Positions 1 to 64,000 of a DNA stretch of 64,000 nucleotides are shown here, in pieces. Under the pieces are notes generated by a model, which saw only the letters and a list, made by a program, of their open reading frames with translations, was not told the origin of the DNA and made no database searches. The stretch's first letter is position 1; each line of letters begins with the position of its first letter. Origin of the DNA: Bolinopsis microptera (lineage: Eukaryota; Ctenophora; Tentaculata; Lobata; Bolinopsidae); NCBI RefSeq assembly GCF_026151205.1, contig NC_087078.1, positions 248,001 to 312,000 of the forward strand, in the 5' to 3' direction. The position numbers and the translations under genes are program-made.

Positions 1-430
1 TTGAGAAAGTAATTATATTTCTTGGAATTTGTACCCCTAGTCGTACAAGTAAGAAATTTGAAGGGTTTGAATTTGATTTGTTCCTTTTATTCTAAAATAT
101 CATCATCAAGAGGATAAGAATTGAAAATAGAGTAATGGTTATTTCGTTTTTGGGTGTCCCCATTTTCATGTCTGTGAACTTTGGTATCCTTGAAGTTGGT
201 TAAGGTATAATTACCCAAACCAACAGTATATTTGAAGATGACTAATTTTGTAATATTATATCAGTACCTTTAGTTGTTTGAGATTGAGTCATATTATCTT
301 CATGCATACGGTATATGTCGTTAAAAAAAGCGTCTATTTCGAGTTTGGGGAACGAGTGTTAAGACAAACTATTTATACCAGTGATTCCAAATACTAATTA
401 AACGTCTCTGATGGCCCCTGTTTCCTCCAG
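1..430. other. AT-rich non-coding sequence, probable last intron of an upstream gene
   Basis: No convincing coding frame or repeat is visible. The right end is a pyrimidine-rich tract ending in TTTCCTCCAG, a good 3' splice acceptor for the possible terminal exon that follows. Confidence 0.4.
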
Positions 431-478
431 AATAAGGGAGAACGGGCCGACAAGTTTGACAAGTATGACCCTCTGTGA
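431..478 (+). CDS. possible terminal exon of an upstream gene (3' end only)
   Basis: A strong acceptor (pyrimidine tract then TTTCCTCCAG) is followed at once by an open frame reading NKGERADKFDKYDPL and a TGA stop at 476-478. The short charged tail and the good acceptor suggest the last coding exon of a + strand gene whose other exons lie outside the window. The family is not recognised. A second frame is also open here for longer, so the frame choice is inference from residue composition. Confidence 0.4.
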   Translation, partial: NKGERADKFDKYDPL

Positions 479-2107
479 TCTTTGCTTCTCTTTGCTCCAA
501 AGTCTGGCTATGAGACAAAGGCCCGTTTGGTAGGCGGCAAATGAAAAATCACACGATCCCCTTACTTTTGAACTGTTATCAAATTTAAAGTCTACTGAAG
601 TCTAGTGATGACTAGTTAACACTAGTAGGCTAGTGGAGAATCTTTGATCGGCGTTTTATTGAAGATACAGATTGCTCTAACCTACATAATTATACATAAT
701 TATACATAATTATACTGCATTATATAATGAGCTCGTAGTAGAAAGACTGCTGCTCCATTGATCACTAAAGGGAGGGAGTTAGTAGTAACGCTCCTGAGAT
801 GCAAATAGGGCTAGTTAGTTTTGATAAAAGGAGAAAACAATTACTTTGAGGCGTTCAGGTGACCTGAGGATTAAGATTCAGTTATAAGTGAAAGTAACAT
901 AACACACATAACGCCGGTACGCACAGAGATTATATTTCTTGAACTTATCCCGAATTAGTGGATAACAAGCTGAAGTGCGAAGGGTTATTTGTGTGGCGTT
1001 TTTTATACTTTTATAACATAGAGTTTATAAACTCCTCCGGGATATATATATGGGTAAACTAGACCTGCAGAAGCCAGGGGAACGGCCCATAGCAGGGTAA
1101 CCAGGATGGCCCGGTTCCCAAAAACCTGATTAACTAGCAAAGATAAAAAATAACAATAGGTAATAAATAGATACCAATACTATACCGATATAAGATGCAT
1201 AGTTCAGAAAGATCAAACCGGGATGTTCCTTCTGTTAGTCTTTTGTAAGAGTCCATGGCTGTCGTAATCTTGTCTCTATTTCTTTTCTTCTCCGTGTTGT
1301 ATTAGTCTTGCTGTAACGAGGAGTTAAAGAAATGTCTAGTATGGTATACTATGGTCCTGGGAGGTATCATGTTAAAGATATAGAGGGCTGGGGAAGTCAC
1401 TGAATCATGTGATTGAGAAATAAAAGGAAACTGTGTAAGTAACGTGGTTGTCCCTTCCACAATCAAGAAAGAAGAGGGGAGGGAGAGAGAGAGACACGCA
1501 TTGGGTCAAGCTAGAAGTGCCGACTGTCCTGTGGACTAATGAGCCCTTAGAACTGGCTGGCTAGCAGGACCTGTTGCAAGTCTGGGAACAATCTGGGGAG
1601 GGGAGGGTGATCGTGTAAGAGGGACAATTACGAATACTAAGGCTAATATAAAAGAGACTAAGGAGGTTCTTAGAAATCTAGATACTTGGTAGCTCTAGCG
1701 ATCCCCACAGTGTTACTGATAGAGAAGGTGTGATGGAAGGTATCCTCTCTGATGGTATAGTTACCAACGTAGTATTTCCTGTGTAAGGAGAATGCTGCTC
1801 CGGGATACTACTAGGATTAATTCATTTCAAAATTTGCCTTTCATTATCGTTATTTGGGATCCTATGGCAAATGGAATTGGAGAAGTAAGAAAAGTTTGAA
1901 GTTTGAAGTTACAGGCGTTCTATTTCAAAATAGTTCCTCGATCTGAACGTTGAATGAAGATGGGGCAAGAAAAACAAATCAACTGAAGTTGATCGACGTA
2001 CTAAATACGACGATACGCGGCGGCTCATATTAAACTGGGCATTTATAATATAAAAATCTTACCCTAGGTGTGTTATCACATGATCGGGAGAGACAATAAG
2101 TTGAAAT
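479..2107. other. intergenic region with one copy of a dispersed repeat
   Basis: No gene is seen. From about 1797 to 1900 the sequence resembles 33445-33541: both hold CTCCGGGA, ACTACT, TTTACC/TTTGCC and AATGGAATTGGAGAAGTAAG in the same order, and both are followed by AGTTCCTC. This is a diverged dispersed repeat. A TATATATA tract lies near 1045. Confidence 0.5.
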
Positions 2108-2121
2108 GTTGCCATGGTAAC
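2108..2121. promoter_or_regulatory. RFX X-box-like palindrome just upstream of the predicted start codon
   Basis: GTTGCCATGGTAAC fits the RFX-factor X-box consensus (GTNRCC, short spacer, RGYAAC). It sits 16 nt before the predicted ATG at 2138. The motif is known to drive ciliary genes in animals, but near-identical palindromes are scattered over this window (39259, 41189, 41399, 47993, 49192, 54152, 54166), so position alone does not prove function. Confidence 0.45.
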
Positions 2122-2137
2122 ATGGTAGTAAGATAGC

Positions 2138-2253
2138 ATGTCGGGAGAGAGGAAGAAGCAGCCCCTGCAGTCCAGAAAGAGTGTGAGAGATCTTCAGAAC
2201 TCTCAGCGTGTCCGGGACCTCAGGAGAACATTCAGTGCAGGAGCACCTCATGA
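2138..2253 (+). CDS. ARHGAP6-like: ARHGAP6-like exon 1 (start codon)
   Basis: Begins MSGERKKQPLQSRKSVRDLQ, basic and rich in Arg/Lys. An in-frame TAA at 2129-2131 blocks upstream extension, and A at -3 gives a fair start context. The exon ends in phase 2 (CAT GA) before donor GTTAGT; the split codon completes as Glu with exon 2. An untranslated leader exon further upstream is not excluded. Confidence 0.65.
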
Positions 2254-5200
2254 GTTAGTGCTTATTTTCCTTTTATATCAATATCATGGTAACAATTCCT
2301 TGTTGTCATGGTAACAATTCCTTATACAGTTATGTAATATGTTATCATGGTAACAATTCCTTATACAGTTATGTAATATGTTATCAAGGTAATATTACCT
2401 TGGCCTTAACAATAAACAAGCTCGAAATATCAAGACTTTTTGGCGAAAACTATCAGCAGTTGTGTTGTTCATGATTTTGTTCCAGAAAAGGTATTATTTG
2501 TCAGTTGCTATGGTAACATTAGAAAAGGTATTATTTGTTCCAGGAGTGACTGTAACCACAGAAAAGTAGGAAATCCAAAAAAAGAAACTTACAGTTACCA
2601 TAGCTACAGGAGGGCTAGTTACGATCATGGGTCTGTTTCAAAATACTGTTTTTAATATGCAATAATAGCTGCATGTGTTGATGCACTGATCGTCATCGAT
2701 GAGTCTATTTAAGCTTTTAAGCGGATCATACAAAAGGAAATTCGAGAATAATGGTACATTCTTCGATAACCTACGTTTAAAGCCATAAATCCATAAGATC
2801 CTATCCTGGTGTGGCAACAATGTTTTGTAAAATTCCACAACTCCGTGAACTGAGAGATTGTTGAGTCATAAAAAGTTTATATTGTCACAACTTATACCAA
2901 CCAAACAGCATGAATAGATTTCCATACGATATATCCTTGCATTATCATTTCAACTTTATTATTCTGATCATCAATAAAGGAAAAATGTAAGATTAAGAAA
3001 ACTTTTTTCAAAAGTATTTGATAAAAATATATAACCTTAAAGAAAATTGTTTCACCATGAAAACAGGATATGCCCGCTTAAAAATGTGTGATACCGAGTG
3101 TTCTCCTGGTTAAGAATTTGCAAACTAAAATAATACTTTGGACAATATGTCATTCTAAGCAAATAGCGAAACAGTAGTCGGGGTGGCCGTAAATATTTAG
3201 ATAATTCAACCAATGAATATTCAAATCAATAAATTTTTATTATTCTTTAAGAGTTTAAGGACTGCTATTAGTTCAATATTTATTTGTTCGCCGTAATTTA
3301 CAGAGTACAAAGATTCGCATTTCGCATTTCGATTTTAGCATGTTTTATCATTTATAATAATATTGCAATATTAAAACATTAATTTTTATTCGAAATGGAA
3401 TGTTTTACCAAGAAATACTCAAAAAAACAGTTTATCCCTATCATTAAAGCTGATGATCGAGAGGACAATCATTACGTAATCATAAACAGAGGGCCATTCA
3501 CATTTTTCGTTGCACAAATTTGTGGGAACTAAGGTATGTTTAAAGCTGTTAGTTACGGAATTACTCATACCCTCCCTCAAACAGAGCGGCGACCAGAGTG
3601 AAGAGCAGCGAGACCAGGTAACCAGGTAACCAGGTAACCAGGTAACCAGGTAACCAGGTAACCAGGTAACCAGGTAACCAGGTAACCAGGTAACCAGGTA
3701 ACCGATACCCTCCCTCAAACAGAGCGGCGACCAGAGTGAAGAGCAGCGAGACCAGGTAACCAGGTAACCAGGTAACCAGGTAACCAGGTAACCAGGTAAC
3801 CAGGTAACTGATACCCTCCCTCAAACAGAGCGGCGACCAGAGTGAAGAGCAGCGAGACCCCAACTCCTGATGATGTGTTAGAGGAACTCGCAAAACACAA
3901 ACAGCTCAGCGCTAGTGATTCTCAGATAGAGGTACCTGACATACGTATATAACCTGGTAACTAGGTAGTAACCTAGTAACTACCTAGTAACCTAGCAACT
4001 CAGCGCTAGTGACTCTCAGATAGAGGTACCTGACATATATATATAACCTGGTAACTAGGTAGTAACCTAGTAAGTACATAGTAACCTAGCAACTCAGCGC
4101 TAGTGACTCTCAGATAGAGGTACCTGACATATATACGTATATAACCTGGTAACTAGGTAGTAACCTAGTAACTAAATAGTAACCTAGCAACTCAGCGCTA
4201 GTGACTCTCAGATAGAGGTACCTGACATATATATATATTTTTTTTTTATATTTTTTTAAAAATTTTTTATATATATAACCTGGTAACTAGGTAGTAACCT
4301 AGTAACCTAGTGACAATACTACAGCTGTCCAATAAAACCGTAAAAGGCTGTGGTGTGTTATATTTAATATTTATGTTGTTAGTTTTTTCAATCTCGCAGT
4401 CTCTGACGACAGGTTTCTCAACAATCCCCTCTATTCTGTAGCCATGGTAGCCATATTCAACTAAACTTCCCCATTAAATTCAATAAACCTGTGAACGTCA
4501 ACATTCCGGATTCTCCTTCGGCTAGTATTTTAACGGCCAAACGGGTCTTTGGCGAAGCAATTATCGTAGTCGCCCATATTACTAAGAATAACATTTTAGG
4601 TAGAATAAAAACTGAAAGTCCCGATGATTTACAAAAATGAGGGGATTTGTAAAAATCGTTTTTTTGATTTTTTTCGCCACGGAATCTCAATATCCCAGCG
4701 CAGTTATAAGTTTTCAAAATTCGGTGGTAAAAATGCCAACATGTTTTATCAGGCCACAACAGGATAATCGCTTTGGCAGCTGATACGATTGGTAATGGGA
4801 GATTGGGAACCAATTGAATTAAATTTAATACTTGTACTTAACTTTTTGTTTGTATTCAGATCACAATAATCACGTAAAAGGTCTCGCACTTTCTAGAAAA
4901 TATATTATTGAGCATTCTATATCTTTCAAGAAGCCCTCTATGAAGGTTTCAACCACCATATAAATATATATCCCTTCCCTTATCTAATTATCATATAAAT
5001 ATGTAATTAGATAAGGATAATCCACTCAAACGCTGTAACTGTTATCATGTGAGAATAATCTGTCCGCTTCCTACCCCGGCCCTGGACCGAGTCCAGCAAG
5101 TTGTAAACATTTAGTGATTTAATCAGAGTGTTATAATTGTACTTTTTAACGCTTAACAGCTTGTTAAACCTCACAACCAAAACAATCCCGGCTTTTAAGA

Positions 5201-8200
5201 AAACCGATCTTCTTTAAACAAAATCATCTGCTGATTCACAAATCCAAATTCTTTCCGTTTTTAGTATGCAACTTACTTTTTAAAAAGTTGACTGAATAAC
5301 AAAAAAGATAAAGAATTAACGTGTTCCTAAAAAGTATATAATACAGATTGCTTACTTGAACTGCTAACCGTTAGGTCACGTTAAATAACACAACTAGAAA
5401 CGTAGTAACCAGACAGTAACCAGACAGTAACCAGACAGTTACTCAGTAACCAGACAGTAACTCAGTAACCAGCTTAGTAACCAGATAGTAACTCAGTAAC
5501 CAGCTTAGTAACCAGATAGTAACTCAGTAACCAGCTTAATAACCAGTCAGTAACTCAGTAACCAGCTTAATAACCAGATAGTAACTTATTAACAATTAAT
5601 AATACAGGTAGACGGCAGACGCGATGAACGTGGCTCGAGTAAGAAAGGTCGAAAAGGAAAAAGTCTGCGGAGCACGTACAAGAAACTCAAAGAGGAGGTT
5701 TGTATTAAGTTATAGTTAACCTGGTAACTAGCTAGTAACATAGTACATAGTAACCTGGTAACTAGCTAGTAACCTAGTAACTAGCTAGTAACCTAACAGC
5801 AAGCTAGTAACCTAGTAATTAGCTAGTAACCTACTACATAGTAACCTAGTAACTAGCTAATAACCTAGTAATCTAGTAACTAGCTAGTAACCTAGTAACC
5901 AGCTAGTTACCTAGTAAACAGTTAGTTACCTAGTAACCAGTAAGTACCTAAGTACCTAATAACTATACAAAAGGGTCAACAAAGTTCCATGTTACCGGCT
6001 AACTTAGACTTGAGACTATTTCGTTACCTAGCCACCACCCAGTAACCTAGCCACCACCCAGTAACCTAGCCACCACCCAGTAACCTAGCCACCACCCAGT
6101 AACCTAGCCACCACCCAGTAACCTAGCCACCACCCAGTAACCTAGCCACCACCCAGTAACCTAGCCACCACCCAGTAACCTAGCCACCACCCAGTAACCT
6201 AGCCACCACCCAGTAACCTAGCCACCACCCAGTAACCTAGCCACCACCCAGTAACCTAGCCACCACCCAGTAACCTAGCCACCACCCAGTAACCTAGCCA
6301 CCACCCAGTAACCTATCCACCACACAGTAACCTAGCCACCACCCAGTAACCTAGCCACCACCCAGTAACCTAGCCACCACCCAGTAACCTAGCCACCGTT
6401 AGTAAGTCATTTTGTAGAATATCTCTAGTTGTAGGTACTAGTAATGCAGTTACCCTGGAGGTAGAACGTAGGAACCTCGCTTCTTAAATAGTAACTTAAG
6501 AGCCATTCACGGAGTCATGGCAACCGGATAGTATCCAGTAAGACTGAAATCAAGGATTTGAAATATGTAGGTAGCCCGAATATTCAACAGGTTCAGCCTT
6601 ATGTTACTAGCTAGTTATATGCAGGTACCTTATGCTGGAGCCTTATGTTACTAGTTGTATGGAGGAGACGTTAAAAGAACGCGCTGTTCTGCATGATGAA
6701 TTAATATTACGCTCTCAGAACACCGCGGACACTTCTAGAGTTCTAGAACAAAGCGCCCTCTCTCTCACGTCTACTACTCACTGTCAAATAATTGCTCTGT
6801 CCTAAGCTGCTCAGTGCTCTTATCCCCTCTTTACCGTCCGTCCTGTGTCTTTTTCCTTGTTTAATATGTAATATCTTTTATTTATTATTTGTTTAATATT
6901 TAAAAAACATATTGCTTTAAATATATTGCTTCTTATATTATCATTATATTTCACTACTCCCGCTACTAGTATCACGCTGCAGTAGTTTAGAGACCAATAT
7001 AATAACGTTTGTTAGATTACATCAAGCATTAAACGTATAATCAAAGCCAATATTTACTATCAATCCATACGACACGAATTTTAATTTGTTCGATATTGCA
7101 ATGGCTACGTATTAATTTTATTGATTTTTCACTTTTAGGACTTCTGCGAATTATTAGATTATAAGGTTTGGAATCAGGTGTGTTAGTACTAGGTACTACT
7201 AGTAGTGTGTGTGTGTTAGTACTAGGTACTACTAGTAGTGTGTGTGTGTTGCAGTTTTTACATTGTTTGAAAAATGCCTAGAAATCCACAGATTTAATTA
7301 TTCGTTACTACTATACAGTTTATTAAAAAAGCAGTTTAAATCAATTAACATGGAATTAAGCGTTTGCATGGCCCTTGCCGCAATGAAAATTAACATCAGC
7401 AGATTCTACTATCTACCAGTAGTAATACCTACTAGTAGTACCTACTAGTAGTACTTACTAGTAGAACCTAGTAGTAGTATCTACTATCTACTAGTAGATA
7501 TCTCACTTATACGGTAACACAATCTACTATGTTCTAGATACTCATACCATAATAATATGTCGCAATCGTAAAAGGAGGATGTCGTGTTTATGACAAATAT
7601 ATACAGCATATATATGATAGTAGTAGTACTAGTACTTACTAGTAGTATCCATAGCAACAAAGCGAATAAATTCAGGGTATTTTAAGCCGCCAAGATACGA
7701 AAGCCTTACTTCGTGGCGACTCAGCAACTGGCTGCGGTAGAAAGTAAAAAAGTATGAACATTAAAAACAGTAAATTTAGAGTTATATAAATATAATTTAT
7801 AGCTAATATTTTAAATACTGTTAAAAGTTGGACGCTTTGATAAACTGATAAAGTACTACTAGTAATATTAATAGTAATAAGCTAATTATTTATATAACAC
7901 AACTTATTATTACTTTATTGCTCAGCAAGTGATGTAGTACAACTGCTCAGCTTATTACATGTGATGATGTTTCCGGGCTGCCTAAATTTATTATCACACT
8001 TCTTCCAACAAGGTCCCGACACAAAATAAAGAATTTAGTTTATCACACTTTTATTAATATAGTCTCACGAAGCACTGCGTAGTTACTATTTTATTATTTT
8101 ATTGCTGTTATTTATTCGTGCTCGGTTCTTAATTCGTTGTATCACGACTATCAAAACTCTTCGGTTCCAGAATTCTTCGATAGTTTTAATTCGTTATATC

Positions 8201-11200
8201 AGATTTGGCACCTTATTTGTCGATATTAAATATTTTGTATTAAAGAGCTGCAGCCCCCCTGGCTACGTGCCAGCATTTTATGTATTAAAGAGCTGCAGCC
8301 CCCCTGGCTACGTGCCAGCATTTTAAACACGCGCAGTACAGATCCAAGAGAAATAACATGTATTTATTTTTTTAAATGCACAAAATACGGTTTTCTAAAC
8401 TTCGGTGTAGCTTCTATACTTTGGTGAAGCTGTTCTAAGTCAACATAAATCAACAATTATAAAGATTTTCTTTAAAATTGGTTAAGCGGTTGAATCATGG
8501 GATGAAATTTTAAAAATCTCGAACATTTATTTAACATTTAAGTATTTGCACGGGTATATTCATGAAATACGCCGAATAAGCGATATATCGTGAGAATAGA
8601 TTTAAGAAAGGGTTATTCCCAAAAAGTTTAGAATAAATCTGACGAACTGAAAATCTAATTCTATAATGTGTAACCTTAGTAACCAGAATTAGGACCATGT
8701 GTATTGCTAAATGTGTAGGGACGGTTTCCGTTATACCAGCAGAGCATCAACCTCGCTCCAACTCCTGCTCACCCTCATTCCATGTTCCTTTCGTACCTGT
8801 AAGTATCCTAGTAAACTGCTAGTATCCTAGTAACCTGCTAGTATCCTAGTAACCTGATAGTATCCTAGTAACCTGCTAATATCCTAGTAACCTGCTAGTA
8901 TCCTAGTAACCTGATAGTATCCTAGTAACCACCTAATATCCTAGTAACCTGCTAGTATCCTAGTAACCTGTAAGTAACCTAGTAACCTGCAGGTATCCTA
9001 GTAACCTGCAAGTATCCTAGTAACCTGCAAGTATCCTAGTAACCTGCTAATATCCTAGTAACCTGCAAGTATCCTAGTAACCTGCAAGTATCCTAGTAAC
9101 ATGCAAGTATCCTAGAAACCTGCAAGTATCCTAGTAACCTGCTAGTATCCTAGTAACCTGCAAGTATCCTAGTAACCTGCTAGTATCCTAATAACCTGCA
9201 AGTATCCTAGTAACCTGCAAGTATCCTAGTAACCTGTTAATATCCTAGTAACCTGATAATAACCTGCTAGTAACCAGATAGTAACCAGATAGTAACCGAG
9301 TAAAAACCTAGTAACTAACTTTGTCCCCCCTGTCAGGTATTTACTCCAGTGATGGAGAGAGCAAGACGCGTATCTAGGACCATGTCCCGACCGTTTGCGG
9401 AGGAGTGGGGGTCTGATGAAGATGAGGAGGAGGAGGATGATGCGGACCCGTTTCTCTCTTTTCTCGGTTACTATTAGTAATTACTAGTTATTAATAGTGT
9501 TTCGCTTGGTTTTGTTTTTACAACCAGCTGAATTACTCAAACTATTAGAGCTGAAACTAACAGTATAAGTATTAATATTGGCTGGTCGGTGGTCTCAATA
9601 GTAATGTTGCTATTGATCTTCAAACTAAAATACTTAATACCTTCCCGGAAGTAGCTATAATACTTAATACTTTGAAACAAGTCCTGCTCATAAGAAAATC
9701 AAGCTTTCTGTGTTTCAGAGTCAGCAGTATCCTAGCAACCTGAAGAAGAACTCGCTGTATTCCACCGACTCTGAAGAAGCTGTCAGTAAAAGGTAAGCGC
9801 GTTTCCATGGTTACCATACTGTGCCTCTCTATAGTTAAAATATTGAGGTTTCGCTGTACTTACCCTCGATAAATTATGAGAACTATTTGTCATATTGTTG
9901 GGATTGTTGAAGCAGTGCTAACGAACACTAAAATACTCAGTACCCCCGGCCCCCCCCTGTAGGTATTAATACTTAGTACCCCCCTGTAGGTATTAATACT
10001 CAGTACCCCCCCTGTATGTATTAATACTCAGTACCCCCCCCCCCCCCCCCTGTATGTATTATTACTCAGTACCCCCCCCCTGTATGTATTAATACTCAGT
10101 ACCCCCCCCTGTAGGTATTAATACTCAGTACCCCCCCCCCCCCCCCCCCTGTATGTATTATTACTCAGTACCCCCCCCCCCCCCCCCTGTATGTATTAAT
10201 ACTCAGTACCCCGCCCCCCCACTGTAGGTATTAATATTCAGTACCCCAGCCCCCCCCCCTTGTATGTATTATTACTCAGTACCCCCCTCCCCCCTCTGTA
10301 TGTATTATTCTCTCAACTGACCTGTACTCCAGACCCCCTCTATCCAGGAACCTAAGCGAAGAGAAAAGAAGTGATAGTCGGGGGAGAAGAAAGAGCGCAG
10401 CTGGGTTCCTGATGTCGTACGCTTCTCTGAAACTACACCAAATAAAACACGCCGGGTCCACTGAATCTCTTACTGACTGGGAGTATTGTGACGTGAGTTT
10501 TACTGAAGTTATTACTATTACTAATTACTGAGAATTATATTAGTTATTGATAATTATATTACTATTATTAATTACTGAGAATTATATTAGATATTAATAA
10601 TTATATTATTATTATCAATTACTCAGAATTATATTAGTTATTAATGATTATATTATTATTATTAATTACTGAGAATTATATTAGTTATCAATGATTATAT
10701 TATTATTACTAATTACTGAGAATCATATTAGTTATTAATGATTATATTATTATTACTAATTACTGAGAATTATATTAGTTATTAATAATTATATTACTAT
10801 TACTAATTACTGAGACGTATATTAGTTATTAATAATTATATTATTATTACTAATTACTGAGAATCATATTAGTTAATAATGATTATATTATTATTATCAA
10901 TTACTGAGAATTATATTAGTTATTAATGATTATATTATTATTATTAATTGCAGAGAATTATATTAGTTTTTAATGATTATATTACTATTATTAATTGCAG
11001 ATGATTATATTAGTTATTAGGCATGGTATGGTGAAAAATGTCAGCCCTGTGACCCCCCCCCCACCTGTACCAGAACTAACACAATATAGCTACACAAGCT
11101 AGTGTACCTAGTGTACCTACTAGTATCTTATCTTTATGGCATCTGCAAAAGTCGACATGGTGTTCATTCTGCTATTCTGGCTAAAAGCGATACAGAAATA

Positions 11201-14200
11201 AACTTTTTATAAAAAGAAGTCAAACGTTCTCTGACGCCGCTTGAAAAGTTTCTCACAACGAACACCTTAACAACACCTTAACAACACCTTAACAACACCT
11301 TAACAACACCTTAACAACACCTTAACAACACCTTAACAACACCTTGACAACACCTTAACAACACCTTAGCAACACCTTAACAACACCTTAACAACACCTT
11401 AACAACACCTTAACAACACCTTAACAACACCTTAACAACACCTTAACAACACCTTAACAACACCTTGTTGTACCTAGTGTTCCTTGTTCGTTACTCTAGC
11501 GCATTCTTAGCAGGGAGTAGCATTCTATGAAAGTACAATATATAGGCTTTTCTATTTTTGTTCTAAATTCACAATCTTGGTTCAAAATTTGGCGAGTCAA
11601 ATTGACGATGAGTAGACTAAAGTAGACTGAAGTAGACTGCAGTAGACTGCAGACAAGTTGCAGTGTTTTTAATAACCCACCTCGTTTGTTAAAGACTAGC
11701 AGCTTGTAGTGTTAAACTGTCTGGTTGAGCTGACAACAGTACAGTTACTATGACAACAGTACAGTTACTATAAAGTGTCGTAAGGGAGGCTCAGTAGCAC
11801 GCATATTGAGACTAAAAACCCGTCACCACAGATAAAGAAGAGGTAAAGTAAGTAGTCGTAACGATAAAGCAGGCATCATCAGGATATTCTCCTGTCAGGA
11901 TCACGGTTTAACACCTGCTACCTGTGAAACAGTAAAAACAAGGCAAACTCTTTTGTCTCAGACCTTATAACTATTGTATAACCTTTTGTCCTACCTCTTG
12001 TATCTTTCTAGTTAAAGTTAGTTAGTTTCATTCAACTCTTTCTTGTTAATGTTAGTTAGTATCACTCAACTCTTTCTAGTTAATGTTAGTTAGTATCACT
12101 CAACTCTTCCTAGTTAATGTTAGTTAGTTTCACTCAACTCTTTCTAGTTAATGTTAGTTAGTATCACTCAACTCTTTCTAGTTAATGTTAGTTAGTTTCA
12201 CTCGACTCTTTCTAGTTAATGTTAGTTAGTTTCACTCAACTCTTTCTAGTTAATGTTAGTTAGTATCACTCAACTCTTTCTAGTTAATGTTAGTTAGTAT
12301 CACTCAACTCTTTCTAGTTAATGTTAGTTAGTTTCACTCAACTCTTTCTAGTTAATGTTAGTTAGTATCACTCAACTCTTTCTAGTTAATGTTAGTTAGT
12401 TTCACTCAACTCTTTCTAGTTAATGTTAGTTAGTTTCACTCAACTCTTTCTAGTTAATGTTAGTTAGTTTCACTCAACTCTTTCTAGTTAATGTTAGTTA
12501 GTTTCACTCGACTCTTTCTAGTTAAAGTTAGTTAGTTTCACTCAACTCTTTCTAGTTAATGTTAGTTAGTATCACTCAACTCTTTCTAGTTAATGTTAGT
12601 TAGTATCACTCAACTCTTCCTAGTTAATGTTAGTTAGTTTCACTCAACTCTTTCTAGTTAATGTTAGTTAGTATCACTCAACTCTTTCTAGTTAATGTTA
12701 GTTAGTTTCACTCGACTCTTTCTAGTTAATGTTAGTTAGTTTCACTCAACTCTTTCTAGTTAATGTTAGTTAGTATCACTCAACTCTTTCTAGTTAATGT
12801 TAGTTAGTATCACTCAACTCTTTCTAGTTAATGTTAGTTAGTATCACTCAACTCTTTCTAGTTAATGTTAGTTAGTATCACTCAACTCTTTCTAGTTAAT
12901 GTTAGTTAGTTTCACTCAACTCTTTCTAGTTAATGTTAGTTAGTTTCACTCAACTCTTTCTAGTTAATGTTAGTTAGTATCACTCAACTCTTTCTAGTTA
13001 ATGTTAGTTAGTTTCACTCAACTCTTCCTAGTTAATGTTAGTTAGTATCACTCAACTCTTTCTAGTTAATGTTAGTTAGTATCACTCAACTCTTTCTAGT
13101 TAATGTTAGTTAGTTTCACTCGACTCTTTCTAGTTAATGTTAGTTAGTATCACTCAACTCTTTCTAGTTAATGTTAGTTAGTATCACTCAACTCTTTCTA
13201 GTTAATGTTAGTTAGTATCACTCAACTCTTCTAGTTAATGTTAGTTAGTTTCACTCGACTCTTCCTAGTTAATGTTAGTTAGTATCACTCAACTCTTTCT
13301 AGTTAATGTTAGTTATAGTATCACTCAACTCTTCCTAGTTAATGTTAGTTAGTATCACTCAACTCTTCCTAGTTAATGTTAGTTAGTTTCACTCAACTCT
13401 TTCTAGTTAATGTTAGTTAGTATCACTCAACTCTTTCTAGTTAATGTTAGTTAGTATCACTCAACTCTTCTAGTTAATGTTAGTTAGTTTCACTCGACTC
13501 TTCTAGTTAATGTTAGTTAGTATCACTCAACTCTTTCTAGTTAATGTTAGTTAGTATCACTCAACTCTTCTAGTTAATGTTAGTTAGTATCACTCAACTC
13601 TTCTAGTTAATGTTAGTTAGTTTCACTCAACTCTTTCTAGTTAATGTTAGTTAGTTTCACTCAACTCTTTCTAGTTAATGTTAGTTTGTTTCACTCAACT
13701 CCTTCTAGTTAATGTTAGTTAGTTTCACTCGACTCTTCTAGTTAATGTTAGTTAGTATCACTCAACTCTTTCTAGTTAATGTTAGTTAGTTTCACTCAAC
13801 TCTTTCTAGTTAATGTTAGTTAGTATCACTCAACTCTTTCTAGTTAATGTTAGTTAGTTTCACTCAACTCTTCTAGTTAATGTTAGTTAGTTTCACTCAA
13901 CTCTTTCTAGTTAATGTTAGTTAGTATCACTCAACTCTTTCTAGTTAATGTTAGTTAGTATCACTCAACTCTTTCTAGTTAATGTTAGTTAGTATCACTC
14001 AACTCTTCTAGTTAATGTTAGTTAGTTTCACTCAACTCTTTCTAGTTAATGTTAGTTAGTATCACTCAACTCTTTCTAGTTAATGTTAGTTAGTATCACT
14101 CAACTCTTTCTAGTTAATGTTAGTTAGTATCACTCAACTCTTTCTAGTTAATGTTAGTTAGTATCACTCAACTCTTTCTAGTTAATGTTAGTTAGTATCA

Positions 14201-17200
14201 CTCAACTCTTTCTAGTTAATGTTAGTTAGTATCACTCAACTCTTTCTAGTTAATGTTAGTTAGTATCACTCAACTCTTTCTAGTTAATGTTAGTTAGTTT
14301 CACTCGACTCTCTCTAGTTAATGTTAGTTAGTATCACTCAACTCTTTCTAGTTAATGTTAGTTAGTATCACTCAACTCTTTCTAGTTAATGTTAGTTAGT
14401 ATCACTCAACTCTTTCTAGTTAATGTTAGTTAGTTTCACTCAACTCTTTCTAGTTAATGTTAGTTAGTATCACTCAACTCTTTCTAGTTAATGTTAGTTA
14501 GTATCACTCGACTCTTTCTAGTTAATGTTAGTTAGTATCACTCAACTCTTCTAGTTAATGTTAGTTAGTATCACTCAACTCTTTCTAGTTAATGTTAGTT
14601 AGTTTCACTCGACTCTTTCTAGTTAATGTTAGTTAGTATCACTCAACTCTTTCTAGTTAATGTTAGTTAGTATCACTCAACTCTTTCTAGTTAATGTTAG
14701 TTAGTATCACTCAACTCTTTCTAGTTAATGTTAGTTAGTTTCACTCAACTCTTTCTAGTTAATGTTAGTTAGTATCACTCAACTCTTTCTAGTTAATGTT
14801 AGTTAGTATCACTCAACTCTTTCTAGTTAATGTTAGTTAGTATCACTCAACTCTTTCTAGTTAATGTTAGTTAGTATCACTCAACTCTTTCTAGTTAATG
14901 TTAGTTAGTATCACTCAACTCTTTCTAGTTAATGTTAGTTAGTATCACTCAACTCTTCTAGTTAATGTTAGTTAGTATCACTCAACTCTTTCTAGTTAAT
15001 GTTAGTTAGTATCACTCGACTCTTTCTAGTTAATGTTAGTTAGTATCACTCAACTCTTCTAGTTAATGTTAGTTAGTTTCACTCAACTCTTTCTAGTTAA
15101 TGTTAGTTAGTATCACTCAACTCTTTCTAGTTAATGTTAGTTAGTTTCACTCGACTCTTTCTAGTTAATGTTAGTTAGTTTCACTCAACTCTTTCTAGTT
15201 AATGTTAGTTAGTATCACTCAACTCTTTCTAGTTAATGTTAGTTAGTATCACTCAACTCTTTCTAGTTAATGTTAGTTAGTTTCACTCAACTCTTTCTAG
15301 TTAATGTTAGTTAGTTTCACTCAACTCTTTCTAGTTAATGTTAGTTAGTATCACTCAACTCTTCTAGTTAATGTTAGTTAGTTTCACTCGACTCTTCTAG
15401 TTAATGTTAGTTAGTATCACTCAACTCTTTCTAGTTAATGTTAGTTAGTATCACTCAACTCTTCTAGTTAATGTTAGTTAGTATCACTCAACTCTTCTAG
15501 TTAATGTTAGTTAGTATCACTCAACTCTTTCTAGTTAATGTTAGTTAGTATCACTCAACTCTTTCTAGTTAATGTTAGTTAGTTTCACTCGACTCTTTCT
15601 AGTTAATGTTAGTTAGTATCACTCGACTCTTCATAGTTAATGTTAGTTAGTATCACTCAACTCTTTCTAGTTAATGTTAGTTAGTATCACTCGACTCTTC
15701 ATAGTTAATGTTAGTTAGTATCACTCAACTCTTCCTAGTTAATGTTAGTTAGTTTCACTCAACTCTTTCTAGTTAATGTTAGTTAGTATCACTCAACTCT
15801 TTCTAGTTAATGTTAGTTAGTATCACTCAACTCTTTCTAGTTAATGTTAGTTAGTTTCACTCGACTCTTTCTAGTTAATGTTAGTTAGTATCACTCAACT
15901 CTTTCTAGTTAATGTTAGTTAGTATCACTCAACTCTTTCTAGTTAATGTTAGTTAGTATCACTCAACTCTTTCTAGTTAATGTTAGTTAGTTTCACTCAA
16001 CTCTTTCTAGTTAATGTTAGTTAGTTTCACTCAACTCTTTCTAGTTAATGTTAGTTAGTATCACTCAACTCTTTCTAGTTAATGTTAGTTAGTTTCACTC
16101 AACTCTTTCTAGTTAATGTTAGTTAGTTTCACTCAACTCTTTCTAGTTAATGTTAGTTAGTTTCACTCAACTCTTTCTAGTTAATGTTAGTTAGTATCAC
16201 TCAACTCTTTCTAGTTAATGTTAGTTAGTTTCACTCAACTCTTTCTAGTTAATGTTAGTTAGTTTCACTCAACTCTTTCTAGTTAATGTTAGTTAGTTTC
16301 ACTCAACTCTTTCTAGTTAATGTTAGTTAGTATCACTCAACTCTTTCTAGTTAATGTTAGTTAGTATCACTCAACTCTTTCTAGTTAATGTTAGTTAGTA
16401 TCACTCAACTCTTTCTAGTTAATGTTAGTTAGTATCACTCAACTCTTTCTAGTTAATGTTAGTTAGTATCACTCAACTCTTTCTAGTTAATGTTAGTTAG
16501 TTTCACTCAACTCTTTCTAGTTAATGTTAGTTAGTTTCACTCAACTCTTTCTAGTTAATGTTAGTTAGTTTCACTCAACTCTTTCTAGTTAATGTTAGTT
16601 AGTATCACTCAACTCTTTCTAGTTAATGTTAGTTAGTTTCACTCAACTCTTTCTAGTTAATGTTAGTTAGTTTCACTCAACTCTTTCTAGTTAATGTTAG
16701 TTAGTTTCACTCGACTCTTTCTAGTTAATGTTAGTTAGTATCACTCAACTCTTTCTAGTTAATGTTAGTTAGTATCACTCAACTCTTTCTAGTTAATGTT
16801 AGTTAGTATCACTCAACTCTTTCTAGTTAATGTTAGTTAGTATCACTCAACTCTCTCTAGTTAATGTTAGTTAGTTTCACTCGACTCTTCCTAGTTAATG
16901 TTAGTCAGTATCACTCAACTCTTTCTAGTTAATGTTAGTCAGTATCACTCAACTCTTCCTAGTTAATGTTAGTTAGTATCACTCAACTCTTCCTAGTTAA
17001 TGTTAGTTAGTATCACTCAACTCTTTCTAGTTAATGTTAGTTAGTATCACTCGACTCTTTCTAGTTAATGTTAGTTAGTATCACTCGACTCTTTCTAGTT
17101 AATGTTAGTTAGTATCACTCAACTCTTTCTAGTTAATGTTAGTAAGTTTCATAATTTAATTTCTCCACTTTCTACCGGACTCCAGATGTTTCCTTTGTTT

Positions 17201-20200
17201 GTTAACTTTATTCTAGACATGTGGGAAATTTGACAACTACTTGAATAATATGTGGTCTAAAATACGTTGTTTATATGAACAAGCTTGGAAGAGCACACGT
17301 TTAATGACAGTAAAAATTACATACATAAAACAGAATAAACAAGCGTACAATGCCGTGAGAAAAAGATGGTCTAACGATATAAGGACAGGATTTCTCAGAA
17401 AATTAACAAAATAATTACCATTTAACTCTTCTTCACCAGCTGAAGGTAATTAACACATGTGTTACCATGGCAATATTACCTTATATGGGAGGGTCACCAT
17501 GGCAATATTACACATAATATGCATCCATGGTTTCTGTATCATTTATGTGTAATCATTCAACTTAATAACTATGTGCAGTTCATGAAAATGATTTATTAAG
17601 TTATTTGTGCGGTTAGATCGGATACATTAGTAGGTTTTAAGTAATGCTAAACACTACAAGAGTACAAGGATAATATGCAACAAGTTTAAGATCAGGTTGT
17701 TTGTTTTGAAACATAATGTTTTATCAGTTACTTTAGCTGCTGATCCTGTGCTTGAGTGCTTTTGCCGTCAACTTTTTATTTGGTACTGAAAAGTTAATGT
17801 TAAATATGATCCATATCTTAATACGCCCACATCTATCGCAAATATGCCTGCCTACCGGCCTACTGACCCTACCTAACCTGACTACCTGCCTACCCTGCCT
17901 ACCCTGCCTACCCTGCCTACCCTGCCTACCCTGCCTACCCTGCCTACCCTGCCTACCCTGCCTACCTGAGTACCCTGCCTATTCGCAAATATAAACTTGG
18001 TTAGATCTATTCACTGGTTATGTAAAACTAGTTGATATGTCAGTGATTGAGGAGCACTACCGTGAGTGGGCCGGTAATAGAAGGAAATGTAATTGAATTA
18101 AAATGGGCGTAGTTAAGCCCCCTTTCTAATTTCTTTAGATTGAGGAGCACTACCGTGAGTGGGCCGGTAATAGAAGGAAATGTAATTGAATTAAAATGGG
18201 CGTAGTTAAGCCCCCTTTCTAATTTCTTTAGATTGAGGAGCACTACCGTGAGTGGGCCGGTAATAGAAGGAACTGTAATTGAATTAAAATGGGCGTAGTT
18301 AAGCCCCCTTTCTAATTTCTTTAGATTGAGGAGCACTACCGTGAGTGGGCCGGTAATAGAAGGAACTGTAATTGAATTAAAATGGGCGTAGTTAAGCCCC
18401 CTTTCTAATTTCTTTAGATTGAGGAGCACTACCGTGAGTGGGCCGGTAATAGAAGGAACTGTAATTGAATTAAAATGGGCGTAGTTAAGCCCCCTTTCTA
18501 ATTTCTTTAGATTGAGGAGCACTACCGTGAGTGGGCCGGTAATAGAAGGAAATGTAATTGAATTAAAATGGGCGTAGTTAAGCCCCCTTTCTAATTTCTT
18601 TAGATTGAGGAGCACTACCGTGAGTGGGCCGGTAATAGAAGGAAATGTAATTGAATTAAAATGGGCGTAGTTAAGCCCCCTTTCTAATTTCTTTAGATTG
18701 AGGAGCACTACCGTGAGTGGGCCGGTAATAGAAGGAACTGTAATTGAATTAAAATGGGCGTAATTAAGCCCCCTTTCTAATTTCTTTAGATTGAGGAGCA
18801 CTACCGTGAGTGGGCCGGTAATAGAAGGAAATGTAATTGAATTAAAATGGGCGTAGTTAAGCCCCCTTTCTAATTTCTTTAGATTGAGGAGCACTACCGT
18901 GAGTGGGCCGGTAATAGAAGGGAATGTAATTGAATTAAAATGGGCGTAGTTAAGCCCCCTTTCTAATTTCTTTAGATTGAGGAGCACTACCGTGAGTGGG
19001 CCGGTAATAGAAGGAACTGTAATTGAATTAAAATGGGCGTAGTTAAGCCCCCTTTCTAATTTCTTTAGATTGAGGAGCACTACCGTGAGTGGGCCGGTAA
19101 TAGAAGGAAATGTAATTGAATTAAAATGGGCGTAGTTAAGCCCCCTTTCTAATTTCTTTAGATTGAGGAGCACTACCGTGAGTGGGCCGGTAATAGAAGG
19201 AACTGTAATTGAATTAAAATGGGCGTAGTTAAGCCCCCTTTCTAATTTCTTTAGATTGAGGAGCACTACCGTGAGTGGGCCGGTAATAGAAGGAACTGTA
19301 ATTGAATTAAAATGGGCGTAGTTAAGCCCCCTTTCTAATTTCTTTAGATTGAGGAGCACTACCGTGAGTGGGCCGGTAATAGAAGGAACTGTAATTGAAT
19401 TAAAATGGGCGTAGTTAAGCCCCCTTTCTAATTTCTTTAGATTGAGGAGCACTACCGTGAGTGGGCCGGTAATAGAAGGAAATGTAATTGAATTAAAATG
19501 GGCGTAGTTAAGCCCCCTTTCTAATTTCTTTAGATTGAGGAGCACTACCGTGAGTGGGCCGGTAATAGAAGGAAATGTAATTGAATTAAAATGGGCGTAG
19601 TTAAGCCCCCTTTCTAATTTCTTTAGATTGAGGAGCACTACCGTGAGTGGGCCGGTAATAGAAGGAACTGTAATTGAATTAAAATGGGCGTAGTTAAGCC
19701 CCCTTTCTAATTTCTTTAGATTGAGGAGCACTACCGTGAGTGGGCCGGTAATAGAAGGAAATGTAATTGAATTAAAATGGGCGTAGTTAAGCCCCCTTTC
19801 TAATTTCTTTAGATTGAGGAGCACTACCGTGAGTGGGCCGGTAATAGAAGGGAATGTAATTGAATTAAAATGGGCGTAGTTAAGCCCCCTTTCTAATTTC
19901 TTTAGATTGAGGAGCACTACCGTGAGTGGGCCGGTAATAGAAGGAACTGTAATTGAATTAAAATGGGCGTAGTTAAGCCCCCTTTCTAATTTCTTTAGAT
20001 TGAGGAGCACTACCGTGAGTAGGCCGGTAATAGAAGGAAATGTAATTGAATTAAAATGGGCGTAGTTAAGCCCCCTTTCTAATTTCTTTAGATTGAGGAG
20101 CACTACCGTGAGTGGGCCGGTAATAGAAGGAAATGTAATTGAATTAAAATGGGCGTAGTTAAGCCCCCTTTCTAATTTCTTTAGATTGAGGAGCACTACC

Positions 20201-23200
20201 GTGAGTGGGCCGGTAATAGAAGGAAATGTAATTGAATTAAAATGGGCGTAGTTAAGCCCCCTTTCTAATTTCTTTAGATTGAGGAGCACTACCGTGAGTG
20301 GGCCGGTAATAGAAGGAAATGTTATTGAATTGAAATAGGCGTAGTTAAGCCCCCTTTCTAATTTCTTTAGATTGAGGAGCACTACCGTGAGTGGGCCGGT
20401 AATAGAAGGAAATGTAATTGAATTAAAATGGGCGTAGTTAAGCCCCCTTCCTAATTTCTTTAGATATGAAATTTGACCCTGTAGATATGGGCTCTCTTAA
20501 AATCATATTTCACTCCCGCTTAATTTTGATCAACACTTTCCATTGCCTGGCTTCAATACGTATTTGTAACCATGGTCTAACGTTTTCCTTTCCTACCGCT
20601 CCGTTTCTAACTTAATACTGAGACCCGCATTGTGGTTGTATGCTATTAGTTTAACTGTATCACTAGATAGTATGCAAAATCCGGATTGGAATATTATTTA
20701 TGAGTCGCATAGTTGAAATGTTTTCTTGGGTAAATTTCTATTAATAATACTTTAAACACTACTATAATATATAACAAATAATTTGAGATCATGAATACGA
20801 TGTTGTCACATTGAAACGTTGAATAATTCCTTTCCTGATAAGAGCCTTTCTCTAGATGTATAATAATTGCTAAAAACCGATAGAGCGTATCTGGTTCACA
20901 TTAATATTATAAGAGGAACAAGAAACATGTAGACACTGTTGCCTAGCAACTAACCGTTACTTAGCAACGTGTAGACACTCCTATTGCTGCAGTGCACTAA
21001 AGAAACCTACAAACTATGTGTCGTAGTGTTATATTAGGGAATGTTTAATTAACACAGTTTAAACTAACATATCATTACATTAACCGTGGCTGGTTAGTTA
21101 CCTGGTGCAGTGGTTTTCCTTAAACAGTGCCTTCTTAGTAATAGTACGTACTGTGGTTCATTGTCCTCTTAGTAATAGTACGTACTGCAGTGGTTACTAG
21201 GTTACTAGGACTGGTTACCACTTTACCATAGTAACTGCAGTGGTTCTGTTAGCGTTATTATAGTGAGAAAGGTTCATTAGTGCAACTCGTTTTCTTTTAT
21301 ATTTTCTCAGATCTCAAATTACTGCGATTGAGGCCAGCTCAGAAAATTCGGATGAAAACAATTTGAAATACTTAATAGTAATTATATCAATGAAGGTGAA
21401 TTTGTAAAGCAACACTAGCTGCACTTAAGGAGGGGGAGGGGGTTCAGGGTGAACCCCCCCTCCTTAACCACTCCTCAATCTTTGAAAACTGCGTGTTCAA
21501 GTTTGGAGATTACTTGGTCTGCCTGTTATAGTGTCAAGTTCAGTTTAGCTAAATATCGTACCAGTCTTATTCATCTCACAATTGCAGTAATCTCCTTAAA
21601 ACTGATTAGGTTACGGGTGTTCAGGTCTTTTAAATAAGTCAATACCCAGATCTGGGTTTATCTGATTCAATCTCATATTGTCTTATCAAGTTATCACGTC
21701 AACTCTCCTTTTTCACTCCTTTTTATTGAGTTTGCAAATGTTTTGCAACTGACGTCATTAGATTCTGATCTCGTACTCAGTTCAGATTTCACATTAATTC
21801 AATGTTTGCCGCTTTTTAGTTCTTGATACGTCTCTTTTACACTCAAAGTTGATTCATACGGCATTAATAACGAGGTTTAATGCTTAAATTGGTTGAGTTG
21901 AGAGCATATTAATGCTTAAATTGGTTGAGTTGGGAGCATATTCGAATTAGTTAGAGAAGATATGTAGCAGCTGGTTCTTCTTCCTTGGTTCTTAATAACT
22001 CGGCGAAGTGTAGCTACTACTCACTTTCTTGCCAAGAAATTACCTATCTATTAGATTGCTCCCAAAACTCCACTTCACTGGGTTTACTACAATTTGTTTC
22101 GCTTGTTACTGCCTTCTCCTTGTCCACTACACTGGGTTTACTACAATTTGTTTTGCTTGTTACTGCCTTCTCCTGCTCCACTTCACTGGGTTTACTACAA
22201 TTTGTTTCGCTTGTTACTGTCTTCTCCTGCGTTTTTATAATTTAAAAGAGGCTGTTACATTGTTGGATTTAACTACTGGTACAGATTTGTGCTTGTTTGT
22301 GCAATGAGTAATACCTCAAGCTCAGCTTTGAATTGTTTAGCTGCATAAGAAAGCAGCAAGAAATTGAATATAGGAACATTATTTGTGAGTCGCATTGTTG
22401 TGATATAGCTACTTAGTTCCGACAAAGTAGTAGTATTGTTGTGATGTTTCTGATTAAAAAAGCTACATAACTTCAACAGATCCATTCGTTTAAAATTAAT
22501 AAATTAAAATGTTTTTGAAAAAAGTAACCATAATTGGTCCTAGAATTAAACCTTGAGGTACACCGCATTGAATAATCTCACGAACAATATCTGGGAGTCT
22601 CACCATCGCGGGTTTACTACTCTTCTTTTCTAGAAGTATTGTTTGTTGCTTCTAAATTACATTATTGAGGAACTATTTCTACTTAACTACTAGCTTACTA
22701 GTAGTTACTACTAGCGTATTATTGAGACGTGCGTTATTTACTATCTACTGAGCAATTAGAGACAATAAAGAACGACAATCAGTTGTTCTATGTCTAGACC
22801 TCAACCAATATTACAGTGATACCTACTGTATAACACACGTATATTACAGTGATACCTACTGTATAACACACGTATATTACAGTGATACCTACTGTATAAA
22901 ACACGTGCTGTATATTACAGTGATACCTACTGTATAACACACGTGCTGTATGACACACGTGCTGTATAACACACGTGCTGTATAACACACGTGCTGTATA
23001 ACACACGTGCTGTATACCACACGTGCTGTATAGTACACGTGCTGTATAACACACGTGCTGTATAACACACGTGCTGTATAACACACGTGCTGTATAACAC
23101 ACGTGCTGTATAACACACGTGCTGTATAACACACGTGCTGTATAACACACGTGCTGTATAACACACGTGCTGTATAACACACGTGCTGTATAACACACGT

Positions 23201-26200
23201 GCTGTATAACACACGTGCTGTATACCACACGTGCTGTATAACACACGTGATATCTGGTGGGCGAGCAGAGGTCTCCATTATATTCACACTCCACCAGGTG
23301 GTGTTAGATACACAGTGTAGTAAGGTAGTAGTCACTAGATACACATTACACATTGCTAGTGATACTGAGAGAGGGAGATCCTTCCTCTCTCAAATCATTC
23401 CAGTCTTACACCTGCAGCATTCCTTTACCATACCCGCGTTACATCTGTTTCATACCTGTTATACCAGTGCCTGTATCATAGTTACATCTGTTTCACGCTT
23501 TACTTCTTTACTTGTTTTCTGTGATTCTTCACAACATTTAACTGGCAACCTTTACTTTAGTTAGTTGCTTGCTTTTGATAGAACCCGTCCCCAATCTCGT
23601 ATCGGAAAATAACTAAACTCAATTCTGAGTGTGAACACGGGTGGTACCTGTTAGTATTTTAGTTAGTTAACAATATACGTATTGTTAACTGTTACCCCTC
23701 ATGTAGATCTCCAACTGTTTGACTGTGCGTCACAAATTAACAATGTTACCCCCCCCTGTGGCCTTAACAATGTCTCTGTTCTCCCAACAGTTTATCGAGT
23801 GTGTAATTAGCGCATTAAGTGTTGTGTTTATGAAGGAGCATCAACCTGCAAGGGTCTCCGGTGTACACGTGATGCCCATATAAGGTATTAGTGCACACTA
23901 TAATGAGAACCTTAGTCTACACAACGTTCAAATGAGTGTAGTAGTTGAGACATTATCGTAGGTTTGTGACATTGTGTTTATTACGTGTGTATCTAGCAGT
24001 ACAGTTAGCAGTACAGTTAGCAGTACAGTTCTTATTCAGTTGCTTTGTTTAGGTCTTCTCTAGTTGATAAAAGCATCTAACACTAGTCACTACACTAGTG
24101 TGTCACTAGTAACATTAGTATAACTCTAGTGTGTCACACTAGTCACTACACTAGTGTGTCACTAGTAACATTAGTATAACTCTAGTGTGTCACACTAGTC
24201 ACTTCTCCTTTAACGTATCGAATGACAAGTTGGCATACCTAATTCTTACTTTCTTAACACCACACAAAACGGCGCGGTAGTTATCAGCCTGGCACTGCGA
24301 CCTTGTTTTGCATATTCTATTCTACTACTTATACTGTACTATTCGATATTTAGTATAGTTTACTATTATAGCTTGTTCCCTCGCGGGAAGCTATGGGCAC
24401 TATCCGTCGCAGAGCCGCCGGACTCCGAGCGGACTCCGGCGGTGCTCCGCCAAAATGTATTTACAGTGGACTCGAGTACATTTTGGCGGACTCCGAGCGG
24501 AGCCGAGCGGACTCCGAGCGGACTTTAAAGTCCGCCGCGGACTCCGAGCGGCTCCGCGGCGGCTCGGCGGAGTGTCCGCCGCGGACTAAGCCACTAGGCG
24601 GACTCCGGTCCGCCGCGGACTCCGGCGGAGTGCTTGGCGGACTCCGCCGGACCTCTCCGCCAGACTTGAATCCGGCAGAGTCCGGCGGAGCTTGGCGGAG
24701 TCCGCCAGCTCGGCGGACTCCGCTCGGAGTCCGCCGGACTACAACACAGTCCACTGACTTCCGACCTCCGTCTTCCGACCCTCGGCTAAATTTGTCACGT
24801 GACATACAACATAGCATTTTGCAATGTTGTGGTCAGATGAAAAGGTCGCTAGTGATAAACCTTAACCATTACCCTCACAATGTCAATAGTGTACAACTCT
24901 AGTCCTAACTTTGACCCTATAATGTATAAACGTTGGCCCTAACCCTCCACCAAACCGTCCGCAGCGAAATATCAATGTCATTGACTGGTCACGTGACCAA
25001 AACAATTTTTGTCATATTATCTCATATGGGGAAGCGTTTTTAGTTTTACCCTACACGTTGCATGTGGCGTCATTCGGCCGGATCCCAGCAAGCAAAAATA
25101 CGTCGACCATCACAGGACGACGCCAGCCAGCACTCTCTACGCTCTTCGAGCTCCGATCGTCCTGTGACGAAGTAAGGACGAAGCCTGAGGTCGTCAGGTA
25201 ACATCGACCACCGATTGAAAATTCAAAGATTTTTTGACATAAAGGTCAAATGTAAAACTAAAATCTTGATGCTGATTGATTGACGACGTCAATTTTTGAG
25301 CACAGCGCGAGCGCATGCGGAAAAGGACCGCGTAGCTAGTCAAGATGTTGATAAATATTTGGCTTGTGGCGCGATGTGTTGCTCTAACTATAGCCCTCCC
25401 GCTTGCAGTAGCGCGCGACCGCCGGAAATGACTTGTGGAACAAGCGCGCCCGCAGCGGCGCGAAAGCACCTGGTTAGCTAAATGAACGCGATGTGCCTTG
25501 CATTGTAGGATGAAATCCTACTAGCTGACGCCACTCGCAGCTGTGATGTTCGCTGTACGTCAGCGATCGAAATTTATACGCGTATCACCCGTTAAGATGT
25601 GCCACCCGACGCGCCACACAATTTTTCTCGTTGCTCGTCGCACGTCGACGAACAATTTTTCTCGTTGCTCGTCGCACGTCGACGAACAACGAAGCTCGTT
25701 GCGACGCGCAATGAGCTGCCAGGCTAGGACATCGTCCTGGTCCAACAAATTTTGGCGAGCGCGAGCGATTTTCTCCAAAAATTTAATGAGGGCGCCGACT
25801 TCCATTCTGGATAGGTTTCTTCTTATAGGGGGTGCACGATAAAAATAAAGTTGCTTGGATTTAAAAAAATTTTGTACCACTGTTTTCTAGAGACTGTGAG
25901 AATTTTCACAATACCAAATTTGTTATACCTTTTTGGAAAGATCAGTGAGTTTCGTCTAGGTGCCATATTTGATGGTGCGCGGCTTTTGGAGCAAAAGTAG
26001 CTGTAAAAGTCGCGTAATTTGACCAAATTCGTCCAAATTTGACCATTTTTGTCGTATTATTCGGATTTATCTTCAGTTCCTTAAATGAGATCATTCTGGA
26101 AATTGGCGACGACCTTCCAATTGGGCTTTCACAACTGTCCGAAAAATTTGGTGGATATCGGAGTTGATATAGTAATAAAAATGGGGCAAAATACGCTGCT

Positions 26201-29200
26201 TTTAGCTGTAACATAATGTCTGATGGTTGGATATGCTTTAAATTTTTCGGACACTTTCCTTGTAAGTTTATGAGTAAGCTTACCAATTTTTGTTGCAATT
26301 GGAGGTCGGGAAGGATACTCTATATCTATTTGTTTGAAGAAAATTGTGCTGGCCGAAATTAGCGCTAAAAAACCATCCTTCAGTCGGTACGCGCGGCTCA
26401 CTATCGATGGCGCACTACCTACTTCTTACCCAGCGCGCGTTCCTTAATGCTCGGTGAATTTTGCCGCGCCTCTGGTGAGAGAAACGACCTTGAGATTAGC
26501 TGGCTAAGTAACTGTAAGGTTTGTTCTATAACGCCCACTAGAGTCTAGTATAAACTAAACTCCACCGTACCAACTTGGCGTCGGGTGGCACATCTTAACG
26601 GGTGATACGCGTATAAATTTCGATCGCTGACGTACAGCGAACATCACAGCTGCGAGTGGCGTCAGCTAGTAGGATTTCATCCTACAATGCAAGGCACATC
26701 GCGTTCATTTAGCTAACCAGGTGCTTTCGCGCCGCTGCGGGCGCGCTTGTTCCACAAGTCATTTCCGGCGGTCGCGCGCTACTGCAAGCGAGAGGGCTAT
26801 AGTTAGAGCAACACATCGCGCCACAAGCCAAATATTTATCAACATCTTGACTAGCTACGCGGTCCTTTTCCGCATGCGCTCGCGCTGTGCTCAAAAATTG
26901 ACGTCGTCAATCAATCAGCATCAAGATTTTAGTTTTACATTTGACCTTTATGTCAAAAAATCTTTGAATTTTCAATCGGTGGTCGATGTTACCTGACGAC
27001 CTCAGGCTTCGTCCTTACTTCGTCACAGGACAATCGGAGCTCGAAGAGCGTAGAGAGTGCTGGCTGGCGTCGTCCTGTGATGGTCGACGTATTTTTGCTT
27101 GCTGGGATCCGGCCGAATGACGCCACATGCAACGTGTAGGGTAAAACTAAAAACGCTTCCCCATATGAGATAATATGACAAAAATTGTTTTGGTCACGTG
27201 ACCAGTCAATGACATTGATATTTCGCTGCGGACGGTTTGATGGAGGGTTAGGGTCAACGTTTATACATTATAGGGACAAATTTAGGACTAGAGTTGTACA
27301 CTATTGACATTATGAGGGTAATGGTTAAGGTTTATCACTAGCGACCTTTTCATCTGACCACAATATTGCAAAATGCTATGTTGTATGTCACGTAACAAAT
27401 TTAGCCGAGGGTCGGAAGACGGAGGTCGGAAGTCAGTGGACTGTGTTGGAGTCCGGCGGACTCCGAGCGGAGTCCGCCGAGCTGGCGGACTCCGCCAAGC
27501 TCCGCCGGACTCCGCCGGATTCAAGTCTGGCGGAGAGGTCCGGCGGAGTCCGCCAAGCACTCCGCCGGAGTCCGCGGCGGACCGGAGTCCGCCTAGTGGC
27601 TTAGTCCGCGGCGGACACTCCGCCGAGCCGCCGCGGAGCCGCTCGGAGTCCGCGGCGGACTTTAAAGTCCGCTCGGAGTCCGCTCGGCTCCGCTCGGAGT
27701 CCGCCAAAATGTACTCGAGTCCACTGTAAATACATTTTGGCGGAGCACCGCCGGAGTTCGCTCGGAGTCCGGCGGCTCCGCCGGAGTCCGCTCGGAGTCC
27801 GGCGGCTTCGCCGCGGACTCGACTCCGCGACGGATAGTGCCAAGCTATGTGCTCCTGTGACGACAGCAGTGAGCAGTTTGTCACTGACGATATATTCTGA
27901 GTAACCTTGTTTGGCAGTGTTACCATGATAACAGTTTGTCACTGACGATATATTCTGAGTAACCTTGTTTGGCAGTGTTACCATGATAACAGCTTGTCAC
28001 TGACGATATATTCTGAGTAACCTTGTTTGGCAGTGTTACCATGATAACATGACCTTATAAATGCTTATAATATTATGTTTATATGGTGTTTTATGACTGA
28101 CAGTATTAAAAGTTTAGTTTGCTACGAAATGGCGCAGATCACCCTCAAATACTGTGCTCTGATCGGTTAGAAATATGGTTCAGATAACCCTGACGAATGA
28201 GATGTGCGGGGTGAATGATAGTGTTCTCTGTTCATCTAGCCCTACAAAGGAAGTTTCTATTGTTATAGAGGTATTTTAGAGCTGCAACCCCCCCCCCCCC
28301 CCCTCCCACAAGCCAATCTAAATTGCGCTAAATTTGAAAGATAAAATAAAAAACCTGGCTGCCGCCTGAAACTTAACACAGTAACATTAGATAAATATTT
28401 ATTAGTATTATTAATGATTCTTTCTAGCGTTTTAGTAGTTTTTATTGAGTAATTTTTACAGTCTGACAATAAAATTGTCAGACTTTTAGTAATGAGTAGG
28501 ATATAAAGTCTGTCTCTTGACAAACTTAATCCGTTTAGTTTTGCAACATTGTAACAGAGTAACGCTGTAACCATGGTAACCCTGCAACATGTCACTCCTG
28601 CAGGATATTGAGCAGTACGAGAACAGCAGGACAGGAGAAAGATACGACCCGGAAACCACCGTCCTCTCAGAACTGCACCCCAAGGAGCTGGACTATCTCA
28701 GAACACTGTCTCTAGAGAGATACAACGAGAAGAATACAGGAGTTGTAGCTTCCATACCTAAAGGTAACCATAGTAACCATAGTAACCATAGTAACCATAC
28801 CTAAAGGTGAGCCCCGCTCTTCATCTTAGCAGAACTTAGTGATTGTTCTAGAACATTCTAGATGGTGAGCTTCAGGTATTGGCGATCAAGTCTGTAACAT
28901 TAGCTTCAGGTATTGGTGATCAAGTCTGTAACATTAGCTTCAGGTATTGGTGATCATGTCTGTAACATTAGCTTCAGGTATTGGTGATCAAGTCTGTAAC
29001 ATTAGCTTCAGGTATTGGTGATCAAGTCTGTAACATTAGCTTCAGGTATTGGTGATCAAGTCTGTAACATTAGCTTCAGGTATTGGTGATCAAGTCTGTA
29101 ACATTAGCTTCAGGTATTGGTGATCAAGTCTGTAACATTAGCTTCAGGTATTGGTGATCAAGTCTGTAACATTAGCTTCAGGTATTGGTGATCAAGTCTG

Positions 29201-32200
29201 TAACATTAACTTCAGGTATTGGTGATCAAGTCTGTAACATTAGCTTCAGGTATTGGTGATCATGTCTGTAACATTAGCTTCAGGTATTGGTGATCAAGTC
29301 TGTAACATTAGCTTCAGGTATTGGTGATCAAGTCTGTAACATTAGCTTCAGGTATTGGTGATCAAGTCTGTAACATTAGCTTCAGGTATTGGTGATCAAG
29401 TCTGTAACATTAGCTTCAGGTATTGGTGATCAAGTCTGTAACATAAGCTTCAGGTATTGGTGATCAAGTCTGTAACATTAACTTCAGGTATTGGTGATTA
29501 AGTCTGTAACATTAGCTTCAGGTATTGGTGATCAAGTCTGTAACATTAGCTTCAGGTATTGGTGATCAAGTCTGTAACATTAGCTTCAGGTATTGGTGAT
29601 CAAGTCTGTAACATTAGCTTCAGGTATTGGTGATCATGTCTGTAACATTAGCTTCAGGTATTGGTGATCAAGTCTGTAACATTAGCTTCAGGTATTGGTG
29701 ATCAAGTCTGTAACATTAGCTTCAGGTATTGGTGATCAAGTCTGTAACATTAGCTTCAGGTATTGGTGATCAAGTCTGTAACATTAGCTTCAGGTATTGG
29801 TGATCAAGTCTGTAACATTAGCTTCAGGTATTGGTGAACAAGTCTGTAACATTAGCTTCAGGTATTGGTGATCAAGTTTGTAACATTAGCTTCAGGTATT
29901 GGTGATCAAGTCTGTAACATTAGCTTCAGGTATTGGTGATCAAGTCTGTAACATAAGCTTCAGGTATTGGTGATCAAGTCTGTAACATTAGCTTCAGGTA
30001 TTGGTGATCAAGTCTGTAACATTAGCTTCAGGTATTGGTGATCAAGTCTGTAACATTAGCTTCAGGTATTGGTGATCAAGTCTGTAACATTAGCTTCAGG
30101 TATTGGTGATCATGTATGTAACATTAGCTTCAGGTATTGGTGATCAAGTCTGTAACATTAGCTTCAGGTATTGGTGATCAAGTCTGTAACATAAGCTTCA
30201 GGTATTGGTGATCAAGTCTGTAACATTAGCTTCAGGTATTGGTGATCAAGTCTGTAACATAAGCTTCAGGTATTGGTGATCAAGTCTGTAACATTAGCTT
30301 CAGGTATTGGTGATCAAGTCTGTAACATTAGCTTCAGGTATTGGTGATCAAGTCTGTAACATTAGCTTCAGGTATTGGTGATCAAGTCTGTAATATAAGC
30401 TTTAGTAAGATCGCTCACTTTTGTTATACCTGTAATCATTACTTCGTCTAAACCTTTATTAATAACACTATAACAGTCTATAACTATAGTTCTATTACCT
30501 GTATTCAATGCAACCGTAGTTTATCGCACATCATTCTCCAGTTTTACCATAGTTACACTACTAGTTACCATAGTAACATTCTCCAGTTTTACGTAATTCA
30601 GAGCAGAGAAGACATGTATATTTTCTAAACTGTCTATTTTCTTACTCCGTTGTGATAATTGAGTGAGATTATTACAGCTGTACAATACCGCAGCAGCTCT
30701 GTGTCAGGTATAGTAGCAAATCCCGGTAACAGATGAAATTAGTATTACAGATCCCATGGAAATAACGTATAAATAAATTGTTATAATTTAACCTACAGAA
30801 AGGTAGAACCTGATTAATATAATATAATATAAGTGATATTACAGTGAGGTATAACATTTACAGAGTGCACATACAGTATTACAGTACGTGCACTGTATTA
30901 CAGTATTACAGCACGTGCACTGTATTACAGTATTACAGCGCGTGCACTGTATTACAGTATTGCAGCACGTGCACTGTATTACAGTATTACAGCACGTGCA
31001 CTGTATTACAGTATTACAGCACGTGCACTGTATTACAGTATTGCAGTACGTGCACTGTATTACAGTATTGCAGCACGTGCACTGTATTACAGTATTACAG
31101 CACGTGCACTGTATTACAGTATTACAGCACGTGCACTGTATTACAGTATTGCAGTACGTGCACTGTATTACAGTATTGCAGTACGTGCACTGTATTAGTC
31201 TCTTGAAACTGGGTAATTACAATTCATATTCACAGTAGTACTTCCAGACAAGAATACATAGAAATGCTGTTGCTATGGTTACAGTTTGTACTGTAACCAT
31301 AGTAACCAGTTTGGAGCACTGCAATTTTAGCTTGTTTTGTTTAGCACGTGTCGCACAGTGTAGGTTTCCAGTTTACGTATTTAATTCTCATCGCTCGTCT
31401 AAAAATGCGAGAGTACGACTGCATTGCCAATTTCTTAACCGGTAAACCTTAATTTCATTCAAAATTTCAAATGCTTGAGGTAGAAAAATATTTTACAGTG
31501 ACATGACTATCAAAAACCCACTGCAACCTGAACCTATGTACCCTATAACCCTACAAAAATTGTTATTTGAATCCAAAGGTCCAAGAACGAGATTTGATTT
31601 TTGATAAAGAGGGGTATGGTAGTCCTAGCTAAGAGACTAAAATGATCACAGAAAAATCAATGTTTTCATAAATCTGGTGCAAAACTGGCTTCATCTAAAA
31701 TAATAAAATAATAAGCAAATTTTAAAAGTAACATTTCAGACCCGGGAAGGAAGCTGAAAAGAACAAGTTCATATCGCGGAAAAAAGTCTGTAGAGAAAGA
31801 GAACCACAGTAAGTAACCATAGTAACCACAGTAAGTAATGTGTATAATGTGTATAATGTGTATAATGTGTATAATGTGTACAATGTGTATAATGTGTATA
31901 ATGTGTATAATGTGTATAATGTGTATAATGTATAGTATTGTGCGCTAAATTCTATTTCCCCTCAGAGCTGCTGGCTGGAGGAATATTTGAAATGCCTCTA
32001 CACGTGGTGCTACAGATAGACGCCATCAACACTAACAGAGATCAGGAACCCCCTACCTGTATACGAGATGTGAAGAGGAAGAACAAGGAGGAAGGAGGGA
32101 TAAGTATGATCCGCTCTCTCACTCCCAGACTTGGCAGACGCTTCGGATCTCTTAAAGGTAAAGTTACTGTAAAATAGTGCTTAATCAGGGGTAATAAGCT

Positions 32201-35200
32201 CTGTAGTAAACGTAAAAACGTAACGTAACAACGTAACGTAACAACTGTCGTAGCAACACAATCTCAGCTCCCAACTCAGTCAAGCATACAGATGCAAATA
32301 ATTCACCACACTGTTTGTTACACACTGATAACGAAGCCTCAAGTTAACCACTCTATTACTCAGCTCGCTCCATTTCTCCGATAAATCTATCCTCTCGCTT
32401 CCAAAACGGAGCAGTGGATGATAGCGATTGTCTCAAGGTCCCCAACAATTTAGGTACCATATCTCTTAATTCTGGACACGTCCTTTTCTCTTTTGATTCC
32501 GGAGTTTATTATTTCTTTGGTGTGTCTTTCATTTTTTGAAAGTATTTTATATGAATTTTTGATTATCTCATCATCAAACAAATTGTAATTTCCATCTGTA
32601 TTATATCTTACTATATATAGGGTTATAACCGGTCCCCAAACAGAACAAATCATATATTATTATAAAGGAGTAATCATATAGTGTGTTTTCAGTGTGCCGC
32701 TCATTCTCCACTCCCAACACTCCTATGGATAGTCGGAAGAAGAGACCTGTTAGTCCCACCGCCTCTCTAACGTGTAACTATGGTAACCATGGTAACACCA
32801 ACTCTAACAACACCCCTACTCTTGATGACCTCGTCTCCAAACTCAGCAACTTTAGTCGCGCTATAAACGGTACGTTCTTCTAGGCGGTCATAAGGTTGTC
32901 TTAATAGTGAAAGTTACAGAACTTACCGAAATTTCTGAGGTGAATGTTTTACCAATTACTTTAATCTAAATTCAAACAATGGACGGTTTCAATTCAAGCA
33001 ACTCGCCTACAATTTGTATTCCTAAAGTTAATAATTCCAGGGAGCAGCAAATCTCTGTTCGATGACTCGGAGTTGAATAAGCACGAGATCCCTATAATAC
33101 TGAAGAACTGCTGCCAATTCGTTTTACAGAACGGTACAGACATTTCTAACCATAGCTTCTGCTACCTTTAGACATGTTTTAAATATGTAGTAACCATGGT
33201 AACGCATAGTAACCATGGTAACGCATGTAGTTCTGGAGGTTAATCAAATGAGTTAATTTATCCTTTAAAATGTCATATAAAGTAACGGTTTGGCACGTAT
33301 TATTTTTCAACTTATCCCGTACCGTAACCATGGTAACGCACCGCGCAGGTTAAGTGGGTAACATTACTATTATCAATCCAAAATGCGTAGCACGGGGGAT
33401 TATTTTAATTTAACCTTAAGCGTGAGACGTTTTGTGTTGTAAACTCCTCCGGGAGATACTACTGGGAGTAATTTGTTTTGCAATTTACCTTTTATCCTTG
33501 TTATCTAAGATAAGTATGGAAAATGGAATTGGAGAAGTAAGGGCTGTAACCATGGTAACGTGTAACTATGGTAACGTATGGGAGTATATATAACTAAATA
33601 AATAAAACTAAGGTACTTTGATGGCTGAAGTTGGTGTTATGTTTTTAAGTAGTTCCTCAATCCGTACGACGACCTTGTGATGCGAATTATTTAATATTGA
33701 GGGCTTGAGTCCATTGATTTGGTAAGATTAACGTCACATTCTCCGCAGGTTTGGACCAGCAAGGAATATTCAGAGTATGTGGAGCTAAGAAGCAAGTGAG
33801 GACGCTGCGAGCAGAGTTCAACACTACCAGCAACATGAGCGTGCAGTCTGACACTAATGTACATGTTGTGGCGGGACTTATCAAGGAGTTTATAAAGGAA
33901 CTACCAGAGGCTCTACTCACTAAAACCCTCTACCAACCTTTCATACACTGCAGACGTTAGTTTTACCTTTCATACACTGCAGACGTTAGTTTTACCTTTC
34001 ATACACTGCAGACGTTAGTTTTACATTTCATACACTGCAGACGTTAGTTTTACCGTTCAGACGTTATTTTTTTCATCGACTTCTTTTTCTTTAAAAAAGC
34101 ATCAGATGGTTAGAAGTGGTAGGAATTGAAAATGGGTATAGTAAGTAGGTAGGTTTTTCGTATGGTGTCACGTTCACAAAGGAAAACATGCATTACCCTC
34201 CGCATACGTTATTTTAATTTAATCCATATATATTCGCCGCGCGCGCAGAGCAGTTATGGTGTCGTCGCCATAGTTGCCCTCCGCATACGTTTGCACGATT
34301 TGACGATTGATTGAATTACACTTTCAAATGCGCGGCGCCAAGCATACAATTTGTATTGCAATCCCTACGGTTATTGGAAACCTAGCGTCCGCTAACCGGC
34401 ACAATTCTTGTTACCGTTCATAGTCATATACTGCAGCATTGCACGCCGCCGCCAAACGCCGCCGCCGCCGCCGATGAATTTCCGGCCACGCTGCCGCCGC
34501 CGTTTTCAAACGGCGTACACGGCGTGAACCTGTTTATACTATATACTACTAGATATTACGAGCCTCGTGTCAAAATTCAAAACTGTTAAAAATTTCTCTC
34601 CGCGTGGAATTATTCTAGAGGAAAATGTAATCTGCGAAATCACGTAACCTCACGCCAATTACGCCGCCGTCGATTTTAACCATGCCGCCGCCGTTTTGAA
34701 AAAACGGCGGCGTGCAGCACTGCACTGCAGACGTTAGATTTACAAATATTTATTGAAACTCTCTCTTCCTCAGAGCTAGAAGCACTTGATGCGAGGTTAG
34801 AAGCGTACAGGGAACTGATAAGACTACTCCCCGACTCCAACAGAGACACTCTTCAGTTCCTGCTAAAGTTCTTCAGAGTTGTGGCCGACAACTCCGAGGA
34901 TAGGGTCGACAATGACGGTCTTCCAGTGAGTTATTTAGTTTTTAGTAGTAGTGGTTACCTGGTTACCCGGTTACCTGGTTACCTGGTTACCTGGTTACCT
35001 GGTTACCTGGTTACCTGGTTACCTGGTTACCTGGTTACCTGGTTACCTGGTTACCTGGTTGTTCAGAGTTGTGGCCGACAACTCCGAGGATAGGGTCGAC
35101 AATGACGGTCTTCCAGTGAGTTATTTAGTTTTTAGTAGTAGTGGTTAGTTATTTACCTGGAGTAAGCCTACCGTAAAGTAAAGTAACATGCTATAATTAA

Positions 35201-38200
35201 CACAGTACACACATAGCAGGTGTTTATAATTCATACTGCGTTACAACTGTTACTAGTAACTACGTTACATGTTAGCATTGCAGTATCGCAAGTTTCTTTG
35301 TCGTGCAACAGGCTTTCTGATTATAATGTATTTTACCATTATCATTGGAAATCTAGACTATTGGGAAGATTGTAAGAATTCCAATTAACAAATTAAAAAT
35401 AACAATTCAAACATATCTATTTCAGATCGAAGGAAACAGGATGGACATCTCGAATTTAGCAGTAGTGATCGGCCCGAACCTGCTTCACAGGCGGAAGAGA
35501 GGGGGTCCGGACAGTATCTCCCGACTAGCTCACGAGGCGTGGGAGGCCCCCATAGTTATAGAGGTCGTGAAGGAGCTACTGGAACATCATCAGCTACTCT
35601 TCACAGTCAGTCAACTCGTTCACTTACTTTACTTACTTACTTACTTACAGCTACTCTTCACAGTCAGTCAACTCGTTCACTTACTTTACTTACTTACTTA
35701 CTTACAGCTACTCTTTACAGTCAGTCAACTCGTTTACTTACTTTACTTACTTACTTACAGCTACTCTTCACAGTCAGTCAACTCGTTCACTTACTTTACT
35801 TACTTACTTACTTACAGCTACTCTTTACAGTCAGTCAACTCGTTCACTTACTTTACTTACTTACTTACAGCTACTCTTTACAGTCAGTCAACTCGTTCAC
35901 TTACTTTACTTACTTACTTACAGCTACTCTTCACAGTCAGTCAACTCGTTCACTTACTTTACTTACTTACTTACTTACAGCTACTCTTTACAGTCAGTCA
36001 ACTCGTTTACTTACTTTACTTACTTACTTACAGCTACTCTTTACAGTCAGTCAACTCGTTCACTTACTTTACTTACTAACTTACAGCTACTCTTTACAGT
36101 CAGTCAACTCGTTCACTTACTTTACTTACTTACTTACAGCTACTCTTTACAGTCAGTCAACTCGTTCACTTACTTTACTTACTAACTTACAGCTACTCTT
36201 CACAGTCAGTCAACTCGTTCACTTACTTTACTTACTAACTTACAGCTACTCTTCACAGTCAGTCAACTCGTTCACTTACTTTACTTACTTACTTACAGCT
36301 ACTCTTTACAGTCAGTCAACTCGTTCACTTACTTTACTTACTTACTTACAGCTACTCTTTACAGTCAGTCAACTCGTTCACTTACTTTACTTACTTACTT
36401 ACAGCTACTCTTTACAGTCAGTCAACTCGTTCACTTACTTTACTTACTTACTTACAGCTACTCTTTACAGTCAGTCAACTCGTTCACTTACTTTACTTAC
36501 TTACTTACAGCTACTCTTTACAGTCAGTCAACTCGTTCACTTACTTTACTTACTTACTTACAGCTACTCTTTACAGTCAGTCAACTCGTTCACTTACTTT
36601 ACTTACTTACTTACAGCTACTCTTTACAGTCAGTCAACTCGTTCACTTACTTTACTTACTTACTTACAGCTACTCTTCACAGTCAGTCAACTCGTTCACT
36701 TACTTTACTTACTAACTTACAGCTACTCTTTACAGTCAGTCAACTCGTTCACTTACTTTACTTACTTACTTACAGCTACTCTTTACAGTCAGTCAACTCG
36801 TTCACTTACTTTACTTACTTACTTACAGCTACTCTTTACAGTCAGTCAACTCGTTCACTTACTTTACTTACTTACTTACTTACAGCTACTCTTCACAGTC
36901 AGTCAACTCGTTCACTTACTTTACTTACTTACTTACTTACAGCTACTCTTTACAGTCAGTCAACTCGTTTACTTACTTTACTTACTTACTTACAGCTACT
37001 CTTCACAGTCAGTCAACTCGTTCACTTACTTTACTTACTTACTTACTTACAGCTACTCTTTACAGTCAGTCAACTCGTTCACTTACTTTACTTACTTACT
37101 TACAGCTACTCTTTACAGTCAGTCAACTCGTTCACTTACTTTACTTACTTACTTACAGCTACTCTTCACAGTCAGTCAACTCGTTCACTTACTTTACTTA
37201 CTTACTTACAGCTACTCTTTACAGTCAGTCAACTCGTTCACTTACTTTACTTACTTACTTACAGCTACTCTTTACAGTCAGTCAACTCGTTCACTTACTT
37301 TACTTACTAACTTACAGCTACTCTTTACAGTCAGTCAACTCGTTCACTTACTTTACTTACTTACTTACAGCTACTCTTTACAGTCAGTCAACTCGTTCAC
37401 TTACTTTACTTACTAACTTACAGCTACTCTTTACAGTCAGTCAACTCGTTCACTTACTTTACTTACTTACTTACAGCTACTCTTTACAGTCAGTCAACTC
37501 GTTCACTTACTTTACTTACTTACTTACAGCTACTCTTTACAGTCAGTCAACTCGTTCACTTACTTTACTTACTTACTTACAGCTACTCTTTACAGTCAGT
37601 CAACTCGTTCACTTACTTTACTTACTTACTTACAGCTACTCTTTACAGTCAGTCAACTCGTTCACTTACTTTACTTACTTACTTACAGCTACTCTTCACA
37701 GTCAGTCAACTCGTTCACTTACTTTACTTACTTACTTACAGCTACTCTTTACAGTCAGTCAACTCGTTCACTTACTTTACTTACTAACTTACAGCTACTC
37801 TTTACAGTCAGTCAACTCGTTCACTTACTTTACTTACTTACTTACAGCTACTCTTTACAGTCAGTCAACTCGTTCACTTACTTTACTTACTTACTTACAG
37901 CTACTCTTTACAGTCAGTCAACTCGTTCACTTACTTTACTTACTTACTTACAGCTACTCTTTACAGTCAGTCAACTCGTTCACTTACTTTACTTACTTAC
38001 TTACAGCTACTCTTTACAGTCAGTCAACTCGTTCACTTACTTTACTTACTTACTTACAGCTACTCTTTACAGTCAGTCAACTCGTTCACTTACTTTACTT
38101 ACTAACTTACAGCTACTCATTACAGTTCATTGTTCAATTTTCCTCCAATTTAAGGGTCACCCTTAATTGCAGATTTGAGTCGTACCAAAGTGTTTACCTA

Positions 38201-41200
38201 CCTTATATGTTACCTATGTTAATATCACCAAAGCAATTTCTTCCTTAATAAAATTGCTTAATAAAGGCCAGCTTACCCTTTAAAAACACGGTTAAGGGTG
38301 AACTTGTAACTGAAGAAGTTTTATAATCGTATCGCAGGTTACTACTAACAAGACACTACTAACTACTAACCATTACGCAGGTGGAATGTTATTTGAGAAA
38401 AGAAGTGCTGAGAAGGATGCAGGAAACTAAGCAGAGCCACTTTAACGATGTTTTGAACGGGTACACGGGCACTGAAGAGGACGGTAGAGGCCGCCTAACT
38501 CCTGATAACCAGGTAATCATAGTAACCAGGTAACCAGGTAACCAGGTAGCCAGGTAACCAGGTAACCAGGTAACTAGGTAACCAGGTAACCAGGTAACCA
38601 GGTAATCATAGTAACCAGGTAATCATAGTAACCAGGTAACCAGGTATCCAGGTAGCCAGGTAACCAGGTAACCAGGTAACTAGGTAACCAGGTAACCAGG
38701 TAACCAGGTAATCATAGTAACCAGGTAATCATAGTAACCAGGTAACCAGGTAACCAGGTAACCAGGTAAACAGCCTAACTCCTGATATCTCACTTGAAAG
38801 CAAGGTTTGAAGAGGCCGCCTAACTCCTGGTTACCTGGTAACCTGGTAACCTGGTAACCAGATAACCAGGTAACTAGGTAACCAGGTAACCAGGTAACCA
38901 GGTAACCAGGTAACCAGGTAACCAGGTAACCAGGTAACCAGCCTAACTCCTGATATCTCACTTGAAAGCAAGGTTTGTAATAATAATAAAAAATAAACGC
39001 TTGAAGGCATTCAAGACCGTTAAAAATCCGCAATTTTTTTCATCTTTTTTAACCTTTTTGCCAATGAGATTTATTTTGCCCAATTTGACCAGCTGGTGTA
39101 GGTCTCTCAATAATTATTTCACCGATTTCCTTTCGTGTGTAATAACGTCCAAAGCTGTGTTGCGAAAACTTACAAATGTGCAAGGTATCCAGGTAACCAG
39201 GTAACCAGGTAACCAGGCCTACGCGGTATCGTACCGTGTTTTAACTTGGGAGAATGACGTTACCATGGTAACACGTGACCAAGAGACAATTTTAACAAGT
39301 CTCACACCTCTCACAAACAAACTACACAGGACTACACTGTGGCGAGTAAGCGGAGAAGACTGCAGGACACAAGACTACAGGACACAAGACTACAGGACAC
39401 AAGACTACAGGACACAAGACTTATACAGGACAGGCGAAATGAAGTGCAAAAACTCACACGAACTGACGAACAAACATACGCACGAGCTTACCAACAAACA
39501 CAAACACGAGCTTATGACCAAACACAATGGATAGGAACTAGTGACAATGATTACACCGACCTTTACCCACAAATAATGCTCACTCCGACTGAATCACAAA
39601 CTGAAATGTTTTCTTGCAATGTCCCGAAAGTTATTTTATCAAAACATGAACTTGAAGAAAATGTGTTGGAAGATGACACCTTTTACTACAAACCACAAAC
39701 CGCCTACTTGAAAACATCTCATAGCACAAAAAGTTTAAATTCTAATAAATTGAACAATAACGTTGGGTATGAGTGTGAGAAGTGTGCAGGAAGCGGGGGT
39801 GAGAAGTGTGATAGTAACCTAAAATCAAGGATCAACACAATGTGGGGTGAGATGAGGAGACGAAGCAAGGAAAAGTGGGTGAGTTGGAAAACTGCCAATA
39901 AACTTAACTTGTCAAAGAGACTGACAAGATCTGTGTTTCTAAAACACTGGCGTGAGAATTATCATAGTTACCATGGTTACCGGCGTAAGAATCATCACTC
40001 TTCTTTACGTGATCTTTCTAACGTTGAAGTAAAAGCACTTTGTTACTGAGCACCTCCTTGACGATTTGTTATTTTTGAGACATTTCATAATTATATTTCT
40101 ATGATCGTTTCTCTTGTTATAAAAGTTCAACGACGTGTCAAAAATTGTGTGAAATATATATTTCATAGTCATACAATTTTCTATATATAGAAAAATAAAG
40201 CGGGCTATTGCAAAAACGCTTAGTTCAGACCTTTTCTACAAGTTTACTACAAAAAATCTTTGAAAATGCTGACACTGCCATCACATAGCAGCTAAAACTG
40301 AATAACTATTGTAGAGAGTTTAAGAATGTATATTTCAGGGAGAGTCTAGGTCGAACTTGTCCTCCAGTCAGAACCTTTCCTCCAGTCAGAATCTGTCCTC
40401 CAACCAGCGCCACCTGATGAACGGGAGCAGCGGGTTTGTGAGTGGGGGATGCAGCAGTAATGGTAGCACTGAGAGTCTGCAATACAAACCCTGTTCTAAC
40501 AAGTAAGCTACTCATTTAATTTCTTTCTTTTATCAAACATTTGAAACATTTCAAAGTGTGTTGTTGTCTAAATTCTATATTGACCATCTTATCGGACGTT
40601 ATTTGACTGGATATTGTGTAAACGGACAAACACGCAAGGGGCCATCTACTTAGGACGTCCGCCAATATTTGAGCGCACATGAACGCTAGGGCCTCTATAA
40701 ACAGTGTCTAATTGATGTCCGTTCGAATAAAGTTCTAGAAGGTATAGAATCTATACCTTCAGCAGAGACGAGTGCAGAATGGGATACTGTGAGAGACAGC
40801 ACTCTTCACCAGAACTCAACAACCTCAACCTTGAAAAAGATAGTCGCAAACGTCTTAGCAGATCACTTGATGTAAGTGTAACACATGGTAACCGTTACGC
40901 CGCGCACTGGTCCATTGTCATGGTAACCGTTACGCTGCGCACTGGTCCATTGTCATGGTAACCGTTACGCTGCGCACTGGTCCATTGTCATGGTAACCGT
41001 TACGCCGCGCACTGGCCCATTGTCTTAGTTATAATCAAAGCATTTCTTAGCAAAGGGGTTAAATTTAATAAGTACTGCTATGCGATCCACACAGCGTCTG
41101 ATGTACCAGTATGGAGACAAAATGGTACTGGTAGCAATGTTTGTCACTAAACGGAATTTAGATGTGCCGGGTTGGCATTGGCAAGTGAGTTACCATGGTA

Positions 41201-43313
41201 ACAAGTGAGGATAGGTTCTCCTTATTTACAGCTTATGTTTGCAGAAGGACGACATCTGTGACAACTCAGTTAGTTACCATGACAACTCAGACATGCCCTT
41301 CGAGGTGGAAGATGCGACGAGTTCCAGCGAGGGACTATTTAGCAAAGACTCTGCATACGACCTGACTCCACCTTGTAAGTAAAAATTGTTCTTAGTTAGT
41401 TACCATGGTAACGTTACCTTGGCCAGTTGGTAGATCACCGACCGGCTATAAGCCGGCTACTAACCGGCTAATAGCCGTTTTCGCTGAATTACTTATAGCC
41501 GGCTCCTGACTATCGTTCAGTTTAGCTATAAAAATTGTAGCCGGCTATAAGCCGGCTTATAGCCGGTTAGTAGCCGCTTACATTTGTTGTTGAGCGACGG
41601 CTATTAGCCGGTTATAAGCCTGCTATTAGCCGTTTTGGTATTAAAAGTGGTTATAAGCCGGCTATAAGCCGGTTATAAGATATTAACTCAACTACATCGT
41701 ACTGAACGATAGTCAGGAACCGGCTATAAGAAATTCAGTGAAAACGGCTATTAGCCGGTTATAAGCCGGCTATTAGCCGGCTACTAACCGGCTTATAGCC
41801 GGCTTATAGCCGGCTACAATTTTTATAGCCGGCTATAAGCCGGCTTATAGCCGGTTAGTAGCCGCTTACATTTGTTGTTGAGCGACGGCTATTAGCCGGT
41901 TATAAGCCTGCTATTAGCCGTTTTGGTATTAAAAGTGGTTATAAGCCGGCTATAAGCCGGTTATAAGATATTAACTCAACTACATCGTACTGAACGATAG
42001 TCAGGAGCCGGCTATAAGAAATTCAGTGAAAACGGCTATTAGCCGGTTATAAGCCGGTTATTAGCCGTTTAGGTATCGAAAGTGGTTATAAGCCGGTTAT
42101 AAGATATTAACTCAGTTCAGTACGATGAAGTTAAGTTAATATCTTATAGCCGGCTTATAGCCGGCTTATAACCACTTTCGATACCTAAACGGCTAATAGC
42201 CGGCTTATAACCGGCTAATAGCCGTTTTCGCTGAATTACTTATAGCCGGCTCCTGACTATCGTTCAGTACGATGTAGTTGAGTTAATATCTTATAACCGG
42301 CTTATAGCCGGCTTATAACCACTTTCGATACCTAAACGGCTAATAGCCGGCTTATAACCGGCTGTAATAATTGTAGCCGGCTATAAGCCGGTTTATAGCC
42401 GGCTTTTAACCGGCTTATAGCCGGTCGGTGATCTACCAATTTCCCCGTTACCTTATATGGTAATGTAACCATGGTTAACATGACCTGACTCCACCTTGTA
42501 AGTAAGTTACCATGGTCAGCAATGTAACCATGATAGCGTGGTAGTTTGATTTATGTCAAACGGCCGTGATTTTGCCCAACTTTTCATTATATTCATACAT
42601 TATGTGGACATATTATATAAATATATTCGTCCCTTCTGGGGCGCTAGTTTTAACGTAAGAAAGAGCTTACTTATCAACCCTCACCCTAATACTTTAGCGT
42701 CTCCAGTTTTCGAGAGAAACGCAAACGACAGAACACTGTTTTGCGCGAAACCAGGCAAGGCTTCTGCAAAATCTGGACTTGGAGCCCTCTCTCCCAACCA
42801 AACCTTCACCTCATTCCGTCTGGTTAGTAAATAGTATTACCTTATATGGCATTGTTACCATGGTGACACTCCCTTATATGGTATTGTTACCATGGTGACA
42901 CTCCCTTATATGGTATTGTTACCGTGGTGACACTCCCTTATATGGTATTGTTACCATGGTGATACTCCCTTATATGGTAGTGTGGAGCTCTCTCTCTGAT
43001 CAAAGCCCTATTTCATTCTGTTTAGTTCAGGTTAATAAAATAAATGGTTTTAAAGACTCTAACTGTAATGCTTGTTGTTCATTACCATGGTAACCACTGT
43101 AACCATAGCAACTAACTGATCTCCATCCATTAGTTGTTTGTACTAACTGTAATTCTATCCCAGGATAAGATGACTGTAGGAGGAAGTCAACAAGCTCCCG
43201 CTAGTCCCCGACTCGGTGAGTCCAGGAGAGCCGCCATGAAGAAAGGGAACCCCCGCAACTTGAGACCTCCGCGCAAAGTACTGGCAGAATCTCAGCGACA
43301 GAGTCAAGTGTAG
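2138..43313 (+). CDS. ARHGAP6-like: ARHGAP6-like Rho GTPase-activating protein, 27-exon gene model
   Basis: The product would accelerate GTP hydrolysis by Rho-family GTPases and so act on the actin cytoskeleton at cytoplasm or membrane. The model joins 27 exons (listed separately) in consistent phase: 3489 nt, about 1162 aa. Residues about 301-500 hold a pre-GAP region with an IPKD...EMPL segment like that of ARHGAP6. The RhoGAP domain spans about 516-710, with the arginine finger in GIFRV (about R539), the conserved lysine in LIKEF (about K576) and the asparagine in SNLAVVIGPNLL (about N660). The N-terminal 300 residues are basic, Ser-rich and carry an acidic run; the C-terminal 450 are Ser/Asn-rich and look disordered. 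Human ARHGAP6 has about 970 aa with similar order. Exons 4, 5, 8, 11 and 12 are weakest. Introns are filled with minisatellites and contain transposons. The assignment to ARHGAP6/36 rather than ARHGAP18/28 rests on the finger and post-GAP motifs. Confidence 0.8.
2254..3566 (+). other. intron 1, unique part
   Basis: AT-rich intron. Near its start are three short tandem copies of ATGGTAACAATTCC-type sequence (2286-2400), again carrying the GGTAAC half-palindrome. No coding segment is seen in the remainder. Confidence 0.5.
3567..3828 (+). repeat. duplicated splice acceptor plus exon-2 fragment, separated by CCAGGTAA arrays
   Basis: The block CCCTCCCTCAAACAG (acceptor) followed by the first about 30 nt of exon 2 occurs at about 3571, 3708 and 3813. 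Copies one and two run into (CCAGGTAA) minisatellites; only the third continues into the full exon. Each extra copy ends GACCAG|GTAACC, a donor-like junction, so each looks like a small acceptor-exon-donor cassette. Open frames on the minus strand here are by-products of the repeat. Confidence 0.85.
3829..3931 (+). CDS. ARHGAP6-like: ARHGAP6-like exon 2
   Basis: Phase 2 in, phase 0 out. Reads AATRVKSSETPTPDDVLEEL then AKHKQLSASDSQIE. Acceptor CCCTCCCTCAAACAG, donor GAG|GTACCT. The other two frames contain stops, so the phase is fixed by exon 1 and exon 3. No known domain. Confidence 0.75.
3898..4302 (+). repeat. tandem copies of the exon-2 3' end with its donor
   Basis: The last about 25 nt of exon 2 (AGCGCTAGTGA, CTCAGATAGAG) plus the donor GTACCTGACATA recur at about 3989, 4093 and 4191, each followed by an AT run and TAACCTGGTAACTAGGTAGT sequence. 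Four copies in all, including the real exon end. The last copy runs into a long T/A tract able to form a hairpin (4227-4276). Confidence 0.85.
4303..5400 (+). other. intron 2, unique AT-rich part
   Basis: Non-coding on the + strand. The minus strand has a 118-codon open frame at 4457-4813 with no recognisable motif; I do not call it a gene. A short inverted segment around 4965-5010 repeats ATATAAATATGTAATTAGATAAGG-like halves. Confidence 0.4.
5401..5590 (+). repeat. CCAGACAGTAA / CAGCTTAGTAACCAG minisatellite
   Basis: Imperfect tandem units of 10 to 30 bp built from GTAACCAG and GTAACTCA. The array stops just before the exon-3 acceptor. Confidence 0.8.
5608..5697 (+). CDS. ARHGAP6-like: ARHGAP6-like exon 3
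   Basis: Thirty codons, phase 0 to 0: VDGRRDERGSSKKGRKGKSL then RSTYKKLKEE. Very basic, like a nuclear-localisation or acidic-lipid-binding stretch (inference). Acceptor ATAATACAG, donor GAG|GTTTGT. Confidence 0.75.
5713..5960 (+). repeat. TAACCTAGTAACTAGCTAG minisatellite
   Basis: About a dozen imperfect units starting 15 bp after the exon-3 donor. Confidence 0.8.
6021..6398 (+). repeat. 19-bp CCTAGCCACCACCCAGTAA minisatellite
   Basis: About 20 nearly identical 19-bp units; one unit near 6310 has two substitutions. Confidence 0.9.
6399..7138 (+). other. intron 3, unique part
   Basis: No coding exon or repeat recognised apart from scattered TTACTAG words. Ends in TTTTCACTTTTAG, the acceptor of exon 4. 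Confidence 0.4.
7139..7177 (+). CDS. ARHGAP6-like: ARHGAP6-like exon 4 (small, tentative)
   Basis: Thirteen codons, DFCELLDYKVWNQ, phase 0 to 0, with acceptor TTTTTCACTTTTAG and donor CAG|GTGTGT. An earlier donor (AAG|GTTTGG at 7165) would give nine codons in the same phase. The donor abuts a two-copy repeat (7178-7252), which is the habit of other real donors in this gene. Confidence 0.45.
7178..7500 (+). repeat. TACTAGTAGTA-rich repeats in intron 4
   Basis: A roughly 35-bp unit of GTGTGTTAGTACTAGGTACT type is duplicated at 7178-7252, and loose TACTAGTAG runs occupy 7415-7500. The TACTAG words are palindromic. Confidence 0.7.
7676..7736 (+). CDS. ARHGAP6-like: ARHGAP6-like exon 5 (tentative)
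   Basis: Phase 0 in, phase 1 out: GILSRQDTKALLRGDSATGC. It is included because it alone supplies the phase-1 junction that exon 6 needs. Acceptor AATAAATTCAG, donor GCG|GTAGAA (weak). Confidence 0.5.
8227..8325 (+). repeat. two-copy direct repeat in intron 5
   Basis: About 45 bp starting at TATTAAAGAGCTGCAGCCCC is present twice. It also resembles AGAGCTGCAACCCCC at 28270, so it may be an end of a dispersed element. Confidence 0.6.
8740..8798 (+). CDS. ARHGAP6-like: ARHGAP6-like exon 6
   Basis: Phase 1 in, phase 0 out: AEHQPRSNSCSPSFHVPFVP. Tandem CAG acceptors (CCAG|CAG|AG) could drop one residue. Donor CCT|GTAAGT is strong. Ser/Pro-rich. Confidence 0.7.
8799..9318 (+). repeat. CTGCTAGTATCCTAGTAAC minisatellite beginning at the exon-6 donor
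   Basis: About 28 units of 17 to 19 bp. The first unit is the donor itself (GTAAGTATCCTAGTAA), so the array grew from the 5' splice site outward. Confidence 0.85.
9337..9466 (+). CDS. ARHGAP6-like: ARHGAP6-like exon 7, acidic run
   Basis: Phase 0 in, phase 1 out. Starts VFTPVMERARRVSRTMSRPF and continues AEEWGSDEDEEEEDDADP. The basic-then-acidic pattern with RRVSRTMSRP looks like a basophilic kinase site (inference). Acceptor CCCCCCTGTCAG, donor CTCG|GTTACT. Confidence 0.8.
9528..9562 (+). CDS. ARHGAP6-like: ARHGAP6-like exon 8 (microexon, tentative)
   Basis: Phase 1 in, phase 0 out; joined with exon 7 it reads AELLKLLELKLT, amphipathic. Good acceptor (GTTTTTACAACCAG), moderate donor (ACA|GTATAAGT). 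It is needed because exon 7 cannot join exon 9 directly without a stop. Confidence 0.5.
9719..9792 (+). CDS. ARHGAP6-like: ARHGAP6-like exon 9
   Basis: Phase 0 in, phase 2 out: SQQYPSNLKKNSLYSTDSEE then AVSK. Acceptor TTCTGTGTTTCAG, donor AAAAG|GTAAGC, both strong. Confidence 0.8.
9938..10312 (+). repeat. poly-C minisatellite (C7-C19 runs)
   Basis: About eleven units of TATTAATACTCAGTACC followed by 6 to 19 C and CTGTATG. The minus strand carries matching G runs with potential for stacked G-quadruplexes. Confidence 0.85.
10333..10492 (+). CDS. ARHGAP6-like: ARHGAP6-like exon 10
   Basis: Phase 2 in, phase 0 out: RPPLSRNLSEEKRSDSRGRR, KSAAGFLMSYASLKLHQIKH, AGSTESLTDWEYCD. Strong acceptor (GACCTGTACTCCAG) and donor (GAC|GTGAGT). 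The STESLTDWEY end resembles short acidic/aromatic motifs in other ARHGAP N-termini (weak inference). Confidence 0.8.
10499..11015 (+). repeat. about 50-bp ATTACTGAGAATTATATTAG minisatellite
   Basis: About ten AT-rich units of 48 to 51 bp, starting within 10 bp of the exon-10 donor. Confidence 0.85.
11262..11467 (+). repeat. 11-bp TTAACAACACC array
   Basis: About 18 units with single substitutions in two of them. The flanks (11016-11261 and 11468-11999) show no gene. Confidence 0.9.
12003..17150 (+). repeat. 5.1-kb array of a 34-bp unit (about 150 copies)
   Basis: Units contain CACTCAACTCTTTCTAG then TTAATGTTAGTTAGT, with two main variants (GTATCACTC or GTTTCACTC) and a 33-bp form lacking one T. 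CACTCAACTCTTTCTAG resembles a 3' splice acceptor and GTTAGT is a donor used elsewhere in this gene (exons 1, 18, 26). It lies in the long intron after exon 10. Blocks of variants recur in the same order (for example around 12003 and 12520), which indicates segmental duplication inside the array. Confidence 0.95.
17151..18045 (+). other. unique intron sequence with a 9-bp (CTGCCTACC) array
   Basis: About nine copies of CTGCCTACC occupy 17885-17970. Two ACCATGGCAATATTAC copies lie at 17465-17510. No exon could be fixed here although one with phase 0 in and 1 out would be welcome for the first unit of the next array. Confidence 0.5.
18046..20463 (+). repeat. 93-bp microexon-plus-intron array, 26 copies
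   Basis: Every unit reads acceptor (CTAATTTCTTTAG), a 16-nt segment ATTGAGGAGCACTACC, donor GTGAGT, then a 71-bp spacer. Units differ by few substitutions (AAATG or AACTG or GAATG). The 780-codon minus-strand frame exists only because 93 is a multiple of three. Inference: a short exon and its intron were amplified as one unit. Confidence 0.95.
20371..20386 (+). CDS. ARHGAP6-like: ARHGAP6-like exon 11 (16-nt microexon, last of 26 copies)
   Basis: ATTGAGGAGCACTACC gives IEEHY plus one base, phase 0 in and 1 out. Any of 25 identical upstream copies with the same acceptor would serve equally; using more than one in tandem would break the frame, since 16 is not a multiple of three, until three are joined. 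Confidence 0.35.
20464..20480 (+). CDS. ARHGAP6-like: ARHGAP6-like exon 12 (17-nt microexon, tentative)
   Basis: Follows the array's final acceptor CTAATTTCTTTAG. Reads H-MKFDP, phase 1 in, phase 0 out, donor CCT|GTAGAT (weak). Chosen because it restores the phase required by exon 13. Alternative exons in 20.5-28.6 kb are possible. Confidence 0.3.
20481..22070 (+). other. unique intron sequence
   Basis: No supported exon. Short duplications include TTAGTAATAGTACGTACTG (21139 and 21170) and TAATGCTTAAATTGGTTGAG (21879 and 21912). A G-rich/C-rich inverted pair (GGAGGGGGAGGGGGTTC, GAACCCCCCCTCC) at 21429-21461 can form a hairpin. Confidence 0.4.
22074..22230 (+). repeat. three-copy 53-54-bp repeat
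   Basis: Units hold ACTGGGTTTACTACAATTTG and GCTTGTTACTGCCTTCTCC. The overlapping short open frames here are by-products. Confidence 0.8.
22805..23250 (+). repeat. CACGTG E-box array (16-bp unit, about 20 copies)
   Basis: Three longer units (ATTACAGTGATACCTACTGT) precede about 20 copies of CACGTGCTGTATAACA. Each has a perfect CACGTG palindrome, the site of bHLH factors such as MYC/MAX, USF or CLOCK. The minus-strand frames of 105 to 166 codons are artefacts of the array. Confidence 0.9.
23251..24387 (+). other. unique intron sequence with small duplications
   Basis: Three GTACAGTTAGCA units occur at 23998-24028, and an approximately 57-bp unit holding CACTAGTCACTACACTAGTG is duplicated at 24080-24200. 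No coding segment supported. Confidence 0.4.
24396..27841. mobile_element. 3.4-kb foldback DNA transposon with 8-bp target duplication
   Basis: The ends are GGCACTATCCGTCGC and its exact complement GCGACGGATAGTGCC, flanked by AAGCTATG at 24388-24395 and 27842-27849. Arms of about 1.2 kb (24396-25620 and 26577-27841) are near-perfect inverted copies; the outer 450 bp of each is built of CGGACTCCGAGCGG / CCGGCGGAGTCCG palindromes. The spacer of about 950 bp has no transposase-like frame. An 8-bp duplication suggests the hAT or P/Merlin-type groups; family not settled. Non-autonomous. High arm identity indicates a recent origin or gene conversion. Confidence 0.9.
27850..28262 (+). repeat. 61-bp triplicated sequence and flank
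   Basis: Three copies (27880-28048) of a unit with TTTGTCACTGACGATATATT and GGCAGTGTTACCATGATAAC, the latter an X-box-like half palindrome. The remainder is unique. Confidence 0.8.
28281..28306. repeat. poly-C tract
   Basis: A run of about 18 C followed by CTCCCAC, preceded by AGAGCTGCAA. Confidence 0.9.
28604..28763 (+). CDS. ARHGAP6-like: ARHGAP6-like exon 13
   Basis: Phase 0 in, phase 1 out: DIEQYENSRTGERYDPETTV, LSELHPKELDYLRTLSLERY, NEKNTGVVASIPK. This aligns by eye with the LSELERARLQEVAFYQL...ITIPKD segment of ARHGAP6. Acceptor GTCACTCCTGCAG, donor AAAG|GTAACC. A second CCTAAAG|GTGAGC at 28807 is a copy of the junction lying after an in-frame stop. Confidence 0.88.
28764..28812 (+). 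repeat. AGTAACCAT micro-array between two copies of the exon-13 donor
   Basis: Four ATAGTAACC units separate CCATACCTAAAG|GTAACC from a second CCATACCTAAAG|GTGAGC. The exon end was duplicated together with the donor. Confidence 0.85.
28872..30405 (+). repeat. 34-bp GCTTCAGGTATTGGTGATCA array, about 45 copies
   Basis: Each unit ends GTCTGTAACATTAG and restarts CTTCAG|GTATTGG, so it contains an acceptor-like TAACATTAG, six nucleotides, and a donor-like CAG|GTATTG. Very homogeneous, with variants CATGTC, ATAAGC and ATTAAC. Confidence 0.95.
30877..31197 (+). repeat. 27-bp GCACGTGCACTGTATTACAG array, about 12 copies
   Basis: Units carry GCACGTGC or TACGTGC palindromes and two ATTACAG acceptor-like words. 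Two overlapping + frames of about 120 codons arise from the 27-bp period. 30406-30876 is unique AT-rich sequence. Confidence 0.9.
31198..31739 (+). other. unique intron sequence before exon 14
   Basis: Contains a short hairpin (TATGGTTACAGT / ACTGTAACCATA at 31274-31305). No coding segment. Confidence 0.5.
31740..31808 (+). CDS. ARHGAP6-like: ARHGAP6-like exon 14
   Basis: Phase 1 in and out: PGRKLKRTSSYRGKKSVEKE. With exon 13 it makes IPKDPGRKLKR, matching the IPKDGQKRKK region of ARHGAP6. Acceptor ACATTTCAG, donor ACA|GTAAGT. The donor is repeated 25 bp on (CCACA|GTAAGTAA), another junction copy. Confidence 0.85.
31829..31935 (+). repeat. 10-bp AATGTGTATA array
   Basis: About ten units filling most of the 157-bp intron 14. 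Confidence 0.9.
31966..32157 (+). CDS. ARHGAP6-like: ARHGAP6-like exon 15
   Basis: Phase 1 in and out: LLAGGIFEMPLHVVLQIDAI followed by a basic stretch ending RSLTPRLGRRFGSLK. The FEMPLHVVL segment corresponds to FGMPLSQVI of ARHGAP6. Acceptor TTTCCCCTCAG, donor AAAG|GTAAAG. Confidence 0.88.
32158..32692 (+). other. intron 15, unique
   Basis: Short AACGTAACGTAAC repeats at 32210-32242. Nothing else recognised. Confidence 0.5.
32693..32869 (+). CDS. ARHGAP6-like: ARHGAP6-like exon 16
   Basis: Phase 1 in and out: CRSFSTPNTPMDSRKKRPVS, then PTASLTCNYGNHGNTNSNN and TLDDLVSKLSNFSRAI. The CNYGNHGN stretch is encoded by a TAACCATGGTAAC palindrome of the dispersed X-box type, so the motif lies in coding sequence. 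Acceptor GTGTTTTCAG, donor ACG|GTACGT. Confidence 0.83.
33041..33133 (+). CDS. ARHGAP6-like: ARHGAP6-like exon 17, start of RhoGAP domain
   Basis: Phase 1 in and out: SSKSLFDDSELNKHEIPIIL then KNCCQFVLQNG. IPIILKNCCQFVLQNG matches the first helix of RhoGAP domains (ARHGAP6: VDSCCQHLEKHG). Acceptor ATAATTCCAG, donor ACG|GTACAG. Confidence 0.9.
33134..33748 (+). other. intron 17 with a second copy of a dispersed repeat
   Basis: 33445-33541 resembles 1797-1892. Four GTAACCATGGTAACG-type palindromes lie at about 33188, 33207, 33325 and 33548. Confidence 0.6.
33749..33955 (+). CDS. ARHGAP6-like: ARHGAP6-like exon 18, RhoGAP catalytic core
   Basis: Phase 1 in and out. LDQQGIFRVCGAKKQVRTLR holds the catalytic arginine finger (GIFRV). 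Further on VAGLIKEFIKELPEALLT carries the conserved lysine and ELP turn. Acceptor CATTCTCCGCAG, donor AGAC|GTTAGT. Confidence 0.95.
33930..34065 (+). repeat. four copies of the exon-18 end with its donor
   Basis: The 29-bp unit CTTTCATACACTGCAGAC|GTTAGTTTTAC is repeated directly after the exon. CACTGCAG inside it is also acceptor-like. Confidence 0.9.
34434..34722. mobile_element. GC-rich MITE, probably hAT-like
   Basis: Imperfect termini CAGCATTGCACGCCGCC and GGCGGCGTGCAGCACTG resemble those of the 45030 element. Internal CCGCCG runs alternate with AT-rich sequence. A target duplication could not be fixed because the insertion lies among CACTGCAG repeats. Confidence 0.6.
34774..34925 (+). 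CDS. ARHGAP6-like: ARHGAP6-like exon 19, RhoGAP middle
   Basis: Phase 1 in, phase 0 out: LEALDARLEAYRELIRLLPD, SNRDTLQFLLKFFRVVADNS, EDRVDNDGLP. LLPDSNRDTL...LLKF is typical of RhoGAP domains. Acceptor CTCTTCCTCAG, donor CCA|GTGAGT. Confidence 0.93.
34869..35147 (+). repeat. duplicated exon-19 3' end with donor, flanking a GGTTACCT array
   Basis: About 87 bp from TTCAGAGTTGTGGCCGACAA through the donor to TTTAGTAGTAGTGGTTA occur at 34870 and again at 35062. About 13 GGTTACCT units lie between. The second copy keeps the reading frame and the donor but lacks an acceptor. Confidence 0.95.
35148..35425 (+). other. intron 19, unique remainder
   Basis: No feature recognised; ends in the CATATCTATTTCAG acceptor. 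Confidence 0.5.
35426..35605 (+). CDS. ARHGAP6-like: ARHGAP6-like exon 20, end of RhoGAP domain
   Basis: Sixty codons, phase 0 to 0: IEGNRMDISNLAVVIGPNLL, HRRKRGGPDSISRLAHEAWE, APIVIEVVKELLEHHQLLFT. The NLAVVIGPNLL motif holds the conserved Asn and Pro of the fold; the close ARHGAP6 parallel is [20 protein letters not shown]. Donor ACA|GTCAGT is the first unit of the following array. Confidence 0.93.
35591..38112 (+). repeat. 2.5-kb array of acceptor + 12-nt exon end + donor (about 48 copies)
   Basis: Units of 50 to 57 bp read CTTACTTACAG|CTACTCTTTACA|GTCAGT then TCAACTCGTTCACTTAC. CTACTCTTTACA is the last 12 nt of exon 20 (LLFT). Each unit thus has a plausible acceptor, an in-frame 12-nt block and the same donor. 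The 625- and 212-codon frames across it are not proteins. Confidence 0.95.
38381..38512 (+). CDS. ARHGAP6-like: ARHGAP6-like exon 21
   Basis: Forty-four codons, phase 0 to 0: VECYLRKEVLRRMQETKQSH, FNDVLNGYTGTEEDGRGRLT, PDNQ. Follows the GAP domain as in ARHGAP6 (LFMVPPDLQNEVL). Acceptor CCATTACGCAG preceded by TACTAAC branch-like words, donor CAG|GTAATC. Confidence 0.88.
38506..38945 (+). repeat. CCAGGTAA array with scattered exon-21 end copies
   Basis: Begins at the exon-21 donor (AACCAG|GTAATC). Interspersed are CAGCCTAACTCCTGATA (38770, 38940), GAGGCCGCCTAACTCCTG (38812) and a duplicated ATCTCACTTGAAAGCAAGGT block. Confidence 0.9.
39330..39878 (+). CDS. ARHGAP6-like: ARHGAP6-like exon 22
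   Basis: Phase 0 in and out. Starts DYTVASKRRRLQ then four LQDTR repeats from a 15-bp coding minisatellite, a long Asn/Thr/Gln-rich stretch and ends MRRRSKEKW. Acceptor AACTACACAG, donor TGG|GTGAGT (strong). The frame stays open past the donor to 40049, giving an alternative 3' end. Confidence 0.7.
39879..40049 (+). CDS. ARHGAP6-like: alternative read-through end of exon 22
   Basis: If the 39878 donor is not used, 56 more codons follow (VSWKTANKLNLSKRLTRSVF ... NVEVKALCY) to TGA at 40047-40049, and AATAAA lies at 40194-40199. This would give a shorter isoform lacking exons 23-27. A TAGTTACCATGGTTACC palindrome encodes SYHGYR inside it. Confidence 0.5.
   Translation: MSWKTANKLNLSKRLTRSVFLKHWRENYHSYHGYRRKNHHSSLRDLSNVEVKALCY
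40194..40199 (+). terminator. AATAAA polyadenylation signal of the short isoform
   Basis: Lies 145 bp after the read-through stop, within the intron before exon 23. Downstream T-rich sequence is moderate. Confidence 0.4.
40339..40502 (+). CDS. ARHGAP6-like: ARHGAP6-like exon 23
   Basis: Phase 0 in, phase 2 out: GESRSNLSSSQNLSSSQNLS, then SNQRHLMNGSSGFVSGGCSS. Three SSQNL-type repeats. Acceptor GTATATTTCAG, donor CAA|GTAAGC. Confidence 0.8.
40763..40871 (+). CDS. ARHGAP6-like: ARHGAP6-like exon 24
   Basis: Phase 2 in, phase 0 out: RDECRMGYCERQHSSPELNN, LNLEKDSRKRLSRSLD. RKRLSRSLD looks like a 14-3-3 or basophilic kinase motif (inference). Acceptor CTATACCTTCAG, donor GAT|GTAAGT. Confidence 0.8.
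40880..41025 (+). repeat. about 35-bp ATGGTAACCGTTACGC repeat, four copies
   Basis: Starts nine bases after the exon-24 donor. Units hold GGTAACCGTTACGC and GCGCACTGGTCCATTGTC. Confidence 0.9.
41245..41374 (+). CDS. ARHGAP6-like: ARHGAP6-like exon 25
   Basis: Phase 0 in, phase 1 out: KDDICDNSVSYHDNSDMPFE, VEDATSSSEGLFSKDSAYDL, TPP. Acidic and Ser-rich. Acceptor TTATGTTTGCAG, donor CTT|GTAAGT. Confidence 0.8.
41427..42439. mobile_element. foldback/cruciform element of AGCCGGCTATAAGCCGG palindromes
   Basis: Termini TTGGTAGATCACCGACCGG and the complement CCGGTCGGTGATCTACCAA. The interior is a dense nest of GCCGGCTTATAGCCGG / GCCGGCTATTAGCCGG words in both orientations, with AGTTAATATCTTATA and ACGATAGTCAGGA segments also inverted. 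No open frame. It sits in intron 25. No target duplication could be set. Confidence 0.85.
42482..42509 (+). repeat. orphan copy of the exon-25 end and donor
   Basis: GACCTGACTCCACCTTGTAAG repeats the last bases of exon 25 plus its donor, 1.1 kb downstream and on the other side of the foldback element, in the same TTACCATGG context. Confidence 0.85.
42698..42822 (+). CDS. ARHGAP6-like: ARHGAP6-like exon 26
   Basis: Phase 1 in, phase 0 out: SSPVFERNANDRTLFCAKPG, KASAKSGLGALSPNQTFTSF, RL. Joined to exon 25 it reads LTPPSSPVF. Acceptor TAATACTTTAG, donor CTG|GTTAGT. Confidence 0.78.
42832..42976 (+). repeat. 33-bp repeat with GTTACCATGGTGAC, about four copies
   Basis: Units hold CTTATATGGTATTGTTACC and ATGGTGACACTCC; starts 10 bp after the exon-26 donor. 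Confidence 0.9.
43164..43313 (+). CDS. ARHGAP6-like: ARHGAP6-like exon 27 (stop codon)
   Basis: Phase 0 in: DKMTVGGSQQAPASPRLGES, RRAAMKKGNPRNLRPPRKVL, AESQRQSQV, stop TAG at 43311-43313. Very basic tail. Acceptor TTCTATCCCAG. An internal CTCG|GTGAGT at 43215 could be an alternative donor. Confidence 0.78.
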   Translation, partial: DKMTVGGSQQAPASPRLGESRRAAMKKGNPRNLRPPRKVLAESQRQSQV

Positions 43314-43444
43314 CCATGGTAACCACTCTTACCTGAGTCAAGTGGTGTCCTTTTTTAGGCATCACGTGATAATTACTACATCACAGTTACTATGGTAACA
43401 CAGCATCATGACATCACCCCGCGTGAAATGGCAGCTTGAGCCTT

Positions 43445-43946
43445 GAAGTGACGCCACAAATAGAAACATCTCGTCACGCATTGTCGAAGTGACGTCACAA
43501 ATAGAAACATCTCGTCACGCATTGTTGAAGTGACGTCACAAATAGAAACATCTCGTCACGCATTGTTGATGTGACGTCACAAATAGAACCATCTCGTCAC
43601 GCATTGTCGAAGTGACGTCACAAATAGAACCATCTCGTCACGCATTGTTGATGTGACGTTACAAATAGAAACATCTCGTCACGCATTGTCGAAGTGACGT
43701 TACAAATAGAACCATCTCGTCACGCATTGTTGATGTGACGTTACAAATAGAAACATCTCGTCACGCATTGTTGAAGTGACGTCACAAATAGAACCATCTC
43801 GTCACGCATTGTCGAAGTGACGTCACAAATAGAACCATCTCGTCACGCATTGTTGATGTGACGTTACAAATAGAAACATCTCGTCACGCATTGTTGAAGT
43901 GACGTCACAAATAGAACCATCTCGTCACGCATTGTCGAAGTGACGT
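43445..43946 (+). repeat. 41-bp CRE-containing array, 12 copies
   Basis: Each unit holds GAAGTGACGTCACAAATAG and CATCTCGTCACGCATTG. Seven copies have the perfect cAMP-response element TGACGTCA, four have TGACGTTA and one TGACGCCA. It lies 132 bp after the stop codon, in the 3' UTR or just beyond. Confidence 0.92.
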
Positions 43947-44370
43947 TCTAGAAATACTCACTTTGACAGCTGTCTCCAAGGAAATCTTATTTCTTTGACC
44001 AAAAAACTAAAGTTTCGATATCAGTAAGAAGGTAACCGCCAAAAACAGGAAAATACTCAAATACAATGTGATCCGAGTTAAACTGACACAGTGGCTTTTC
44101 TATATCAAGCTACACAGAGTTACAGACTGTGTATAATAATGTTACAGACTGTATATAATACTATAACTGACTGTTATCGAAATGTTTATTAATTTAGCGT
44201 AGATTTTATCTTATTTTATTAAGATTTTAGTATCGATTTAATGCATGATATTTTTATACTGTAAGAATTTAAAACCATCTGACTCGTAAAATACTTTATT
44301 CACAGTAACCTTAAAATGTTGCACTGGCTTTTGTGAATTAAATGCATTATTTTTTCCAAACATTTGCATA

Positions 44371-44746
44371 CCTTATCGGACATAATTGTCAAGGACAAGT
44401 TTTTCATAAACCAAATTTTCACGCTCATTACCGCCCAAAAATGAAAAATGTCCAACAAATTTTTGATGATTTTTAATAAGTGTTTTACTCCTTTTCTGAA
44501 CTCTAGAATGTGACGGAGGAGTGATTATATTTGTTCTAGTATACTAATAAACTAATATAGTAATCGGCTACACAGTACACACATATCTACGCATATGTAG
44601 GGACACACACTAAAAAAAATAATTACCGGACTTTATTATTCACGGACCTTAATGCCACAGACATTATTTTCACGGACTTAATTATTCACGCTAAGGTCTT
44701 CAGCGTGAAAGTAATGTCCGCGCCGTGATAATTATGACCGATAAGG
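44371..44746. mobile_element. TA-flanked MITE
   Basis: Termini CCTTATCGGACATAATTGTC and GATAATTATGACCGATAAGG are inverted repeats with two mismatches over 18 bp, flanked by TA on both sides, as for Tc1/mariner-like elements. No transposase. Interior has inverted CACGGAC/GTCCGCGCCGTG words. Confidence 0.7.
44546..44551 (+). terminator. possible polyadenylation signal
   Basis: First clear AATAAA after the ARHGAP6-like stop codon, 1.2 kb on, but inside the MITE, so only a candidate. Confidence 0.2.
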
Positions 44747-45029
44747 TAGTCATACATTTCAACATGCACCATGATATGAAATCATAAAATTTGCGGAAAT
44801 TCGAATCAAAATGGTCCAGTATTAAAATGGTCCACGAATTCGGTGTTTAAATTTGAAGTAAAATGATAGTATTAGTGACAATAATCTGTATTGAATATTC
44901 CCACACTTCCGCTCTGTTTGGATTTCACTAGGTGCGGCCTATAAGTATATGAGGCTGCCTCTGCTCGACGGTGATTACGTTTAAATCTGATACAAATGAG
45001 TGCTGAAAAAGCTAAGTGAACATTTAAAA

Positions 45030-45520
45030 CAGTGATGCACGCCGGTTCATTTTTCGCCAACCGGCAGCGGCGTGCCCAAAATGGCCCGGCGTGGCGGCGT
45101 TCGGCGGCGTGGAACATAATTTTGTCAAAATTTAGCTGAACTACAATTATCAATGCTACCATCAGAAAACTCTAGTTTGTACTTTCAACTTTCATGAGTA
45201 TAATGACTTTAAGTGTTACAATACCTGGAATCAATGTTATTGTAATGTGACCTAATCACTGTTATTGTAATATGACCTAATTTTGTTAATTCCTGTTAAT
45301 TCCTAATTCCTGTTATGTTTCAATAAATAGGAATGTTCATATTAAACGGCTAATACAAGAAAAAGGTCTTCCTTTTGTTAAAAGAAACATTGTATCGTCC
45401 AAAAAAATTTGCTTTGAAATTTTTTTAAATTTTCACGCCACGCCGACTTGAGAGGTATCGGCGTGGCGGCGTGTGAAAATGTGCCGGCGCGGCGGCGTCC
45501 GGCGGCGGCGTGCATCACTG
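45030..45520. mobile_element. hAT-like MITE with 8-bp target duplication
   Basis: Perfect 15-bp inverted termini CAGTGATGCACGCCG / CGGCGTGCATCACTG, flanked by ATTTAAAA at 45022-45029 and 45521-45528. CAGTG termini and an 8-bp duplication are hAT hallmarks. GC-rich GGCGGCG arms, AT-rich middle, no transposase. Confidence 0.9.
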
Positions 45521-45960
45521 ATTTAAAACAAGAATTTCGCCGCGGCTAAACCACGCACGATCAATTTTCCCGGCCCTACGATGTACTTGTACCATTAATT
45601 CTTTTGAGTGAAAAGTGTGACTGGAAAAAAAGTGCAACATATTTACACACTATAATAAATGAATCCAGAAAATTGTGGAAAATAACTTTGCGAAGGAGGA
45701 ACTTCACTGTAAGTGTAATTAATTAACACATAGCTAGCGTCGCGCGCAGCATAACAGATGCTTCCTATACACATAATTATAGGTTAGTGGTCTATATTGC
45801 GAAGGAGCAGACTTTTGTCGTCAACGTAGGACCGTCGGGCCACCTCATATATCCAAACCTGATTACTTATTCCCTACGATCTTTTTGTCTTCGGCAAGAG
45901 CAGGGAAAAAATCACTTCACATGTAGAGAGGAGGGGGTTGATTCTGGAGTTCAGTAAAAT
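45521..45960. other. intergenic, unique
   Basis: No supported feature. Confidence 0.4.
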
Positions 45961-45964
45961 ATTA

Positions 45965-47720
45965 CATACACATATACGTGAATATTCCGGACTCAAACAG
46001 AAAATATACGTGAATATTCCGGACTCAAACAGTGAATATATGTGAATATTCCGGACTCAAACAGTGAATATACGTGAATATTCCGGACTCAAACAGAAAA
46101 TATACGTGAATATTCCGGACTCAAACAGTGAATATACGTGAATATTCCGGACTCAAACAGTGAATATACGTGAATATTCCGGACTCAAACAGAGAATATG
46201 CGTGGTTATTCCGGACTCAAACAGTGAATATGCGTGAATATTCCGGACTCAAACAGAAAATATACGTGAATAATCCGGACTCAAACAGTGAATATACGTG
46301 AATATTCCGGACTCAAACAGAGAATATGCGTGGTTATTCCGGACTCAAACAGTGAATATACGTGAATATTCCGGACTCAAACAGAGAATATGCGTGGTTA
46401 TTTCTGACTCAAACAGAGAATATACGTGAATATTCCGGACTCAAACAGTGATTATGCGTGGTTATTCCGGACTCAAACAGTGAATATACGTGAATATTCC
46501 GGACTCAAACAGAGAATATGCGTGAATATTCCGGACTCAAACAGAGAATATGCGTGAATATTCCGGACTCAAACAGTGAATATACGTGAATATTCCGGAC
46601 TCAAACAGAGAATATACGTGAATATTCCGGACTCAAACAGTGAATATACGTGAATATTCCGGACTCAAACAGAGAATATACGTGAATATTCCGGACTCAA
46701 ACAGTGAATATACGTGAATATTCCGGACTCAAACAGTGAATATACGTGAATATTCCGGACTCAAACAGAGAATATGCGTGGTTATTCCGGACTCAAACAG
46801 TGAATATGCGTGAATATTCCGGACTCAAACAGTGATTATGCGTGGTTATTCTGGACTCAAACACTCAAACAGTGAATATGCGTGGTTATTCCGGACTCAA
46901 ACAGTGAATATACGTGAATATTCCGGACTCAAACAGTGAATATACGTGAATATTCCGGACTCAAACAGAGAATATACGTGGTTATTCTGGACTCAAACAG
47001 TGAATATGCGTGGTTATTTCTGACTCAAACAGAGAATATACGTGAATATTGCGGACTCAAACAGAGAATATACGTGGTTATTCCGGACTCAAACAGTGAA
47101 TATACGTGGTTATTCTGGACTCAAACAGTGAATATGCGTGGTTATTCCGGACTCAAACAGTGAATATACGTGAATATTCCGGACTCAAACAGTGAATATA
47201 CGTGAATATTCCGGACTCAAACAGTGAATATACGTGAATATTCCGGACTCAAACAGAGAATATGCGTGGTTATTCCGGACTCAAACAGTGAATATGCGTG
47301 AATATTCCGGACTCAAACAGTGATTATGCGTGGTTATTCTGGACTCAAACACTCAAACAGTGAATATGCGTGGTTATTCCGGACTCAAACAGTGAATATA
47401 CGTGAATATTCCGGACTCAAACAGTGAATATACGTGAATATTCCGGACTCAAACAGAGAATATACGTGGTTATTCTGGACTCAAACAGTGAATATGCGTG
47501 GTTATTTCTGACTCAAACAGAGAATATACGTGAATATTCCGGACTCAAACAGAGAATATACGTGGTTATTCCGGACTCAAACAGTGAATATACGTGGTTA
47601 TTCTGGACTCAAACAGTGAATATGCGTGGTTATTCCGGACTCAAACAGTGAATATACGTGAATATTCCGGACTCAAACAGAGATTATGCGTGGTTATTCC
47701 GGACTCAAACAGTGAATATG
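45965..47720 (+). repeat. 33-bp GTGAATATTCCGGACTCAAA array, about 53 copies
   Basis: Units vary at GTGAATATACG / GTGGTTATTCC and AACAGTG / AACAGAG. A block of 488 bp is duplicated in tandem (46870-47350 repeated at about 47358-47720 onward), including an aberrant ACTCAAACACTCAAACAG unit in both copies. Open frames of 75 codons are by-products. Confidence 0.95.
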
Positions 47721-48680
47721 CGGGCGTCCATTATGACCAAATGCAGGATTTAACATATATGGATACTATTAAACAATTTATAGAGATGATATTTTTTAAA
47801 TGTTGAGATGCTTTCTAAGAGTGGTGATTGAACCATTCTCTGTTATAGGTTCCCGTTCATGTACGTTGATTTCCGTAAACCTAAAAAGTTTAATTTGCGT
47901 TTAGCTGGCATGTCACGTGACCAAAGGCTCCTCAGACACTCAGAAAAGCATTTTTACTCTATGACATTCGGAATTTGAGCGTTCAGGTCCTTGTTACCAT
48001 GGTAACGCTCAGGTCCCAGAGATATAAACGTTTAGTGGTGCAGAGTGGTACAATACTAATCACCATATTTTTGACTCAAAATTTGAGGAACCTTTGCTAC
48101 ACGTTGTATACCTCTCTTGCACGCGAAGCGTGCACGCCGGCCGGCCGGCCGCGCGCGCTTCGCGCGCGATCAAAATGGGTTGCAGCGTGTGTCAAAGAAA
48201 CCTCAGGTTACAAATAATAGATGTAGCGCTCCTATAGTAATGTTACCATGGTAATGTCTTTTTATAGATGCATACTGGAATAATAACTGTGAACTGTCAA
48301 CTGTGCAGGATAAATGTTTTTTCAAATTATTGATTCTCTAACAGTTCTAACAGATATAAGTGCTGATATTTTGAAACACGAAGGGCTTCTTTTTGCCAAT
48401 TTTCATGAAGTGTTAAAATTATTATTTTCACCGTGAAACTGCAATGAAATTTGTGACTTTTTGGATATTCCTTTGGTCTTTTCATATTATAATGATCAAT
48501 AATAATTTGTACAAAAATCTCAATATTGTTGTTCACTTTGTACCATTCAGTTGAAAAACTACACTAGGTAGTGTTACCATGGTAATATTACCATGGTCAC
48601 ATTTACCATGGTAACAGTTGATGCAGAGTCCTACAAAAAGTGTTCACACTTAACAAATGCAATTACAACACTCTCTACAG
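47721..48680. other. intergenic with GC palindrome and X-box-like motifs
   Basis: 48118-48170 has GCACGCGAAGCGTGC, CCGGCCGGCCGG and GCGCGCTTCGCGCGC, three adjacent palindromes. GTTACCATGGTAAC lies at 47993, and near-copies at 48241 and 48572-48616. Confidence 0.6.
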
Positions 48681-48755
48681 GGCTGTACCACTTACAATAT
48701 ATCACAAGCCCGGCTATCTTCCAGGCAACCTGGCTGACAGTGTCTTTCTGACAGT
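48681..48755 (+). CDS. candidate coding exon of a second gene
   Basis: Acceptor CACTCTCTACAG and donor AGT|GTGAGT are both strong. Phase 2 in and out: AVPLTIYHKPGYLPGNLADS then VFLT. The family is not recognised, and no upstream exon could be fixed between 43.9 and 48.6 kb. Confidence 0.4.
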
Positions 48756-49740
48756 GTGAGTAGTTTCCGTATTATCGGAGTTCATAGTTGCAGTGCGTAC
48801 TTTCGTTTCGGCTGCGATTATCAAATTAAAGTTGTGTTTTGATTGTATTTTTTTTCTTGAAATTTTCAAATTTTTGTTTTTTGTTAATTTTCTAAGTATA
48901 CACTGCTATTTTACTTTTATAAAGCGAGTCCCTGCTAGTTATATTTTATATGTATTATACACGACTATTACTATTAGAGTGGTAGCTCGTCAACACAGCA
49001 GGTTTTGATGATAAATAATTGAGCGGAAAAACCTTGTCACGCCGGGATGCTTGTAGTTAAGCTAAAATTGGTGACATCTAATTCTAATTAAGTAATTAAG
49101 ACCTCAAACTAACCCTAACCCCCCCCTCAAACTCTTTTATTCAGTACAGACTTGACGACTTGCCAGTACTGATTATATGAATAATTACACAGTTACCATG
49201 GTAACGTTATCTTATAATTACGCAGTTTGTACGTGAGCATCCTCATCATTTGCATGAATGTAAATTGTTAGATTGTACATGCATATTGGATAATGGATAT
49301 TATATATTATATAATGGATATTATATATTGGGTTTTGGCTATAATTCTATAGTACAAAGACGAATATTATTGAAATTTTGCTTGCAATGAAGTTCTGACA
49401 AAATCCTCGTTTCTTCAATGCAGCGGAACAGGAAACTTATTTAAGATATAACTATAAGGAACCACAGAAAACAAACTCCATGCACGATTTCTATTTTCTT
49501 GATATTATTTGGAATGATCTCAATATAGAATTAAGTGAGCTATATACAGTATATAGTATACTATTACTATATACTATATACTGTATACTATATAATGTAT
49601 AATATACTGTCTACTACTCTACTATATAATGTATATACTATATAGTATATACTATATAATGTATATACTGTCTACTATATAATGTATATACTGTCTACTA
49701 CTCTACTATAATGTTATTTCCCTGCCACTCCTCAACACAG
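48756..49740 (+). other. AT-rich intron or intergenic sequence with TATA palindromes
   Basis: 49535-49700 is a run of TATATACTATATAATGTATA and TACTGTCTACTA words. GTTACCATGGTAAC at 49192. A short CTAACCCTAACCC at 49112 resembles telomere repeat but is only two units. Confidence 0.5.
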
Positions 49741-49774
49741 GCAGGAGACTGGACAAGAGGAATCAATTTCATAG
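49741..49774 (+). CDS. candidate terminal exon of a second gene
   Basis: After acceptor CCACTCCTCAACACAG, the phase set by 48755 gives VQETGQEESIS then TAG at 49772-49774. The phase match is the only link to the previous exon. Confidence 0.35.
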
Positions 49775-49974
49775 GATCTGCTTCATAATTCAAGAAACCA
49801 ATATTGATATGCTTCATTAGTAGTATATACTACTTTCATTCATGATAATCTATCTCTATATAATTACAAAAACTATACAGTATATCAATAAGGAAGGAAC
49901 TGCAACAGTGACGAAAGGAGAAGTAAACCGGGAAACGAGATCTATAAGAGAGTGGAGCTAACTACTTCTAGCGA

Positions 49975-50692
49975 GCGTTGGTTACTTAGTAACCAACCAG
50001 TTATCTAGTAACTAGCCAGTTACCTAGTAACCAGCCAGTTACCTAGTAACCAACCAGTTATCTAGTAACTAGCCAGTTACCTAGTAACTAGCCAGTTACC
50101 TAGTGACCAGCCAGTTACCTAGTGACCTGCCAGTTACCTAGTAACAAGCCAGTTACCTAGTGACAAGCCAGTTACCTAGTGACCAGCCAGTTACCTAGTG
50201 ACCTGCCAGTTACCTGGAAACCAGTCAGTTACCTAGTGACAAGCCAGTTACCTAGAAACCAGCCAGTTATCTAGAAACCAACCAGTTACCTAGTGACACG
50301 CCAGTTACCTAGTAACACGCCAGTTACCTAGTGACAAGCCAGTTACCAGGTACCAGCCAGTTACCTAGTAACACGCCAGTTACCAGGTACCAGCCAGTTA
50401 CCTAGTAACACGCCAGTTACCTAGTAACCAGCCAGTTACCTAGAAACCAGCCAGTTACCTAGTAACACGCCAGTTACCTAGTGACAAGCCAGTTACCAGG
50501 TACCAGCCAGTTACCTAGTAACACGCCAGTTACCAGGTACCAGCCAGTTACCTAGTAACACGCCAGTTACCTAGTAACCAGCCAGTTACCTAGAAACCAG
50601 CCAGTTACCTAGTAACACGCCAGTTACCAGGTACCAGCCAGTTACCTAGTAACACGCCAGTTACCAATACCAGGTACCAGCCAGTTACCTAG
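49975..50692 (+). repeat. about 20-bp CCAGCCAGTTACCTAGTAAC array, about 36 copies
   Basis: Heterogeneous units with GTGACAAG, GTAACACG and CAGGTAC variants; a block of about 130 bp is repeated inside it (50339 and 50486). A single stray copy lies at 53970-54004. Confidence 0.92.
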
Positions 50693-50830
50693 CTTGCTGA
50701 ATGGAATGGGGATCTTGCACAGCATCTATCTCACTATGTCTTCACCCGATCAGCCTATTTCAGGTATTACAAACAGAGATCATATCAAAAGTAGTGACAT
50801 TTCTGTAGTGTGCGCTGTAGTATTGGGTAA

Positions 50831-51204
50831 CAGGCTTGTCCGCAACCGCCGAACGCCGCCGCCGCTGGTCAATTTGACCACGCCGCACGCCGCCGGTACC
50901 ACCCCCGGCGTACGACGGCGTCAGGCGCGGCGTGGCGTGAATTAAGTAAAATCGAATTTTTCCGTATGATCATTGCATGCATTTAAAAGTTTCACTCGAA
51001 ATTCGATTTCAGATTGAAAAATAAAATAAATAGATAAATAAAATTAAAATCAAATTTTTGCACAGCTCAAATTTACTCAAATTTTCGGAAAAAAAAGCAC
51101 AATAATAGACCACCTGTCTGTCTTACGCCGGCGTACACCGCCGCCGCCCGTAGGTTTCGGGCTCACGCCGCCGCCGACTGGTTTAGCCACGGCGGACAAG
51201 CCTG
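50831..51204. mobile_element. hAT-like MITE with 8-bp target duplication
   Basis: Perfect 13-bp inverted termini CAGGCTTGTCCGC / GCGGACAAGCCTG, flanked by TTGGGTAA (50823) and TTGGTTAA (51205), one mismatch. Like the 45030 element it has GCCGCCG-rich arms and an AT-rich middle. Confidence 0.85.
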
Positions 51205-51299
51205 TTGGTTAATATTTCAATAATACACATTGTTTGTTTGGGCCACGTTCATCTGTTTATTTTACGGTGTGTTTGTTAAATGAAACAACCGAAGCGGGA

Positions 51300-51646
51300 A
51301 TTTTTGGTAACCAAAAAGTTATTAAAAGTAGCACATTTTGTAAAATGTGTGGTGGGCTACGGTAAACCAAAAAGTTATTAAAAGTAGCACATTTTGTAAA
51401 ATGTGTGGTGGGCTACGGTAAACCAAAAAGTTATTAAAAGTAGCACATTTTGTAAAATGTGTGGTGGGCTACGGTAAACCAAAAAGTTATTAAAAGTAGC
51501 ACATTTTGTAAAATGTGTGGTGGGCTACGGTAAACCAAAAAGTTATTAAAAGTAGCACATTTTGTAAAATGTGTGGTGGGCTACGGTAAACCAAAAAGTT
51601 ATTAAAAGTAGCACATTTTGTAAAATGTGTGGTGGGCTACGGTAAA
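51300..51646 (+). repeat. 56-bp array with internal hairpin, six copies
   Basis: Units are almost identical, with AACCAAAAAGTTATTAAAAG and the hairpin CACATTTTGTAAAATGTG, ending GGGCTACG|GTAAAC, a donor-like junction. Confidence 0.93.
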
Positions 51647-52131
51647 TAATCAATACATTTTTTATCTCATCGACATCTGCAGTAGTGTAAACCTTGTAAA
51701 CCTTAATCTGGTGGATTCGTGTAGTGTTATTGAGTCCCATTTTGATAGTTCTTTTATTCAAATTTCTGATTGTTTCTGAATAGACTCAGTGAAGACAGAT
51801 TCTAATGGAAATAAATAGCTGAATAACGTATCGACATTTCTACGTGATCACTATTTGATCTATAAAAATCGATCATGAGACTTGAGTGGAGGGAAAGGGA
51901 ACCTTTGATGAAACTCTCGGAAAAGCTCGGTAGCGGCTTGATATTATACACCTCACATATATTGACATCCTTCGGATTCTACAGATTTGGAAAAAAAACT
52001 ATCTCTGTTCGGACGTTGAAGCCGCCCTAAGTCGAGTAAGTCGAGTTTACTATGTGAATTACTGTACCATGTATATCTAGAGTATGCTAATGTTTATACC
52101 ATACATACCACAGTAGATGTACTCTACAATA
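51647..52131. other. unique sequence
   Basis: Nothing supported. CACAGTAGATGTACTCTACA starts near 52111, the first of four copies that flank the next element. Confidence 0.4.
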
Positions 52132-52486
52132 CCTTACTCGGGAATATTATGACTGGGATAAAGTGGTGGGTTTTGGAAAATTCCGCCATATTTTTCCAAG
52201 TCATTAATTTTCCCAGTCATAAATTAACGCGCTATAATATTCCCGAGTAAGGTAAACTAATAGTAATACATTTTGATGCTTGGTGGGTTTTGGAAAATTC
52301 CGCCATATTTTTCCCGGTCATTAATTTTCCCAGTCATAAATTAACGCGCTATAATATTCCCGAGTAAGGTAAACTAATAGTAATACATTTTGATGCTTGG
52401 TGGGTTTTGGAAAATTCCGCCATATTTTTCCCGGTCGTTAATTTTCCCAGTCATAAATTAACCCGCTATAATATTCCCGAGTAAGG
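52132..52486. mobile_element. TA-flanked MITE with tandemly repeated interior
   Basis: Termini CCTTACTCGGGAATATTAT and ATAATATTCCCGAGTAAGG are exact inverted repeats, with TA at 52130-52131 and 52487-52488. The right arm of about 118 bp (GGTGGGTTTTGGAAAATTCC onward) is present three times in tandem, each ending in a complete right terminus. Confidence 0.85.
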
Positions 52487-53040
52487 TATACATCACAGTA
52501 GATGTACTCTACAATACATGCCACAGTAGATGTACTCTACAATGCATACCACAGCTGTAGATGTACGTGCTTCATATTCATATTTTTTCAGAACAGCTAA
52601 GCTAGCCTCCAAACTCGAACCTCAATGTTTGTGGCACAACAAATTACTTTGTTGCGAACAGTACATTTCTCATTTCTCAAACTTGGTATTATTGCTACAA
52701 AATAGAGCAGCAATATTACAATAGTGACCGACACCTCCGCAAGCAATATTACAATAGTGACCGCTACCTCCGCGGAGCGTTCAGTAATAAGCAGTGAAGC
52801 AGTCAGGTGCATTGTGTCCGTCCGTCCGTTTTACAAGCACAGCTGATAAAATAGCTGATAAGGTGGCCTGTAAAACCAGATATCACCGAGCACTTCACGC
52901 TACTTTGTAACGCTGCGTTCAAATCAAGCTCTCTCTCTCTCTCTCTCTCCCACTGTATCTGTATAGGGTGTAATGAGTGCATGCCAGTGCGCGCTCTCTG
53001 CTTTATCACGCGTTATTCGTATTACTATCTGCAGCCTTTG
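52487..53040. other. unique sequence with CT repeat
   Basis: Three further CACAGTAGATGTACTCTAC copies (52494-52570), a 28-bp duplication with GCAATATTACAATAGTGACC (52700, 52742) and (CT)10 at 52931-52950. Confidence 0.5.
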
Positions 53041-53171
53041 TGATCCGCCTCTCTGGATCAGAGAAATGTAGCGCATCTCATCCTTTGTACTCTACTTGAT
53101 ATGATCCCTGCTTCCAGCTCTTTCTAGCACTCTTTTTAAACTGCCCTCGTCAAAGGAAACTACGTATACAG
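53041..53171 (+). other. possible non-coding 5' exon
   Basis: Ends ATACAG|GTGAGTTT, a near-perfect donor, with no long frame before it. It could be a leader exon of the gene whose coding start may lie at 62498. The left limit is unknown and drawn only for convenience. Confidence 0.2.
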
Positions 53172-54888
53172 GTGAGTTTCTGCGTTTTGATAAGCAGGAT
53201 GTTAAAACTGATAACGAGGGAGACTAGAGTCGAGATCAGTATTGAGCTATACTTTGTTTTGATGTAGGAAAATCGCTTTTAGTTTGAGCCAACTTATACT
53301 TAGATATGCAAAATAACAAATACTCCTTTCTGTCCAACTATGGTGAGTGTAAAGAATACAGCGTAGAATACCAATAAATTGTAAAATAGAGCTTTTATGA
53401 TCAGTATTATAAATTCATTTTGTGGAATTTAATTATAAATCAAAAGAACCACTGTTACGTGCAGTTAGTGTAAACGTACAATAAAATAGTGACCGATTTT
53501 ACAAGGATTGAAAGATTTGAATTATTGTTAAGCAATTGTAATGCCAGACTGAAAAAATAAATAAATAGCAAATAACAGAAAGAATCTATTCTTTAAAACC
53601 AGTAAATTTATGAAATAACCGGATATACAGTATCAATGTTAGCAAACAACTTTAGCGTTCCCTCCCAGTGCTTTAAAAAACTTTAGAAGCAATCTCCGTG
53701 TTGATTTGTCCGACGTATGGGTTTTCTAGATAGCGTCTATTTTTTCTTCATTCGTCGGAAAGGGGCGACAGTGAGCCTTGACAGGAAACTATTTCTTGAA
53801 TCAGTTTTCAATTCATCAGAGAAACATGCATTTGCAGTTTTGCTGAGATTTTGCCTTTAATAAAATTGTATTTGTAAAGCATGTCAGTATCGTCAGTGGA
53901 GCAATGACGATAAGTATTCGCTTCACTACGTAGTACTGTAGCATCATTCTGCTTGTTTACTGCGTCCTGCTAGTAACCTAGTGACCAGCCAGTTACCTAG
54001 TGACACTACTCACGTGCTGTATTTAAGTGTCACTACTACTAAAACTAGAGCAGTTTCTTAGCCTAGGCTGTATCCGGATTGATTGACAAATATCCTTGTG
54101 ACCGATGGTACTACTGAGTGCTGGTACCATCGGTACACATGCAGTTTGTTAGTTACCATGGTAACGTTACCATGGTAACGGCACGCATTTCAGAGGTGTT
54201 TATCCGGCTGAACGCTCACTGAGATCAACACAGTCAGCCTATCAGAAGTAGAGGAATAGCTTCTGTGTAGGTTCCGTGGGTTGGATTTTCTCAGTTCTTC
54301 ATCTGCACGGCCAGGCGGATGTGTGATGATGCTGTGTTACCATAGTAACCTGGGTGTGTGATTGATATAATACATTGCCCCTGATTGTGGTTCATATCGT
54401 CCTATAGTGCAGCAAAGAGCAAGCCTTGATTATATCATTATTTTATTTAAAACCTGGTGAGTGGTGAGGTCTTATTCCAGGTCAATCAGTTTGACACAGA
54501 ACCAGGTTACCATAGTAACACAGAACCAATCCAAATTGAAAAGTTTTCCGAGATTTGTATGAGTTGGGATTTGGGAAGAACCTCGATACCAAATTGAAAG
54601 CTGCTAAAGATTGTATACGGTTATTTGAGGTTATTTTGAACTTTTAGGAATTTTGCACTTCAGTAATATGCTCTGTCGACACTGCCTCGCTACATTTTCT
54701 TTTTTCAACAAGCCAATAATTACATCTTTCTGAGGACACGAATTTTAGAGCTTTTAAAAAGCCTAAATGTCTTTACAGAGGCCCTTAAAGTGCTTTTAAC
54801 GCTTTTTAAATGTAACCAAGTTGAAATCAAACAGAAAGGTTTGAGCAAGTATTTACTAATTCAATGAGACCGTCCACCAGGGTAGGTA
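53172..54888. other. unique sequence with X-box-like palindromes
   Basis: Two adjacent GTTACCATGGTAAC palindromes at 54152-54179. TGGTACCATCGGTAC inverted words at 54105-54135. No exon supported. Confidence 0.4.
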
Positions 54889-55245
54889 GGTATGGGGGTG
54901 GGGGGGAGCGCCACTAGGTAGGTGCAGTGGCGGGGGGGGGGGGGGGGGGCGCCACTAGGTAGGTGCAGTGGCGGGGTGGGGGGGAGCGCCACTAGGTAGG
55001 TGCAGTGGCGGGGGGGGGGGGGGGGGGGGGCGCCACTAGGTAGGTGCAGTGGCGGGGGGGGGGGGCGCCACTAGGTAGGTGCAGTGGCGGGGGGCGCCAC
55101 TAGGTAGGTACAGTATGGGGGGGGGGGGGGGCCACTAGGTAGGTGCAGTGGGGGGGGGGCGCCACTAGGTAGGTGCAGTGAGGGGGGCGCCAATAAGTAG
55201 GTGCAGTGGGGGGGGGGGCGCCACTAGGTAGGTGCAGTGAGTGAA
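54889..55245 (+). repeat. poly-G array with GCGCCACTAGGTAGGTGCAG units
   Basis: About nine units in which 7 to 21 G alternate with CGCCACTAGGTAGGTGCAGT. Strong G-quadruplex potential on the + strand. CACTAGGTAGGTGCAGTG also occurs alone at 61458-61475. Confidence 0.92.
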
Positions 55246-55384
55246 ATGTCAAAGGTTGCCAAGGTTATTCACACTCCCGTAGAATTGGAATTCTAGCACC
55301 AAAAATGAAAGAATTAAAACTTCTTATCCACTTATCTGATCGCTTAAAATGGAGGAAGCAATGGGCCTGTAAAGGAGAATGGAA

Positions 55385-57571
55385 TCTGTTGCACTGAGAG
55401 CTAGCTGTGTTGCACTAAGAGCTAGCTGTGTTGCACTAAGAGCTAGCTGTGTTGCACTAAGAGCTAGCTGTGTTGCACTGAGAGCTAGCTGTGTTGCACT
55501 AAGAGCTAGCTGTGTTGCACTAAGAGCTAGCTGTGTTGCACTAAGAGCTAGCTGTGTTGCACTACGAGCTAGCTGTGTTGCACTAAGAGCTAGCTGTGTT
55601 GCACTAAGAGCTAGCTGTGTTGCACTAAGAGTTAGCTGTGTTGCACTAAGAGCTAGCTGTGTTGCACTAAGAGCTAGCTGTGTTGCACTAAGAGCTAGCT
55701 GTGTTGCACTAAGAGCTAGATGTGTTGCACTAAGAGCTAGATGTGTTGCACTAAGAGCTAGCTGTGTTGCACTTAGAGCTAGCTGTGTTGCACTAAGATC
55801 TAGCTGTGTTGAACTAAGAGCTAGCTGTGTTGCACTAAGAGCTAGCTGTGTTGCACTAAGAGTTACCTGTGTTGCACTGAGAGCTAGCTGTGTTGCACTA
55901 AGAGCTAGCTGTGTTGCACTAAGAGCTAGCTGTGTTGCAATAAGAGCTAGCTGTGTTGCACTAAGAGCTAGCTGTGTTGCACTAAGAGCTAGCTGTGTTG
56001 CACTAAGAGCTAACTGTGTTGTACTAAGAGCTAGCTGTGTTGCACTGAGAGCTAGCTGTGTTGCACTAAGAGCTAGCTGTGTTGCACTAAGAGCTAGCTG
56101 TGTTGCACTAAGAGCTAGCTGTGTTGCACTAAGAGCTAGCTGTGTTGCACTAAGAGCTAGCTGTGTTGCACTAAGAGCTAGCTGTGTTGCACTAAGAGCT
56201 AGCTGTGTTGCACTAAGAACTAGCTGTGTTGCACTAAGACCTAGCTGTGTTGCACTAAGAGCTAGCTGTGTTGCTCTAAGAGCTAGCTGTGTTGCACTAA
56301 GAGCTAGCTGTGTTGCACTAAGAGCTAGCTGTGTTGCACTAAGAGCTAGCTGTGTTGCACTAAGAACTAGCTGTGTTGCACTAAGACCTAGCTGTGTTGC
56401 ACTAAGAGCTAGCTGTGTTGCACTGAGAGCTAGCTGTGTTGCACTAAGAGCTAGCTGTGTTGCACTAAGAGCTAACTGTGTTGCACTAAGAGCTAGCTGT
56501 GTTGCACTAAGAGCTAGCTGTGTTGCACTAAGAGCTAGTTGTGTTGCACTAAGAGCTAGCTGTGTTGCACTAAGAGCTAGCTGTGTTGCACTAAGAGCTA
56601 GCTGTGTTGCACTAAGAGCTAGCTGTGTTGCACTAAGAGCTAGCTGTGTTGCACTAAGAGCTAGCTGTGTTGCACTAAGAGCTAGCTGTGTTGCACTAAG
56701 AGCTAGCTGTGTTGCACTAAAAGCTAGCTGTGTTGCACTAAGAGCTAGCTGTGTTGCACTAAGAGCTAGCTGTGTTGCACTAAGAGCTAGCTGTGTTGCA
56801 CTAAGAGCTAGCTGTGTTGCACTAAAAGCTAGCTGTGTTGCACTAAGAGCTAGCTGTGTTGCACTAAGAGCTAGCTGTGTTGCACTAAGAGCTAGCTGTG
56901 TTGCACTAAGAGCTAGCTGTGTTGCACTAAGAGCTAGCTGTGTTGCACTAAGAGCTAGCTGTGTTGCACTAAAAGCTAGCTGTGTTGCACTAAGAGCTAG
57001 CTGTGTTGCACTAAAAGCTAGCTGTGTTGCACTAAGAGCTAGCTGTGTTGCACTAAGAGCTAGCTGTGTTGCACTAAGAGGTAGTTGTGTTGCACTAAGA
57101 GCTAGCTGTGTTGCACTAAGAGCTAGCTGTGTTGCACTAAGAGCTAGCTGTGTTGCACTAAGAGCTAGCTGTGTTGCACTAAGAGCTAGCTGTGTTGCAC
57201 TAAGAGCTAGCTGTGTTGCACTAAAAGCTAGCTGTGTTGCACTAAGAGCTAGCTGTGTTGCACTAAAAGCTAGCTGTGTTGCACTAAGAGCTAGCTGTGT
57301 TGCACTAAGAGCTAGCTGTGTTGCACTAAGAGGTAGTTGTGTTGCACTAAGAGCTAGCTGTGTTGCACTAAGAGCTAGCTGTGTTGCACTAAGAGCTAGC
57401 TGTGTTGCACTAAGAGCTAGCTGTGTTGCACTAAGAGCTAGCTGTGTTGCACTAAGAGCTAGCTGTGTTGCACTAAGAGCTAGCTGTGTTGCATTAAGAG
57501 CTAGCTGTGTTGCACTAAGAGCTAGCTGTGTTGCACTAAGAGCTAGCTGTGTTGCACTAAGAGCTAGCTGT
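55385..57571 (+). repeat. 21-bp GTTGCACTAAGAGCTAGCTG array, about 104 copies
   Basis: Both strands stay open for about 750 codons (VALRASC on +, LALSATQ on -) because the unit is 7 codons and stop-free; no start context, splice signal or composition argues for a protein. Variant units recur at fixed spacing (for example AAGAGGTAGTTG at 57075 and 57327), showing higher-order duplication. One stray unit lies at 57859-57880. Confidence 0.95.
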
Positions 57572-58120
57572 GATATAATCACTGTCACTGCTCGAAAACA
57601 ATCCTCACACATTGGAATAAGAACTTAAGAATATTCTATCGTATATTTGATTTTCTGCGTTCTTTTCCATATAAGTTTTGGCATTATAAGCTGATTATCA
57701 TGGCAAGTACTGTGTTACCTACTAACTAGCTGATTATCATGAATATTATATTCTTGACACGTCACAGGTTGTTCAATCCGAGAGTGATTAATTTCGGAGT
57801 GTAATTTTGGAAAAGGAATGGCTACCTCGCAATCAGGAGATTGACGTTGCTTGACATGTTGCACTAAGAACTAGCTGTGTTAATATAATAACGATCCGGC
57901 TACCACTTGTGCGGGTTTCTTGTCTATAAAAAGGTTCATAACAATCCATCCTAGTAGTACTAGTAGTAGTAGTAGCACCACTAGCTACTCAGTCTACACA
58001 CTCGCTTACCACTAGATAACACAGTACTTGCCATGGTATCAGGGACTAGGAGCAGCTAAATGTTAAGGTTTGCAGTATATACGGTACATTGAATAATGAT
58101 GAGTAAGCACCAAGCAGCTA
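57572..58120. other. unique sequence
   Basis: GTAGTAGTACTAGTAGTAGT-type runs at 57951-57975. No gene supported. Confidence 0.4.
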
Positions 58121-58121
58121 G

Positions 58122-59678
58122 AAAGCTGCAGCTAGTAGCAGTAATACAGGTAGTAGTAGTAATAGTAATACAGTAGCAGGCAGCTAGTAGCAGTAATACA
58201 GGTAGTAGTAATAGTAATACAGTAGCAGGCAGCTAGTAGCAGTAATACAGGTAGTAGTAGTAGTAATAGTAATACAGTAGCAGGCAGCTAGTAGCAGTAA
58301 TACAGGTAGTAGTAGTAGTAGTAATACAGTAGCAGGCAGCTAGTAGCAGTAATACAGGTAGTAGTAGTAGTAATAGTAATACAGTAGCAGGCAGCTAGTA
58401 GCAGTAATACAGGTAGTAGTAGTAGTAGTAATACAGTAGCAGGCAGCTAGTAGCAGTAATACAGGTAGTAGTAGTAGTAGTAATACAGTAGCAGGCAGCT
58501 AGTAGCAGTAATACAGGTAGTAGTAGTAATAGTAATACAGTAGCAGGCAGCTAGAAAGCTGTAGCTAGTAGCAGTAATACAGCTGGTAGTAGTAGTAGTA
58601 GTAATACAGTAGCAGGCAGCTAGTAGCAGTAATACAGGTAGTAGTAGTAATAGTAATACAGTAGCAGGCAGCTAGTAGCAGTAATACAGGTAGTAGTAGT
58701 AGTAATACAGTAGCAGGCAGCTAGTAGCAGTAATACAGGTAGTAGTAGTAATAGTAATACAGTAGCAGGCAGCTAGTAGCAGTAATACAGGTAGTAGTAG
58801 TAGTAGTAATACAGTAGCAGGCAGCTAGTAGCAGTAATACAGGTAGTAGTAGTAATAGTAATACAGTAGCAGGCAGCTAGTAGCAGTAATACAGGTAGTA
58901 GTAGTAGTAGTAATACAGTAGCAGGCAGCTAGTAGCAGTAATACAGGTAGTAGTAATAGTAATACAGTAGCAGGCAGCTAGTAGCAGTAATACAGGTATA
59001 GTAGTAGTAGTAGTAATACAGTAGCAGGCAGCTAGTAGCAGTAATACAGGTAGTAGTAGTAGTAGTAATACAGTAGCAGGCAGCTAGTAGCAGTAATACA
59101 GGTAGTAGTAGTAGTAATAGTAATACAGTAGCAGGCAGCTAGTAGCAGTAATACAGGTAGTAGTAATAGTAATACAGTAGCAGGCAGCTAGTAGCAGTAA
59201 TACAGGTAGTAGTAGTAGTAGTAATACAGTAGCAGGCAGCTAGTAGCAGTAATACAGGTAGTAGTAATAGTAATACAGTAGCAGGCAGCTAGTAGCAGTA
59301 ATACAGGTAGTAGTAGTAATAGTAATACAGTAGCAGGCAGCTAGTAGCAGTAATACAGGTAGTAGTAGTAATAGTAATACAGTAGCAGGCAGCTAGTAGC
59401 AGTAATACAGGTATAGTAGTAGTAGTAGTAATACAGTAGCAGGCAGCTAGTAGCAGTAATACAGGTAGTAGTAGTAATAGTAATACAGTAGCAGGCAGCT
59501 AGTAGCAGTAATACAGGTAGTAGTAGTAATACAGTAGCAGGCAGCTAGTAGCAGTAATACAGGTAGTAGTAGTAGTAGTAATACAGTAGCAGGCAGCTAG
59601 AAAGCTGCAGCTAGTAGCAGTAATACAGGTAGTAGTAGTAATACAGGTAGTAGTAGTAATAGTAATACAGTAGCAGGC
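58122..59678 (+). repeat. about 50-bp GCAGCTAGTAGCAGTAATAC array, about 30 copies
   Basis: Units differ in the number of GTA triplets (AATACAG|GTAGTAGTA, 3 to 6 of them) and in AATAGT insertions. Each includes AATACAG|GTAGTA, donor-like. Confidence 0.93.
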
Positions 59679-60087
59679 AATCAGTCGGATGAGTCTGCTG
59701 GAAATGGATATTCCTGCACTGCAATTTATACAGGATAATCAGACAGACTCGCTCTGTGAGCTTACTCTAGTACATAGGCTGAGAGATCAGGCAGACTCAA
59801 GCTTACTGTGAGCTAGTTCTGTGTGCTTGTTAGCCAGCATCATTTTATCATTATACCTGATCAGCGAGCTGAGTTTGTACTGACATTATCCCTACACTAC
59901 TAGTACTGTGTTGTTTGCGCTTCTTCCTCTCTCACTATTTAGCAGTGTCAAGAAGCATACTGCCTTTATTATAGCAAGTGTATTGTTTCTTATTCATCTA
60001 TTCTTCTGTCACAAACAACCTGTACTTGTAACAAGTGGGAATACTTGACGTGATTGTGATTGACGTGTGACGTAGAATGTGCAGTGT

Positions 60088-60200
60088 ATTACTCACTGTG
60101 TGTTAGCACGTGGGCTGTGTGTGTTAGCACGTGGGCTGTGTGTGTTAGCACGTGGGCTGTGTGTGTTAGCACGTGGTCTGTGTGTGTTAGCACGTGCAGC
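60088..60200 (+). repeat. CACGTG-containing 20-bp repeat, five copies
   Basis: Units of GTGTGTTAGCACGTGGGCT. Third E-box array in the window. Confidence 0.88.
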
Positions 60201-60350
60201 ATTGTCCCCTCTATACTACAACTGTATTGTCTAAATACAATCTTCTGATCACTCTGATCCAGGGTTCTGTGTGTATCTTGTCTTTAGTAGAGGACAGGCA
60301 CTAGCTCACTATGGGTGTTTACTGTTTACCTGCTACTACTACTGCAGCAG

Positions 60351-60403
60351 GGGGGGGGGGGGGAGGGGAGGGGGGCAGCAGGGGGGCAGCAGGGGGGGGG
60401 GGG
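60351..60403 (+). repeat. poly-G tract with GGGGGGCAGCA units
   Basis: Runs of 5 to 13 G separated by A, CAGCA or CAGCA-like words. Confidence 0.9.
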
Positions 60404-60550
60404 CAACGTTATGCCTTTCACTCAGTACTGCAGGAGTGTATTCTCCAGTCTACTTTTCTAGTCCATGTCACATACTGTGCTCTACAAATGCTAATCGTCT
60501 TGGAGCAACAAGGGTTAGTTAAGGCTCACATGTCGCCAGCTTTTGTCTTG

Positions 60551-60609
60551 CTGATCACGTGATGCAATCCGCCCACGTGCTGATCACGTGATGTGCACGT
60601 GGGCGGATT
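60551..60609. repeat. nested palindrome with four CACGTG sites
   Basis: AATCCGCCCACGTGC (60566-60580) and GCACGTGGGCGGATT (60595-60609) are a perfect 15-bp inverted pair; the 14-nt loop holds ATCACGTGAT, itself a palindrome. CTGATCACGTGATG is directly repeated at 60551 and 60580. Confidence 0.9.
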
Positions 60610-62481
60610 AGTGAGGCTGCAGACTCCACTTAGAGTAGCTGTGTGATAGGCAGCTTTGTTATCTGCCTAATCTTAACGTGTACTCTCTACAATCCCATTC
60701 TTATCTGCATGTTAACTAATAGTTGCCCATTCTTTTCAGCTTTTGGCAGGACTCCAGGTATTTGTGATGAGAGGGGCGCTTAAGCTACTGTTTCTCAGCT
60801 GAATCCGGGTCCATTTATTAACTTCCAATTAAAAGTGTGCTGCTATAATATGATTATCGTTATTTATTTTTTAACTGGCTTTGATGGGTAACCAGGAGTT
60901 GCATATAAACATGAGCACAGGTCCGAGGAGTCTTCTCCTCGCGTTTAAGATAGCGTTTCTTTTGTCGCATATAGATGGGTAGAATTGAAGAGAATATATT
61001 GGACAAACTTTATATTGCTCTATTTTCCATTTAATGTGCTAAACAGTAATCTGCTGCATTTAGGTGCCTCTGTGATATGATTTTAATGCAGCCAATTAGT
61101 GGTCTATAGGATCCGAGAGGCTTATACTTATAGTAGTACATTAATGATACACAGTAGTATTACTAGCTACAGACTGTATATCTGCAGTAGTATTACTAGC
61201 AACTAGTAGCTTATAATCCTGCACCCACTGGTACAGACTGTACTACAGCTGCAGTAGCTGGGCTTGCTTCCTCCGATCCTACTATAATAAAGCCTAGTAG
61301 CTCTAGTACTAGTAGCAGCATCACTAATAGTATTGCAATCTCTGATAGATACTTCATTTAATGCAGTAAATGTAAAAGTGTAGATATTCGATATCGCATC
61401 GTCAGCTAGCTAGTTCGGCTCAGATCTTGTTCCACCCTTTAACAACGAATGATTTGGGTCACTAGGTAGGTGCAGTGTCAATACATTAGAGATACTAACT
61501 ATATAATAGTGTGGTTGTTATAGCTCCATTAAGATAGCACCCTGCTGCAGGAATGTAGTTCCTGTTCAGAGCAGCACCTGAGTAGCTACCCCCATATTTC
61601 AGACCTTCTAGCTAGTTAGTAGCTACCTTCTTAACCAGGGTGATTTGTACTAATGAAGGGTGATTTGTACTAGGACTCAATTTACTAATGAAAGTTATTA
61701 TAAAGGAGCACTAATGGTTGCTGACCACCAGGCTCCTCCCCTTTGCACTTGTGTTTAAACCGAAGACATTAATTCTAACTACTCTCCCAATGACTAACTA
61801 GTTTGAGCGCCATCAGTTCATCTAGGGTAACTTTCCGTGGTTGACTGAATTCTGCTCAGCTGTCTAAAACCGCATAAAAAAGCAGTTGTTATTTGTCTAG
61901 AGTCGGGAATTTGCAAGTCGCCGTACCTGTCATATGTTTGAACAACGATCCACTTCCAATCAATAACTCTGAACCATCGAACTTTTAACTGAGTTGTGGC
62001 CCAGAAATGATTTCGGTAAATATCAGATGCTTTATGTAATCTTTATTACCTACCAGCTGGTACTGTTCTAATTATTATCTAAGGTTGCATCCGTTTTTAG
62101 CAAGTTCAAAGTTCGGTGATTCAGTGAAATACGCTCATCAGCATAATATGGGTTTTATTAAAGTCTCGAAGCAACGCAGCCGTCTGTGCTTTATCTCTTC
62201 AGCAGCGCTCGATTTTACCGTCCGTCATAATTGCGCCTTCTAATCCAGTTCTAGTCCGCTCTAAGAACTGGTCACAGTAAACTTCAGTGCTTGATCTGTT
62301 GTAAAATCTTACAGCGTACACTCCTGTACTTTGAACAAGAGTGCTTTACTTTGAAGAAATAAGAGAGTTGTACTTTTTTGTTTTTATTGTTAGTTACTGC
62401 AGCGATTCGTACTGGATTGAGCCGGCATTGATTGCCATATCCAATTTTTCGTCATTTTATTGTCATTCTAATTTTTGTTAG
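60610..62481 (+). other. unique sequence, possible intron
   Basis: Scattered GTAGTATTACTAGC words at 61140-61330 and a lone CACTAGGTAGGTGCAGTG at 61458. No exon can be supported. Confidence 0.4.
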
Positions 62482-62497
62482 CTGACCTGGTCTAAAG

Positions 62498-62543
62498 ATG
62501 AGCTCATTTCTGGAGGCTGTTATTTTTGCAATGTCACTCAATG
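62498..62543 (+). CDS. possible first coding exon of a downstream gene
   Basis: Acceptor TCTAATTTTTGTTAG at 62481, then ATG at 62498 reading MSSFLEAVIFAMSLN, phase 1 out, donor AATG|GTTAGT. The exon end and donor (CACTCAATG|GTTAGT) are copied at 62635-62649 after a short array, as seen at known donors in this window. Another frame (LTWSKDELISGGCYFCNVTQ) is also open. Confidence 0.4.
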
Positions 62544-62652
62544 GTTAGTTAATAGGTTACTAGGTTACTAATACTGGTTACTAGGTTACTAATGCTGGTT
62601 ACTAGGTTACTAATGCTGGTTACTAGGTTACTAACACTCAATGGTTAGTTCG
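62544..62652 (+). repeat. GGTTACTAGGTTACTAATGCT array ending in a copy of the donor
   Basis: About four 21-bp units between two copies of CACTCAATGGTTAGTT. Confidence 0.88.
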
Positions 62653-63419
62653 GAGAATTGGAATAGTGAGATTACGTAATGCTCTAACAGAAAAGCACGT
62701 GGTACTATCATGTGGCTTGCGGCATGACAGAGCTCAAAATTATAAAACAAAGGAATAACATAACTTTAATGCCAGCTGCGACGTGTCCGGAATTTGTCGA
62801 GGAATTTTGTCTTATATTGCTATTGGGCGCATTAAAATGTGCTCCTTTATCAAAATAAGCGTTAAAAATGTGCGATTACTGCGAAATTTGTAATAGTAAA
62901 ACATGTGACACTTGAATTTATTCCTTGTGAGACAGCGTGCCTTATAGCCATTAACCTGATAATACTAATCAGCCCTTAAGAGAAGAGTGAGGCTGAACAA
63001 TTGCCCACCGTGATCCGTATTTACTGAACATTTGTAACGCTCATTTTGATAAAGGAGCAACATTTATTCGTTCATATTGCCCTGTCAGCCGTTGTTTTCC
63101 CGACCAGCTCTGAAGATTTTACATATTCCTCGTCTTAAGCATATTGGTACAATCTCAAACAAAATAACTTTGACAATTGTAATTACAAATTTGATTTACA
63201 GAATTGATTTCGTAATGTCGGAAATGAGTGGCAATTAGCATGAGTTGTCACTGCGTGGCACCTAATGCGTGGTTCCTAATGTTGCCCATAATAACAAACT
63301 TTCAATCATCTTCCTAATCTCCTGTACTAACTAGCTATAATTGGAAGACAGGATTATTATTAATAAATTACAGCGAGGTCAGGTTGTTGTTGCTGTTGTT
63401 TGAATTGTTGCTGTTTCAG
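62653..63419 (+). other. intron, unique
   Basis: AT-rich; ends with TTGAATTGTTGCTGTTTCAG, a good acceptor. Confidence 0.45.
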
Positions 63420-63548
63420 CGGAGAAGAACGGAGGAAGCAGCTACAACATGAACAACAAATCCAGATCTACAGATGTCAAGTACACCCCTCCCAGCTCAT
63501 CTAGCAACATGAACCAGCCAAACGGGGCAATTTCTAACATCAACACAG
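63420..63548 (+). CDS. coding exon, Ser/Asn-rich, unknown protein
   Basis: Phase 1 in and out: EKNGGSSYNMNNKSRSTDVK, then YTPPSSSSNMNQPNGAISNI. Strong acceptor (TTGCTGTTTCAG) and donor (ACAG|GTAAAA). Phase fits the exon ending at 62543. Low complexity, no domain; the gene continues past the window. Confidence 0.6.
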
Positions 63549-64000
63549 GTAAAATAACAACACACTCTTCGGTATCAATTTTATACCATACCGGCTTGTT
63601 GCGAATCGGTATTAAAAAGGTAAAGGATGGATAAAATTGATGAATAAGATGAATTTTTAAGAGTGGTGTAAAACTAAATGGACTATTTTTTGGTTATTTC
63701 CCGTTATTATACTTGGCCGTAAGAACGTCGAAAGTTATCCAACGCGAAATTTGACATTAATTTCAATCATTTTGTTTCTGTCAGCGCGCGGCGCATATAC
63801 GCATTGTAATTGTATTACATACGTTGAATAAAATTATGTCGAATAGTTCGTGGATATGCATGAGCATAAATTATTTTGCAAATCAATAAAATTTAACACA
63901 AAAAGCAATGGTTTGAAATATAAATATAACTATACAGACAAATAATAATTTGGCTTTATCTTCAGTATCTCATCATGATCCTGATGATAATGTTTGATAA
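63549..64000 (+). other. intron start, unique AT-rich sequence
   Basis: No feature recognised up to the window end. Confidence 0.45.

Follow-up and report, generated by a model that had tools for sequence, protein, structure and literature searches.

Minisatellite arrays straddle splice junctions in a ctenophore RhoGAP gene and in other genes of the same genome

The window examined here, a 64,000-nucleotide stretch of Bolinopsis microptera DNA, carries a gene whose exons were read on the plus strand, from 2138 to 43313, by splice consensus and reading frame. The resulting model has 24 exons and 46 internal junctions (23 donors and 23 acceptors), and the frame is preserved at every join with the exception of that of 8740-8798 into 9337-9466. 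Four joined exons encode a RhoGAP domain that matches positions 1-147 of the 148 in the Pfam RhoGAP profile at 1.2e-45 and the sequences of 34 solved chains, with a top value of 2.9e-20. Exons outside this domain are candidates modelled from frame and splice consensus, and the 139-aa peptide upstream of the RhoGAP exons gave no match in Pfam. The putative name ARHGAP6-like originates with a preliminary description of this DNA; the exon numbers given there (2, 6, 11/12, 13, 18-21 and 25) could not be mapped one-to-one onto the 24 exons. Exons of the model include:

2138..2253, + strand: candidate first coding exon, with ATG at 2138 and donor GTTAGT; copies of its junction are absent
3829..3931, + strand: exon, read in the frame AATRVKSSETPTPDDVLEELAKHKQLSASDSQIE
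33749..33955, + strand: exon of the RhoGAP domain
35426..35605, + strand: exon of the RhoGAP domain, with donor GTCAGT
43164..43313, + strand: final coding exon, with the stop codon at 43311-43313

The exons at 10333-10492 and 28604-28763 join directly in frame. Because the gap from 10492 to 28604 needs no further exon, the array at 18045-20465 (26 copies of a 93-bp unit containing an acceptor-like and a donor-like site), previously proposed as an exon, is superfluous in the model. On the minus strand, an 818-codon open frame passes through this array. Inside an 18-kb intron, 24409-25612 and 26578-27781 form a 1204-nt inverted repeat with arms that are 99% complementary and 965 nt apart; such long inverted ends probably mark a mobile element of recent origin. 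The palindrome GTTACCATGGTAAC occurs, with at most one mismatch, at 29 places across the window (mean 0.00 in 100 shuffles), and one of these (32783-32796) lies within the proposed coding exon 32693-32869.

Each junction was represented by a 20-mer of 12 exon and 8 intron bases, mirrored at acceptors, and a copy was scored where at least 16 of the 20 bases matched within the same intron. Copies were found at 9 of the 46 internal junctions, which partly confirms the earlier claim of repeat-abutting junctions, but the acceptor side proved rare, with one case in 23 (before 3829) compared with eight of 23 donors (after 3931, 28763, 31808, 33955, 34925, 35605, 38512 and 41374). Six of the nine copies match at all 20 bases and one at 18, and those at 28763 and 31808 lie at the threshold of 16. 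At seven of the eight donors the closest copy is 22-190 nt away; that at 41374 is more remote, at 1123 nt. At six further donors (5697, 7177, 8798, 10492, 40871 and 42822) an array starts within 20 nt and the junction itself is not copied. The arrays and copies at these junctions include:

3564..3860, + strand: acceptor-side composite array, in which the acceptor and exon start recur at 3585 and 3723, ahead of the 3829 acceptor used in the model
3905..4237, + strand: 3.5 copies of a 94-bp unit made of the exon's final 27 nt, donor GTACCT and intron
7178..7250, + strand: 2.2 copies of a 33-bp unit, beginning precisely at the donor after 7177, with no exon overlap
8802..9255, + strand: 24 copies of a 19-bp unit, beginning 3 nt past the donor of the exon ending at 8798
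28752..28808, + strand: exon end CCATACCTAAAG and GT, recurring 43 nt downstream at 16/20 with an array of the 9-mer GTAACCATA in between
31797..31838, + strand: exon end and donor, copied 22 nt downstream at 16/20 and followed by a 9-mer array, in a 157-nt intron
33936..34059, + strand: 4.3 copies of a 29-bp unit made of the final 20 nt of the RhoGAP exon and GTTAGTTTT
34774..34925, + strand: RhoGAP-domain exon whose final ~54 nt, donor and ~32 nt of intron recur 190 nt downstream
35591..38126, + strand: 47 copies of a 53-bp unit made of the exon's final 15 nt, donor and intron
38506..38941, + strand: 53 copies of the 8-mer TAACCAGG, starting 7 nt inside the exon ending at 38512
41359..41382, + strand: exon end and donor CTCCACCTT/GTAAGTAA (exon/intron), with a single copy at 42482-42505, 1123 nt downstream

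In the composite array the copies lie 244 and 106 nt upstream of the 3829 acceptor (best match 20/20), the unit is 106 bp, and the copies are spaced by arrays of the 8-mer ACCAGGTA. The 29-bp unit at 33936..34059 has one more copy 777 nt downstream, and the copy of the end of exon 34925 comes after an array of TGGTTACC (34952-35060). Between both copies of the exon end and donor at 41374 lies a satellite of about 1 kb resembling TAGCCGGC (41427-42439), with 51-nt inverted ends that are 86% alike. The start of exon 9719 (9719-9745, AGTCAGCAGTATCCTAGCAACCTGAAG) is similar to the unit of the array in an intron further upstream, 8802-9255 (AGTATCCTAGTAACCTGCT).

To place junctions independently of repeats, by conserved protein sequence, we sought loci across the genome that encode RhoGAP, myosin head, dynein DHC_N2, kinesin or ABC membrane domains; the myosin search of solved structures used an E cut-off of 1e-90, as 1e-250 gave none. 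Loci were chosen by domain matches before repeats were inspected; they are a subset of the matching loci, and some large genes are partial. A purpose-written spliced profile aligner placed introns in 72 loci outside the window, and 321 of the 336 modelled introns were retained; the 15 dropped, all from the second sample, had an exon shorter than 18 nt or an intron shorter than 60 nt. Junction copies were found at eight donors and five acceptors, or 13 of 642 junctions, and at 11 of the 166 junctions of introns of at least 500 nt; all 13 match at 19 or 20 of 20 bases. Junction-spanning minisatellites are thus not confined to the window gene. The donor units in the sample consist of a conserved coding exon end and its donor, repeated as many as about 230 times; the highest number belongs to a 19-bp unit (locus L015), and a kinesin exon (L065) terminates in 25 copies of a 35-bp unit of coding sequence and GTAAGTA. 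The window gene is extreme in having copies at 8/23 donors compared with 8/321 in the sample (P 1e-6), consistent with its repeat load, arrays detected by TRF making up 50.1% of its intron bases and 19% of those in the sample.

Chance similarity is a negligible source of these copies, as donor 20-mers compared with the introns of other genes in the first sample gave a mean of 0.05 matches per 191 over 20 draws; the same figure rules out an introner-like family. Exon-internal 20-mers in the first sample had a copy in the following intron in none of 176 cases. Repeat density is a more demanding null. Because arrays occupy half of the window gene's intron bases, random intronic 20-mers would be copied in 7.3 and 7.4 of 23 cases, against eight donors and one acceptor seen, so that window donors are as repeat-covered as the average intronic site and acceptors are depleted. 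The corresponding expectations in the sample are 20.7 and 20.8, against eight donors and five acceptors. Since this null counts entire array lengths, we also used a sliding null in which every array (197 in the sample, 61 in the window) was moved within its own intron and could extend into the exon by at most one unit.

Under the sliding null, comparison of repeat starts with shuffled positions in the 321 introns, placed by homology without RNA, revealed an approximately twofold excess at donors: with arrays that overlap the exon counted in, 33 start under 20 nt beyond the donor where 15.4 are expected (P at most 1e-4), and another 142 lie away from both junctions. In the window, 12 left edges fall in this range against 3.1 expected, a number reached in 0 of 20,000 simulations. 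The donor-edge excess is stable across three TRF settings, after removal of near-identical paralogues and in both halves of the sample (17 vs 8.4 and 16 vs 7.1 expected). The preliminary description had held that random expansion would not respect junctions so often; array starts at donors bear this out, but straddling, taken as an exon overlap of at least 8 nt, exceeds expectation only weakly. That description had named a lack of enrichment of repeat starts at exon boundaries across the genome as its refutation; in this smaller sample the starts are enriched. Straddled donors number 8 against 3.8 expected in the sample (P 0.03), 3 against 1.0 in the window (P 0.07) and 11 against 4.8 when the two are pooled (P 0.006). 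At sample acceptors, 22 starts within 20 nt compare with 15.4 expected (P 0.04) and 5 straddling arrays with 3.8 (P 0.33), two of the five (a 22-bp unit in L027 and L028) depending on a doubtful 27-nt exon; window acceptors have 2 near starts against 3.0 and 1 straddling array against 1.0. Both ends of the sample introns together give 13 straddling arrays, two of them doubtful, against 7.6 expected (P 0.025), falling to 11 against 7.5 (P 0.10) for pooled straddling at the strictest TRF setting. A simpler Poisson null gives 8 vs 3.45 at sample donors (P 0.025) and 5 vs 3.45 at acceptors (P 0.27), and the sample halves disagree at straddled acceptors (4 vs 1.5 and 1 vs 2.3 expected).

The excess is similar at the two ends of the intron when starts within 60 nt are counted (45 at donors and 46 at acceptors, 33.3 expected at each). 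Near arrays cluster at 0-20 nt from donors and chiefly at 8-60 nt from acceptors, the latter spacing being as expected if the branch point and pyrimidine tract exclude arrays from the final bases. Introns shorter than 300 nt show no excess of straddling (1 vs 1.7 expected at either end), and those of at least 300 nt do (7 vs 2.1 at donors, 4 vs 2.1 at acceptors), a split that is partly circular and not a clean test because long introns are partly long through their arrays. Donor starts in short introns, which hold only 36 arrays, number 13 against 7.9 expected (P 0.03). A modest preference of array starts for donors, at the beginning of introns, remains.

Minisatellites ordinarily arise by duplication between short direct repeats, and one pair of genes preserves such a step at a splice junction. 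L027 and L028 are near-identical paralogues encoding myosin-like domains. L028 contains three copies of a ~72-bp segment that spans the acceptor and includes both intron and exon sequence; the segment is single in L027 and bounded there on both sides by CAACTATTTC, a 10-bp direct repeat present at both unexpanded breakpoints. The comparison shows the L028 array to have been born by tandem duplication between short direct repeats. The likeness to ordinary minisatellite birth lies in that 10-bp repeat, and the difference is that the segment here includes a splice site, so that exon sequence enters the intron. Six paralogue intron pairs were compared, and a junction array was born in this one; the others differ by entire inserted segments or by simple divergence. 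Straddling units vary evenly in the share of exon that they contain (11 arrays, KS P 0.41), the pattern that random breakpoints would give. Among young arrays, 35 of 52 have a partial last copy of at least 2 nt (TRF), and the exact run is longer than the unit, marking exact flanking repeats, in only 7 of 31 two-copy rows.

Near-identical modelled proteins identify several recently duplicated genes, in pairs or larger groups on the same or different contigs, that would be useful for dating intron growth (L027/L028, L032/L033, L043/L044, L046/L047, L067/L068/L069 and L071/L072). The kinesin paralogues L043 (intron 892-1954) and L044 (intron 978-1100) differ by a ~940-bp insert and encode an apparently identical protein over their common part. 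This insert has inverted ends and inner TAAGACAACAT arrays, and is likely a mobile element bringing minisatellite-like arrays into the intron.

The preliminary description had also suggested that such copying lengthens introns and leaves spare splice sites, and both suggestions hold. Arrays make up the majority of the intron (58-95%) at six of 11 straddled donors and 3-52% at the other five; the array accounts for 4403 of 4763, 1720 of 1818, 854 of 1027, 846 of 1466 and 387 of 599 intron bases, and for 2521 of 2775 in the window array 35591..38126. Across eight arrays, the GT is intact in 385 of 386 donor copies. Of the 16 donors with copies, 15 have the first copy at a distance not divisible by three, so that its use would shift the frame. 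The first copy of donor 35605, 57 nt downstream, is in frame and open, and frame therefore does not force use of the first donor there. Counted by cells, donor hexamers are better preserved than exon parts in two arrays, the difference for the window 53-mer resting on one exon-part column; counted by columns over six arrays, 4 of 36 donor-hexamer and 23 of 141 exon-part columns are polymorphic, which limits the claim to spare donors staying intact.

For the observed straddling arrays, their coding-derived units, the one birth event and the statistics, the explanation we favour, with a probability of roughly 0.6, is ordinary tandem duplication in a minisatellite-rich genome, tolerated since the outermost splice site would remain functional. 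A segment between short direct repeats would be duplicated, by slippage or end-joining, and then amplified. Most duplications would land within introns and some would straddle a splice site; the latter would persist, as an intact mRNA is still made from the first donor or last acceptor, and the surplus copies would turn into intron, so that introns lengthen and gather decoy splice sites. The twofold excess of donor starts may then be mainly a trace of arrays seeded in introns that were short at the time, and no splice-linked machinery would be involved. The confinement of excess straddling to introns of at least 300 nt fits such seeding followed by lengthening. Also in favour are the even spread of exon shares, the like excess within 60 nt of either intron end, and the frame shift that most first copies would cause. 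Against the favoured explanation, donor starts are in twofold excess in the 321 introns and fourfold in the window, acceptor starts within 20 nt are less in excess (22 vs 15.4), the GTAA motif of donors does not clearly account for this, one of six paralogue pairs records a birth, the first copy at 35605 keeps the frame, and exact flanking repeats occur in only 7 of 31 two-copy rows.

A more far-reaching reading, which we judge unlikely, is a bias of tandem duplication in this lineage towards junctions, chiefly 5' splice sites, by which introns would grow from their donors as arrays of exon end and donor, and the spliceosome would have to pass over up to hundreds of intact decoys for the first. 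Duplication that starts preferentially at 5' splice sites, for example at breaks or R-loops tied to transcription or splicing, with introns growing outward, we judge unlikely. It would account for the donor-edge excess in sample (33 vs 15.4) and window (12 vs 3.1), its robustness to TRF settings, paralogue removal and sample division, and the pooled donor straddling (P 0.006), but the effect is only about twofold, straddling units have no fixed breakpoint, acceptors too are in excess within 60 nt, and the 33 sample arrays at donors are outnumbered by 142 remote from either junction. The earlier interpretation, a mechanism that copies junction-spanning DNA, is thus partly supported: the enrichment of donor starts, the longer introns and the intact spare donors stand, but with a twofold effect, weak straddling and a birth by ordinary duplication, a special mechanism is not needed.

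It is more doubtful that GTAA-like motifs, on whichever strand, are where arrays arise or survive, and that GTAAGT donors merely coincide with them. In the 142 interior sample arrays, GTAAC/GTTAC, AGTAA, GTAAG and GGTAA rank 3, 12, 15 and 16 in enrichment among 512 strand-collapsed five-mers, and GTAAG and its complement are both enriched. The leading five-mer is nevertheless CCCCC, and GTAAG shows no enrichment in the window (rank 334; GTAAC ranks 22). Moreover, GTAA donors show no significant surplus of arrays over other donors (12/96 vs 21/225, P 0.42), and several straddled donors read GTCAGT, GTGACA or GTTAGT.

Intron gain or a splice-site shift, in which arrays came first and sites moved into them, or introns arose from tandem-duplicated exonic AGGT segments, is very improbable. 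In its favour, excerpts of PMC4974935 and PMC3629103 describe intron gain by tandem duplication in other organisms, and for 8 of the 13 sample cases no other modelled family member has an intron at that position, judged by equal phase and a distance of at most one profile column. Against gain by tandem duplication, none of 17 straddling array rows reaches both intron ends. Against a shift, the exon ends within units align to the family profile, and the alignment continues across the junction. L027, moreover, retains the same intron, free of the array.

Repeat units that supply splice donors have a precedent in human IFI6 (6-16, G1P3), where a minisatellite has multiple splice donors (Turri et al. 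1995, as cited in PMC4526556). As summarized there, IFI6 is one human gene with three mRNA species, whereas here several genes of one genome are affected, the donor units reach 94 bp and about 230 copies, and downstream copies are mostly frame-breaking. Units holding an exon end and its 5' splice site, as in IFI6, occur at 8/23 window donors, one of which has just a single copy far away, and at 8/321 sample donors. Two fission yeast introns are made of 24-nt tandem repeats, and as excerpted in PMC3629103 extra splice sites likewise come from tandem duplication that spans or lies close to a splice boundary; here, in contrast, existing introns lengthen from one end, and arrays spanning both ends were not found (0/17 rows). 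The C. elegans minisatellite CeRep25B is similarly over-represented near splicing decisions, lying near alternatively spliced regions, but an excerpt of PMC4039745 presents it as one dispersed intronic family with regulatory motifs, in contrast to the local copies of each junction seen here. Our literature search, in which subscription journals were thinly covered, found no genome-scale description of minisatellites that straddle junctions.

Junction-straddling arrays would provide a route by which introns lengthen without harm to the protein, one that has left copies at about 2% of the sampled junctions (13/642). They also present, within conserved genes, naturally occurring series of 5' splice sites that are nearly identical and number about 230 in one intron; RNA from these could reveal how a donor is chosen.
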